In this document: piece by piece, positions 1-64,000 of the stretch
How the letters are laid out: every line of letters begins with the position of its first letter
Position numbering within the stretch: the first letter of the stretch is position 1
Source of the DNA: Amphiura filiformis
Taxonomy: Eukaryota > Echinodermata > Ophiuroidea > Amphilepidida > Amphiuridae
Direction of reading: 5' to 3'
DNA: 64,000 nt
Assembly (NCBI RefSeq): GCF_039555335.1
Contig: NC_092631.1
Span: 4,555,501-4,619,500, forward strand
The notes under the pieces: generated by a model
Seen by the model: only the letters and a program-made list of their open reading frames with translations
Database searches by the model: none
What the model was told of the DNA's origin: nothing
Translations under genes and position numbers: made by a program

Positions 1-452
1 CCGGTACTATGAAATTGCCTTGCTCGATTGAACTATATACGCGTGCACCTGTAAAACGTGCACCGTATACCCGAATAGTATACTTCTATGTGAACGCAGC
101 CTTAGTGACCATTTTATGATATATGCAGTAAGAAAGAGTAAACCGATTAAAGGTATGCATAAAACTATTGAGTATCGGTCTTATAAGAATTTTGATGAAA
201 AGTGTTTTCTTGATGAGCTTTTAAATGTTCCGTGGAATGATATAAAAAATTGTGAAAATGTTAATGATGCATTGTATATGTGACAGAAAATGTTTAATAA
301 TGTTGTAAATAAGCATATTCCTAAAAGATGCAAGCGTGTTAAAGCTTCCCCCTCCCCATGGCTTAATAGCAACATCACAAAGCACATGTCAAAACGTGAT
401 TATTTACATCGTAAAGCTATTCGATCTAAAGCAACTTCTGACTGGGAGGCGT

Positions 453-1542
453 TTAACGCGGCTGTGTACTCTAGACATTGTTTCTTTCGCGAAATTGAGC
501 TTTTTTGAAATGTTTTTACTTTGTTATGTTTTTTATAAATACAAGGAAAGAAAATCCAGATTTGTTAACTCCAACTGCTCTATTTTATGGATTTTATTTC
601 ACTATTTCACTCGTTCCCGCAATTTAAAAGGAAAGAAAATCTTTGTTGTACCATCGTGTTTTGTAGGCGCGCAATTTGTTAACGCACAGATACGCTACGC
701 ATACGCAACGCTTATCTGCATGCGCGGCGCATCTTATGGAAGCACCACGGAAGCACTGATTTCACAAAAACCTAGCGGTCAATTGGCTCCGTTTTAGCTG
801 ATAAAATGAGAATTTTATCAAGTTCTTTCCCCCGATTTAAACATGAAGATATTAATAGATTTCGCCCAAACTTCTCAAGGGGCTGTGGATTTACCCGATG
901 TTTGCCTAATGTAAGGTAGAAAAACGAGAACGGACGCATTCTCCTGTGAGCTTTGATCAAAGTGCAAAATGTGATCACTTTAAACTTCAACGGCTTTTAT
1001 TTCAATGTTCATTTTCTCGGTAAAATGACGATTTAGGTACACGATAACTCAATAAATACAGCATCTATAGGTAAGCAATTATGCTCATCATAAAAAGCAT
1101 GATCGACTTAAGAAACGGTTTTCTCATTTTTTTATATTTTGGTCTATTTCCGATTTTAGGCATCATTTTGTGCAAATAGGCGTTTGTGAATTGTAAAAAG
1201 TTCATTTTGATGCCTTATATGGTCAATATCTCAAAAAATAAGGCCGATATCAAAAAACTAAAAAAACCGTTTTTGGAATGGTGCCTCCAGATTAAGAAAA
1301 AAAAAATAAAATTTTGGAAAGAGTGTTTTTTTGTTATGATGTACCGAACAAAAATTGCAAAAAATTCACTTTTTTGTGATTTTCTTCATAATTGTTGTTT
1401 TTACACCAAATCTGTATTTATATTGAGATTCATTGATGTCTTGCCTTTATAAAAATGTATACTTTTATATATCTTGCGTGAATAATTACAAAGTTACGGC
1501 ACTTTTACTACATGCATGTCTGAGAGTACACAGCTGCCTTAA
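453..1542 (+). mobile_element. TTAA-flanked non-autonomous DNA transposon, family A, copy 1
   Basis: The element is bounded by TTAA at 453-456 and 1539-1542. Its termini are imperfect inverted repeats: the left begins CGCGGCTGTGTACTCTAGAC, and the right, read inward on the minus strand, begins GGCAGCTGTGTACTCTCAGA. It interrupts the LINE, and fusing the flanks at one TTAA restores an open frame (AFKSYRNKMTA). The interior has short ORFs but no recognisable transposase. A second copy in inverted orientation is at 21583-22685. TTAA duplication is typical of piggyBac-type mobilisation; the termini are not the classic piggyBac ones. Confidence 0.8.
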
Positions 1543-3101
1543 GTCATATCGGAATAAGATGACTGCAATGATCCGTGAGTCTAAGAAGTGTTATTTTACT
1601 AATACTGCGCAACAATGTATGGGTGATTCTGGTAAGCTGTGGAAAACGTTGAAAAATATTCTTCCATCTAAACCATCCACAAACCCTTCGTCTATTGTTG
1701 TTAATGATAATGTTTTAACAAGTGATAATGACATTTCAAATGGTTTTAACGAGTATTTTGCTAATGTAGCAAAGACATTGATTGAGTGTGTTGATGAGAG
1801 TAATGATTGTATTCCTAATGTTATCACACATAGTATCGATGTGAAGCCGCAATTGCATTTACCTTGTATTTCGCATGATTTTGTAAATAATGAAATTCTT
1901 AACATGAGTCCAGCGAAAGCTACTGGGCTTGATGATATAAGTTGTAAGCTCCTCAAAATTGCTAGACCTGTCATTGTTGATAGTTTAACATATATTATGA
2001 ATATGTCTTTGTATACAGGTGTTTTTCCAAACGTATGGAAAGTAGCTAGAGTTGTTCCCCTTCACAAAGGTGGCGATTTAAACAGCACTAATAATTATAG
2101 GCCAATTTCCATTCTTTCCTGTGTAAGTAAGATCATCGAAAAGGCTGTTCATAAACATGTTTATACATTTCTCAGTAACCACAATTTGATTAACCAACAT
2201 CAATCAGGTTTTCGTCCGTTCCATTCAACAGAGACGGCGCTAACTGAAATGACAGATTACTGGTTGAGCAATATGAATTCAGGTAAAATGACTGGCGTAG
2301 CCTTTGTTGATTTGCGTAAGGCGTTTGATACAGTCAATCATGATATGTTGTTGAATAAATTAAGTGAAATGGGCCACAAAATGGTTTCGTTCTTATTTAC
2401 ATGATAGAACACAACGAGTGTCTTTTAAGGGAGCTTTATCAAATGAACTTCCTGTAAATTCAGGTGTTCCTCAAGGTAGCATACTTGGGCCGCTATTATT
2501 CATCATTTTATTAATAGCATGTGTAAAGTAATTGAGCATGGTTATATTTCAATGTATGCTGATGATACCACACTGTCTGTTAGTGGGGATGATGCTCGTG
2601 ATATTGCAAGTAAATTAAGGTGTGATCTTGAAAAGCTTATGATTTGGATGCGTACGAATAAGATGTTCCTTAACTCTGATAAGACAAAAATCATGCTAGT
2701 TGGTACTAGTGCAAGACTTAATAATGTGCATGAAAATGATTTTTCTGTTAGAATTGATGGTAATGATCTTGAATGTGTTGATAATTTTAAATGCTTGGGT
2801 GTTGTAATTGATAATCCATTAAAATGGCATAAGCAAGTTAATAATGTTGTTCGAAATGTGTTTTGTAAACTTGCTTTGTTACGTCGTGTTAAACCATATC
2901 TTAATGTTGATACTTTAAATGTTCTTTATAAAAGTATGGTTCAACCTCACTTTGATTATTGTAGCTTAGCATGGTATGGTCGTTTTAAAGAAGATTGTCA
3001 TAGACTTGATGTAATACAAAAGCGATGTGCGCGAGTGATCTTAGGTGTTAATTACTACACTCCATCTAATTATATGTTTCAAGAGCTAAGGTGGTCACGA
3101 C
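1541..3101 (+). pseudogene. Reverse transcriptase domain of the CR1/L2-type LINE
   Basis: The RT landmarks are all visible: [60 protein letters not shown] and the catalytic YADDT box near 2556. The thumb/C-terminal part (NFKCLGVVID..., PHFDYCSLAWYG, RVILG) follows. Two frameshifts break it: about 2375, where the frame changes before a [13 protein letters not shown]-like stretch, and about 2510, where one T seems lost before the MCKVIEHG segment. The catalytic box itself is intact, but the frame breaks and insertions rule out a working product. Confidence 0.85.
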
Positions 3102-4173
3102 CAAAGAGCTTTTAAATAGAAATAGAGTCGCAATAGATTATATAATCTTTTGTTCGTTTGATGCCGATTAGAAGTTGCGACAGGCTATTCATAAAAGTGG
3201 TACCATTGTTTCGAATAAAGGGGTTCCGCCATTAAATTGGTCACTGATCCGGCATCATATTAACGCTCTACACAACAGGCGAGTATCAATAAGTGACCAC
3301 ACTACAGTCATGTGTAAGGGCAGTCATGTGTAAAGTGGTACCATTGTACTCAATGTATCCCAAATGTGTGCTTGTGTGGGTCTGAAGACTATAAGGAGGC
3401 TTTAGCTGTCGATGCAATCATCTTTACCACCCACCTGACGATAGGTGTTTCATTTAACTAAATTGAATGCTCTTGGTGATCGATTACACATTAGAATGTA
3501 TGAAGGCTGCCATTTCCAGTCCATATATCTATATTACACTATAATGGTAATCGCTATACGTATACATGTAAGTATAAGTATAGGCCTATAAAGGTTGTTT
3601 TTAAGAAATTTCCATTTAATGTTATTTTAAGAAGGAGATTGGTATAGAAATAGTGGCGTACCCAAAGAGGGGAGGGGTTGGGGAGGGACAGATTCACCTC
3701 TGTGAGAAGTCTTGGGAGGGGGGAGAGGGAGGAGGGATATGGAGAATGAGAGAGGGCTGGAGGAAGGGATAATAAAGGCAAGTAGATAAATAGAAATATA
3801 AGGAAAATTATGGGAATGAGAGAGGGAGGGTGAGAGGGGACAATGAGAGCGAGGGAGTGATAAAATGTAGGCCTAGGAAAAACTAAGTACAGAGAAGGGA
3901 AAAGAAAGGAATGATGAATACATTTAATTATTAGGCCTATATAATAACTAAACACATAACAGCACTGGGCAGCCATTCGACGATGTCAATGCCTTTATTC
4001 GTTACGTAATTAAAACGCCCAGTCAGATGTATTTCACACCTACCAAACACAACTCACCCAATTTCGCAAACTGGACGTTGAATGTACACTCTCATGAATA
4101 TTGATTGGCAACATTTTCCAATATGTCAGCGCTCTAATCGGAAACAATAGAACAATAGACCCTGCAGAGCGTC
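3102..4173. mobile_element. Unclassified 1.07 kb insertion in the LINE with 9-bp target duplication
   Basis: GGTCACGAC occurs at 3093-3101 and again at 4174-4182. Deleting one copy plus the intervening DNA joins LINE codons so that ELRW-SRLSDRNDYFKALM-YKCLNG reads through with the spacing usual for this protein family. The inserted DNA contains a purine-rich stretch on the plus strand (about 3655-3850) and no recognisable coding sequence or clear terminal inverted repeats. It could be an insertion, or a rearrangement at microhomology. Confidence 0.55.
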
Positions 4174-4230
4174 GGTCACGACTATCAGATCGTAATGATT
4201 ATTTCAAAGCTCTAATGATTTATAAATGTC

Positions 4231-4779
4231 TTAAGGGTTCCAAAATGAGCGTTTATTGCGTTTCGACAGTATTTTTTGTAGGACATGAGAGCCTCAGACC
4301 TATCGAATTGCATTCTGAATACGAAGCATGTCTTTCTGATATCAAATAATTTTCGAAGTAAATTATATAAATCTAATGATATATTCTTAAAGTGTATGTA
4401 GCAGGGAGGGAAAAGCCGAGTCAATTGAAAATTTTGACCTTTCGTATTGAAGATATGGATTTTTTCCCAAAAAGACCTAATTTTTTTTTGGTGTTTTGGG
4501 AAAAAATCCATATCTTCAATACGAAAGGTCAAAATTTTCAATTGATCGTCGGCTTTTCATCCCACCTACATACACTTTAAGTATAAATCATCAGATTTAT
4601 AAAGTTTACTTCAAGTACTGTTAAATATCAAAAATATCAATTTTAATGATTTGCCATAAAATCAAAATTATCTGATATCAGAATGACATTCTTCGTATTC
4701 AGAATGCAATTCGATACGTCTGATGTGCTCGCATGTCCCAAAATAAATACTGTCCAAACGTTCATACCCCAGCCCTTAA
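4231..4779 (+). mobile_element. TTAA-flanked MITE, family B, copy 1
   Basis: TTAA at 4231-4234 and 4776-4779 flanks inverted ends (left GGGTTCCAAAATGAGCGTTT; right, read inward, GGGCTGGGGTATGAACGTTT). The interior holds a long hairpin (about 4420-4555; arms around AATTTTGACCTTTCGTATTG). Removal restores LINE codons YKC-L-NGLAPQYL exactly. Partial relatives lie at about 19545-19935 and 34146-34395. Confidence 0.8.
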
Positions 4780-5266
4780 TGGTCTTGCTCCACAGTATTT
4801 AAATAATATGTTCAATTATGTGCGTGACAATCACGATCGTGTTACGAGGCACGCTGCAGCTGATTTGCTAGCTCTTCCACCCATTGTTCATGGTACTGAC
4901 ATTGAGTCTGTTAAATTTTCGTTTAGCTATAGTGGCGTTAAGTTGTGGAATAATATTGACCCGCCTACTAGAAATGCTGTTAATGTTCAGTCGTTTAAGA
5001 CAATGTATAAAAGTAGCCATCTGAAGTAGATTGCATATTCGCATGATTTGATGTTTTAAAAAGTTGTATATACCTATGATTATATGAAATTACGTGCCAT
5101 AATTGTTTGTATCTAAATGTGTTTTATGTATAATTACTATATTTTATATGAGTGTCTTTTAATATTGTTGTAACTTAATTGTATATTGCAGGGCCCGGTT
5201 AGAACAGCTTTAAGCTGATTCGGGCATACCCTGGGTAAAGATAATAAATAATAATAATAATAATTA

Positions 5267-6530
5267 TTTGCATTGATCAGTCTTACTATATTTACTCGGA
5301 GATAGGGCTATGAAATCTGCATCTGGTGAACCATAATTATTTACTCACTCTTTTGTCCCGTTTTTCTTTTTCCCCCCCTTCCATTTTATTTTTGCCTGCT
5401 TTTCATCCGTGTATTTTTCTCATTCATACTTTTCTCCTTATCAGTTTTTGCCTCCATATTTAGCACTTCCTGCTCCCACTTTTTTTTTAAAGATTTACTC
5501 CCACTCCCTCTCCTTCCACTTTTCTATACTTTTCCTCCACCATATCCTGCTACGTCTTTTAGTCTGTATCTCCCGGGCTGTATCTCCCAATTTCCAATAT
5601 TCTTCCCATCATGCCCATATAGATTCTTGTTATTTTCATTCTTTTGTTTTTAATTACGTTAAAAAGAACTCCCGCCCTTAATACTAACCTATTTCGAACC
5701 AAACATTCAATTAATGAAACTCTTTTTGCAAGGATTTAAGAAAACAGGGTCGAAAGAACGACAGAAAAACAGTGCAATTGGGTCTGTTTGTTTGTTTAAT
5801 TGTATTAAATGAGTGTTAAATGACAAACAAGAAGAGTCTCTAAAAAAGACAACCCTATACGCATTCGGTTATTCTTTGTATTGTTATGCGTTTAGACACG
5901 GAAATGGGTGCTAAAATTTAATTATAGATCTTGGGCTTGATCAGGTACAAATGTCAGTAGTTGCCAAATTCAATTAGAGCTTTTCATAGTTTGAATGGTA
6001 AAAATTACGTAAATGTAAAGTTTTGTTGCATTTCCATCCCTGTTTACAGTCGGTATAAAAATATAGATATTGGAAAACTCAATTATTTTTACCCGTCTCC
6101 GCTGATTACCTTCGGCCAAGGTTACATACAGGCTGATGAACACGATGCTCGTTCCGTTTGTTCCAATATTTCCATATGGTATTAGAAATAAGGCATTATT
6201 TCAGATACTTTGGCATAGGCCATAGGGACGTGACATGTATATACAATAACTACGCATGCTCAATACAATTAGTGTGGCAAATACAGTGAACACGCATGCT
6301 CAATACAGGAGCTTACATAGGCTTTGTCCAGAAAACAAACTCGCATTTTGTCTAAAAAAACACTATTTTCTCTAAAAAATGGTGAAATTTGATATTTTAT
6401 ATATTACACATTATCATCGCTTGCATATTTGTTTTGATGAAAGTGTCATAAATATTTAAATTAAGGTAAATATAATTTACTTTATTCAGCCTTTTCTTCA
6501 ATTCTCCATCTTCGATTCAGAAGTAAACAC
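5267..6530. other. Intergenic stretch without recognisable gene
   Basis: AT-rich sequence with pyrimidine-rich tracts around 5350-5560. Short ORFs here show no domain motifs. I see no tRNA, hairpin or transposon terminus that I can support. Confidence 0.5.
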
Positions 6531-6957
6531 TATAATGACAGACAAAGATAAAAAAGACCAGTTTGCGTCTGACGTCATCTGTCAATCAAACTCCGAGCAC
6601 GGTTTGTTTACAAGTGTCGTAATGATATGAGTTGCTGAACACGGCGGTAAAACCGGGCGCCTTATTGTTAATTTTGCACCTTTTAACATACAAACCATCT
6701 CAAAAGTTAGGTCTTAATACTAGGAAACTTTTTTTTTGGCGAAGGCACCATGTCCACAATGCCTAGAAAAGTTGCTTTTTGCCTTGTAAGAGTACGTATT
6801 TTTCGCCATTCACTTCTATTCCTTTTCTCCGATCGTCACCAGCCAGATGAATCGACCTTCCTTATACGCGCTATTAGCCAATCAAGGATCGTAAAGAATT
6901 GGATTGACAGTGACGTCAGACGCAAACTAGTCTTCTTATCTTTGTCTTTCATTATAA
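6531..6957. mobile_element. TA-type MITE, copy upstream of the GPCR gene
   Basis: The ends are inverted repeats: TATAATGACAGACAAAGATA at the left, and the complement (TTATCTTTGTCTTTCATTAT) at the right, with a GCGTCTGACGTCA subterminal box in both arms. A second copy is at 9300-9719, with the same orientation and interior. Inside is a conserved ATG context reading MSTMPRK(V/A)AFCLV, followed in this copy by GTAAGA, which resembles a small exon with a splice donor. A perfect hairpin CCTCGCACC/GGTGCGAGG lies just outside at 6961-6982. Confidence 0.75.
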
Positions 6958-7825
6958 TACCTCGCACCTCCCGGTGCGAGGAATAATAACAGTTTAAATT
7001 ATCTATAGAGGGCGTTTGTTTGGCAGGAGCTTGAGGCATGCGCATTTCAGCTCGAGGGGGCGGTCTGCCAAGATTTCTAAACTCTCCTTTGGTTCAACAC
7101 TTAATCACGAACTTTTCACAACCAATTATAAATTTGCAGTACGTAGGTTATGATACAATACTATGTCATTATAAATTAAATATTAGGAGAGTGGCCTGCA
7201 ATATAAGGACGTTTTTGAATACTTTTGCGTGACCAACGGTTTAACAGTTGGCCCTCGCGACCTGGATAACTGCAAAACTGAACGAGGCAGCTGTGTTGAT
7301 CACCGTCGTCTGTTTCAACTGGTGGAGAAACACCTCGGACTAACGATTTACTCAATATTTGAGAGGATAAAGTATTAAACATCACCGGGACAACCACAAG
7401 TATCAACTGTTGTATGTTGTGCGTCAAATGTGAATGGTTTCCATATTTTGATGTTCATTGCAGATGAGAAAAGTAAATTGACGACGTTCACAGTGAAAAT
7501 AAAGAGTTCAGCCTTTTTTCTAACCATGTCTTTCTAGAAAAAATTAATATCCCCCTTACTGAAGTATTCCCGACGACTTGTCATATATGAGGTGAGACAA
7601 TGTTGGTGATCAGATCAAATCGCTGAAATTTGAGAGACTATAACACTCTCTGCAATTTGCACTGATGTAAATTAATTAAGGTACGAAATTTATTTGGTTA
7701 AAGTTGTGTTGGAATTATTGTCAATATTGATCTGTTGATGTTTTCATTGAAAGTTCAAAATACGAAGAACACAGTGCAGAAGTGTTAACATATGCAGTGT
7801 CTTTTCTATATCAATAACTTTGGTT
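6958..7825. other. Upstream flank of the GPCR gene
   Basis: No convincing coding exon is visible. The 5' untranslated region and promoter of the receptor gene should lie here, but no clear TATA box or initiator stands out. Confidence 0.4.
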
Positions 7826-8881
7826 ATGGCGAATAATATGGGAACTGTAGAAGACAACTTCGAAGGAACTGGTAGTCCACTGATATCTACCGTTGATCTT
7901 AGCAATGAGGAAAACAACGAAAGCATCGGTCTCGCATTCACCGAAGGTTTCAAGATAATCGTCGGTATTATGGGGATACTGGGGAACTTGACGGTATGTC
8001 TGGCGGTAATCCAGATGCGTTCTAAAGAAGTGAAATTCTTGATCGGTTCGCAAGCAGCAATTGATCTGCTGACATCCATCGTGTTACTTGCTGGGACTTT
8101 CACCGGTCGAAATACGTTTGTCCAGTTGGTATCTCCCAATAATTACATATTTGGATATATCTATTGCGTGTTTTGGCACTACAATGGACTGCTTTTCTAT
8201 CTCTCTACTATGTCTACTTATAATCTAGTGGCCATCTCTGTTGAACGTTACATTGCTGTTTTGCATCCTATGTGGTACAGAACAAACTTTTCGAGGAACA
8301 AAGCCATCGTTCTTGGAGCTTCGCTGTGGTTGATAGCTCCAACCATGCAGCTTGTGACCTGCATTGGACAGACGTATTACATTGACGGGCGTTGTCGTTG
8401 GATAGGTTTCCCGCTGATCGGTGAGGCCATCACAGGAATCCTTCTCTTCATTTGGGATTTCTTCGGGCCTTGCATCGTTATGGGATATTGTTTTGCAAGA
8501 ATAATATTCGAACTGATGACGCAAGATGAAAGAGCGAAAGAATTACAAGCTGATAAGGAAATATCAACAGTATCGAGAGTCACAGAAGACGGTCACAAAG
8601 AGTCGGGGAAATCCGCCGTTGTCACCGCTGCTGGAATAAACCGAAGCCGAAACGTGACCAAAACGTTCCTGCTCGTGTTTATCGCCTTTGTGTTATGTTG
8701 GGTTACCAATCAAGTGTTGTATTTGCAAAAGAATCTGGGTGGGTATAGATACCATGGCACTTCATTGAATCACTTTGCCAATGGAATGGCGATTCTAAAT
8801 TCGGCTATAAATCCATTCATTTATGTTTTCCGTTTCAAACAATATCGAGAGAAAATGAAAGCTATGTGCAGCTTCCGATAA
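7826..8881 (+). CDS. Rhodopsin-family (class A) G protein-coupled receptor, single exon
   Basis: This intact 351-codon ORF encodes a seven-transmembrane plasma-membrane receptor. I start at ATG 7826; the frame is open two codons further up but begins there with TTG. Numbering from that Met: N-glycosylation sequon NES at 31-33; TM1 GN at 53-54; TM2 Asp80; TM3 Cys114 paired with the second-loop Cys190; ERY (DRY variant) at 140-142; Trp168 in TM4; TM5 with Pro215; TM6 with Cys291-Trp292; NPFIY at 329-333 in TM7; short basic tail. The TM6 motif reads CWVT, so the usual CWxP proline is absent. The third loop (about 228-278) is charged. Length and lack of introns fit the lineage-expanded peptide-receptor-like GPCRs of marine invertebrates; the ligand cannot be told. 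Two MITE copies flank the gene. Confidence 0.92.
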   Translation: MANNMGTVEDNFEGTGSPLISTVDLSNEENNESIGLAFTEGFKIIVGIMGILGNLTVCLAVIQMRSKEVKFLIGSQAAIDLLTSIVLLAGTFTGRNTFVQLVSPNNYIFGYIYCVFWHYNGLLFYLSTMSTYNLVAISVERYIAVLHPMWYRTNFSRNKAIVLGASLWLIAPTMQLVTCIGQTYYIDGRCRWIGFPLIGEAITGILLFIWDFFGPCIVMGYCFARIIFELMTQDERAKELQADKEISTVSRVTEDGHKESGKSAVVTAAGINRSRNVTKTFLLVFIAFVLCWVTNQVLYLQKNLGGYRYHGTSLNHFANGMAILNSAINPFIYVFRFKQYREKMKAMCSFR

Positions 8882-9299
8882 ACAACGCTTTTGTCGTACA
8901 GACGAACCGATAAAATTACAATTATTACTTGGCTGACTCGAGAGAACGTTTTTTTAGTTGAATCTAAACGTTATTCGTCAAAAATGCAGTGAAACCTTAG
9001 AATCCTTACCGTTAAAATTGCACTTTCAAGTTGTAATGTATATTGTAAGGATAATAGTGTACGAAATAAGTTTTCTAAGAGAATTTGAATCTTTTTAACT
9101 CCGCATTCTAGTATTATTAGGAATTAATTTCGATAAAGTGGTTCTTGGCTGTTTGGCAGGTTTTTATTTTTAAAAGCCCAAAGACCACTCTAGATCTTAG
9201 AAATGGCGTTTTTAAATTTCTCAGTTTTTCTTCTCAATAAAATACCAAACAAATTTTGTCCAAAATTGATTGTGTTAATGGTAGTCCCTAAAGTGTAAG
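8882..9299 (+). promoter_or_regulatory. Probable 3' UTR of the GPCR gene with AATAAA signal
   Basis: An AATAAA hexamer at 9236-9241 lies 355 bases after the stop codon, with T-rich sequence around it. It is the first good poly(A) signal in the flank and lies before the downstream MITE. Assignment is by position and motif. Confidence 0.5.
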
Positions 9300-9719
9300 T
9301 ATAATGAAAGACAAAGATAAAGATAATTTATCGCGTCTGACGTCACCTGTCAATCAAACTCGAGCACGGTTTGTTTACAAGTGTCGTGATGATGACTTGC
9401 TGAACGCGGATTTATAACCGGGCGCCATATTGTTTATTTTGCACCTTTCGACATGCAAACCATCTCAAAAGTTATAGGTCTTTATATTAGGAAACTTCCT
9501 TTGGTGAAGGCACCATGTCGACAATGCCTAGAAAAGCTGCTTTTTGCCTTGTAAAAGTACGTATTTTTCCCCATTTGCTGCTATTCCTTTTCTCCGATCA
9601 GCACCAGATAGACCGGTCTTCCTTTTACGCGCTGATTAACCTGTGTAAACCAATCAAGGATCGTAATTGACAATGACATCAGACGCGATAAATTGTTTTT
9701 ATCTCTGTCTTTAATTATA
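9300..9719. mobile_element. TA-type MITE, copy downstream of the GPCR gene
   Basis: Homologous over its whole length to 6531-6957, in the same orientation. The left end is TATAATGAAAGACAAAGATA and the right end is ...TTTTTATCTCTGTCTTTAATTATA, with the GTCTGACGTCA and TGACATCAGAC boxes inside. The internal MSTMPRKAAFCLV reading is retained, here followed by GTAAAA. Confidence 0.75.
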
Positions 9720-10859
9720 GCTGATTTTTTTTGTCGGAAACCACAGCTTTCGGATATTGCACTCAGTTGGAACTAGAAGTATTTATGATTATAGAAACTG
9801 GATGGCTCACGTTTGAACGAAATTGAAATACACGACACTAACCAGTTTCAGAAAGTCTTGCGTTTTTTAATTATACTCAAACGTAGTATTTGTCAAAGAT
9901 CTATAGCGATCCGATCTATACCGTCTCAGATATATACCGAGCGATGCCCAAGGCTGAGTGGCGAACGCCCACACCGCATGCACATGTTTATAAAGAGTTT
10001 CTCATGCTCTGGTACCAAAGAAGATTTTCACAGCATCCCAGAATGCTTATGTGAAATTTTACATTTTTCAGTCAAACCAAACCATGACATGCATGTCTTT
10101 TATGCACACATGCGCTATAGGAAAAGATTATAATGTATGTTCTTTCATGTGTAAATAACCAATTTCACACTCTAATGGATTTGTGCATTAATCAGGAACT
10201 ACCCGTTTGTTATGCTAGGTTGATCTCCGTGTCAAAAAATGACCGTTCTCATTTGTCATTTCAAAATAATTACATGTTGAGGTTATTTCTAGATTCCTAG
10301 GAACAAATCTAACGTTGATTAAAATTTTTGAATGTAATGGGTTAAAAATTCAAATCCATAAGATTGACTTTTTAATCTTAGCATGGATTAATCTTGGATT
10401 AAAATATACACAAATCTAAGATTGATATCCGAAATAAGTTAAAATTAGTGGATTTGAATTTCAGTCTATTAGATCTAAAAAATCACAAACAAAAATATAT
10501 GTACAAAAGTCAGTGTAATTTGTTTTTGAAAAATGTGGATGAAAATAATACAGCCTCTCCATCATTACACAAACAACAATATTCCATAAAACAAAATCAA
10601 TTTCATCTCAGAAAAATAATTCAAAGGAGCCCACCCCAACGTACTAAAAAAGACTATAAAAAGATTTTTGTATCATCAAGAACCTAGGACTATAAAATTA
10701 TGTCTGTGTCGAATTTGTATTTTCTGTGTGGCGACAGCCCAAAATTACAGTGGGATATGGGACAATATAATACACTGAAGTATGCGTAACTCGCAATTCA
10801 ATATTCGAATAGATTGACAGTGGCATATGGGACAATGTATTACATTGAAGTATTGATTA
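9720..10859. other. AT-rich intergenic DNA
   Basis: No gene is recognised. Short inverted words such as AATCTAAGATT/AATCTTGGATT recur at 10300-10440. At 10750-10860 two similar segments of about 50 bases (GTGGGATATGGGACAAT / GTGGCATATGGGACAAT) form a short tandem duplication. Confidence 0.4.
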
Positions 10860-11400
10860 ACTACGATACCGCTCTTTTCAAAGACATTAATACTGCAGGT
10901 GCGAGTGATCAGCATGATATAAAAGTTCTATAGAATTATACGATCCAGGTCGTTATCCCTGTTCTTTGATAATCTATGTGCAATGCACAGTGTACAATGC
11001 AGAGGAAGTCTTAGTGCAGGGCAATACATTAAAAAATAGTGTAAACACATTATTATCTACAAATTGAACCATACTCAGCAAAAGAGGATCCTAAAATCAC
11101 GAAATGAGTTGTTAATGTTTTCTCATCTTTGTCTTTCTTCATATGGTGATCGACATCACCCGATAGATTTAAAAAGAAAGGTGTAGTAAACATTGCTGGA
11201 GTAATGATGTAATATGAATAATTATAGCAATGGGTTTATACTATTTTTAATGCATTACCATGCACTAGACGTTACACCGTTCCCCTGCATTGTACATAGA
11301 TTATCAAAGAACATGGATAAAGACCTATATGTTAATTCTATATGCTGTTCACTCGCACCTGCAAGATTTGTGTCTTTGAAAAGAGCGGCATCATCGTAGT
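10860..11400. mobile_element. Fold-back element, 0.54 kb
   Basis: Inverted arms of about 130-150 bases: ACTACGATACCGCTCTTTTC at the left and its near complement ending GAAAAGAGCGGCATCATCGT at the right. Shared inner words include GCAGGTGCGAGTG and GTTCTTTGATAATCTATGT. No coding capacity is seen. A GATCCTAAAATCACGAAAT word near 11090 resembles the end of TTAA family C. Confidence 0.65.
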
Positions 11401-11878
11401 CTGAAGTCGGGCATATTCAAATTTTAGTTTTCTACATGATTGTATAAGGCATTTGCAAAGCTACATATTCAGCTGATATGCAGAAAACCTCATAAATATT
11501 GAACAGTTATAGTTCCAAATATATAAACAGTTGAACTGTTTCCGAAACAAAAGATAGCAAAAGAAATTATTTCCCGAGTTTGGCTGTATCTGAAAATCAA
11601 TATTTCCGACTCCCGACTGATTTTATTTGATCACATCATAAATGGTCTCATTTCCATGGCATAGTTCATTACCCTCCATCCAACAATCACAGCACAAAAT
11701 TTGACTTCAAGTTGCCGAGTATAAGTTTGTGTACCCAAATTTTCAAAGGTCATTATATGAATGTACAAGCATAATAGGGTTAAAGAACCGTGTCCTGACC
11801 GATGAGCATAATTTAGATTATAGTACATGACGATTAATGTGCCATATCGAGGTCATTTCCAATTGTGCTTACAAGCTC
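11401..11878. other. Flank between fold-back elements
   Basis: No gene is recognised. On the minus strand this is where the 3' end of the large gene would continue beyond the inserted fold-back element. A minus-strand AATAAA lies near 11616-11622. Confidence 0.35.
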
Positions 11879-14800
11879 TAGACCAGGTTAAAACTGAGCT
11901 AAGTACCACTTGGAGAACAAGAAATTCTCATATGGTTTATCTGGACCAGTTTTGCATGGGGAACAAGAATTTCTTGGGTAAAAAGCCTGTAACCTGAGAA
12001 CTTTTCCGTGAGGGCGCTTTTTTCAAAATGGCCGCCAAAATCCAATATATATGGTTAAATTAGTCACTTTAGGGCATATTTAACCAGATTTTGGATTTTT
12101 ATTGATAGCAATAATGTAATACTAAGCCAGGTTATTAATATGAAGGTAACAGGAGGTCACGCGAGGGAGCTTTTTTCAAAATGGCCGCCAAAATCAATGA
12201 AAAACATATATATGGTTAAATTAGTCACTTAATGGGCATATTTAACCAGATTTTGGATTTTTATTGATGGCAACAATGTACTACTAAGTCAAATTATTAA
12301 TATGAATATAACAGGAGGTCCCAGCTGAGGGCGCTTTTTTCAAAATGGCCACCAAAATCAATGAAAAACATATATATGGTTAAATTAGTCACTATAGGGC
12401 ATATTTAACCAGATTTTGGATTTTTATTGATAGCAATAATATACTACAAAGTCTGGTTATTAATATGAAGGTAACAGGAGGTCACAGCCGAGGGCGCTTT
12501 TTTCAAAAGGGCCGCCAAATCAATGAAAAGCATATTTTTATTGTTAAATTAGTAACTTAAGTTGTATACTTCATCAGATTTTTGATGTTGTTATTGATAG
12601 CGGTAAGGCATTACTAGGTTTGTGCATGGTTTTACTGACGCATTGTTTTAATTCTCAGGATCACTCAAATCGCCATTTTCTGAAAAATCTTCATAGTCAT
12701 TCGCTACCAATAGTTCTTGGACGTTGTTTCCACCATCGTATACAGTGACATCTGCTGCTCTCCACTCTCTTGCAATGAAATTTGCGCTAAGGATATATGA
12801 AGCGTCAGCGCCTGCTTACATGGTGGTAATAAGGATATATCTGCAACCTTTTTCTCTTTCAATCAAAGATATCTTCTTTTTCTTCTTTTCTTCTTACACG
12901 GTAAGTGTAACATCAAATGCATGATGACAGGCACACTTCAAGTTGCGCATATGTACAAAGGATCAGGAACGCAGCTTCGAAAAAAGCAGTGCAAAATATG
13001 TACAGTGCGATGTGCGATAAAAAGCAGCTCTCGGTGGAGGAATATAAGTGCTGCGGAGCCCCAATGCAGACTTGACAGCATTGAGCAGCACGGCGAGATG
13101 GCTGGATCTGTCTGAAAAAGGTTCCGGTCCTTGGCTGTTCTCTGGAAGAAAGAGTGCAGGTAGACCTGAGTGTTGCAGTGCTCAAGCTGGAATCTGGAAT
13201 CATGGCCTCTGGTGTTTGTCACAGATTGGGTAAGGTACTGGTTCCACTGGATGTCCACAAGGTTATATCTGATGCGAGTACCCGGCTCTGTTCCGTCTGG
13301 CTTGTAGAGATTGCCACTGGAGGTTTTGTAGAATAGCAGACACATTGCTCCTCCTGTCATAGTCACTGGTGACATAGCGAGCACACCAGCCCTGCGCTGG
13401 ACTTGGTCAAGTTGGACTTCCTCAAGTGTGTGGCCATGAATAGGGTATGAGCTCTGGAGGGGATTTCTCCTATTTGTGATATGGATGACTTGACATTTTG
13501 ATGGATGGAATTTCATCATCCACTGTTGCTCCCACTCCTGCAGATTATCTAAGTCTTTTACTTGAAGTCACAGACTGTCCTCATGTGATGTAATTCTTTT
13601 ATACAAGATGCAGTCATCTGCAAAGAGTCGAACCGAGGAGTTCTTGATGCAGGCTAGTAGGTCATTAATAAATATGACAAACAACAGCGGCCCGGCTGCC
13701 TTAGGTACACCAGAAGTCACTTCCACTTCAGTGTTGAACTGACCATCAACCACTACTTGTTGGGTTCTATTTGTGAAAAAGTCCGAAATCCACTCCAAGT
13801 GTGTTCCTCTGATACCATAATGCTCTGCTTTTATCAGCAAACGATGATGGGACAACTTATCAAATGCTTTTTCAAAATCAAGCAAGATAAGTTCTGTCTG
13901 GCCTCTTTCGTCCAAGCTTCTGGCAATATCATAAATGGTGACAATTAGTTGGGCAAGATAAAAAAGATTACAGATATATCCTTACTACCACCATGTAAGC
14001 AGGCGCTGGCGCTTCTTATCCTTAGCGTAAATTTCATTGCAAGAGAGTGGAGAGCAGCAGATGTCGCTGTATACGATGGTGGAAACATTGTTGACAATGG
14101 GTGGAACGAAAACATGCAACCTAAATGGGTTGAAATGGTAATGCCTGAGGACATCCAAGAACTATTGGTAGAGAATAACTATGAAGAATTTTAAGAAAAT
14201 AGCGATTTCAGTGATCCTGAGGATTAAAACAAAGATAAATGACTGTCATGACTTTTGCAGCATTCTAGTTTACAAGTTGCTTTTGGGGTCTTTTTAATAC
14301 ATAAAGGCAATTCTGGTAGTCGTCATTGCCGCCATTTTAAATCAGAATATACTTTTACCACCCTGAAGTACTTCATTATAAGTTCAAAATGTCAAAGACA
14401 ACTATTACTTTTTTTCTATTTAAGTAACATTTCCTGACGCTTTTTCGTTGAAATCATACTTTCCTTCAATTTTGTCGGCCATTTTGAAAAAAGCACCCTC
14501 CCCTGTGACACCCTTATTACCTTCACACTAATAATCTGACCTAGTAATAGCTTTACCGCTATCAATAACAACATCCAAAATCTGATGAAGTATACCACTT
14601 TTGAATGACTAATTTAACAATATATATGCTTTTCATTGATTTTAGCGGCCATTTTGAAAAAAGCGCCCTCAGCTGGGACCTCCTGTTACCTTTATATTAA
14701 TAACCTGACTTAGTAGTACATAATTGCTATCAATAAAAATCCAAAATCTGGTTAAATATGCCCTAAGATGACCAATTTAACCATATATATTGGATTTTGG

Positions 14801-14956
14801 CGGCCATTTTGAAAAAAGCGCCCTCACGGAAAAGTTCTCAGGTTACGGGCTTTTTACCCAACAAATTCTTGTTCCCCATGCAAAACTGGTCCAGATAAAC
14901 CATATGAGAATTTCTTGTTCTCCAAGTGGTACTTAGCTCAGTTTTAACCTGGTCTA
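11879..14956. mobile_element. Long-inverted-repeat (fold-back) DNA element, 3.08 kb
   Basis: Termini TAGACCAGGTTAAAACTGAG and its complement enclose arms of about 1 kb each (11879-12900 and 13950-14956), flanked by CTC at 11876-11878 and 14957-14959. Each arm carries tandem units of about 150-165 bases containing CAAAATGGCCGCCAAAATC: four in the left arm (near 12010, 12165, 12325, 12490) and three in the right. Deeper in both arms is a conserved reading outward (FIAREWRAADV..YDGGN, then an acidic LLV.N.YE.F tail), perhaps the remnant of a transposase or cargo ORF. The centre holds a LINE fragment. The right terminus lies 3 bases after the stop codon of the large minus-strand gene. Confidence 0.8.
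12905..13945 (-). pseudogene. LINE reverse-transcriptase fragment inside the fold-back element
   Basis: Minus-strand translation at 13568-13915 shows LLDFEKAFDKLSHHRLL, SGVPKAAGPLLFVIFINDL and a catalytic FADD box. It continues at 12938-13519 with MMKFHPSKCQVIHIT and IHGHTLEEV, typical of Jockey/CR1-like elements. The usual VPQG is VPKA here, stops separate the pieces, and the region after HGHTLEEV has lost sequence. It occupies the loop between the two arms, so it was probably inserted or captured there. Confidence 0.8.
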
Positions 14957-14959
14957 CTC

Positions 14960-15779
14960 TTACACTGGTGGCTGCTTACTGAAGATATTCTTAGAGATGA
15001 ACATACTGGGTGGGAATAAAGCTTCCTGCGATTCCTGGAATATTTGACGTGTTTGAGATACGATGTCTGTAAAATAAAATCAACGAAAATTGTTATTTCG
15101 TTTGAAGGAATATAAAGTATGTCGTGGAGGTTATGTGATTACCAACAGGGGCGTCAAGCTACTCTATCTTCAACTTAAAACCTTAATGTACGATCTTTTT
15201 AAATTTTTAGATTTTTCTTTTTTTCTTCTAAAATGATAATATGCAATCATTATGAAAGTTCCCAATACATTTGGACGCGAAAAACATTGGGAATTTGCAA
15301 AGAAACAACATCATAAACTTCACCTCTATCACTCGAAACATATCGCACTATTTGGATCAGGACAGCGAGTGCGGCCTCAGAGTTAGTCTCCTACGCGGCC
15401 AGTTTGGTTACGCTCCCTCCACATGTGGAGGGAGCGTAACCAAGCTAGTTTTGTACGAGACTACGGTTTGCGATCGTGGCCGACATAAAGTCATAATCTA
15501 AAAAATTATGACTTTATGTCGGACCAACAGAATCGTCCTGTTTTACTACAAATAGGACGAATTTGACAGTTTGCTCATAGATTTAAGTTATAACATGTGT
15601 AAGTATTACAAATATGCCAAAAAAATCGGTTTTGAAAAAAATAAAGGTAAATTCTGAAAAAAGATCGTACATTATGACTTTAATCCTACAGGGCATCGAT
15701 TCTTTCGGTAATAGTCCCGACTCCATTAACATACCTTCTGTTTCCTGCTTGCATTCACCTTTCACTGGTGGCTTGATAT
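14960..15779 (-). CDS. Last two coding exons of the large gene
   Basis: Exon 15779-15735 encodes 15 residues (IKPPVKGECKQETE core). Exon 15066-14960 follows a TTTTATTTTACAG acceptor in the right phase and encodes 34 residues (IVSQTRQIFQESQEALFPPS...) ending at TAA 14962-14960. The tail matches no domain known to me. The fold-back element begins 3 bases beyond the stop, so the native 3' UTR is displaced by at least 3.08 kb or replaced by element sequence. Confidence 0.6.
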
Positions 15780-18700
15780 CTGAGGAGAATGATCAAACAT
15801 TTCCAGTACTTAAACCGGTACTTAAACATTCCAATTTTCATTAACATACTAGCATGAAAGTTCATCTGTATTGGTAAACTTCATAATTGGAAATTTAAAC
15901 TTATGATCTCAACACAAAATTAAGACGTACCTCAAATTTTCGGTCACAACTTTGACCTTCATCTGGAGACTGGCAACCCAAGTTTGGGATCAGTGACCTT
16001 TTGGACACTTGACTCCAAAACCCGGTCGTACACTCGATACAAGTTACCAAGAGTGTACGACGGGGTTTTGGGGTCAAGTGTCCAAAAGGTCACTGATCCC
16101 AAACTTGGGTTGCCAGTCTCCAGATGAAGGTCAAAGTTGTGACCGAAAATTTGAGGTACGTCTTAATTTTGTGTTGAGATCATAAGTTTAAATTTCCAAT
16201 TATTTTCATTAACATGTTTGAATCATCATAGAATAAATTATCAAGTATTTTAAAACTCGCAGGTGGTGAAGATTAAAAGCACCGAAAGACAAGTTATACC
16301 TGGTAGATGGTCTACTTCTTTCTCCGTGTTTTTCATTGTTGGTGCTCCTTTCTCTACTAACATGAAAATAAGTATATCAGATATAATAATGTTACCACAC
16401 TATTTTCTTAAGAACTATTTCATAGAATTACTTGTATTATGCAACTATTTTGTTCCGATTTACTTCAAGACATGTTCCCCTACTAGAGACGGTGCGATTA
16501 CACTGATAACGCGTATAACGATTTCGGTAAAAGAAGTCGCGTAGTATTTTAATACTACGCGACTTCTTTTAAATGGTCCATTTTCTGCATCAAAATTGAG
16601 ATTTGGTATCAGAAGAAAGCACATATTTATCTTGTTATCCAAGTGAAATTTAACGCCCGATATATTTTTTGTTTAAATGTTGTGAATCTGAAATAGAAAA
16701 CAGAATATAAAAATTAAGGGCACGCCTCTTTAAATTGGAACAAATAGTTTCATACGAAAAGTAGTTTTAAGAAATAGTTCTAAAGAACATAACGCCATTA
16801 CTATTAGTAATAAACACTTGTAGAATCGTTGGATATACTAGGCACTTCCATTTTTACCCTCTTTTCTCGCTGTGGTACTAAAGCTTTAATGGGTGGGCTA
16901 GATCATGAAAAACGAATTAGAGTTTTTCTTCACCAGGTCGAGCAGCTGGATATCTAAAACGTATATTTCTTAATATCAAGCCAACCTTTGGGTGTTTTTT
17001 TTTGTTGGCATTGTGGCCTTTGATCTTTATGGCCATGTTGCCATGGTTACGGGTTAGAAGAGATGGTGACTCTTTCATGGTATTGTGGCAGCGTTTGCAC
17101 CCAGTTGGTCCAATAAACATTATTACATAATTTTAATGTATATTTTCCGCGATCCCGTGGCTGATATGGTCGTCGAATTTCGAATGCGTGTCTTTGATGT
17201 ATGACGATGACAAATATAATCGGTAGCATCGTGTAGCAATAACTTCTGCACTATATTCCGTATGTTCCAATTCGATAGCCAGTAGACGAACCATTGCGAA
17301 AAACTCTATTCGCCGCAGAAGTGACTATGTAACAGGAATAACTACCATAGCAATAGGTTAAAACAATGTTTGAATATATCGCACTCATTAGTACGTTCAC
17401 ACGGTACCTCTGCATTGAACCATAGGGGTCATAAACTTTTGGAAAGAAACATTTTTGATGACCAAAATGCAGGGAGTCACAAGATGACCACAGATAGTGT
17501 GTGTATGTTATTCAAAAAGACTGATTTCAATACAATTTTAGCATGTTTAGGGGGTAAGGTGGTGGGGTCATAAAATTGTTGCCGAAATAGGGGGGTCGCA
17601 ATTTTATTGAAACCGAGTTTTTGTAAATATGGGACCCCCCTTCCGAAGAAAACGATAGCCCCAAAATATTGACAATTATTATCAAAAATATTGCACTTGA
17701 AGCCATTGTTAATGTGCTGTTCTGTGTTCAGTACTGTATTCCACCTGTATTGTCTTAAATAACTTTATGACTATTAAAAGGGCACTTCGTGATCCACAGA
17801 ATTTAGAATTTTCATTAACTCAATATTTGCTCAAGGGTGCCTTTTCTGAATCTACATACCCTCCTCTAATACCATGAATACTTGAAGCACAAAAATGCCA
17901 TTGTACGCGACTTCATGGTTTTACTGGATCTTCAATGATCTCTATCCTCGACTATATGATCGATCGACATGACCGAGTCGGTTTTCTGCTATTGTCTTCA
18001 TGTTTTGCGGACGCTTTGTTCGATTGTAGCATATGCTTGCTGTGGAGATTCAAAAGACGATACTCTAGCACTTGACATCAATATAAATAAAGAATAATCA
18101 TCATGATTGTAATTATTATTATTTGTATGTACCTGATCTTTTTTCCTTCTTGACCTCTGTCAGTTCTCTTATGATCACCGCATCTAATGTGTCATCTGTT
18201 GAGCAATTGAGTGCCTTTTTCAAATATTCCTCCGCAGAGTCTAGCTGCTGCAACCGATGACATGCCTAGATAAAATTCCAATAAAATCGAGTCAGAATGT
18301 CACATGTTATACCTATTGAATGGCCATACTTCTGGCTGGCAAGGAAGTATTTTAGATGTTCCTAGCTGGGAAAATCAAAATTTTAAACGCATTCTAGCTG
18401 GGTCTGAGGAGCAGTTAGTGTTGCTGAAAAATATCAATTTTTAACTAAAAATTCAACGTTTTATTCGCTTTTTCTCATCAAATAGTTTGAAATAATGACT
18501 ATAGCATCAATCATATGCCAAAAAAAGTAAGTTGACGGAAGTAAATGTGCCAAAAATGCAAATTTTACATGTTGTGTGGCCGTATCCGGAAATTCTCGTT
18601 GGGTGCTCCTGATATGTAATCTTGAACTGTTAAGGTTGTATTATGGCCATACATATAATCCTGGAAATCAGCGTTGAAAATTGCTTGAAAAAAAATCTGG

Positions 18701-21700
18701 TAACATATGATCATGATACGTGTATTATTGCCTATTATTCTAACACATTCAAACGAAACCAGAAGCATGTGATAGAGTATATACCATGTATACCGATTCA
18801 GAAGTCAAATTTGTAGTTTTCTGTGATTTGTCCCTTTTCAAATCGGCCAAAAAATTTCTCGACATGGGGCCTCCAGCCAACAACAAAAATAAAGACTCTC
18901 CTCTACATGTTCATGTGTTCAGCTTCATATAAAATGCCATTTTCGCCAAGTATTTAACCTTTATTTGACCGAAATCGGCCCAGAAATTTGCTCGATTCGA
19001 GGTCAAAACAGAATGTAAACAAACTGAATCAGCTCTGCTACACGTCTTCAACTAGTCGCTCTGCCTAACGATCTATTGTGGGTTGAAAAGCGTAAGTGTA
19101 GCGTCATGTAAAATAAGTACCCAGTAGATTTTGTTGAGGATATGTATAATGTAACTTACTCGACCGTGTCTAAACAATGCCTTAGCATCAAGCGGGTTTA
19201 TTTGTACCGATTTGCCACTGTAAATTAACGCCTTTTCAGGATCTTGTAACCTAAGAAAGCACTCTGCAATGTTTGAATAAATTTTCGGAATCATGTCGTC
19301 TTTTTTCTGGATATCTTTGGTAGATGAAGGCTGAATTGTATCCAATAGTTGTAATGCCTATATTGGAATGAAAGACAGACAAATATATATTTTAATTGAA
19401 TTAAATTAATATATTGGCGAGCATGGTAACGTGTAACTAGCAGTTCGTTGCAGTCTACAATCACACTTTTTAATATAAGTACATCGGCGTCAAAGCGACA
19501 GTCGGTTACAGATCGGCGTCAAAGCAACAGTCGGTCGAAGTGGAATTTATAAATCTAATGATATTTACTTAATGTTTGTAGCTGGGAGGAAAAGCCGACG
19601 ATCTTTTGAAAATTTTGATATTTCGTATTGAAGATCTAGATTTTTTTACCAAAACACCTAAACAATTAAGGTCTATTTCGGAAAAAATTGTGTATCTTCA
19701 ATACGAAATGTCAAAATTTTCAAATGATCGTCGGCTTTTCTTCCCAGCTACATACACTTTAAGTACATATCATTAGATTTATAAATTTTACTTCGCGGAC
19801 TGTTAAATATGAAAAATAGCAAAAATAGCAATTTGTAATAATTTGCATAAAATTTTTATTATATCAAATTTTTTAAAAAAAAATCAAAATTATTTGATAT
19901 CAGAAGGACATTTCTCGTATTCATAATACAATTGGGTCCCGGCGCACCAAACTGGTGTTGTAACTGCCCAATTGGGTGGATTAAAGCCGCTTAAAAATCG
20001 ATGTTATGTTGTATTGTGTTGTAATTTAAACTTTCATCATTCTATTGTCTACGTGTAACACGGGTGATGAAATACAGTTTAAAATCCCCGCCACGGACGC
20101 ATCATTTCATATTTTAGGTGGAATATGCCGAATAGCGAAGTTCGCTCTACCCGACGGGGACCCAGCTATGGCTGCCATTGAGGTGTAGGAATGCGTGAAA
20201 TTAGATTCGTCTATAAATTAACTTGCTTGAAGAAGTTACTTACATTTTCGTACTGCTCCTTAGCCAAGCCTACGTTTCCTTTTAAAATTGTGTTAAGAGC
20301 TTTCTGTATGTGAAACCAAGAGTCAAATGTCAATTGATGGGTACACTGCAAACAATTATCATTGAGCTAAAAAGGGAACAGAGCAACTAAATGAGTGAAT
20401 AGAACTCGATGGTGATTAACCTGTACTCAAATTGAGTAAAATATAATCAATATTCAATTCCATTTGACTCATTTTCTTGTTCTGTTCCCTTTTTACTCAA
20501 CATTGAGTAATGTTTACTAATTTTATATAGAGTTAATGGTTTGTGAAAACCAGACAAAATTATGAGAGAAAACAACATAGAATAAAGCAAACCTCCTTTA
20601 GACGGGTGGCGTTCAAAAGCGTTGCAGTAATTTGCTGTTGGTTTACTCCTGAAACAAATTGAATGCGTCAAATAAGCAAATATGTAAGATTATATACAAA
20701 TACAAATATACAAATACAATATACAAATTCAAAAGCTACAAATAGCAAGATATACCGTAAAACCCCGTCTACAAGCATATATAGTGTTTTTATAAAAGCT
20801 TAATTAATTCGAAGCAAGCGTTAATATGCCAATACAATAGATCGGTCTTAAAATAATACTTGTTTGTATATGCTTGGATCCGTAATTTATTTGCTCAAAC
20901 TCCATAATGGCGACTGGATTAATGTAGCTTTCATCAGAAGCACATTATATGCATGTAGACGGGGTTTTACGGTATAACTAATTGTAAAACAACGTGCGCC
21001 CGAAATTTAAATTCAAAAGAAGCAAGAAAACTTTGATGCAAATTATCAGTGGAGGGCGTCAATAATATTATATTCTTTATTGTAATTGTGATACAACTAC
21101 TTACATTATTTTCAATTGTGTACCAGAACAGTTTACAGCTAAGGACAATAATTAATGCACAAAAGTGCAACATAATGTCCTTGGCGTTTTATAGAAGATA
21201 CTTTTAATTGATAAATTATAATCAAAAGGGGTGTTTTAGAAAGTATAATAATAAAAAGAAAGGTTAGTGATCCCGTATAAACTTTGACCTAGGCAATCTT
21301 GAATTGTCTAGGGGTGACAATTCTGCTCTATTAATATCCTTTGTACCACCGGACTACATGTAGTAGCACATATTGGCTCCCCATGACATTCCTTTGTTAT
21401 TAGGATTGTACTTTAAATATCACAACACATCTTTGCGAATTGCAACCAAATCCACATTAATGCTCTAGACATGCTGGTCGTATAAGTAACAGTTAAGTTA
21501 TTGTTGCTAGCTTCATTTACCTACCTTCTGTTTCCTGATTGACGTCCATTTTCTTGGTTGGCTTTGTATCTGTGGAAAATGTTTAAGGAGGCTGTGTACT
21601 CTCAGACATGCATGTAGTAAAAGTGCAATAACTTTGTAATTATTCGCGCAAGACATATAAAAGTATACATTTTTATGAAGGCAAGACATCAATAAATCTT

Positions 21701-24700
21701 AATATAAATACAGATTTGGGGTAAAACAACAATTATGAAGAAAATCACAAAAAGTGAGTTTTTGGCAATATTTGTTAGGTACATCATAACAAAAAACACT
21801 CTTTCCAAAATATTTTATTTTGTTTTAGCTCAATCTTGAGGCTCCATTCCAAAAACGGTTTTTTATTTTTTGATATTGGCCTTATTTTTTGAGATATTGA
21901 CCATATAAGGCATCAAATTGAACTTTTAAAATTCACAAACGCCTATTTGCACAAAATGATGCCTAAAATCGGAAATAGACCAAAATATTTAAAAAATGAG
22001 AAAACCGTTTCTTGAGTCGATCATGCTTTTTACGATGATCATATTTGCTTACCTATAGATGCTGTATTTATTGAGTTATCGTGTACCTAAATCGTCATTT
22101 TACCGAGAAAATGAACATTGAAATAATGGCCGTTGAAGTTTAAAGTGGTCATATTTTGCACTTTCATCGAATCTCGCAGGAGAATGCGGCAGTTTTTATT
22201 TTTCTACCTTACATTACATAAACATCGGGTAAATCCACGGCCCCTTGAGAAGTTTGAGCGAAATCCATTCATAACTTGATATTTAAATCGGGGAAAGAAC
22301 TTGAAAAAACCCACATTTTATCAGCTAAAACGGAGCCATTTGACCACTAGGTTTTTGTGCTTCCGTGATGTTTCCATAAGATGCGCCGCGCATGCAGATA
22401 AGCGTCGCGTATGCGTAGCGTATTTGTGCGTTAACAAATTGCGCGATACGCAACGCGATGCGTTGTTGCGCGCGTGTACCCTGCTGGTACAACAAAGATT
22501 TTCTTTCCTTTTCAATTTCAAACACGATTGGAATAGTGAAATAAAATCCTTAAAATATTGCAGTTGGAGTTTACAAATCTGGATTTTCATTCCTTGTATT
22601 TATAAAAAACATAACAAAGTACAAACATATCAAAAAAACTCAATTTTGCGAAAGAAACAATGTCTATAGTACACAGCTGCCTTAATTTAATAAATGATTG
22701 GATTCATTATTTATAAGGATTCGGAGACTTTTTGGTAATCCTTTTGAGTATTAGATGATGTCACCATCGACAACAATGCTACACAGGGCGCAATATTAAG
22801 GCAGTTACGACCCGCTATCCCTAAGGACCGCTATCTCTAAGGTTCACTACACTAACGTGTAAATCAAATATTCGCTGTTTCTAATAAAGAAAAGGGTTCG
22901 CTATACCTAAAAAATGGTCCGCTGTGGTAAAAGTTTGGTCGTTATAAATATTTTCCAAATGTGGCAATCAAGCTTGATGTAAAAGGCCCAGGTTCGTAAT
23001 GTTATTGAGTATGCCTCACTATGCTGGATGAGTGCCTCAACCATGTACCACCACCCCGAAGCTCCTTGACTCCATACAGAGCAAAGCATTGAGGATTATT
23101 GGTGTTGACGAGCAGCAGGCAAGAATGGATCTTAACATCCCCTCTTTACATCACAGACGACAGGTGGCTGTTGCATCTGTGCTCTACAAGATGCACACTA
23201 GCTTGTGCCCTACAGACTTTAAAACATTGCTGCCCCAGCCTTACGTGATCAGACGAGCCACTCAAACCAGTCTCTCAATGCCAAGTCATGCACTGACTGA
23301 GCCAGTCTCAAGAACCTTGTCAACCGGCAGAACTTCCGTCCATTTTGCAGTCCATGTTTGGAATGGGATCCTAGACTGTGTAGTTGGTTGGAGAGATCAC
23401 TGATTATGGAGCTCAATCCTTGAAGAGCCGTGTACATCAACACCTTTCGGGATTATGATTTAGCTGAGGGTTCTTGTCACTCTTCGAAGCTGCTGTGAAC
23501 CACTGATTGGCCCATAAGGATTACATAGTGCCCTGTTGCCTATTTAAGTGCTCGACATGGTCATTCCTATTGGGCTATTGTTCACTTTGCATTTTATATA
23601 AAAAAACACAAAAATCCCTGCCTGTTACGCCTATAATTATCACATCGCAAAGATACTCACCAGCGCCAGATGTATCATAGGTGATGTTACCTGCAAAGTC
23701 GTGTTCTTCTTGGTATTCTTGTGCCAGAGGTGAATTTCGTGTGTCTAATTCACATTTAATAGCCTGGACATGCCCAGATGACTCTCCGTGACCAGTGACA
23801 GCGCTGATTTTGAAGTTGACACACGGGTTTTTATTAAACTTGTTCTTGGTGTTGCAACACATGTTGTGAATACGGCACAGAAGACAAAGCATACCCTCAC
23901 CTTCAACGTAGACCAGCCACCATATTCCTGAAAAATATTAACACCCAAAAAACTAAAAAGATTATCATGAAAAAGATCATGTGAGTATAACAAATATAGA
24001 CATTTTAAATTGTCACAAAGCGAGTATAAAAAGCTCAATCTTATAATAATAAATCTACCGGTTTTTTCGCAGAATGACGTTTTGTCAGCTGTTATCCATG
24101 TGTGCTTGAACATGTCTGCACTACGTTTCTTCTTAGTGGGATCTTTTCCAGACGTTCCTGGCTTTAGGTGACGAATTCGTTCCTTCTCCGTGTCTGGTAT
24201 GTCAGAACATGTCGTTGAACAAGTGTAAAAGCTGTGGAGCCGATTATCTTCAAAAGCAGTAGAAAAATACTCTTCCAAAAGCTTGCTGGCCTCCCCAGTT
24301 GATATAGGATTTGGCAATGGGTGGGTACTTCCAGAGTCTAAATTTAATAAATGCGAAACAAAGATAGAGAGCTTGTATACGGGAACATATAAATCTTGGA
24401 TTTTATTTGCAGCGACAACGCAGTTGTCAAATTTGGCAATGGGTGGGTACTTGCTGAATCTAATATATTAAATGTGAAGCAAAGTTTGAGCTTGTCATGG
24501 AAATAGTTTCACTGACATTTCAGTGATTCAAGACAAGTGGTTCATTACATATTTTAAGAAATGACGTACATTCTAGCGGTACCTCTTTTCTTATCATAAA
24601 TAACGTACCGCCTGTCTTGAGTCACTGAAATTCCAGTGTAGTAACTGGATTACTTGTCCCTATAATATACATAACTTTTGTTACCAGTGTGTTATCATTT

Positions 24701-25230
24701 TTTGAGAAAAATGCAAAAATATTCAATAACCTTCCTTAACATTAGAACTACTGAGCCATATTATATTACACGGACTACGAAGGGGGGTCTTAATTAAAAT
24801 CATCATGCATCGTTATATTTGGTACTAATCTCTATCCAGTGGTACCAAACATTTCTCATATAATATCAATATGACGTCATAATATGAGCGCACCCTGGCA
24901 AAATTGTGAAATTCTGACTATGTACAAAAGTATGGGCAAAATTTATTCTACAATCCTACTAACCAGTAGACTTCGGTTGTATATATAAATGCGCTTTTAT
25001 AAATGCGCACGTGACCAGATGGCCAGCGCCATATTTGCATTACATCACTGTCAATCACTGAAATGGCGACCATTGAAGGAGTGGCTACAGTTGTGACCTT
25101 GTTTCGTGGCTAGCACTGGCAAGGAACATTGGCTGGAGGTTCGATGCTATAAATTTGCAAGGATAAATCATGGATATCAAAGGATCATGATTATTGCACA
25201 GCACCCCCCATGTACAAACATAACTAATGT

Positions 25231-25285
<55 letters not shown>

Positions 25286-28200
25286 TGCGACGAAAACGAA
25301 AACCCTTTTCTATTTTGAACAAATTGGGAAACAAATTTTTCCTGTACAAATGAATGCCGACCCCAAATTTCGGAAATTTCAGCACAATTTTTGGTTTTTG
25401 TATTTTCTCAAATTGAAATTTATTTACAGATTTTTGTGATTTTTTGGGTTATTTAAACATTAAAAAAAAAAATACCAACCGACCGACCGACTCTACTTGA
25501 AAGGTCCGTTCGCCGCAGAACAGGGTTTTCTCTGTCCCCCCCTTCCCCCAAAACCACCCCTCCCCTTTACACTCATAAATTAATTGTTTTTTTCTAATTT
25601 TTTTCTTCCGTGTAAAGTAAAACTTTATAAGCCGGTTGAATCAAACTAAACAAAATTGACGTATACAATTACACTATACCATGACAATAATGTGTATGAC
25701 GAGATCTAACTTACTAGCTGAATAAACCTCACCCATGCATCACATACGTGATTGTACGTCATATTGTCATATAACGTATGAGCGTGATGTATAGTATACG
25801 AGTCTTCCTCAACATCTTCCAGCCGGGATGATTAGATCATGTACAGTCATCTACGTGTTTATACTCTAAATTGTACGTCAAAGGGTGACAAAGGGTGTAC
25901 AGATTACCGATTTAGCATGGGGGACACAAAAAGGTGCTTAAAAACATATTTTGAATTTGTTTTTTGTCCATTTGCGAGTGAATGAGTAACCTAGAATTGA
26001 GGAGGTCGGGCGGGGACATCTAGCCTATTAGTTTGAGAGGGTCATTATACCGAAAAGGGCTAAAGTTATAGTTTCCTCAATTTACGTTATAATTAGAGTT
26101 AAAATTAGGGTCAGAGTTATGTTCATTGGCGGCGCTACGGGGGGCTACTTATCTTGACTCCCAAATAAATAAATTCATGACCCCTTCCTTCCGAAGAAAA
26201 TGACAGCCCCCTAAGTTCCCTACGTGCAAACATTATCAAATAACATCATCGGCAGCTACACAGTTCTGACCTTAATGCCAGTAAGAATCACATTTCGTCA
26301 TCAATATGGCCAATTGTCACGCCCATTTAGCACGGAAATAATGAAATATAACTTTTTAAATCAGATATATCTAGCTTTTCCGTCATAAATTTTTTTTTTC
26401 CGTAATGGAAGATCCAAATAAAGAGTTTATGTTTCGGGTCAAATTATTTTGCCCTTTGCAATCAATGCCACTATTTTGCAAAACGTGTGGAATTTGTGCA
26501 CATCCGGGTACCTTACATCGTTGAACACGGTATGGCGACTTGTAGATGTCACGTGCGCATTTATAAATGCGCATTTATATATATACCCGAAGTCCACTGC
26601 TAACAAGTCTACCAAAATGCAACTTTGACCGAATTTTCTCCTAAATATAAAATGGAAATGGGAACAAGTAAAAATTCAATATCTCTTGGAATAATTTTAC
26701 ATGGATTTTACTGTAGAAACCTATGGTGGTCAGCGACAACCTGCAAAGTGTGCTGAGGCTGTGGATCAACGTCTAGGCGTTGTGCTTGTGCGTAGCGCAC
26801 TATAAATCACTGCGTTGTTGTTGTTATTTTCACCGAACCCCTCTCTATATGGTCATTTCTGATGGTCGGTCGAACCCCCGGGTAAGGTGCAGGGGTAACA
26901 TTTTTATCACTAAAATGAGCGCCAGGATGGATCTACAGTTAGTTTAAGTCGTTTGGGCGTAAAGACGCGCATTTCTTTAAATGACAGATGAAAATCGTAG
27001 GAGTACATCCCCTTCACAATTCTAGGGTTAGCGGTTTATTAGTTTATAAACTCACCCTTATTTTGACTAGGGTAATGCTGGTTTATAAGATTTTCGTGAG
27101 TCCAGCTTGGAGAAGAAGACTTATTCGTATACGGAGCAGCCACTTGCGTGTTTTCTGCAGGTTTGTCTGAATCAGCACATGATGACGTATCAGTGTCTGA
27201 AGCTATTAAAATGTATTCAACATATTTGTAAAGACTTATAAAGAGGTGAGTATGTAGTTATAAATAGTTTAGGTAGATACGAAAACAATATAACATGTAT
27301 AATGTAGACCAAACATTATAGACTATAGTCTGTATATCTACCTTCAGTCAGCGGCACTAGCTTTGAAGTTCAGCGTGTGCTACGTTAGCTTAGCATCGTT
27401 TCTTGCATGTACATATCGACACTTTGATCGCGCGCGTAAAAGTCATGTACAGGCACAAAGTAAAGCTAAGCTAACGTAGAACACGCTTAACGTCAAAGCT
27501 AGTGCGCTGACTGGAGGTTTAGATTGTGATTAATCTATGTCGTCTTTACTTCAACTAGTCTCCATTGCCTGATAGAGCTAAACAGGGGGAAGATGTTTGG
27601 CATTGGGGTGTGCCCCCGGGGGTGTGCCTAGACCGACGATACGATAGGGTGAAGGCCAAGGTTATTCGAAACCTCTTACCCAAAGTATCGATGAGCTGGG
27701 CCTTCAGGCCTCTCGAACCTTCCGGTTTCTAAGCTCACAAACAGTGCTAGTTCGTTTACTGAACACTATGTTTTTATGTTTGTAAACAATAGCAGAAGCG
27801 GCTATGAGAAGTGGTAGCAGCAAAGTTTCAACAACGGAGGATTGCATGAGCAGTAGGGAAAAAACAAATGGGTTAAATTTTAAAAAGCAGTTTAAAAGTT
27901 ACCTTTTAAGCTACGTAAACAATTCATTTTGAAAGCTTTATCAGCAGAAAGAGGTCAGTAACGATTTTATTATTTCAGAAATGTCATATGCTTCTCTATG
28001 AACAGAAAATCAGTATGAACAACTCTGGATTTTCAGCAGTAACAAAGATCATAATTATTGAACATACTCGTATGATGATGATAATGAATTTAAATTTGTG
28101 AAATATGACTAACCGGTGATATCTTGATTTGAATGGGCATGAATGACATGAATAGTTTGTCCATTACTACTTTAATATGCACAACAACAATTTTACCTTC

Positions 28201-31200
28201 ATATCTGTTAACTCATCGCCCATTTGCCGTCCTTTCGAGTTGTCAAACGAATGATTGCGTAGAGTAAAGCCGCGTTTAAAGATGTTTTAGTAGGACCTAT
28301 ACTCTCTTGAACTCCAATAATGCCACAATTCTATTTATTCTACTAAGCGGAATAGTGTACTAGAAAATTCGAGACCGATCTCGAATCCTTATTTAGTGAT
28401 TTGGATTTGATGGACACTGGTAACACTTGTTGGATGTCAGTATGTATACTAATGAAATCCACGACAATGCTACACAGGCGATCGAGTATCCAGGCTAGTC
28501 GTTCGAGAAGCGAAATTAAGAACTTGGTCCCGGTTGAGCTCGGTTGAAGGGAAAACATATCTAAAATACCGTAATTTATCATTAATTATAATTCTCTACG
28601 CCGAGATTACACGTAAATATTTTGCAATTGGCAATCAACCCACGTGTTGGGGTTACGCATACATGTTTGTGTAAACGGTCACACCGTGTGGAGACACACT
28701 TGGGTCCTGATAGGACCAGGCTGTGTATAACCTCATCGCGAAAATACCATATCTTCTTCTTACCCAACATCGCCATAGTACCACAGCGAGAAAAGGGAAA
28801 AGTAGTCTTAACATTTATCCCTGAGCCATGACGCTTCTGCAAATACGCTACTTATAATCTATTACTATAGGTATTAATTTACTATAATGTTATTACATTT
28901 TGTCAAGGTGTCACATTACATATCATATATATGTAAAACTTTTTTGCCACAGTACCACATTATATCGTATTATTTAAGGTTATTACATTATAGTATAATA
29001 TATTTGCCTATATCACATTATGAACATTATAAACTGATTTCAAATAAATAAATAAATAAATAAAAAACTAAACTTGTCATTCATATAAAATAATATGACA
29101 TTCATATGAGTGAGATAGTCAAGATATCATTTACATTGCTGGCAAACGTTTTAAGTATAACCTATAATACTATTTACAAATACTATTATAGGTTATACTT
29201 CATAACGTAAACTAGTAGGCTACACTTCATAAATTGTGATCTGTGCTGCAGAAGCTTAAAATTCAAACAAACCCTTATTTAATTAATGTATTTGCTTGTT
29301 GTAATATTTCACACAATATTTTCTTGCATATACCTAGTTTTGTTTTTGTTTGGAGTTCCTTAAGGATTTGTTAAGAACGATCTATCAACTACTTTTATGA
29401 TTAGTCGATCATCATTCTTGACAATTAAACCTACCTTTGTCGGATTTCTTCACCTTTTGCTTCTCTGGTTCTGTATTTAATAAGCAAAATACAACAAACA
29501 CATGAATCAGTTAATCGGTAATGTCATTTGCATAGCATTATGTGGACAATCCATGTCGTACCATGGACATGTCTTACCCACCTATAGAAATAACTCGTCT
29601 ACTAAAGTAAATTTCCTCATGCACTTAGGGACAACCTTCCTATCTGGGGGGGACAACTCGTTTCGTATTCATAGCAATTATGGTATCAGAACAATGAAGC
29701 ACCAATGGCCAATAAAATGGTTCACTTTAGCTCAACCAGAACAACCCAAACCAATAGTTATTGTCCAGTCAGAAGAAATCCATATAAATGAAGGCTTGAA
29801 GAGTGAGACCAGTGTCAGAGATATCACCAACAACACACTCCAGGAGGTTGTTCCATTTGTGAACAGCAGAGTGAATGAAACTCTTAACGTGTATGTTCTC
29901 GAGTCGTGAGTGCATAATCTATTATAGATGCACTGACAGGCTAAAAAATTATTTTGCATTATTTTTGAACTTTGCATTTAAATCTTTAGAATTTGCAAGC
30001 TACTCTAGGTAGGAAATAACGGTGAAGGACCATTTCTGATGGAACTAAATTCCACTTAGACCAGGTCTAACTTTAGACCCAGTCTAACTCTTTTGTGCAT
30101 ACGGACCTTAGTGTGACCATAATAGACCCATATAGGATTGCGTCATCAGTGTACATGTGCAATTCATTCTAACATACGCCAGCAAGTTCATCTATGAATA
30201 CGGAGAACATATGTGGACCGAGTATTGCTCCTTGGGGTACTGAATCATTGATGGGGGATGTTTCCGACATGTCTGATGATTGACACGACGGACAACTTTG
30301 AATGCCACCTGTATGTGGACAACTCACACCCCTTGAACAACTCACACAAAACCTCACACTTGAGGACAACTCACCACTTATTCTGTCCACCCTCCGAACT
30401 GGTAACTACCATTGTCGTTAAATGTCGCATTATGTTATGAGGTAAATATACCATAATGTATTATAAGATTGTCGCATTTTAATGCAATTATTTTTAACAT
30501 ACCTGACCCGTTTAGTGTTTGTGTCTTCCGTTTTGACGCTTTCTTGGAGACAGTTGGTATATCTATATAAATTAACAACAGATGATTCAAAGGTTATTCT
30601 GGTTAACTTTTATGCGGCATGAATAAAGGTTTTTCAACGATACAAATAACTGCTGCAGCTGCACGCAACAACCTGACGTCTCTGAAATCGCGGCTTCTCA
30701 TTATTACGATAGTTAAATTACAATATAATTACGGTATTACGATTTACAAGAGAAACATTGAAAGACAAAAATTCTCCTTAAAAATGAAACGTTATTGTAT
30801 TTCTGAATCAACCTTTTGAATGTTTTCATGTTTCTTCTTTGACTTGGGTTACTTTTTCAGTGGATAATACAAATAATCCTTTGTTCTTCCTAGAGACCCA
30901 TTTTGTGACTTGTGACTCGAGGTAAAAAATGAAACATGTGACTCGAGTAATATTCAGCGGTTCGAGTCATTTGGATCGAGCTAAACAATAGGCCAAAAGT
31001 CTTTACTTATCCTGCATTTTTTTGAGAATCGATATTTAACCCTCTCTGGGGTGGTGGTGGTGGTGGTGGCGGCAGCGACGTAGCCACCGGGGGAGGGGAA
31101 ATTGAGTAAAAAGAGTAGGGTGTCATTGAAATGACAAAAAATGTCACAAAAAATTAAAAATTTACAAATGGGGACGAAAATTGGCTTTGCCTCCCTACAT

Positions 31201-34200
31201 TAACATCCCGGCTACGCCACTGGGTTTTGGGAATGCTCGTAATAAAAGAGCTTGTAAGTTGTAAATATATAATAGTTAAGGAGAAGGAGAATATGATATG
31301 ATATGATATGATTTTATTAACCTGCACAACATCGCGGCCAAACGGCCGAATTGCATTATACAAGAGACAATAAACAAATATTATGAAAGAAATCAATTAC
31401 ACATAATTATAAAGCAAAAAAAGAAAAAAAGGCAACTTGGCATGGAAAAACAGCAGAGAGATGCAAAAGGGCACAATGGGAAGCCACCAGCGCACAAGCT
31501 ACTACTTCTTATTCAACAGATTAATGTAGTAGGGAATGGGGCTTACAGCAAATCTGCTTGTGCATAGGGACACCAATAAACATGCTTTACCTTGTCCTTG
31601 ATCAGCAGGATTTTGGAATGAAATCTTCGCCGCAACACTTTGCAGGTTCCTTTTAACGGCACTCGTGTGGTTCTCTCGGTCTTGACTGAGTTCTTGTAAC
31701 TTCTCACATTTTTCCTGAATCTCCTTTTTGATTTTGTCGATTTCTTTATCAGCATCAGCAACCGATTCTCTTGCATAGGGCCTGCACTTTGGCTCGACAT
31801 TTGAAAGGGGCGTGAATTCATTTTTGGATACGCCCCTATTATAATTAGGTAATACTCGACTCACACACATTCCCTATTATGTATATACATGTACCACATG
31901 TAGTAAATCTGTCTGCTTTATCTGTATTGTGCCGTTCTTAAGCAAATAGTTAAACACGATTTCATCAAACATTATAACAATAGCTCTTTTACAGTGTGCA
32001 ATCATCCCGGGCAATAATTTGGCAATAATAGAGGATGTGCGTGAAATTATTGATTGGCTCCATACAAAGGATTTGAACCGGTGTCCTTCACCGTAATCAT
32101 GGCGCAATGCAGTGCATTCAATCAAACGTTGTCGTCAACCTATTTGATCGTATAGTGCATTAAATTTGTTATGTGTGTGAGACGAGCTGTCGCGGTAGAT
32201 TGCAATAGCTTGTAATCATGCTTTTGTTGAATGAATTTGAGTACTCCGCCATATTTACGGTATGCTACGTCATAATCTAGGTGATTATTTGCATTGGATG
32301 TCTTGAATACGCTGGCAAAGTTGTGTAATAATCGGACTAATGCTATAACAGTAGGTGAATACAAGTATTGAATATAGGCCTATCGCGTTGCAAAGCCCAA
32401 TTCAGTGATCCCAGCGAAAGTGAAAAAAAAAATCAAATTGTTACTTTTATACAAATTTTTAATGAAAAAAATTGGCAAAAAACCCAAGAAAACGGCAGTA
32501 TCGACGAAGTTGAAGCCTCATTCAAATAGGCCTACATGTAGCTAATTTATATACTGTCTGTAATTACAGATTCACGTAAATGCATTATTTTTGTCTTCTT
32601 TTGTGGCGAGTGACAAAAAAAGAATTCAAAAGATAACATCTGCCCCAACAATCCCAAGCAATTGTCTGAAACTGCTTTTCGGATGATGTATCATAAGAAC
32701 TCAGTCGTCAAATGATGATAGTCATATAATGACCAAAAGATTATTACTGACTACTATATCATTGAAGACTGAGTTCCGCAGTACAAAATCTGAATTTTGA
32801 TGATTTTTACGATCGTCCAGATGAAAAAATCACTCCTCTCCTTACCTTGGCAATATGAATCAAAGAAAAATAAAGAAAAAAATAAATAAAACAAGAAAAA
32901 AAAGACAAAGAAAAGAAACAATAAAAGAAAAACATATATGAAAAGTTCGAACAATATTTGGTTTATAAAATTAATGTGACCGTGATGAGGCTCGAACTCA
33001 CCACCTTCCGATTTAAAGTTCGAAGCGCTCGTGAACAAAATTCTGATGCCTTACCAAGTGAGCTGTGCTCCTGAGATACGAAATAAAAATAAAATAATGC
33101 ACTGTATACCCGCTTGTGTCGGTAATTGATTTGCTCATATTCCATAATGGTACAGTGCAACAGAGCAAAAATGCCCATAATTTAAAAGCTATATAATTTA
33201 TGAACAATATACACTACACATAAAAATACTAATACAAGGGCATTTCAACATAAGAATCCAAACAATTAAGTATCAACATGCACAGCTTTGTCCTTATATC
33301 ACATTTGGGTTTTTAACCAAATGTTATCAAACCTCTACTGTGATTGACAGCTGCACAAGGCATCTCTTTGATAGCTGATAATGGCCATCCATTCAGCAAG
33401 TGGCTACTAACTGACCTTGACAGGCTTGAATGAGCACTGTCATCTGCTACAAAACCATCACACTCTAGGTTTGACAATGGAGTGAAAGACTATTATTATT
33501 GATTAGGCGCGGATTTTAAAAGTACAGCTCCTATGCGTGTATAGCAAAAAATTGGAATAGAATGTTTGGAGTCATGTAACTAAGATACTAAATGCATTCT
33601 GCAAAATGTGCTTTATCTGACCAATTTATAAAGCATTTCATTAGCTTTAATTTGACACATTGTTTGACATGTTTGGAATTATGGTAAATCATTAAATAAA
33701 ATATTTATTAATTAATCAATTATGTCAATTAATTAAAAATTTAATGCAAATATGCATATTTTCTCTGACAGAATTGTAGGATTTGACAAGAGCCATTTTT
33801 CTTTAAGTTTGATTCTTATAACATACCGGTATCGTATTGCGTCCCATTATAGTTACAGAAAAAATACGCGTGCAGGACACACATACGCACACCTACACAC
33901 ACACACCCAAAGGATCGTACCGTTTTACAATCGTATAACATTCTTTGGCGCTAGTAGTAGTAGTAGTAAATTCCAATTTTCTTTGCTTTACCTCACTTGT
34001 TCTGCTCAAAATTAAAAGGGGACATATCTGACAGTAAAAGCTTACATTTTATGGAAATTATGTTTAACTATTTGTTTAAACAGCACAAAACAGATAAAGC
34101 AAAATTACTATACATAGGACTATACATGTATGGTATGCCAGGGACTGTTTAAGAATATATCATTAGATTTATGATATTTACTTCGAGGACTGTTATATAT

Positions 34201-37200
34201 CAAAAATGTGAAAAATATCAAATTTTAATAATTTGTCATAAAATTTGTATTATATCATAAATTTCAATGAAATTTATTTGATATCAGAAAGACATTCTTC
34301 GTATTCAGAATGCAATTCGATATGTCTGATGTGCTCTCATGTCCCACAAAAAATACTATCGAAACGCTCAAAACGCTCATTCCAGATCCCTTAAAGTCAT
34401 AATGTACGATCTTATAATATGAATTTGGTTAATTTTTTCAAACCTGATTTTTAGCATATTTGTAATGTTTACAACTTGCACCTAAATGGAATCAGCCAAA
34501 TTGCTTGTGTTTGTAGCTAAATAGATAATAATAATTTTTTTCATCCCGACGATCGTAAAAATCATCAAAATTCAGATTTTGGATACTAGACTGCGGAACT
34601 CGGTCTTCAATGATAGTCAGTAATTTTTATATTTTGGACATTACTATGACTATCATTTGAGGACCGAGTTCTTATGATCCGAGGAGCAGTTTCAGACAAT
34701 TGCTTGGGATTATTGGGGCAGAGGTTATCTTTTGAATTCTTTCATGACCACTGAAGCATAGTCAAACCTGTCAAGGACACTCGGCGTGAATTGAAAGACC
34801 ATGTCACTCGCCACAAAATAATGTCAAAGGTCATAAAACACCAATTTGGTCATTTGGTGTCTTCTGCTAAATAAAGGCCTTATATGGCTGATTTTGTACC
34901 TTTCGTCATTGTCATATATGTGCTAACAAAGCTTGCTAGTGCAGTGGTTCAGCCGAAAGTCGTGTGTCTAAGGCAAAAAATAATGCATTTACGTGAGTCT
35001 GTAATTTATATACCGGTACTGACAGTATATAAATTAGCTACATGTATTTGAATGGGGCTTCAACTTCGTCAATACTGTCGTTTTCCTGTTTTGTTTTTTG
35101 CCATTTGTTTTCATTAAACAAATTTATAAACGTAACAATTTGATTTTTTTTTTTTTTTTTCGCTGGGATCACTGAATGGGACTTTGTAGCGCGGATTATT
35201 CAAAACTTTTTTTTACCTACTGCTATATATATAGTATTAATCCGATTATTACATAACTTTGCCAGCGTATTCAAGACATAGGTTATGTAAGGGATAAACT
35301 GTACATGGGTATAGAGGCCCTGCATGCTTTTATTGATTGGCTCCAAACAAAGGATTTGAAAAGTGTCCTTCACCGTAATAACGGCGCAGTAGCCTACAGT
35401 CCATTCAATCAAATGTTGTCAGTGTGCGAGACGAACGATGTATAAATCTGGAGGTCACATCATCACTTATCATGCTTATTGTAAAAAGTTTGTCCAATGC
35501 ATATACTGTGTGTAGGCCTATTGTTCCCGGGTATTGTCAATGCAATCAAGCAAACAGGTATTATATTTTGAAAAGGCCGCTATAGTATATTCACATGGGT
35601 GTCTTGAATGGCCAATCATATGGGACATAATCAAATTGCAGTGACTGCTTCCTTTGTTACCACATGTCAGTCATCTTGTGATTATTGGACCATGTAAACC
35701 TGCAAAAAACGAGCCAAAGTGCAGGCCCTATGCCTGCGTTAGGAACTGGACTAGTGACGTGGGTACCGGTGGACGATCTATTGGTTTGCTTGTCTCAGCC
35801 TCAGTTGTTGCTTCGGCGCTCTGGGTAGCAGCCGCTTGCTTTCCTGTGTCTGCGGAGACATTTTGAAGATATCATATTATCAGATAATATCACATAATTA
35901 TGTGCAATATAAATAATGAGCCCAAACGGCGTGCCACCTGCTTGCCCCTTCGGCCTGCCAAAAAATCTTGTGCTACCCTCTTTGCACATGCCAAATATGT
36001 TGGGTGCCAATTTGCGAACCTTAAATAGCGTCGCAAGCAGGAAATTTTGCATATTTGAACGTTTCTATAGTGTTTTCCTTTTTAGAGCATGCTATTTAAA
36101 AGGTGCCCGTAAATCTGTGCGGACAATCGCTTGCTCCCCTTTTGATCTGCCAAAAATTGCTTCCCCGGCTTGCCAACACTCACCCATTTTACCCTCCAGG
36201 GCTCATAATTATTCCACAGCTCTTAGCAGGTAACTTGACCCAATTTATTTGTAGTACCAACACTAGCATTCTAACCCCCCAAACTAGCATTCTAACCCCC
36301 CAAACTAGCATTCTCCCATCTTTAATCTTTTGAGGATGGAACGCAAGAGGGGTGTTGTTAGCTTGATGGCTTATGTCCATTAAGTTACGGACGGACCAGG
36401 GTGGCCAGGAGAGGAGTGTCTCGCCCGCCTGGCTAAACACAGAGCGAAACTGATTCACATTGAAGCGCCACAACAGCACCAGGGTTAGAGCCCCTGATTA
36501 CTACAACCCGCCTGTTCAACCATTGGGCCTGCACAAGACAGAGCAGAATGAAGCAACAACTCCAAAGCCAATCGGAAGATATGATGAAGTTCCTAGAGCA
36601 GGGGTTTCACCATGTCGATCCCTAATTGGAAGAGCTGCTGCAGATAAACCGAAGGAAAGAAAGGCACTTTTAACTACTAAGAGTATAACTGGAATAGGGA
36701 CATGGAATGTACGTACACTGTACCAATCAGGAAACCTTGAACTTTTACTTCACCAGCTCAATAAATTCAAATGGGAGATTATTGGAGTTTCTGAAACACA
36801 TTGGACAGAAAGTGGAGAATTTACAACAGAAGGATACCAAATTTTATGTTCTGGGTATACAGATATTCACAGAGCAGGAGTTGCCCTTATACTAAATAAG
36901 GTGGCACAACAATCTTTACTGGGGTACAACCCGGTATCTTCAAGATTACTCTCTGCAAGATTTAAAACTGTCACTGGAGCAATGACAGTAATTCAAGTGT
37001 ATGCTCCAAACATGGCAGACAAGGAAGAAGATGTTGACCAATTTTAAGACCACCTCCAAGTGCTAATTGACAGCACACCAGGGGGAGACATGCTGATAGT
37101 AATGGGAGATCTGAATTCAAAAGTTGGAAAAGACTGGCAGAAATGGAACACGGTGATGGGAAGATATGGATATGGTGATACCAATGCTAGAGGTGAAAAA

Positions 37201-40200
37201 CTGCTAAGTTTCTGTGCAGCCAACAATCTCCATATTACAAACACAATGTTCAAACAAGCCAAAGATTCCCGCCAATGGACACGGGAATCCCCTGATGGAA
37301 AGACTGGAAATAAAATAGACTATGTAATGTTAAACAACAAGTGGAAGACAAGCATCTCAAACTCCAGAAGTTTCCCAAGCGCAGATGTTGGTTCCGACCA
37401 CCAGCTTGTAATATCCAACCTCAGGATCAAATTCAAAAAGAAACAGAAAGCACCATTCCAGAAGCGGTATGATGTCTTTAAACTCAAAACAGACTCAGTC
37501 AAACAGGATTATGAAGTTACCATTGGAGGTAAATTTGCACTACTAATGAATCTTGATACAACAGATGTTGAAGACATATGGACGGGTGTAAAGATAGCCT
37601 TCAATGACACATCAAATGCAGTTTTAGGAAGCAAAAAATCAAACAAACAAGAACAATGGATAAGTGAAGAAGTGATACATCTCAGCGAGGAGAGAAGCAA
37701 AGTGAAACTCAAGAAACTTGAAGACCCATCTTTGAAACCTAGGTACAACTATCTCAACCGAGAGATCAAAAGGAAAACAAAGGGATGTAAAGACATGTGG
37801 ATCCAAGGACTTTGCACGAAAGTGGAGAAGGCGCACCAAGCAGCTAAGTCAAAAGAAGTCTATGCCACAATTAAAGTAATCACAAAGAAACCAACCATCA
37901 GAATGCAGACCATTAAAAGCAAAGATGGCAGAGTCTTAACAGAACAGACGGAGGTGAAAACCAGATGGAAAGAAAATTATGAAGAACTGTGTAATGAAGG
38001 ATACCCAGTAAACCTGGAAGTAACAGAAGCACTACCACAGATGCCAACGACAGACAACGAACCAGAAATAACCAAAGAGGAAGTAGCATCAGCTATAGAC
38101 AAACTTAGAGAAGGAAAGGCCCCTGGCTTTGATGCTATCCAGGCTGCATGAGAAGGAGGCACAGACATAATTCACAAACTATGCAATATAATCTGGGAAA
38201 CAGAGACATTTCCAACAGACTGGGGGAAAGCAATAATCACCCCAATATATAAAAAGAAAGACAAACTCGACTGCGGGAACTATCGTGGAATCAGCCTGCT
38301 TAGTCATATGGGTAAAATCCTAATGATTATTAGAGGAGGATTTTTAAGAGAACTGAGGAGATATTATCCGAAGCGCAGGCTGGATTTAGACCAAATCGAT
38401 CAACCGTAGACCAGCTGTTTACACTACGACAGATCACTGAAAAATACCTGGAAAAGAATAAAAACTTGTACCTATGCTACATAGACTTCTAAAAAGCATT
38501 TAATTCCATCTGGCAAGAAGGACTATGGAAAGCAATGAGGTTCTATGGATACCCACAGAAGATCATCTGCCTACTGAAATCACTGTATGAAATATCACAG
38601 AGTGCCGTGAGAGTCAATGGAGAACTGACCGACTGGTTCCACACAAAAGTTGGTGTGAGGCAAGGTTGTGTGATCTCGCCACAGCTTTTCAACATACTTC
38701 TGGAACTAGTTATATCCTCAGCACTAGAAAATGAAGATGGAGGAGCAGTTATCTCTGGCTTCAAAATAAATAATCTTAGATTGCGGATGATAATTATAGT
38801 TCTAATAGCAGAATCACCAGAAGAACTACAAACCCTGGTAAACCAAGCATACAACGAAAGCAGCAACTATGGACTCAAAATAAATATTGCCAAAACACAA
38901 GTTCAAGCCATTACCAAATATAACAACAGACTGGATATTAAAATTGGAGGAGATAAGCTGGAACAAGTAAAATCATTTGTGTATCTGGGCGGCACCATAT
39001 CTGGAGATGGGACATGTGAGGAAGATGTGAGGCACCGAATCAGCAAAGCAGTAGGTGCAGTTCAAAGTCTCCACAGCATCTGGAAAGCAAAAGACATCAA
39101 GCAAGACACCAAATTACAATTGTACCAAACACTCATCCTCTCTGTATTACTATATGGATCAGAGACCTGGACCCTCAGAAAGCAGGACGAAAACAGGCTT
39201 CTGACTTTCGAGATGGCATGCCTCCGCCGAATTGCTGGAGTCACCAGACTAGATAAAATTCGTAACCAGGCTATCCGGGAAACCCTAGGCAAAGAACACA
39301 CAGTTTTAGACACTATCTCAGAAAGAAGATTGAAGTACTTTGGCCACATTAAAAGGATGGAGACAAACAGATATCCAAAGATAACCATTGAGGATAAAAC
39401 ACATGGAACAAGACCAAGAGGAAGACCAAGTAAAAGATGGCTGGAGTGTGCTAAAGCAGATGGGCAAGCAAGAGGAATACCAACCCTAACTGGCAGGCTA
39501 ACAACCAACCGAGGCAGATGGCAGAACATTGTGAAGCAGAAGCCATCACACAGCCCACTGCTGGTGTGGACGGCATAAGTACGAAGTAAGTACCAACACT
39601 TATCATTCTTTAGCCCTTATAGTTCATTTGAGGTTGTAGTGTGACCCGTGAATTACATTTCAGTTTAAATATGCAAATCAGGTTGCTATATTTTACGATA
39701 TGCAAATGAATTTGCGGAAAGTATGAAATAAGGAAATATTTACCTTTGGGGAAGTATTTGAGTCCTTTTTTATATTCTTTCTCTTCTATGTCAACACTGA
39801 TATCAAACTTCTTGCAGAGGCGCTTGGCAAAATGTTTCTCATTGATCACCATAGTTTTCAGCATGTCCTTAACTTTCTGGCTCTTGTTAAACATTTTCCA
39901 AAGGTTTTGTAGAGCCTCTCTTGAATCATAGCGGACGACAAACACGATGCATGGCCCTGGGGTGGATCCAGAGAATATCTGCATCAATGTTCCTCCTCCT
40001 ACTTCAGCAAAGCCTTGTAACAGGTCAGTGATCAGTGTAATAGGAGACTGGATTGTATAAAAGGGATAAAGCACATTGTATTATCATTATTATGTTCTAC
40101 GAACCTAGGTGTTTCAACAATGCTATTAGCTTTTTTGTATGACGCCCTCTCCTTTTGTGTCCACCATATTTTAAAAAAGACTTTCCAGAAAACAAAGTAG

Positions 40201-41591
40201 CATCATAGGCCTTCAGAAGGCATATGATAGACCTTCAAAAGGCCTATGATATAATGAATTGGTGTGTTTTCACAATTCTTAAAGAAAAAACATTGAAAAT
40301 CAAATTATGAAAATTGTTTGCAAATTACATTTATTGACAATCCTGATGATTTTGCAGGTTGAGTTCTGAAAATATTCAGGATGTGGTCTGATATAGACAA
40401 TGCGCATTATTTTGCCTTACAGGGCGTCCGAATGGAAACATTTGAAAACAAAGGTCAATTATAATTATCCATTATTCACCTTTATGTCAAATCTAGGAGC
40501 ATCTATTGTGTCAACTTCCTCGTGTAACGTCTTAACAAGTTGATGCATCTCTTTGGCCTTCTTGGTTCCTTTCTCTATATCAAAAATACACGCTCTGATT
40601 TCCAGATCTATGGAGAGAAACAGTAAATATTTCAGCTTTTCAAAAGCACCGACTGGTCATTCTGGCACCGACGTAATACATGCAATTTCTATCTCCTAGC
40701 ATGAAATATATATTTTTCTTCCATGCCTCCTATCATGCCTAGGGCCCGCGCCCGAGCATGCATGGCCCGGGGTGAACACTTTTATATGCCAGCACATGCT
40801 AGGGCGCGATAAAACAAAGTCAAAATGAGACATATCTGAGCTCTATTGAATGTCCCAAATTATAGAATTTAGAGGAACTTGTGAGGTTCTGACTGCAAAT
40901 ATCGTTTAAACTTTCCGTGATCTTCTGGTCTCTTCAAAAAGAGTTTTAGAAGAGCTGTTTGCACCTGTGGCCATTACAGAAGAATTTAACGAGTCATATT
41001 CTAGAGGAGCTATAAATCGCTCTTGCAAATGCAACTTAAGAAAAGCTGTAGAGGAGTGATTGCTCTCGCTTCTCTCAAATGGCAGTCCCTGTAGCTAATA
41101 ATAATATTTATAATAGTTACAATGCAACATTTAAAAGGGCATTTCGTGATCCACAGCCTCATCCCCCACTTTTCTCAAAAAAAGTTGAGATTTTATATCA
41201 CTGGAATACTCTGGCTACATAATGTTTATGTACAAAATATTTCTTGCAGATTAATTCGTTTAGCAAAGATATCTTGAAATTTGAATTTCGTTCTGGTGCA
41301 CCAGAACGAAATTACAACGTATTGTCTATGGAGCAGTGTAATACACATAACTCGCAAAAGCAAAATCGGAATCAACTGAAATTTTGGGAATATGCTTTTT
41401 TCGTGGATATGTACTGAAAAATGTCATAAAAAGAGGATGCTAGGATCACGAAATACTCCTTTAACTTACCGAAATACTTGGCTTCATCCTCGGACTTATT
41501 ATTTCCTTTATCCAGTGTACCATTGCTGCTATCACTACTGGTACCACTTGTCAACGTCGCAGCCATTTTGGCTATCAATAGGCCTACACAA
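14960..41591 (-). CDS. Predicted TRADD-N / zinc-finger / TPR adaptor protein gene (about 17 coding exons)
   Basis: Assembled by eye from AG/GT boundaries and phase on the minus strand. Exons 5' to 3': 41591-41470 (ATG 41566), 40607-40480, 40047-39744, 35849-35767 (uncertain 3' end), 31767-31591 (uncertain 5' end), 30562-30503, 29470-29435, 27202-27056, 24337-24059, 23927-23661, 21569-21525, 20648-20593, 20303-20244, 19357-19160, 18265-18133, 15779-15735, 15066-14960 (TAA). Phases agree at every junction except around the two uncertain exons, and most interior exons are phase 1-1. The product is about 740 aa, cytosolic by lack of signal or membrane segments. Domains: TRADD-N-like (about 33-176), Thr/Ala-rich linker, coiled coil, basic linkers, CxxC/HxxxxxH finger, clamp-type TPRs, short C-terminal tail. 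TRADD-N domains occur in human TRADD and in invertebrate death/immune proteins, so a signalling adaptor role is inferred. It could be two genes; transcripts would decide. Confidence 0.7.
15183..15683. mobile_element. TTAA-flanked element, family D
   Basis: TTAA at 15183-15186 and 15680-15683. The right end, read inward, is TTAAAGTCATAATGTACGAT. The left end is TTAATGTACGATC and lacks the AGTCATAA box. The interior holds two hairpins: an imperfect palindrome at 15383-15462 centred on CCTCCACATGTGGAGG, and CCGACATAAAGTCATAAT/ATTATGACTTTATGTCGG at about 15480-15522. The same terminus recurs at 34392-34560. Confidence 0.6.
15883..16203. repeat. Nearly perfect 321-bp palindrome
   Basis: Two arms of about 150 bases (starting ATAATTGGAAATTTAAAC) are almost identical in inverted orientation. 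They are separated by a spacer of about 15 bases near 16034-16050 (GATACAAGTTACCAA). It lies inside the last intron region upstream of the 15735-15779 exon of the minus-strand gene. High arm identity suggests a recent fold-back insertion. Confidence 0.85.
16528..16571. repeat. Perfect 44-bp palindrome
   Basis: TAAAAGAAGTCGCGTAGTAT continues into its exact complement after a TT|AA centre. It has no loop and is intronic with respect to the large gene. Confidence 0.8.
16572..18132. other. Intron sequence with minor repeat remnants
   Basis: At 17560-17660 is a G/C-rich remnant with TTCCGAAGAAAA...AGCCCC similar to 26150-26210. At 17774-17810 is one end of TTAA family C (TTAAAAGGGCACTTCGTGATC). 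No further exon is supported. Confidence 0.45.
18133..20648 (-). CDS. Carboxylate-clamp TPR domain exons
   Basis: Exons 20648-20593, 20303-20244, 19357-19160 and 18265-18133 join in phase. They encode a three-TPR-like array. Repeat 1 contains ILKGN..LAKEQYENAL. Repeat 2 is IYSNIAECFLRLQDPEKALIYSGKSVQINP. Repeat 3 is AKALFRHGRACHRLQQLDSAEEYLKKAL, with a capping helix IIRELTEVKKEK. The K..N of repeat 1, N of repeat 2 and K...R of repeat 3 sit where Hop, FKBP-type and UNC-45-type TPRs hold the C-terminal EEVD carboxylates of Hsp70/Hsp90. Chaperone docking is therefore a reasonable inference. Donors are GTTTGC (weak), GTAAGT, GTAAGT and GTACAT. Confidence 0.75.
19545..19935 (+). mobile_element. 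Truncated family B element
   Basis: Central part of the family B MITE (4231-4779), including the hairpin AAAATTTTGA(T/C)...TATTGAAGAT and its complement, and the ATTTGATATCAGAA...ACATT...CGTATTCA segment. Neither TTAA terminus is present. Confidence 0.65.
20753..20974. mobile_element. Mariner-like MITE, 0.22 kb
   Basis: Inverted termini TACCGTAAAACCCCGTCTAC begin and end the unit, with TA at both borders. The outer parts of the arms also pair (AAGCATATA). It has no coding capacity and is intronic in the large gene. Confidence 0.75.
21525..21569 (-). CDS. 15-codon mini-exon, paralogous to the exon at 15735-15779
   Basis: Phase 1-1 exon with acceptor TTTTCCACAG and donor GTAGGT, encoding TKPTKKMDVNQETE. 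The exon at 15735-15779 has identical length, phase and a very similar product (IKPPVKGECKQETE), which indicates exon duplication on either side of the TPR exons. Confidence 0.6.
21583..22685 (-). mobile_element. TTAA-flanked element family A, copy 2 (inverted)
   Basis: TTAA at 21583-21586 and 22682-22685 with the family A termini; the sequence is collinear with the reverse complement of 453-1542. Its left border is 13 bases from the first base of the 21525-21569 exon, so it supplies everything upstream of TTAAACATTTTCCACAG in the splice acceptor. Confidence 0.8.
22795..22935. repeat. Degenerate CGCTAT..CTAA repeat patch
   Basis: The words CCGCTATCCCTAAGG, CCGCTATCTCTAAGG, TTCACTACACTAACG, TTCGCTGTTTCTAAT and TTCGCTATACCTAAA recur in a row at irregular spacing, like a decayed short-period tandem repeat. 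Function is unknown. Confidence 0.5.
22985..23462 (+). pseudogene. C-terminal fragment of a LINE polyprotein
   Basis: Plus-strand reading contains RNVIEYASLCW, LLDSIQSKALRIIG, LNIPSLHHRRQVA, VLYKMHTSLCP and HVWNG, the region after the RT thumb in CR1/Jockey-like elements. Frame changes near 23045 and the absence of RT upstream show a dead fragment. It sits antisense in an intron of the large gene. Confidence 0.75.
23661..24337 (-). CDS. Zinc-finger-like exons (TTF/C17orf113-type pattern)
   Basis: Two phase 1-1 exons separated by a 131-base intron. Exon 24337-24059 (93 codons) ends in a basic stretch (KDPTKKKRSADMFKHTWI) leading into FCEKT. Exon 23927-23661 (89 codons) continues IWWLVYVEGEGMLCLLCRIH and later ISAVTGHGESSGHVQAI. 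The CxxC pair and the HxxxxxH pair with aromatic WW/Y lead-in match the single TTF/BED-like finger of C17orf113-type proteins, usually found next to transposase-derived or chromatin domains. Boundaries are TTTAG/GTAGAT and TTTTTCAG/GTGAGT. Metal binding is inferred. Confidence 0.65.
24507..24645. repeat. Short fold-back (TTTCAGTGA.TCAAGACA arms)
   Basis: TTTCACTGACATTTCAGTGA...CAAGACAAG on the left pairs with CTGTCTTGAGTCACTGAAATTCCAGTG on the right, with about 65 bases between. Intronic. Confidence 0.5.
24945..26625. mobile_element. DNA element with inverted ends, 1.68 kb, containing a (TTTA)n tract
   Basis: Arms of roughly 75 bases share TAGACTTCGG(T/G)TATATATA, AAATGCGC and TTTATAAATGCGCACGTGAC in inverted orientation (24950-25015 and 26545-26620). 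The interior includes the simple repeat at 25230-25287 (TTTA repeated about 14 times). No transposase is seen. Confidence 0.5.
27056..30562 (-). CDS. Linker exons of the large minus-strand gene
   Basis: Three phase 1-1 exons. 30562-30503 (20 codons) is basic: KKASKRKTQ. 29470-29435 (12 codons) reads EPEKQKVKKSDK and could add to a nuclear-localisation-like patch. 27202-27056 (49 codons) is Ser/Thr/Asp-rich, has a TAATAG acceptor and a strong GTGAGT donor, and reads SDTDTSSCADSDKPAENTQ. No domain is recognised; they look like a flexible, basic-then-acidic linker between the coiled coil and the zinc finger. Confidence 0.55.
27337..27523. mobile_element. Fold-back MITE, 0.19 kb
   Basis: Arms around CAGTCAGCGGCACTAGCTTTGA and GCTACGTTAGCTTAGC pair with TCAAAGCTAGTGCGCTGACT and GCTAAGCTAACGTAG. 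The loop contains GATCGCGCGCG. Intronic in the large gene. Confidence 0.65.
27524..29152. other. Intron sequence
   Basis: No exon that fits phase 1 was found. Around 27595-27720 there is a GC-richer stretch without recognisable structure. The plus-strand short ORF at 28622-28831 shows no motifs. A short (AAAT)n-like run lies at 29042-29062. Confidence 0.35.
29153..29200. repeat. Hairpin, 18-bp arms
   Basis: AAGTATAACCTATAATA and its complement TATTATAGGTTATACTT flank a short AT loop. Intronic. Confidence 0.6.
29502..29909 (+). other. Open reading frame of unknown status (135 codons)
   Basis: The longest non-transposon plus-strand ORF in this intron. I recognise no domain, signal or membrane segment. 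It could be a chance ORF or part of a repeat; there is no splice or expression evidence. Confidence 0.15.
30170..30252 (-). pseudogene. Small LINE RT fragment
   Basis: Minus-strand reading SVPQGAILGPHMFSVFIDEL is the conserved RT motif around the VPQG box. Nothing else of the element is recognisable on either side. Confidence 0.6.
31290..31315 (+). repeat. (ATATG)n microsatellite
   Basis: About four to five units of ATATG, followed by ATTTTATTAACCTGCAC, a pattern often seen at retroelement 3' ends. Confidence 0.6.
31591..35849 (-). CDS. Probable single exon (linker plus coiled coil) split by a 4 kb element
   Basis: The upstream half (35849-35731) follows a CCGCAG acceptor and reads DTGKQAAATQSAEATTEAET... 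up to the element edge, where the next codon is the TAG of the element terminus. The downstream half (31775-31591) is open from the other edge and reads ESVADADKEIDKIKKEIQEK..., a clear heptad-type coiled coil, then a GTAAAG donor in phase 1. The two halves differ by one base from a perfect in-frame join if 8 bases of target are removed. Possible rescue splice sites exist (GTACCC donor at 35766; AG within the element terminus), or both halves may be skipped, since exon 3 and exon 6 are phase-compatible. Confidence 0.5.
32045..32140 (-). repeat. SINE-like tRNA-derived head
   Basis: On the minus strand GGTTCAAATCC is a perfect Pol III B box, preceded by GGTGAAGGACACC. A direct, more decayed copy (B box lost) is at 35334-35440. 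Confidence 0.45.
32985..33085 (-). repeat. SINE-like tRNA-derived head
   Basis: Minus strand: AGCTCACTTGGTAAGGC resembles an A box and GAGTTCGAGCCTC a B box, about 60 bases apart, within a tRNA-like unit. It is followed at 32870-32940 (plus strand) by an A-rich tract. No anticodon arm that would make a functional tRNA is evident. Confidence 0.5.
34146..34395 (+). mobile_element. Right half of a family B element
   Basis: Matches the right half of 4231-4779, from ATCATTAGATTTAT to CATTCCAGATCCCTTAA; its TTAA at 34392-34395 is shared with the start of a family D terminus. Confidence 0.65.
36060..36335. repeat. Repeat with GGCTCATAATTATT end and short tandem array
   Basis: Segment ending GGGCTCATAATTATTCCACAGC (near 36200-36222) matches a segment at 60080-60225 in inner words such as TTGGCA/TGCCAAAAATT. 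At 36255-36320 the unit CATTCTAACCCCCCAAACTAG is tandemly repeated about three times. Confidence 0.55.
36335..39600 (+). mobile_element. Nearly full-length RTE-type LINE, inactive
   Basis: One plus-strand polyprotein: endonuclease with TWNVRTLYQSG, GVSETHW, GDLNSKVGKD, NKIDYVM and GSDHQLV, then RT with GNYRGISLLS, QAGFRPNRSTVDQL, VGVRQGCVISPQLFNI and the C-terminal LYGSETWTL...YFGHIKR...RGRPSKRW. Defects: stops near 37045, 38149 and 38491, a frameshift near 38330, and loss of the catalytic YADD, where the expected LRYADDIVLIAE reads LRLRMIIIVLIAE (about 38777-38812). It is antisense within an intron of the large gene. Confidence 0.85.
39744..41566 (-). CDS. Coding exons 1-3: TRADD-N-like domain
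   Basis: Exon 1 encodes a Ser/Asn-rich N-terminus (MAATLTSGTSSDSSNG...). Exons 2 and 3 encode an alpha/beta domain: strand LEIRACIFD, helix KKAKEMHQLVKTLHEEV, then LITDLLQGFAEVG, strand PGPCIVFVVRY, helix SREALQNLWKMF, helix KVKDMLKTMVI, and a final strand FDISVDIEEKEYKKGL. This order and the pattern of a hydrophobic strand followed by REAL..LW...(K)....ML match the N-terminal TRAF-binding fold of TRADD and its invertebrate relatives. Donors are GTAAGT (41469), GTGAAT (40479) and GTAAAT (39743). The ATG follows a good acceptor (TTTACAG at 41592), implying a 5' UTR intron. Confidence 0.7.
41131..41464. mobile_element. TTAA-flanked MITE family C, copy 1
   Basis: TTAA at 41131-41134 and 41461-41464. 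Termini AAGGGCATTTCGTGATCCAC and, read inward from the right, AGGAGTATTTCGTGATCCTA. The central palindrome TTTCGTTCTGG|TGCACC... is at about 41286-41311. The right TTAA occupies positions +6 to +9 of intron 1 of the large gene, leaving its GTAAGT donor intact. Confidence 0.85.
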
Positions 41592-42246
41592 CTGTAAACA
41601 AATAACGTTTATAACGACATAAACTAGGCTTATTATAATAAAATACAATAAAGTATAAACTACTTGCCTTTATAATTCACTTAGTAACTTCCATTTTATA
41701 CTACCCGTTTCTGAAACGGTCGGCGCCTTTAAACATTTTAAAATATCGGTATTAACATAGAGACATAGGCATACGTTAAAGTAGCTTTTGTTTGTTTGTT
41801 TACCCAGGTTGGTCCGTGAGGAACACATGCTAATCCATGGAAAACCATGGACCGTTCCAAGCTCATACAAATGCACAAGCCTGGATAGCCAGTGTAGGCT
41901 AATATATGCATGCTGGCCTAGATAGCTTTGATAAACAAAGCAAGAAATGGAAGAAAATAGCTAGGAGAAAGAGAAAAGAGAGAAGGCCACTCCCAAACAC
42001 AATTGTACAATTTTACTCTTAGCCCTTACTTCGTGAGAAAGGAAACTGGAATTCCAATCTCAGGCCCCGATGCAAAGGCTTTAGCATATTATACTTTTAG
42101 TTTTATCTTTCTTTCCTCCCTTTTCATACATTCAAAGTTTGCCCGCCTATTTTGCTTTCCTAATCTTAAACATAATAATTATGATGTAAATTTGTAAATA
42201 TTACACAAAAAACCTAGTGTATGCCAATATTAAACTATCTACTTAC

Positions 42247-42330
42247 ATTGGCGCTTCGCTTGTAGTCTCTCAACTGTTATTTGTTGCAAGGAACAAAGGT
42301 CGCGAATACTATTAACTATAGCACCGTGAG
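42247..42330 (-). other. Possible 5' non-coding exon of the large gene
   Basis: A strong donor (CCAAT|GTAAGT, intron starting at 42246) on the minus strand lies about 650 bases upstream of the acceptor at 41592 that precedes the ATG exon. The upstream limit is unknown. It could be an unrelated exon. Confidence 0.35.
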
Positions 42331-43679
42331 TTATTGCCAAGTTCAAGTTACACTTCACATATCATTAATGATCAGACTTTTTATAATAATGATAATCGGT
42401 GCTTTTTCATAAAATTTGTATATTAATTGGTTTTCAGATTTGCCTTGGTTTTATAATTCAATTCTCATGGAACTGTTTTATTTATGCTAATACAAATATC
42501 ATTACTATACACGGGGAATATCCTTGCTCATGCAATAACAAAGACTGGATACAAACGTGCATGTGTACATACACCCCGACATGTCAAGTCAATCATGTGG
42601 AAGCTTCGGCATATAACTATTTATTATCTTGATAGTGGAAAGCCAAGGTCAATTTCAAGCATTAAGGGAGTGTTCAGAAATACTTGGGGGGGGGGCTGGA
42701 CACTTGGAAATTTTTGGAGTCAAAACTTTTTTGACCCCCTCCAAAAAACCTGAAACTTTTTTGACCCCCCTCTTCAGACATAAAAAACTTTTTTGACCCA
42801 AGAGGTTAAAGAACAACTTATTCCAACAAACTCAGTCAACAATTGTACATGATTAGGCCCTTTACAATTGATTCTTAGTTTCCTGTTTCCCGCCCGCATC
42901 CAAAGTAGAGAATTGCAAAATATTTAATTATTTTATTTATATTTTGGATTTTCTCTTTTAAAATAACTTTTGATGACTTCCATTTGCTACTTTCTGATTT
43001 TGATCATATCAACTATAATGATGAATAAACAAAGAACATAACTGTACCATTACGTATGTATAAAATCAAACACAGTTGTAAAATAATTAAATGCATGTTC
43101 CTAATCAAAACTTGTTGATGTAGGTTGCGACCACATGTTTTAAAATAAAGAAAATAACAGATAATTAATAATTAAAAGTCACCTCATCCCCTGTTTTCAA
43201 CCATGAAACAGGAAACTAAGAATCAATTGTGAAGGGCCTTATTTATACATTTATTTATTCATTTATTTATATAGGTCTATTTCCTAAAAACATGCCAGTT
43301 TAAGGTGTTTTTCACATGTTGTGACTTGCATTTTTTTTGTTGAAAATACCTATATTTCATTCATATCCCCAATAATTAAATGAATAAAAGGGAAACGAAA
43401 CTGAGAGCAAAAGGGAAACGAAACTGAGAGCAACATCTTGACGCATACTCAAGATTATAAAAATAAAAATATCAATTTCAGGGGCAAACACGAAAACAAT
43501 TGCCGGTATCATTGGTGGCATACATTCATATACCATTTTCTTAAAGAGACTATACAATTCATGTAAAGTCTTCGAGTTGAACTCGTGTGTGGGGGGCTAT
43601 GAAAATAAATGGAATAATTATCTGGCCCCTTAGTGGGTCCGGAGGACGCAGAGTGTTTGCAAATCAAAAGGGAGATACA
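42331..43679. other. Intergenic DNA without recognised gene
   Basis: GAACTAAGAATC-type sequence GGAAACTAAGAATCAATTGT (near 43205) is the complement of ACAATTGATTCTTAGTTTCC (near 42866), giving a loose inverted pair about 350 bases apart. A 22-base unit is duplicated in tandem at 43386-43431 (AAAGGGAAACGAAACTGAGA...). Confidence 0.45.
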
Positions 43680-44094
43680 AAAATTGTGAACCAGAAATAT
43701 TTTATGTAGTCAATGCACTAGGCCTACTATTTAGACTCAGATATTGTTAACTTAATTTAACAGTGTGTTTTGTTGTGCATTCTGAAGTGAATTTGGGAAA
43801 AAGGTGTTTTTGCCTTAAGTCATTAACGACTTGTAACACTATATTATACCAGAAATGAGTTGTGAAATTGACCATAAAAACGAATAAAAACAGCCGGCTC
43901 TCAACACGCGATATGCAAAATTCCCGCGCCGAAATTGTCTATAGCAATGACGTCATGATTACTTGTGCTCAATTGTTGCAAGCCTTCGTTTTTATGGTCA
44001 ATATGAGTTTGTTTCAAACAAAACCACGTGATTAGTGCTTGATAATTAATTTTCTATATGGCATAATGTTGTGATTGCCGGAGACATCCTTTAA

Positions 44095-45075
44095 CATTAC
44101 AAGCATTTTTGAAAACTTGATGCAAAACATTCCAACTTAATGCCATTTAAGTATTGAAAAAATCTTTTGCAAAACTGTTTGCCAAAAAATATTTTGCAAT
44201 AGCATTTTGACATTTTTAAAATGTTGTTGTACGTTTTTCATACAAAACATTTCAAAAACGTTTTCATGAGCTTCATAACCCAACATTTAAATGTTATTAA
44301 ATTGTTTTGACATTTTCAAAATGTTGTTGTAGTTTATTTCATACAAAACGTTTCCAAAACATTTTCATGACCTTTAAATGTTATTAAAACGTTTTGACCA
44401 ACACCAAACAAGTTTATATCGTTTTCAAAACATTTTTGTGTTATCTGGGTGTATACGGCTAGGACGGATGATCTGGTTTCGTTAGTAACTGAGTCACGTG
44501 ACTCACGTCTACGACCAATTGATCCTGAGGACGTCATCATCTTCTGATGACGTCATACCATCCAACAAAGGATCCATTTGCAGACACTATTGATTGAAGC
44601 TGAAAGCAATGTTCGGAAACAAATTCTGATAAGAAGTACTACTAGGTCTATGTAGCATTGCAATAACTCTGTGTACGTGTATACAGACAAGAAACCCTGC
44701 TACGGGACACCACATCAAACACAAAACCTTTTACAGAAAAACTTGAAATGTCGGGTTATATAAAACGGGGTATAAAACGTTTTAACAACATTCAGAAAAT
44801 ATTCTAGAAAACTTTCTAACATAATGTTATTAAGAGTTGACAAAATATTTGGCAAAAATGTTTGCCAAAAATATTTTACAATAATAGTTGACAACATTTG
44901 TAAAATTAATGTTATTGTAGTGTTTTTTCATATAAAACGTTTTAAAAATAATTTCATGACCTTTATATAACCCGACATTTAAATACTATTAAAACGTTTT
45001 GACAAAAATCAAAACGCACTTGTAATATGTTTATAAGTTTTTAATAACGTTAAAAACATTTTGTGTTTAATGGGA
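44095..45075. mobile_element. AAAACGTT-rich element, interrupted
   Basis: Many near-repeats of AAAACGTTTT/AAAACATTTT and AACCCGACATTTAAA. Related units are at 55626-56031, bounded by CCCAGCAAACAC and GTGTTTGCTGGG, and at 60663-60737. Unrelated DNA of about 300 bases (44450-44755) interrupts this copy. No coding sequence. Confidence 0.55.
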
Positions 45076-45567
45076 CTGACTCCTATCTAGTTTTTACGAA
45101 TAATTTACTTTATATCGGTATTCATTTGTACAGAAACTATGAAAATATTTTAACAATTTTTTAAAACTTCAGGTTGGTTGTATCCGCAGAAAAAGGTTTC
45201 TAAAAATTTTGATTAATTTCATAACAATATTAATATAAAAGGCAAGCGACGTTCCTCTTATTAACTTTATTGTGTTCTCTGTAAAGAAGAAAAAGAAAGA
45301 AAAAGAAACATGGTTAAAACATTTTTTTTCGACTTCATTTATGATCTGGTCGCGGACCATCCATAGGCGGTGGAAGCGGGTGGACGAGGGGGGGGCACAT
45401 CCCCTAAATTTAGGCAAGGGGACGTCCCCTAAAAATCATAATAGAAGAAAAAATTAAGCACTAATTTCCATGTGCATCTTACTTATTAGCACGAAAAACA
45501 GTATGTTTTGGGCCGAATAGGGTACAATTACAAAATTTTGCTCGCGAATCAAATAGCCGGAAACACC

Positions 45568-45910
45568 TTAAAGGAGTATTTCGTGATCCTAGCATCCTCT
45601 TTTTATGACATTTTTCAGTACATATCCACAAAAAAAGCAGATTCCCAAAATTTCAGTTGATTCCGATATTGCGTTTGCGATTTATGCATGATTTTGTGTA
45701 TTACACTGCTCCATAGACACGTTGTAATTTCGTTCTGGTGCACCAGAACGAAATTCAAATTTCACGATATCTTTGCTAAACGAATTAATCTGCAAGAAAT
45801 ATTTTGTACATAAACATTAAGTAGCCAGAGTATTCCAGTGATATAAAAATCTCAACTTTTTTTGAGAAAAGTGGGGGGATGAGGCTGTGGATCACGAAAT
45901 GCCCTTTTAA
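45568..45910. mobile_element. TTAA-flanked MITE family C, copy 2 (inverted)
   Basis: Reverse-complement copy of 41131-41464 with TTAA at 45568-45571 and 45907-45910, and the same central CTGGTGCACCAG palindrome. One end of the family also occurs at 17774-17810. Confidence 0.85.
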
Positions 45911-46436
45911 TTTGTGGCTAAAATAGTCTGAAATTAAAATTTTTCGCATGCTTCGCGAGCAAAAACAAGCCCTGTAAAACAGAAACAAAGTATGTTCGTA
46001 CCCCGACCCCACTAAATTTTAATGATTCCGCCGCCACTGTTTAGTTGCAGAAATTCCACCAATTATGCCTTCATTATGCCTTTGTTGTATGGAACACAAC
46101 ATAAAAACATAATTATTATGCTTATATTTCCCCCTTACACTTGCGTATGTCCAATTGTTTTTTAATGTCATTTTTGTTATTTTTATTGTTATAGTAGATG
46201 TCTTTTTATTTGTGCGTGTGTTACCGTGGGTGGGTATTTGCGCTTGAGCGTTTCTTATTTTATGAATATTGGCATTGCTGCTGTTGGCTATCTTAGTTAC
46301 ATAATAAACACCTCAAATATTTCGACACCTCATTTGTAGCAATTGTCTAAATATTGACGCCGCAGCCAACATTTAAAGCAATGTAACCCAAGATTTGAAA
46401 GTTGCAGTAAAATCTATTGATTTGTATTCAGTATAA

Positions 46437-47097
46437 TATATTGCGCCAATAAAGTATCCTTACACTTGTATAAATAATCACAATTTCAAAACTGAACAAT
46501 ATTGGAGTAAATTTGTTTTTTAATAGATGCACTATCTAATCCTGCACATTATGACACCACATTGAATCCAATGTGACCTCAAGAAGTAAAGTTACAAGCA
46601 ATTGAATAGACGATGGTCCAGTTTTAAAAGTGACAAACTGGCCTATACAAGGCGCAAAAAGATTCCAACAAGCGCAACAAAGAGACAACACAGTTTCTTC
46701 AATGAAGCGTTATTTAAAACAGTTTTCATTTCAATTTTTACTTCTCTGTACTTTTCATAACTTTCATTTTATTTGTCAGTTCTTTTGTTTCAGTTTTCTT
46801 TTGTTCCTTTTGTTTTAAATTAAAGCCAAACGCATAAATTAGCCATTCACCACTCTCAAACCAGATTTGTGGTATGTGGAGTTTTGAATAGGCCAGTTTG
46901 TCACTTTTGAAACTGGACCTTCGTCTAATCAAATGCTTGTAACTTTACTTCTTGAAGTCACATTGGATTCAATAGTGTGTCATAATGTGCAGGATTAGAT
47001 AGTAAATATATTAAAAAACAAATTTACTCCAATATTGTTCAGTTTGGAAATTGTGATTATTTTTCCAAATGTAAGGATACTTCATTGGCGCAGTATA
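46437..47097. mobile_element. Fold-back element, 0.66 kb, TATA borders
   Basis: Arms of about 230 bases: TATATTGCGCCAATAAAGTA and the complement GGATACTTCATTGGCGCAGTATA, with inner matches such as TGACACACTATTGAATCCAA-type and CTAATCCTGCACATTATG. Between the arms (46665-46870) are T-rich sequences without a gene. Confidence 0.7.
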
Positions 47098-48613
47098 GAA
47101 GGAAATCTTGTGTAATGGTATCTGAGTGTTTTGTATTTTTATAAGTGCAACTTTCAAATCTGTACCTCACTACATTAAATTGACCGGTGTTTTATTGTTT
47201 TCTGGGCTATCGTATCAAATAAGATGTCAAAATGCGGAGAAATAAATTCTGCTTCCAACGCATTTTACAGATTTGTAATACAATAGCACGTTTTGTAATA
47301 ATGGCCATAATTTAAGGGGGGGGGTAGTTACTTTTTTGAGATGTTTAGCTGTCAATTACGGGTAAATCTTATTATAAACAACAACAGTACAATATCGATA
47401 ATTACTGGTCGTATGTTTCGCATACAGACGAATCACCATAAACTATACCCGTCCCTTTGTATCGATCATATCTTGGTGCACATTCGTTTTGCCATGGTCA
47501 TAACCTGCGCTCGGCCGAATCGTGTGAAATAGTTTACGGGTAACATTGGGATCATCAACTCTAAACCGTCATTAAGGCAAAAAAATGGTTTGTCTCAAAG
47601 CTTGCGCGCGCATTTGTAAAATCGCGCGATTTGAAAAAAAAAAAGAAATGCGGAAATTTTTTTTATTTCAAAATTTTTGTGTTTTTTTCCGAAAAAAATC
47701 GGAGAAAATCAGATTTTTTTTCTCAAAAAAAACATTTTTGTGACTACGGAGCTTAATTTTCATTGCTAGATTATTTATTTACCTGAAACATCGTTGTAAA
47801 GATGATATAAATTCAACAAAATATCAAGCTTTCACAATACTCTCGCTGGAAAATGGAAAATTAATCAGTTGTTGTCATTATTTTGTGTATAAACAAAAAA
47901 GTAGCCACTTCCGCTGATTTTATTTACTTTCTGTCTCATATTTGTTGTCAAAATCAACCCTAAATATTTAAAATGATCTACATAAATCATGAATACGTGA
48001 AAACATTATTTTGGAATTTTTGAAGGACATGATGTGAGAAAATTAAGTCCAATTCAGTGAAAATAAACTCGCAGTGAACAAGACAGGTATCAATCCAAGA
48101 TGGCCGCCTACAGTAGTAACACACGCGACACACGGCGAGATCTTGTGTCAGAGTAGGCGTAAAATAAATTAAATTAAAAATATTGATAGTTTGCATGTCA
48201 TTTCTTACAAAGAAATGGACATATTTTATCAACAATATTCCCAACATTCTAATTAGTGAAGGCTAAAATTCCACCCAATAATATGAGAAAATATGAGTTT
48301 TTTACAACTCAAGTGAGACTACTTTTTAAAGCTTCTGGTGCTGAATATCGGAGACCTTGACGTGTATTCACTGTTATGAAAGATTAAAATCGCACCTTGT
48401 TAACTAGCAAATCCTCGTGTAAAGTCCCCCCCCCCCTATTTTCGGTCATTTTCAACCAAAAAGGAAGGCACTATACTCGCGTCAGTACGGAAATACCAAG
48501 TCAAAAAGTGGCAATTTTATAACAGTGCAAAGTTGATTTTGCAATAGGCGCTACTCCTGCACTCGCACTGCACCGCACTATCATGACTATAGGGATGGTT
48601 TATCATAGTTATC
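47098..48613. other. Intergenic DNA with dispersed repeats
   Basis: Segment 47225-47310 (GCTTCCAACGCATTTTACAG, AATACAATAGCACGTTTTGTAATAATGG) is an inverted relative of 55290-55385. G8 at about 47317 and C12 at about 48428 may mark ends of one decayed element. No gene is supported. Confidence 0.4.
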
Positions 48614-48839
48614 ATATAAAGAGCTTAGTTTAAAAACCGCTTACATCCACTTCAGAAATGTTGAGAAAACATTAATAAATCATCAAAAAAATCATTGATA
48701 TAAGGGGGTCTGCAACAAAAGCAGTTTTTGGCTTTTGTTGCAAACCCTCTTATATCAGTGATTTTTTAAATGATTTTTTGATGTTTTCTCAAAATTGCTC
48801 AAGTGGATGTAAGGGGTTTTGAAACTAAGCTCTTTATAT
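48614..48839. mobile_element. Fold-back MITE, 0.23 kb
   Basis: ATATAAAGAGCTTAGTTT...ACATCCACTT pairs along about 100 bases with the complement ending CTAAGCTCTTTATAT; the loop is at GTTTTTGGC. It lies 27 bases past the stop codon of the sushi-protein gene. Confidence 0.75.
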
Positions 48840-48866
48840 ATGGGAAATTATGCCTACCATTTAAGC

Positions 48867-51800
48867 CTATATTTCTGGCCCTATGCATGATGTCTGGCCC
48901 TCCTGTGGTTGGTGCTGGTTGGAAGGACAGGGGAGACATTCGCCATTACTTTCAAAGGTATTTACATCACAAGCAACTGCAAAATAAATCATTTACGGTA
49001 AAATTAAGTTTGTCACTTGCAGAACTCGCAAAAATGTTACATTTTGTAAGATCTTTGGGTTCTCTTTATAGGGTGATGGATAAGGTGATGGGGCTCAAAT
49101 ACAGCTTGGCATACAATAATATTCAATTAAATCAGCATGCATAAATTAACAAAAAGAAAGTTGGTTGGCAGCCTTTACGCAAACTTGCCTAAGGCTGTTA
49201 AAATAAGCATTTATTTCCAAAATAGACCCAGTATATTACAGGAACATCGTAAAAAGTGAGACTTACTACATGTCAATGTAGTAGCAGCTTTGGAATACCC
49301 GCCAGGACACGTCTGTTCTATCTCTCCAGTCTCTAATGGGCTGCCATTCACTGGTATGAACTCAATATCCCCCAGTGGTATGAATACAGACTTGAGAAAT
49401 CTGTCGCCTCGGCTGACGTAAGCATAGAAAGTACCATCTTGTATCTCCATGGATATCTTTTGTGTTATAAAGGATATTGCTTCCACGTCGTCGGTGATAT
49501 CATCGTTGGTGGCTGTTTCATTAACTTTTTTCTTAAGAGTAAAATCTACCTCCATTTTGAACATATTTGGTGGTTCCTGGCGCTTGCGACGACGGCGGCG
49601 GCGACGGTCAGATTCCGCATTCTCCTCGCAGGAAACGTCAACATCCTGAACGACACAATTATCTTGACATGTTTCGCCCAAAAGTGCCGAATTCAAATAC
49701 ATAACAACTCCCTCTCGAATAAGTTGTAAGAGGTCCACGTCAGTGCAGTTATCAGCGCTGTTAAATTGAGCATCATTGGTCTGCTTGATGTCCTTTCCTG
49801 GTGTTGTTTCTAATAAATAGCAGTAAGAAAAAAGAACGAACTTTAATATTTGCTAATAACAGATAACAAATCGATTTGTTAGTCACTGAAACACTACTCC
49901 AATCTCCAATCTAAAGTCAACACATAACATTTCTGCATACAGCTGAATACTATATCACTTTAACCGTCCCGAGAGAATCGTTTGTTTTATTTGTTTTCTT
50001 TTTTCATTCTAAAACCCACTGTAGGGACTGTATTTGAATATGTTTTCTTGACTGATGGTTAAAATACGTAACCGGTCGATCTGGATAGCTGCCAGTACCA
50101 AGGTGAAAAAGGCTGCCGTAATGACCGTCGTCTGTACACGGCAAACAATTCAACAACGTCGTCATATAACAGTTAGTATAATACTAAAAGGGATGCGGCT
50201 TGTATTTAATTCGGGTTCCGCAGTACGAGAAAACGACAAGACATGGTTGGCAATGGAAATACACTTTTATGGGATTTTTTTGAGTTCTTATGCGTTTTTT
50301 TCTTTCAAAAATTAAACTATTTCTTATAATTACAAGCGTATGCGTTGTCTTTAAACTGAATGTGCATATCCTTACGTTTGCATGCAATTGCTGATGGCAG
50401 AGAAGGCGCCCACACTCCATTCGAACAGATGTATTGAGTTTCTTCAGTCTTTCTGACATCTTTTCCTTCAAGTCATCGTAAATTGCATACAGATCCGCTG
50501 TGATTGCAAGACCAAAAACCGTTTTGGGGCCCAGGTAGCGATGGGCAGGTTTGATCTGTTAACAAAAACATTAACAAATTTAAGCTTTTATACGGTATAT
50601 CAACAACAACAAAATGGATATATACAGTGATAAATGTAAGCTGTTTGTAAAATAAGGTTTAAAAGCACTATCCAACTATGGACATAATTACAAGTATTTT
50701 GTTTTCACATTTACTGCAAGAGAAAATTGATTAGGGCAATCCAAATTAAAAATGTTAAAGTTAGCACAAGCCCCGGGCATAAGCCACCTTTTGCACTAAA
50801 CGGTACAAAAACCTGCACCATTTAATTGAGAATTAAACATGTTTATTGCCACAATAGTTACTTTTTCAATTCGAATATACAAATATCGGTCTTGTTCCTG
50901 TAATTTGTTAATTACTAGAGTTAAGAGGGTTGGTAATTGAAAGAATTTTGAGTCAACCAATCTTGTTACTACGTATTTATAACTTGTAAACGTAAGGAAT
51001 AATGCGATTTACAACGCAATGGCAGCTTGGACATAACGTGACCCAGAGAGATGCAAGTTCATTCAGTCGTGAGTCGTGTGATCCACAATGTTCTTCCCTG
51101 TTCATGCTGTTAGGGGCGAATAACTTCTTGCACTTTCAGGGTGATTGTGCATCAATGTACAATTTCAAACAAACCTCAATCAATCCCCTTCCAATTCCAT
51201 CCGCATCTTCTATAGGACTTTGATTACTTTAATCGAGAATAAGAGAATTAGGTGTAGGAGCCTGATCAAGATTAGTGGGAAAAGAGAAAGAACAAAAGAA
51301 AACAAAGAAGACCATGTATTATATTAGCGCGGGCTCTGGTTTAATGATTATATTTGGGATTCAGGTTCAGATGTTAAATATAATGAAAGCAAAATCGGAC
51401 TGAAATTGTAACACTTACCATACTTTATACATGTATACATGTACATATTGTCAAATGATAATTATATTGACTACTTAATTAACGAAACCAAACACTAAAG
51501 CTGTTGGGCAATTTTGCATAGTACCAGATCTTGATGGGGCCCCATTCGCCATAAGGCAATTGAGGTTCAATACAATTATAAATGCCATATAATTTCCTGA
51601 TAATGACTTCTGTTCACTAAGTTACTGTACAGGGTGTCCCCCCAAAAAGAGAACCCTCAATGCGCTCTCTTTCTCTCCTATTTCTAAAAACTTGATCAAA
51701 TATATTTTGGTATGTAAAGAACGTATCACAACTTTTGAAGATATGCCCCTTTAAAGAAATGTACACGTTTTTCACTCTGTCCACGGATAGCAAACAGAGT

Positions 51801-54800
51801 GGATGGGATGGGTTATGTTGTGGAGTGGCATGCAAGATCACCAGATCTCACACCACTTGATTTCTTCCTTGGTGGCAAAATCAAAGATCTTCGCAAACGT
51901 ATTACTGCTGCATTCACAAGTATCCGGCGCACAAAGATGGTATGTAACGCAATTTATGCAATGAGGACTAGGGCTGAAACCTATATTCGCCAAGGAGGCA
52001 ACCAGGTAGAGGGCAGAGCAGCACAGTAAACTCATTTAATCAGAAGAACCAAAGACAAACCAAACAGCCCTTTTCATGGCTACCTTTATCCTAAAAAGAG
52101 AAATGACTTATGTTGTAAATAAAAAGAAAGCAAAGAAAAGAAAACAAGAAACAACAAAGTAAGAAACGTAATTAAACAAAAGGCATTGTGGTGTGCCCTT
52201 AGTTATTTAATTTGATTATCTTTGTTTACAATTAAAATCTATTTCATGAGACATTTTAGGGTTCCCCTCCAGCAAATTGATTGGATAGCTGGGAATTCCC
52301 CTTTTCAATGTGTTGCACAATTGGAAAGTCCCCTGAGAGTGTAAAGTGAAAGTGATGTCATGGAATTCCCCTGAGGAAGTGATGTAATGAGAAAGGTTAA
52401 TGTTATAATTAAGGCTTGGGAATTCACAAGATCACATTTGGCTATTAATACTTCGGTTTTCCCAGTGCCTGATATATAAGAAAATGTAAACACAATTCTT
52501 CACAGTTGATAGTGTTGATCTGGGCTAGCTAGGTAATATGCTTACAGTCCAATTCTTTCAAGGAAAGGAAATTGCAAACCAGAATTAATTTATGTAGTCA
52601 ATGCACTACTACCTGCCAGTGTTGTCGGAGAAGATCTAGAATACGCCAAAGAACGTACTTCTTCCAAGAAAGGAATAAATATTCTTCTGTCGACTTGCTG
52701 AAGTCTAGATTATCTGAATATGATGATCTATGGTTTTTGATACAACACAGCTGTCAAAATAAGTGGGGACAACTGCATCGCAGTCCTGCTTCCTGAAGAT
52801 ATTGTGTGAAAGGTGGAAATAGCACCATTTTTGGAGAAAGCAGCGCAAAGTTTGGAGAAAGCAGCGCAAGGAGTTAAGTTTGGAGAAAGCAGCGCAAGGA
52901 GTTAAGTTCGGAGAAAGCAGCGCAAGGAGATAACGGTTTGGAGAAAACAACGCCACTTTTGTGTGAGGATTTTATTCGCAAGGATGTTTATCAATACAAG
53001 TGTACAAAGGACTTCACTGATTTTCGCAGGACAAGTGATTTACATCAGGCGTCCAGAACATTGCAAGAACTCTATGATCACCTACAAGAAGACTGCTGGT
53101 TAAGTACTAAGTAGTTAAAATATTATTGTGATTGTGTGATTATTTTTGTGTATGCATTAGTTGTCATATATTGTACCAATCATATCTCTACTTTCAATTA
53201 AAGACTTAGATGTTGTTAGCTTAATCAAACAGTGTATTTGTGTTGTGCATTCATGTGAATTTGGGTAAAAGGTGTTTTGGCCTTGAGTCAAGTGCGACTC
53301 GTAACAGCATAAATAACCAAGAAAAAATAGGTAATTGCAAGTATAGTAAAAGAAGTCCCATACCACATCCATTTTACCCATAACACTTAACAAAATCTAT
53401 AGCCCATATACCCACCAGTAAAGCCCATACCCTAAGTAAAGGTATTTTTTAAAAAGTTATCATTGAGGAATGATTGATATTCATACGTGACACGTGTACT
53501 CCTTTTCAATCTTTTAAGTAGCCAAACCTCCTTCGTGGACAGAATGAAAAACGGTTGCATTTCTTTAAAAGAGCATATCTTCCAAAGTTGCCAGCCGATT
53601 GCAATAATTTTGGTTTACTAAAGCTAACGATTGAAGGTTTCTTTACATACCAAAAATATATTTGATCAACTATTCAGAAATAGGAGAAAATTAGGCCGCA
53701 ATGAGGGTTCTCTTTTTTATTGGGACACCCTGTATATGAAAGCATATGCCTTAATGTTGTGACATAATATTTGTTTATGATTGTCAAGTAACAAAATGCA
53801 AACATGAAACCGTTTGGTTTATAATTGCTTTAGACATACGGTATGCGTACTAAATCCCGGGGAGATGGGGATAAATCCCCCACATATTTTAATAAATGTT
53901 GACGCCTGTATGTGTGTTTCTAACCAAATTAACCTCACATTTCGCTATTTTAGCATATAATGTAAAGTTTTCTGCGCGCTTCGCGCAAATCTGTTCCACT
54001 TGTGCACCATATTTCACCATTTTAGCTTCAATATGGGAATATTATTCCACGCTTGGCACGCATGTGTAACATAAACTTATTCTGGAACCAAAAAGTCAGT
54101 ATACTTCAAGAATTTTTGTCCAACCCCATCACTCATGTCTAAAATCTATGCCACTGGCTTCAGACGTGTTAGAAGAATGAATCTTGATATCTTTAACTGC
54201 ATGTAACCATCAAATGGGGGAGGGGGGGGGGGCATGAGAGCATTCATACATTTTCCAGTGGTGGGCCGGAACTTTTTGTCGGGGGATGGGTGGGGTGGTT
54301 AGGGTGGCAAATGAATTTTTAAAAAAACAGTGAACATTAATTCGACCCCTTTTGGGATAGAAAAATGAATAAATAAATAAATTCATTAATTAATTAAAAT
54401 TTAGTGTAACAAGCTGATTAATTAAAATTTAGTGTAACAAGCTGATTTTGTTCGTTAGTTAGTTAGACTGCAACAAGGTGGTTTTTCCAATTTTGTCATC
54501 TTCCAGGAGAGAACTACATGTACACCAGGAGTGCTCATCTTAAGAAGGGTGAAATTAGACTCCGGAGATGACCGCGCTGATGATCTACCAATGAACTACC
54601 CCTCCAACTGTTAGTAAGAATACCGTAGGTTCCCGTGACCAGTCATTGTCCGTAATGACATTGCACATCCCAGTTCCAGCAGTGCAAGCTCTGCTGGGTA
54701 ATGTAGGGGCATTGACTTAGCATGCTGGTTTACGCCACTCATACTAGCTGTTCCTAGCTTGAAAGTAAGATGGAGTACCCAATCTCTGATGATGGTTTAA

Positions 54801-55140
54801 TTAATATATCTCTGAGGGAAGCGGGACGGTTGGTTAAAACCGGTTTAACCACCAGAGTCTGGTCCTAAGTCCAGAGACCTCGGAGAACTGATTGATGCCT
54901 ACCCAAGACAAGGAGATATGCAATTCAAGAAATACTTCCCAAGACACCTTCAAAGAGGCATTATAAGGGAGTGCTCATCTGTATAAGGGTGAAATAAGGC
55001 TCCGAAGGTGACTGCTCTACCAATGAATTACTTCTCTTAACATGAGTAATGATTTCTATTATTCACATACCACTGTAGGTAATGTAGAATACTACCAATA
55101 GAATAACGGCTCCGTACGTCTTCGAGTTGACGACGAACAT
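48867..55140 (-). CDS. Secreted sushi / ephrin-receptor-like module protein gene, with an in-frame TGA
   Basis: Four minus-strand coding exons joined in phase 1. 55140-55071: signal peptide, MFVVNSKTYGAVILLVVFYI. 50555-50376: a sushi/CCP module, CPSLPGPQNGFWSC...VCNLR*LEG...YICSNGVWAPSLP..IAC. 49809-49267: starts ...NCTDVDLLQLIREGVVMYLNSA, has a run of seven Arg then KRQ (furin-like), and ends TCPGGYSKAATTLTC. 48976-48867: ACDVNTFESNGECLPCPSNQ..EGQTSC, an ephrin-receptor-like Cys module, ending at TAG. The order sushi, cleavage site, ephrin-receptor-like is known from SVEP1-like extracellular proteins of invertebrates. The product would be about 300 aa, secreted. TGA at 50475-50473 replaces a conserved sushi Cys, and the last exon stops where a GT donor would be expected (ATAGGG), so this may be a truncated or decaying gene. 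A 5' UTR intron is suggested by the acceptor TTTTTACAG at about 55158. Confidence 0.7.
50376..50555 (-). CDS. Sushi (CCP) exon with internal TGA codon
   Basis: 180 bases, phase 1-1 as is usual for sushi exons, acceptor TTTTTGTTAACAG, donor GTAAGG. Codon 27 after the split codon is TGA (50475-50473) in the pattern VCNL-R-stop-LEG, where CCP modules have a disulfide Cys (one base change from TGT or TGC). Everything after the stop remains in frame and module-like, so the mutation is recent, an assembly error, or recoded. Confidence 0.7.
51628..53734 (+). mobile_element. Mariner-superfamily transposon remnant, 2.1 kb
   Basis: Termini TACAGGGTGTCCC at 51628 and GGGACACCCTGTA ending at 53734, with TA borders; subterminal AAAGAGAACCCTCA and TGAGGGTTCTCTTTTT pair. 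A transposase C-terminal fragment (51799-52029, +) reads WHARSPDLTPLDFFLGGKIKDL, the conserved motif with the last catalytic Asp. The rest of the transposase is missing. A separate repeat at 52565-53310 is inserted inside. The element lies in the first coding intron of the sushi-protein gene. Confidence 0.75.
52565..53310 (+). repeat. Dispersed repeat with 28-bp tandem units
   Basis: Its ends match 43680-43845 (TTTATGTAGTCAATGCACTA; GTGTTGTGCATTC..GTGAATTTGGG.AAAAGGTGTTTT), where the middle is missing. At 52836-52945 the unit GTTTGGAGAAAGCAGCGCAA recurs about four times. A short open stretch (TDFRRTSDLHQASRTLQELY) is unassigned. Confidence 0.55.
54384..54450 (+). repeat. 30-bp direct duplication
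   Basis: AATTAAAATTTAGTGTAACA...CTGATT occurs twice in tandem. Confidence 0.7.
54525..54603 (-). repeat. SINE-like tRNA-derived head, copy 1
   Basis: Minus strand: GGGTAGTTCATTGGTAGATC resembles a tRNA A-box region, followed by GCGGTCATCTCCGGAGTCTAATTTCACCC. A second copy is at 54966-55040 (minus: TAATTCATTGGTAGAGCAGT...CTTCGGAGCC). B boxes are degenerate. Confidence 0.5.
54966..55040 (-). repeat. SINE-like tRNA-derived head, copy 2
   Basis: Direct relative of 54525-54603 about 440 bases away, retaining ATTCATTGGTAGAGCAGTCA and TTTCACCCTTAT. It ends about 30 bases before the signal-peptide exon of the sushi-protein gene. Confidence 0.5.
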
Positions 55141-55625
55141 TCTCGTATGTTGAGAGCACCTGTAAAAATATCACAGTTAGAAATAAGGGAAGTATGCTAC
55201 TTAAAGTACATATATCATATATCGTTTAATAAAGTATTGTGCTCTTTCTCCCACCATTTTTTATAAACATTTCCAAAAAGGTAACTAATCCCTCTTAAAT
55301 AATGCCCATTATTAAAAAACGGGCGATTGTATTACAAATCTGTAAAATGAGTTGGAAGCAAAATTTATTTAAAATTTAAAATCCGGGCAGTGAGAATTAA
55401 AATTCCGTGCTTAAAATATATATATGCCATTCAATAGGGACGGCTTAATAGCGCCTTCTGTACGGCCCCTTTTAGGTAGTTTGGGAACCGAAGTTGATCG
55501 TCAGCCCCTCTCCCCCTTGCTCACGACAGTGTTTATAACCAATGCCAACCAATTACGACACCGCCTGGCTATTGCAATTACAAACTTGGAGAGAGAAACA
55601 GGGTAAAAACTGTACAATTCAACCT

Positions 55626-56031
55626 TCCCAGCAAACACGAATACGTTTTTTTCTTTTCAAAACGTTGTAATAACATTTAATTGTCGGGTTATATAAAGGT
55701 CATGAAAACGCTTTTAAAACGTTATTGCAAATATTTTGGACAAACATTTTTCGCAAAATTTTAGAATGTTTTGCATCAAGTTTTCAAAAATGTTTTTGGA
55801 ACGTTATTAAAACGTTTTTTATACCATTTATATAACCCGACATTTAAACATTTTCTGTAAAACATTTTGTTTGTGCTGGGCAGTAGATTATAAAAAAAAT
55901 TGTTTGATGTGATGAAAACGGTTTATACCCTTAATATACCTTTTATATAACCCGACATTTAAACGTTTTCTGACAACCTTTTATAACCTTTTGCGAATGA
56001 TGTCGAAAACATTTTGTGTTTGCTGGGCTAT
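55626..56031. mobile_element. AAAACGTT-rich MITE, complete copy
   Basis: Bounded by CCCAGCAAACACGAATACG and the complement TTTTGTGTTTGCTGGG. The interior has repeated ATATAACCCGACATTTAAA and AAAACGTT words. Same family as 44095-45075 and 60663-60737. Confidence 0.7.
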
Positions 56032-57640
56032 TAGGTATTGATATAAATTGGACCTATTGGAGTACATCCTTGATTCGACCTTTGCAGTACTTAAACCTAA
56101 TTAACAGGAAATTACTCCAGCAAAATCAATCGATAAAGTCTAGCTCATCCTTCACGTTGAATGGTGGACTGTACTTATGCCCAAATATGGCACTTGCCGA
56201 TCAATAATCACCCACTTGAAATCACCTAGCTTGCTCCACTGAGTAAAGTTATGGACAGATATGGGAGTTGTTTTTGCTGTTATTTGTCACTTACATATCA
56301 GGGAGGTACGAACATTTGCAGATGCCCCACCTACTTAGTTTTAGCCTACATGTAATATATACATTATTCTTGATTGACTTCAAGTACAAAAAATATCCGT
56401 CAAGTGATTTAGCTTTAATGCCCTTCGGAAGAGAGCGGTCCACAAGTGAGTGATAGTCACTAAAAGTTGCATTTGATTTACCTTCCTTACTAAATCACCA
56501 AAGTGCGAATATTTTCAAACATCTAAATTAGCTAAAAATTTAGGATATGTTACAAAACTATATTTTCTAGAATTTCAGAGAGTACAAAACATTTTGCCAG
56601 TTATTTTTTACACAGTGACGTTAACTAGGCAATGCCCTATACCTAACATACACTGTTTGTAGAGGTCACGCGTCAATGATGAGAGCACTGTGTATTGTGT
56701 ATAGGCAAATGAACAGTAGCTGCAGTATGACATACTGGACCAACGGATGTTACGGATGGTAATGATGGGCATGATGCAGTCATGTCTACAGTAGAATTCA
56801 TTTCGACCTCTGCAGAACTTAAACCCCATTAAAAGCTATTAAACCAAGATAACACTCATTGAAACAGCTCAACTGATTAAATCGGATCTTCTCTGGCTGT
56901 GCACATGTGTCTGTTTTATATGTGCGGTATCGCAATGAGCTGCTATAATACAGCTTCAGTTGGGTAACCGATTATAAAGGAAACGCAAGGAAACAATGGT
57001 ATGTGGAGCTTTGTTCACGAAATGAGACAATGGCCTGCTTTTTGTTAACCAGCTTTCTTGAAAATGAGCAACATAATGATTGTTGACTTAACACGGTTTG
57101 GAAATAATTTCTTCATATTTTTGGTGTTATCTGTCGTTTACATATCCTTCCTAAAACACAAAAGTGCGACTATTTCCAAACACCTAAATTAGCTAAAAAT
57201 TTAGGACATGTTACAAAACTATATTTTCTAGAATTTCATAGAATACTTTAAATGTAGCTTGTACCGTTTTTTTGTGGCATCCTTCAGAACGGAGCGGTCC
57301 GTTACCAATATAGCTCAATATTTTCGGTCAAATCTCCATTCAATTAACACGGGGAGTTGGCTAGCTATGAGCTAGCTATGCCTTGCCCTCACTCATATTC
57401 TACGAAAGTGCGACTATTTCTGAACATCTAACCTAGCTGTAATTTTAGGTCATGTTAGAGAAATATATTTGCTAGAAGTTTGGAGAATAGTTTAAATATT
57501 GGCCTGTTATTTTTCACACAGTGATGTTAACTAGGCAAATGCAATATACTTCTAATATACACTATTTGTAAAGGTCGCGCGTCAATGGTGAGAGCACTGT
57601 GTATTGTGTATAGGAAAACGGACAGTAACTGCAGTATACA
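56030..57640. repeat. Imperfect segmental tandem repeat
   Basis: The segment AAAGTGCGA(A/C)TATTT..AAACA.CTAA...AGCT occurs at about 56500, 57160 and 57405. The segment ACACAGTGA.GTTAACTAGGCAA...GAGAGCACTGTGTATTGTGT occurs at about 56610 and 57515. CCTTC.GAA.GGAGCGGTCC occurs at 56421 and 57291. No coding sequence is recognised. Confidence 0.6.
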
Positions 57641-58240
57641 TGAAATGATTATGCAAGATTGGCAATAATTATGTGTGAGCTGTCCCCGGGAGCTGTCCCT
57701 CCACCCCTCCCACCACACCATTCATCAGCGCCAGTGACATAGTTTTAATTGTGCTGTGCATACATACTGGGGTAAGGGGTAAGTTGATTCCCTGCCTCGA
57801 AATGCAGAGATAAACTTTACAAACATTTGAGATTTAGCATGGTCTGTTTTTGACCTGAATTTTCTCGCTTCTCGCGCATCAGAAAATAACTATGTAAAGA
57901 TGTATCGATACCGATACATCTGACTGCCATGATGTATATATGTGTAGTGTAATGAACCATTGTTTCTAAACAATGCATATATTCATAACTCAAATCTTAC
58001 CTGCTTTACGACACACAATAACTTGTCGCAACTAATGTTCCTTTTTCCCTCGTATGGCTGGCAAAGTCATAAATATATTATATATATAATATACGGAATA
58101 TATGGCAAAATGTTATTGATTGGATTTTCCGCTCCAAATAATACCACACATGAACACAGTACAAACTAGAAGGCTATATATTTGTACACAAATACGGCTA
58201 TACCCGCATGTTATCGGTGTACCCAAACTTACAGTCCTTA
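57641..58240. other. Intergenic DNA
   Basis: AT-rich; a self-complementary GATGTATCGATACCGATACATC lies near 57898-57920. No gene seen. Confidence 0.4.
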
Positions 58241-58630
58241 TTTGCTGAGGACTTAAAATAAAGAAATTGTAAAAAGTCGTCCAATTGGGCAGAAAATGTG
58301 TAAAAAGTGAAAGTCCAAGTCACAAGCTTTAATTGAATGTAGGTTGCACTGTCGTAGCACTTAAAATAAAGAAATTGTAAAAAGTCCCTCCCAGGGGAGT
58401 CGTCTCTTACTCTCCATACGTTGCTGTTGTCAGTCTCTCTTACTCACAGTGAGGCCATGCAATATGATTAGGGGAAACTATTCCAGAGGGAGTATGTAAA
58501 TTAAATGGAACAGCCATTTCAGAGGGAGTATGTAAGTTAAACGGAACAGCCTTTGGGGGACATTTCAGAGGGAGTATGTAAATTAAATGGAACAGCCAAT
58601 GGGTATGTAATTTAACTGGAACAGCCTTAA
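58241..58630 (+). repeat. Short tandem repeats
   Basis: ACTTAAAATAAAGAAATTGT followed by AAAAAGTC occurs at about 58251 and 58360. From 58478 the unit CAGAGGGAGTATGTAAATTA plus AATGGAACAGCC recurs about four times, with the last copy shortened. Confidence 0.65.
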
Positions 58631-58659
58631 CGCTTCACGCTGGTATTTCTAATTATGAT

Positions 58660-59850
58660 ATACATGTAATACGATCTGTCTGTTTAGTCCTACGTGTGTG
58701 GGGTGGATGGGTGTGTGGGTGTTAGTAACAATATAATTCTCAGGTGCTATCTGTGTACAAATTCTGAGCCCGGAAGTTGCTTTCTTTGATGAGAAACGGC
58801 CTGCCCTTTGTTTTAACATTTGGGGCCCTGGGGCCCATAATATTTGACTTATGAGGCCCATGTACATAATTATCTTGAAGTATAATTCTCAAGAGCTATA
58901 AGTAGACTCAAGCTGGGCACTGTAGCTGCTTTATTTACTGAGTAACGGCCGGCCCTATGTTTTAGCGTTTGGGCCCTGGGCCCATATTATGTGACATATG
59001 GGGCTCATATGTACATATAACTATATAATTCTCAGGTGCAACCTGTGTACAAACTCTGAGCCCTGAAGCTGCTTTATTTGATGAGAAACGGCCGGCCCTT
59101 TGTTTTAACATTTGGGGCCCTAGGGCCCATAATATTTGACTTATGGGGCTCATGTACATATGTTAAAGTATAATTCTCAAGTACTATCAGAAAACTCAAG
59201 GTGGGCATTGTAGCTGCTTTATTTACTGAGTAACGGCCGGCCCTATGTTTTAGCTTTTGGGGCCCTGGGGCCCATAGTATGTGACACATGGGGGTTATAT
59301 ATACATATGACAATATAATACTAAAGACCTATCTGTGTACCAAATCTGAATCCTATAGCTGCTTTATTTGCTGAGAAACGGCCGGCCCTTTGTTTTAACA
59401 TTGAGGCCCCTGTGGCCCCTAGCCTTGTACATATGGGACCAAAATGGGCAAAAGGCACATCTGCAACTTAGGGCCCATATATATGCCACATGTGAGCCCT
59501 AGTCATCTTATACTTATAGAGCTAGGCTTGTCAATCTGTTGCACCATATTTTAACATTTGGGCCCCTGGGGCCCATAATGTATAACATATGGGGCTCTTG
59601 TATATTTGTAAATATAGAGTACCCCTAGGGCTATCAGTGTACCAACTCAGGGCCCTGAGGCTGCTTCATTTGATGAGAAACGGCGTGCTTTGTATTTTCA
59701 CATTTGGGCCCCTGGGGCCCGTGACCTTTGACCTCTGGGGCCAAGATGGGCAAAAGGCACTTCTACGGGGTAGGGCCCATAAGTGTACCACATATGGAAC
59801 CTGGGGCCCTTGTAGTTTTAGCGCTAGCCTTGACAGAATGTTGTGTTTGA
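58660..59850 (+). repeat. GGGGCCC-rich tandem array, period about 145-150 bp
   Basis: The core GAGAAACGGCCGGCCCTTTG followed by TTTTAACATTTGGGGCCCTGGGGCCC recurs near 58791, 58940, 59083, 59228, 59374, 59540 (diverged) and 59676. The spacer has ATAATTCTCA.GTGCTATCTGTGTACAA. Minus-strand ORFs in it are repeat translations, not genes. A short (AGG)n run follows at 59863-59880. Confidence 0.75.
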
Positions 59851-60079
59851 TGGGAGAAGGAGGAGGAGGAGGAGGAGAAGAAACCATAGGATGGCAATAT
59901 ACCCGTCCATGCTTCGCATGCGGGTATAAAGAATTTGTTATGTTTCATGTTCAGGTCCAAGGTCAAAGTGAAACTGGTGATCTGTACTATTTCCAAAATA
60001 GACCTAGCACAACGAGTAAAAACCACATATGACGCAAAATACATTAAATTGGGATCCCAAAATTTTGCATGCGCAAGGC

Positions 60080-60225
60080 GGGGGGACAAAGAATTTTTGG
60101 CAGGACGAGAGGGGGGAGCAAGCGATTTTTGGCGGGCCAAGAGGGAGGAGGACAAGCAATTTTTGGCGAGCCGTTTGGAAATTTTACCCCCCGGGGCTCA
60201 TAATTATTGCACAGCCCCTTAGCTC
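60080..60225. repeat. Repeat related to 36060-36240
   Basis: TTTTTGGC-rich motifs (AAGCGATTTTTGGCGGGCCA, AAGCAATTTTTGGCGAGCCG) then GGGGCTCATAATTATTGCAC. It shares its end with the 36 kb repeat. Confidence 0.55.
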
Positions 60226-60662
60226 ATATTTTGTAAGTTGTAAGAACTCCACTGACCTACTTCACTTCATAATATACATGACCTTTAGGTTCACTGGTGT
60301 AATTAAAAACGTCAGATAGTGCAAGATAGTTCAGATAGTGCAATACCGGTACATTCCCTTAAGGTTTGGGGGGTGGGTGTTGAATGAACCATTTTATCAT
60401 GTTTATAGTTGGAAAACATGATAATCTATGATAAATCCCTGTTTAAAATTTTTAATATTTCACAGGATGTTACGTTTACAAAATATATTTCCAAATACAT
60501 GTATATTGTTCATATTACAATAATGTTAGTACTAATGTTATCTACCGTGTGCTATCAGGCGATATACATGTACGATATCAAAACGACACTTTTATTCTCT
60601 AAATATTAGCACAGTGACATCAGTTGTAATATCTAGGCCCTATTGTCCCAAACGTTGCATTG

Positions 60663-60737
60663 AACCCAGCAAGCACAAAACGTTTTCGACATCATTCGCA
60701 AAAGGTTATAAAAGGTTGTCAGAAAACGTTTAAATTG
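60663..60737. mobile_element. Truncated AAAACGTT-type MITE
   Basis: Starts AACCCAGCAAGCACAAAACG and stops abruptly at GAAAACGTTTAAAT, exactly where TGTAATGTCC (possible LTR start, 60738) begins. Confidence 0.6.
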
Positions 60738-62217
60738 TAATGTCCAAATCTAGTGATCATTGTTTATGTTTGACTTAGCCTTTTAAATTATCCCGCGGCC
60801 CACTTTGTTTTTGATCCAATGCATGATGGGAACTTCTGATGAAAATGGCTGCGCCCATGTGAGAGGTTTCGATAACGTTTTTACGGAACTAAATGAAAGA
60901 AATCTTCAAGAAGTAGAGTATTTAAAGAACAAAGGAGTTAATATCTGGAGATATTAGTAAGTTAATAAGACTACCAATTGAAGAAACGTTAAAATCATGT
61001 CGTGACTCTTGTGTAATTTCCATATTTCATCCCGATGTCCGCATCGTAAAGCTTAAATGAATACTGCCAATTACAGTAAAAACGTGTCGTGTTTGCCAAG
61101 AGCGCAGATTGGACGGCAGTACATGAGTATACACACAGATTTAGTCTTCCACACGATAGTAGACGGTGCCAGAAGCGCTGATAAATAGATTGAAGAACGT
61201 ACATGAGTCTTCAATTTCCTAAGAAAGCATTTGAAGCAGAATTTTACATACAGATGCTTGTGAAATATAATATCACATGATTGAAATCAGACCAAACATT
61301 GTCAATGTCAGTGATTCATGACATTAAATCGTAGCTGAATGTACCGTACTAAAGTAGGTGCTATTGAAGCGTTGCATTGTCATTAGTCCAGCCTGTGGCC
61401 CAACACTTGTGCCGGCTCATTGGATGTGGAGATCCGGGAAATCGGGGTGTAGCACTTGCTAATGACAACTGTTCGTGAAATTTGGTTTGAATTTGGACAC
61501 AGTCGTAAGTGAGTGACGTGTTGGAAGCTAAAGGTATGAATCCATGAAATTGTTCCAGAAACAATTAAAGAGACACGGTAAACAATAAGTGTTGACCGTT
61601 GCGTTGTCATTAGTCCAGCCTGTGGCCCAACACTTGTGCCGGCTCATTGGATGTGGAGATCCGGGAAGTCGGGGTGTAGCACTTGCTAATGACAACTGAA
61701 GTTGAAATTTGGTTCGACACAATCATAAGTAAGAAAGTGACGTGTTGGAAACTAAAAGTATGAAGCCATGAAATTGTTCCAGAAACAAAAATAGAGACAC
61801 GGTAAACAATAAGTGTTGACCGTTGGGTTGTCATTAGTCCAGCCTGTGGCCCCAACACTTGTGCCGGCTCATTGGATGTGGAGATCCGGGAAGTCGGGGT
61901 GTAGCACTTGCTAATGACAACTGAAGTTGAAATTTGGTTCGACACAATCATATAAAGTGACGTGTTGGAAACTAAAAGTGAATCCATGAAATTGTTCCAG
62001 AAACAATTAAAGAAACACAGTATTTCACACAATAAGATCTGACATTAGTCCAGCCTGTGGCCCAACACTTGTGCCGGCTCATTGGATGTGGAGATCCGGG
62101 AAGTCGGGGTGTAGCACTTGCTAGTGTTCAGAATTATCCAGTAAGCTGAACTGTGTTATCAAGAAAGAATTATTGACACTGAAAACAGTGATATTTATGT
62201 GAAACACAAATCGTGAA
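60738..62217 (+). mobile_element. 5' LTR / untranslated leader of a BEL/Pao-type retrotransposon, with tandem repeats
   Basis: The region begins TGTAATGTCC, which truncates an older MITE. From 61371 a unit of about 220-227 bases is tandemly repeated (starts near 61371, 61598, 61821 and 62041, the last partial). Its most conserved part is GTCCAGCCTGTGGCCCAACA...TGCCGGCTCATTGGATGTGG...GGGGTGTAGCACTTGCTA. The Gag-like ORF starts 90 bases after the last unit. The LTR end and primer-binding site cannot be fixed because the 3' LTR is outside the window. Confidence 0.55.
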
Positions 62218-64000
62218 ATGGATCCAAGAAAGATCAGTATGGCGTCAGAACCTGAAAGTAGGCCTATAGCCAGTAGAACAAGATCAAAATATGAAATGTA
62301 TTCTCAGGTGAATGCAGATGCTATGTTACAACAAACAGTAATGTCACCGTATACAAAGGATGAGAATACCCTACCAGATGAGAAACTTGAAGAAATTCAA
62401 GAAGCTGTTCGAAAGATGGAAGAAGAATTGAGCTTTGCCAAAGAAAGAGCACGCCGTGCACAGCAGAGACAGGAGCAGAAAGATGAAGTTAACCCAGATG
62501 ACAGTGCCTCCAACATTTCATTACATTCGTCCACATCTTCTGTGCAGAAAGCAAAGGTGAAGGAAATTGAGTTAAAAAAAAAATGGCAAACATTAGAAGA
62601 AGTAATGAAATCAAAGAAAGGAAGCGTCATTTACAACGAAGACTTCAAGACGCTGTTATACAACAGGAACTCGAAGCCGCAGCTTGTAGAGCAAAGGAAG
62701 AATTGAGGTTAGCACAACAAAGGGCAGACGAAATGAATTTACGCAAAGAAATTGAGGAAGAAGAGGAACGCTTGAGCTGCTTAGAACAGGAAATGGCTAT
62801 AACAACAGACTGGGAAGCGGCGAAAGCAACTACATACGCACTTGGAAGCTGCTCGTCTGAAGTTACCAGCATTGGAACCAGAAACTCAATTTACCAAGCC
62901 AGTGATAGAGATAGGTCTCCAACCGTGACAGCGCCACCACAGTACATGTATGCCGCTGGTATGCATACATTAAGTACGCCTACAGCTGAGGATGGTTTCA
63001 TGTATAGGCCAGCAACTTCAAAGCAAAGATTGGAGAAAACAAGTGATGCGATACAAAGACGAACAGATACAACTGAAGAAAGGAAACCAGTCAGTGGAGA
63101 AACAAAGTCAAATCTAGCCAAGCCCACTGTAAACACAGAAACAGAGAGTAAAGATCTGTTAGTAACATTGCTGGATAAACTGGTGACTTATCAGCGAGAA
63201 GCAACATTACCAACTACAGACATTGATACATTTGACGGCTCAGATGTGATACAGTTTCCGACGTTCTTGAGGACCTTTACCAGTACAGTGGAAGATGTCA
63301 CCAATGATAACAAACGTCGCTTGGAGATGCTCCTGAAGTATACTAAGAAGGAGGCAAAGCAGCTTATAAAAGATTGCATTTTCATAGAGAACCAGGAGGA
63401 GGCCTACTTGACAGCAATTAAATTGCTGAAAGAGAATTACGGACAGCCAGCGATGTTGGCAACTAAATATAAGGAGCGAGCTGAACAATGGGTTCAAATA
63501 AACCCAGGTGACAGTGCTGCACTGAAGAGATATGCAATTTTCCTCACCGGATTCAGGAATGCGCGAATGGGAACCCCTGATCTGAAGACCGTAGACAGTT
63601 ATGAGTTTCTCAAGGTATTAGCAAGCAAATTGCCACGTCCTCTCCAACAACAATGGATAAAGACCGTGGGAAGGTGCAGAGACAATGAAAACAGAGCCAC
63701 CAGATTTGAAGACTTTGAGCAGTTTGTCACTAAGCTGTCACGAGATGAAAATGACCCAAGAATATCTGGCCTAGGATACCAAGGTGTGAAAACAAGTAGA
63801 AGCAGTGATACTGCCCCCAAGAGAAAGGTTTTCGCCACAAATGTACAACAGAGTCAGAAGAACAATACAGTGAATACAGCTGTGAACCAAAGCAAGTCAA
63901 GTCCTTCATGCATCTATTGTGGAGAGGGAACTCGTCACCAACTACCAGAATGCAGGAAATTTGCTGCTTTGAATGGGGTTGAGAAATCAGCGATATTTAA
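62218..64000 (+). CDS. BEL/Pao-type retrotransposon Gag-like ORF, partial at right edge
   Basis: ATG at 62218 opens a charged coiled-coil region (EEIQEAVRKMEEELSFAKER). At a run of 10 A (about 62575-62584) the long open frame shifts by one base and then continues to the window edge. Downstream are a DUF1759-type segment of BEL/Pao polyproteins (IDTFDGSDVIQFPTFLRTF...., LKENYG) and a zinc knuckle (CIYCGEGTRHQLPEC, near 63910-63955). The protein would assemble particles and bind the element's RNA. Protease and RT should follow outside the window. The shift may be a simple A-run indel or translational slippage. One copy only is visible, so activity cannot be judged. Confidence 0.8.

Follow-up and report, generated by a model that had tools for sequence, protein, structure and literature searches.

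Structure of the gene and its surroundings

The window analysed here, a stretch of 64,000 nucleotides from Amphiura filiformis, carries on its minus strand a putative gene that can be read from an ATG at 41566 to the end of a TAA at 14960 in 17 exons, with 720 open codons and a stop (Table 1). A preliminary description had proposed a multi-exon gene at these positions, and its features do lie there on the minus strand, in exons of compatible phase. The internal exons were placed on AG and GT borders and all 16 junctions of the model are in phase, 12 of the introns being of phase 1, four of phase 0 and none of phase 2; several linker exons were, however, chosen by phase fit, so this count is not an independent test of the model. 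The GC content of the exons is 42 percent overall and that of the window 32 to 42 percent per 4-kb block. A tRNA search of the window found none.

Table 1. Exons of the minus-strand gene model and the elements in its introns and exons
Feature	Position	Strand	Remarks
Exon 1	41470..41566	-	start codon; 32 residues
Exon 2	40480..40607	-	phase 1-0; leads into the TRADD-N-like domain
Exon 3	39744..40047	-	phase 0-1; TRADD-like_N match (PF20694), sub-threshold
Non-LTR-retrotransposon-like sequence	36454..39578	+	intron after exon 3, opposite strand; endonuclease/RT open frames, by eye
Exon 4, left half	35734..35849	-	acceptor CCGCAG, 95th percentile of AG sites
Inverted-repeat element	31773..35733	.	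3,961 bp, inside exon 4
Exon 4, right half	31591..31772	-	coiled coil; the 17-exon model takes 31767-31591, poor acceptor
Exon 5	30503..30562	-	small phase 1-1 linker exon
Exon 6	29435..29470	-	small phase 1-1 linker exon
Exon 7	27056..27202	-	phase 1-1 linker exon; inner acceptor 27166 scores better
Exon 8	24059..24337	-	phase 1-1; leads into the finger
Exon 9	23691..23927	-	phase 1-1; zf-C17orf113 finger CxxC...Hx5H; donor 23661 is an in-phase alternative
Exon 10	21525..21569	-	45-nt micro-exon, partner copy of exon 16
Exon 11	20593..20648	-	phase 1-0; TPR start; weak donor
Exon 12	20244..20303	-	phase 0-0; TPR repeat 1
Exon 13	19160..19357	-	phase 0-0; TPR repeats 1-3
Exon 14	18133..18265	-	phase 0-1; TPR repeat 3 and the helix after it
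Exon 15	16300..16353	-	phase 1-1 linker exon
Exon 16	15735..15779	-	45-nt micro-exon, 32/45 identical to exon 10
Exon 17	14960..15066	-	last coding exon, ends in TAA

The 93 open codons of exon 8 would arise by chance at about 0.4 percent per frame, as estimated from stop frequency, and the donor of exon 11 is poor (score -0.8). By eye, a candidate acceptor lies upstream of exon 1; the first base after it, 41591, is the end given in the preliminary description and precedes the ATG by 25 bases. At 24431-24460 (minus strand) the beginning of exon 8 recurs as a short tandem copy, with 9 of 10 residues alike, and a possible alternative last exon, also placed by eye, follows a good acceptor at 16640-16685 (minus strand).

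The N-terminal domain

The N-terminal exons had been proposed to encode a TRADD-N-like domain, and a profile search bears this out in part. The Pfam profile PF20694 (TRADD-like_N) is the top match for the region of exon 3 and is covered almost fully, from position 7 to 68 of 69, with a score (14.9-18.1 bits; 18.1 for exon 3 alone) that lies below the curated cut-off of 23.7. The match has an E value of 0.0024, and a reversed-sequence control reached 0.0039 with another family. The same profile finds members above cut-off in 18 of 386 cyanobacterial genomes (the phylum of genome G006, which carries the Nodosilinea locus L009), and a sister profile was aligned from 20 of the 23 cyanobacterial TRADD-N places, the partial matches L015 and L035 and the locus L030, identical in sequence to L029, being kept out. 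This cyanobacterial profile misses exon 3: hhalign gives a probability of 0.4 percent, hmmsearch scores the N-terminal 176 residues at 0.8 bits with shuffled sequences reaching up to 8.2, and no sensible register appeared when exon 3 was forced into the cyanobacterial alignment. A phmmer search of the same 176 residues against the PDB returned nothing below E 0.15.

The structural comparison is similarly divided. The predicted structure, which is of low confidence (pLDDT 53.7), has the helix-strand-strand-helix order expected for TRADD-N. Foldseek, run on this model, gave 310 matches up to E 10, of which none reached E 0.001. The 50 of these 310 that were listed are a mixture of KH, ribosomal, methyltransferase and RRM chains; TRADD is absent among the 50 matches listed in each of two listings, which says little. 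The turn between strands β2 and β3, as placed by eye in the model, reads Pro-Cys (PGPC), with Pro where a small residue, mostly Gly, is usual. Kaur et al. 2021 (PMC8195603) describe this turn of TRADD-N domains as a small residue, mostly Gly, with a conserved Ser that is sometimes Cys.

It may therefore be asked whether the N-terminal part is instead some other RRM/ferredoxin-like domain, or an unrelated one, attached to a cochaperone with a finger and TPRs, an alternative that could overlap with others considered below. The sub-threshold score, the negative cyanobacterial profile and a second weak match, to DUF6854, over the same stretch would all suit it, but it has to contend with the top rank and near-full coverage of PF20694, with the predicted order of secondary structure and with the Cys of the β2-β3 turn, which by eye occupies the position of the conserved Ser (sometimes Cys) given in PMC8195603. 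On balance we regard it as rather unlikely, and a TRADD-N identity of exons 2-3 as plausible from the profile match and predicted fold.

Relatives of this domain were also sought more widely: none appeared for exon 3 among 136 pattern stretches in non-eukaryote genome contigs, none for the whole model among four stretches in viral contigs, and none for exon 3 against plasmids in a tblastn search at E 10. Pfam finds no Death-type domain in the 720-codon model, and none was found in the three minus-strand frames of 41561-56260 or in one of the three of 56261-63998.

The coil exon and its insertion

Exon 4 is interrupted by an inverted-repeat element. Its 24-bp terminal inverted repeats are perfect, and its inner arms share about 80-83 percent identity (gapped blastn). 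The dinucleotide GC stands at both ends of the element and may either represent a target duplication or belong to the repeats. The outer flanks look coding: read from the acceptor at 35849 into the coil, with GC counted once, they give 300 bases and 100 open codons in phase 1-1, and only 151 of 20000 random excisions of equal size leave an open frame. The odd acceptor of the coil exon at 31767, at the 34th percentile, is thus explained by the splitting of exon 4. The coiled coil itself, which had been noted before, is modest: in the best heptad register 10 of 17 a/d positions are hydrophobic, so that the earlier assignment stands as a weak one, in an exon that the element has split.

With the element in place, the frame from 35849 stops at a TAG in the repeat, and an AATAAA lies within the element at 35334. 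In this haplotype the insertion should truncate or reroute the transcript, leaving either a product with TRADD-N only or in-frame skipping of exon 4; since the exon is symmetric (phase 1-1), skipping preserves the frame.

The in-frame stop brought by the element could also be taken, together with the weak exon 11 donor and a clamp residue lost from the TPR array (see below), to mean that the gene is decaying and is a pseudogene in this haplotype. The remaining exons nevertheless join without frameshift or stop, and the interrupted exon is one that can be skipped in frame; we judge such decay, which may coincide with other alternatives, to be quite unlikely.

The zinc finger and the TPR array

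The CxxC/Hx5H finger of the preliminary description is confirmed. The profile zf-C17orf113 (PF25431) matches residues 412-468 of the model; its score of 37.7-40.2 bits exceeds the cut-off of 29.5, and both motifs are present, as CLLC and HGESSGH. A literature search for C17orf113 found nothing, and one for 'TTF-type zinc finger' with tetratricopeptide returned plant papers.

Three TPR profiles exceed their Pfam cut-offs within residues 567-629, namely TPR_8 (32.7 bits, cut-off 25.7), TPR_12 (32.9, cut-off 30.1) and TPR_2 (30.8, cut-off 27), the best unspliced TPR scores being 15-17 bits. The join of exons 13 and 14 is supported because the TPR_12 match spans their junction, scoring 32.9 bits spliced against 15.1 unspliced. 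In phmmer searches designed TPR proteins take the top ranks; FKBP51 aligns over all four TPR exons, cyclophilin 40 over three and CHIP over two.

The array had been described as one of the Hsp-docking type. The carboxylate clamp, which we take to consist of five residues (Lys and Asn; Asn; Lys and Arg), is kept at four, the Lys of TPR1, the Asn of TPR2 and the Lys and Arg of TPR3 (those of TPR2 and TPR3 by eye), and the Asn of TPR1 is replaced by Leu in the alignment to 3rkv. From the four retained residues we infer that the array may dock a chaperone and so come under chaperone control. It shares a sequence-related TPR array and these four residues with the carboxylate-clamp cochaperones FKBP51/52, cyclophilin 40 and CHIP, but differs from them in the replaced Asn and in the lack of any PPIase or U-box match in the model (Pfam).

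One gene or two

The preliminary description held that splice sites and phases link all of these modules. All junctions do agree in phase, and the two micro-exons that bracket the TPR exons, 10 and 16, are identical at 32 of 45 positions and are each other's sole match at 28 or more on both strands of the window, a duplication that connects the tail with the finger-TPR side. The stretch between the TRADD-N-like domain and the finger is less secure. In a chance control for phase 1-1 exons, the looser thresholds picked out 10 gene-strand acceptors and 7 on the opposite strand of the region (2, 1, 1 and 3 in the flanks), and the stricter ones 5 and 1 (1, 0, 1 and 1 in the flanks). Two of the 10 gene-strand acceptors, 33892 and 28706, fall outside the model, and a third, 37291, lies opposite the retroelement. 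Between TRADD-N and the finger, the linker exons do not stand out clearly from chance.

For this reason the locus could hold two neighbouring genes. The upstream one would comprise TRADD-N (and perhaps the coil) and end near 35.7 or 31.6 kb; the downstream one would encode the finger and the TPRs from a start of its own, for instance a Met that precedes the first CxxC cysteine by 32 residues. Phase-1 boundaries would be compatible even across unrelated genes, exon 8 has an internal Met, and the stop and AATAAA inside the element could close an upstream gene. However, 75 open codons precede the internal Met in exon 8, and the phase-1 donor at the end of exon 4 demands another exon after it. We consider two genes unlikely, though deserving of attention. 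The status of a single gene rests on compatible phases, and it is at the level of the gene model that the order of domains is real.

Comparison with known proteins and a proposed mode of action

The preliminary description had also stated that no standard protein has this order of domains. This novelty is overstated, because varied TRADD-N fusions of marine invertebrates have already been published (PMC8195603). That paper describes large species-specific TRADD-N expansions in marine invertebrates, with TPRs among a wide variety of partners and with retrotransposon associations, and it reports TPR fusions in both the DEDD2 and the NCOA6 clades (PMC8195603; Kaur et al. 2021). Retrotransposition is proposed there as the source of at least part of this diversity. 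The present gene shares with the metazoan TRADD-N proteins of these clades the N-terminal TRADD-N-like domain, a variable multidomain build and retroelement remains nearby. The published expansions usually carry a Death-type domain (PMC8195603), whereas none was found here, and the TRADD-N match is sub-threshold. In the sections of PMC8195603 consulted, a C17orf113-type finger finds no mention as a partner of TRADD-N, and its supplementary tables may list the exact architecture. The comparison suggests that the gene fits the marine-invertebrate TRADD-N fusion class, with the finger as an unusual addition. The present finger resembles those of C17orf113-type zinc finger proteins (PF25431) in its above-cut-off CxxC...Hx5H match, and in this model it has TPRs and a TRADD-N-like domain as partners. 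With vertebrate TRADD the predicted product would have in common the proposed N-terminal RRM-like fold of TRADD-N type, and it differs in having no Death domain and an additional finger and TPR array.

Modules that are each bounded by phase-1 introns are the classic mark of exon shuffling. Here phase-1 introns flank exons 2-3 (TRADD-N), exon 4 (coil), exons 8-9 (finger) and exons 11-14 (TPRs), which suggests that the modules were shuffled as exons. The introns kept around these modules point to a different route from the retrotransposition proposed, at least in part, for the metazoan TRADD-N proteins in PMC8195603. Our preferred reading, held with slightly better than even confidence, is of one minus-strand gene, exon-shuffled via phase-1 introns, in the broad class of lineage-specific marine-invertebrate TRADD-N adaptors.

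Under this preferred single-gene reading the TRADD-N-like domain and the coil would assemble a switchable adaptor, the C17orf113-type finger would bind its target, either a nucleic acid or a protein, and the TPR array, which is FKBP/CHIP-like, would dock the Hsp90 or Hsp70 C-terminal tail. Such docking might keep the adaptor under control until it binds a trigger. An adaptor of immunity or apoptosis under chaperone control had been suggested earlier. The literature does tie TRADD-N domains to immunity and apoptosis (PMC8195603), but the TRADD-N match is sub-threshold and the chaperone part is read from clamp residues. A more specific form, a chaperone-gated TRADD-N immune switch, strikes us as improbable: in it an Hsp90/Hsp70-docking TPR and a transposon-type finger would have been shuffled in as phase-1 modules, the finger would sense foreign or mobile nucleic acid, the chaperone would set the threshold, and symmetric exons would allow isoforms without the coil or the finger, which could tolerate the element in the coil exon.

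Should all the modules share one transcript, the animal TRADD-N repertoire would gain a cochaperone-type domain and a finger, and exon shuffling via phase-1 introns would be a second route to architectural diversity beside retrotransposition. Such a protein would also parallel the bacterial conflict systems in which chaperones and cochaperones are described as setting the threshold (PMC8195603). The element within a symmetric exon would be a natural case for studying how such genes survive insertion.

Other features of the window

Further traces of retroelements are a remnant at 13505-13912 (minus strand) with RVT_1 over cut-off, an RVT_1 match under cut-off at 30079-30297 (minus strand) and, by eye, a reverse-transcriptase-like open frame at 1427-3115 (plus strand). 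A weak Ephrin_rec_like match (17.8 bits, cut-off 23.1) lies at 48882-48947 (minus strand), near an open frame of 213 codons at 49211-49852. Tandem arrays occupy 12010-12601 and 58726-59418, with units of 163 bp and 145/292 bp, respectively. An intronless open frame of 351 residues at 7826-8878 (plus strand) encodes a predicted rhodopsin-type GPCR (7tm_1, 105.1 bits).
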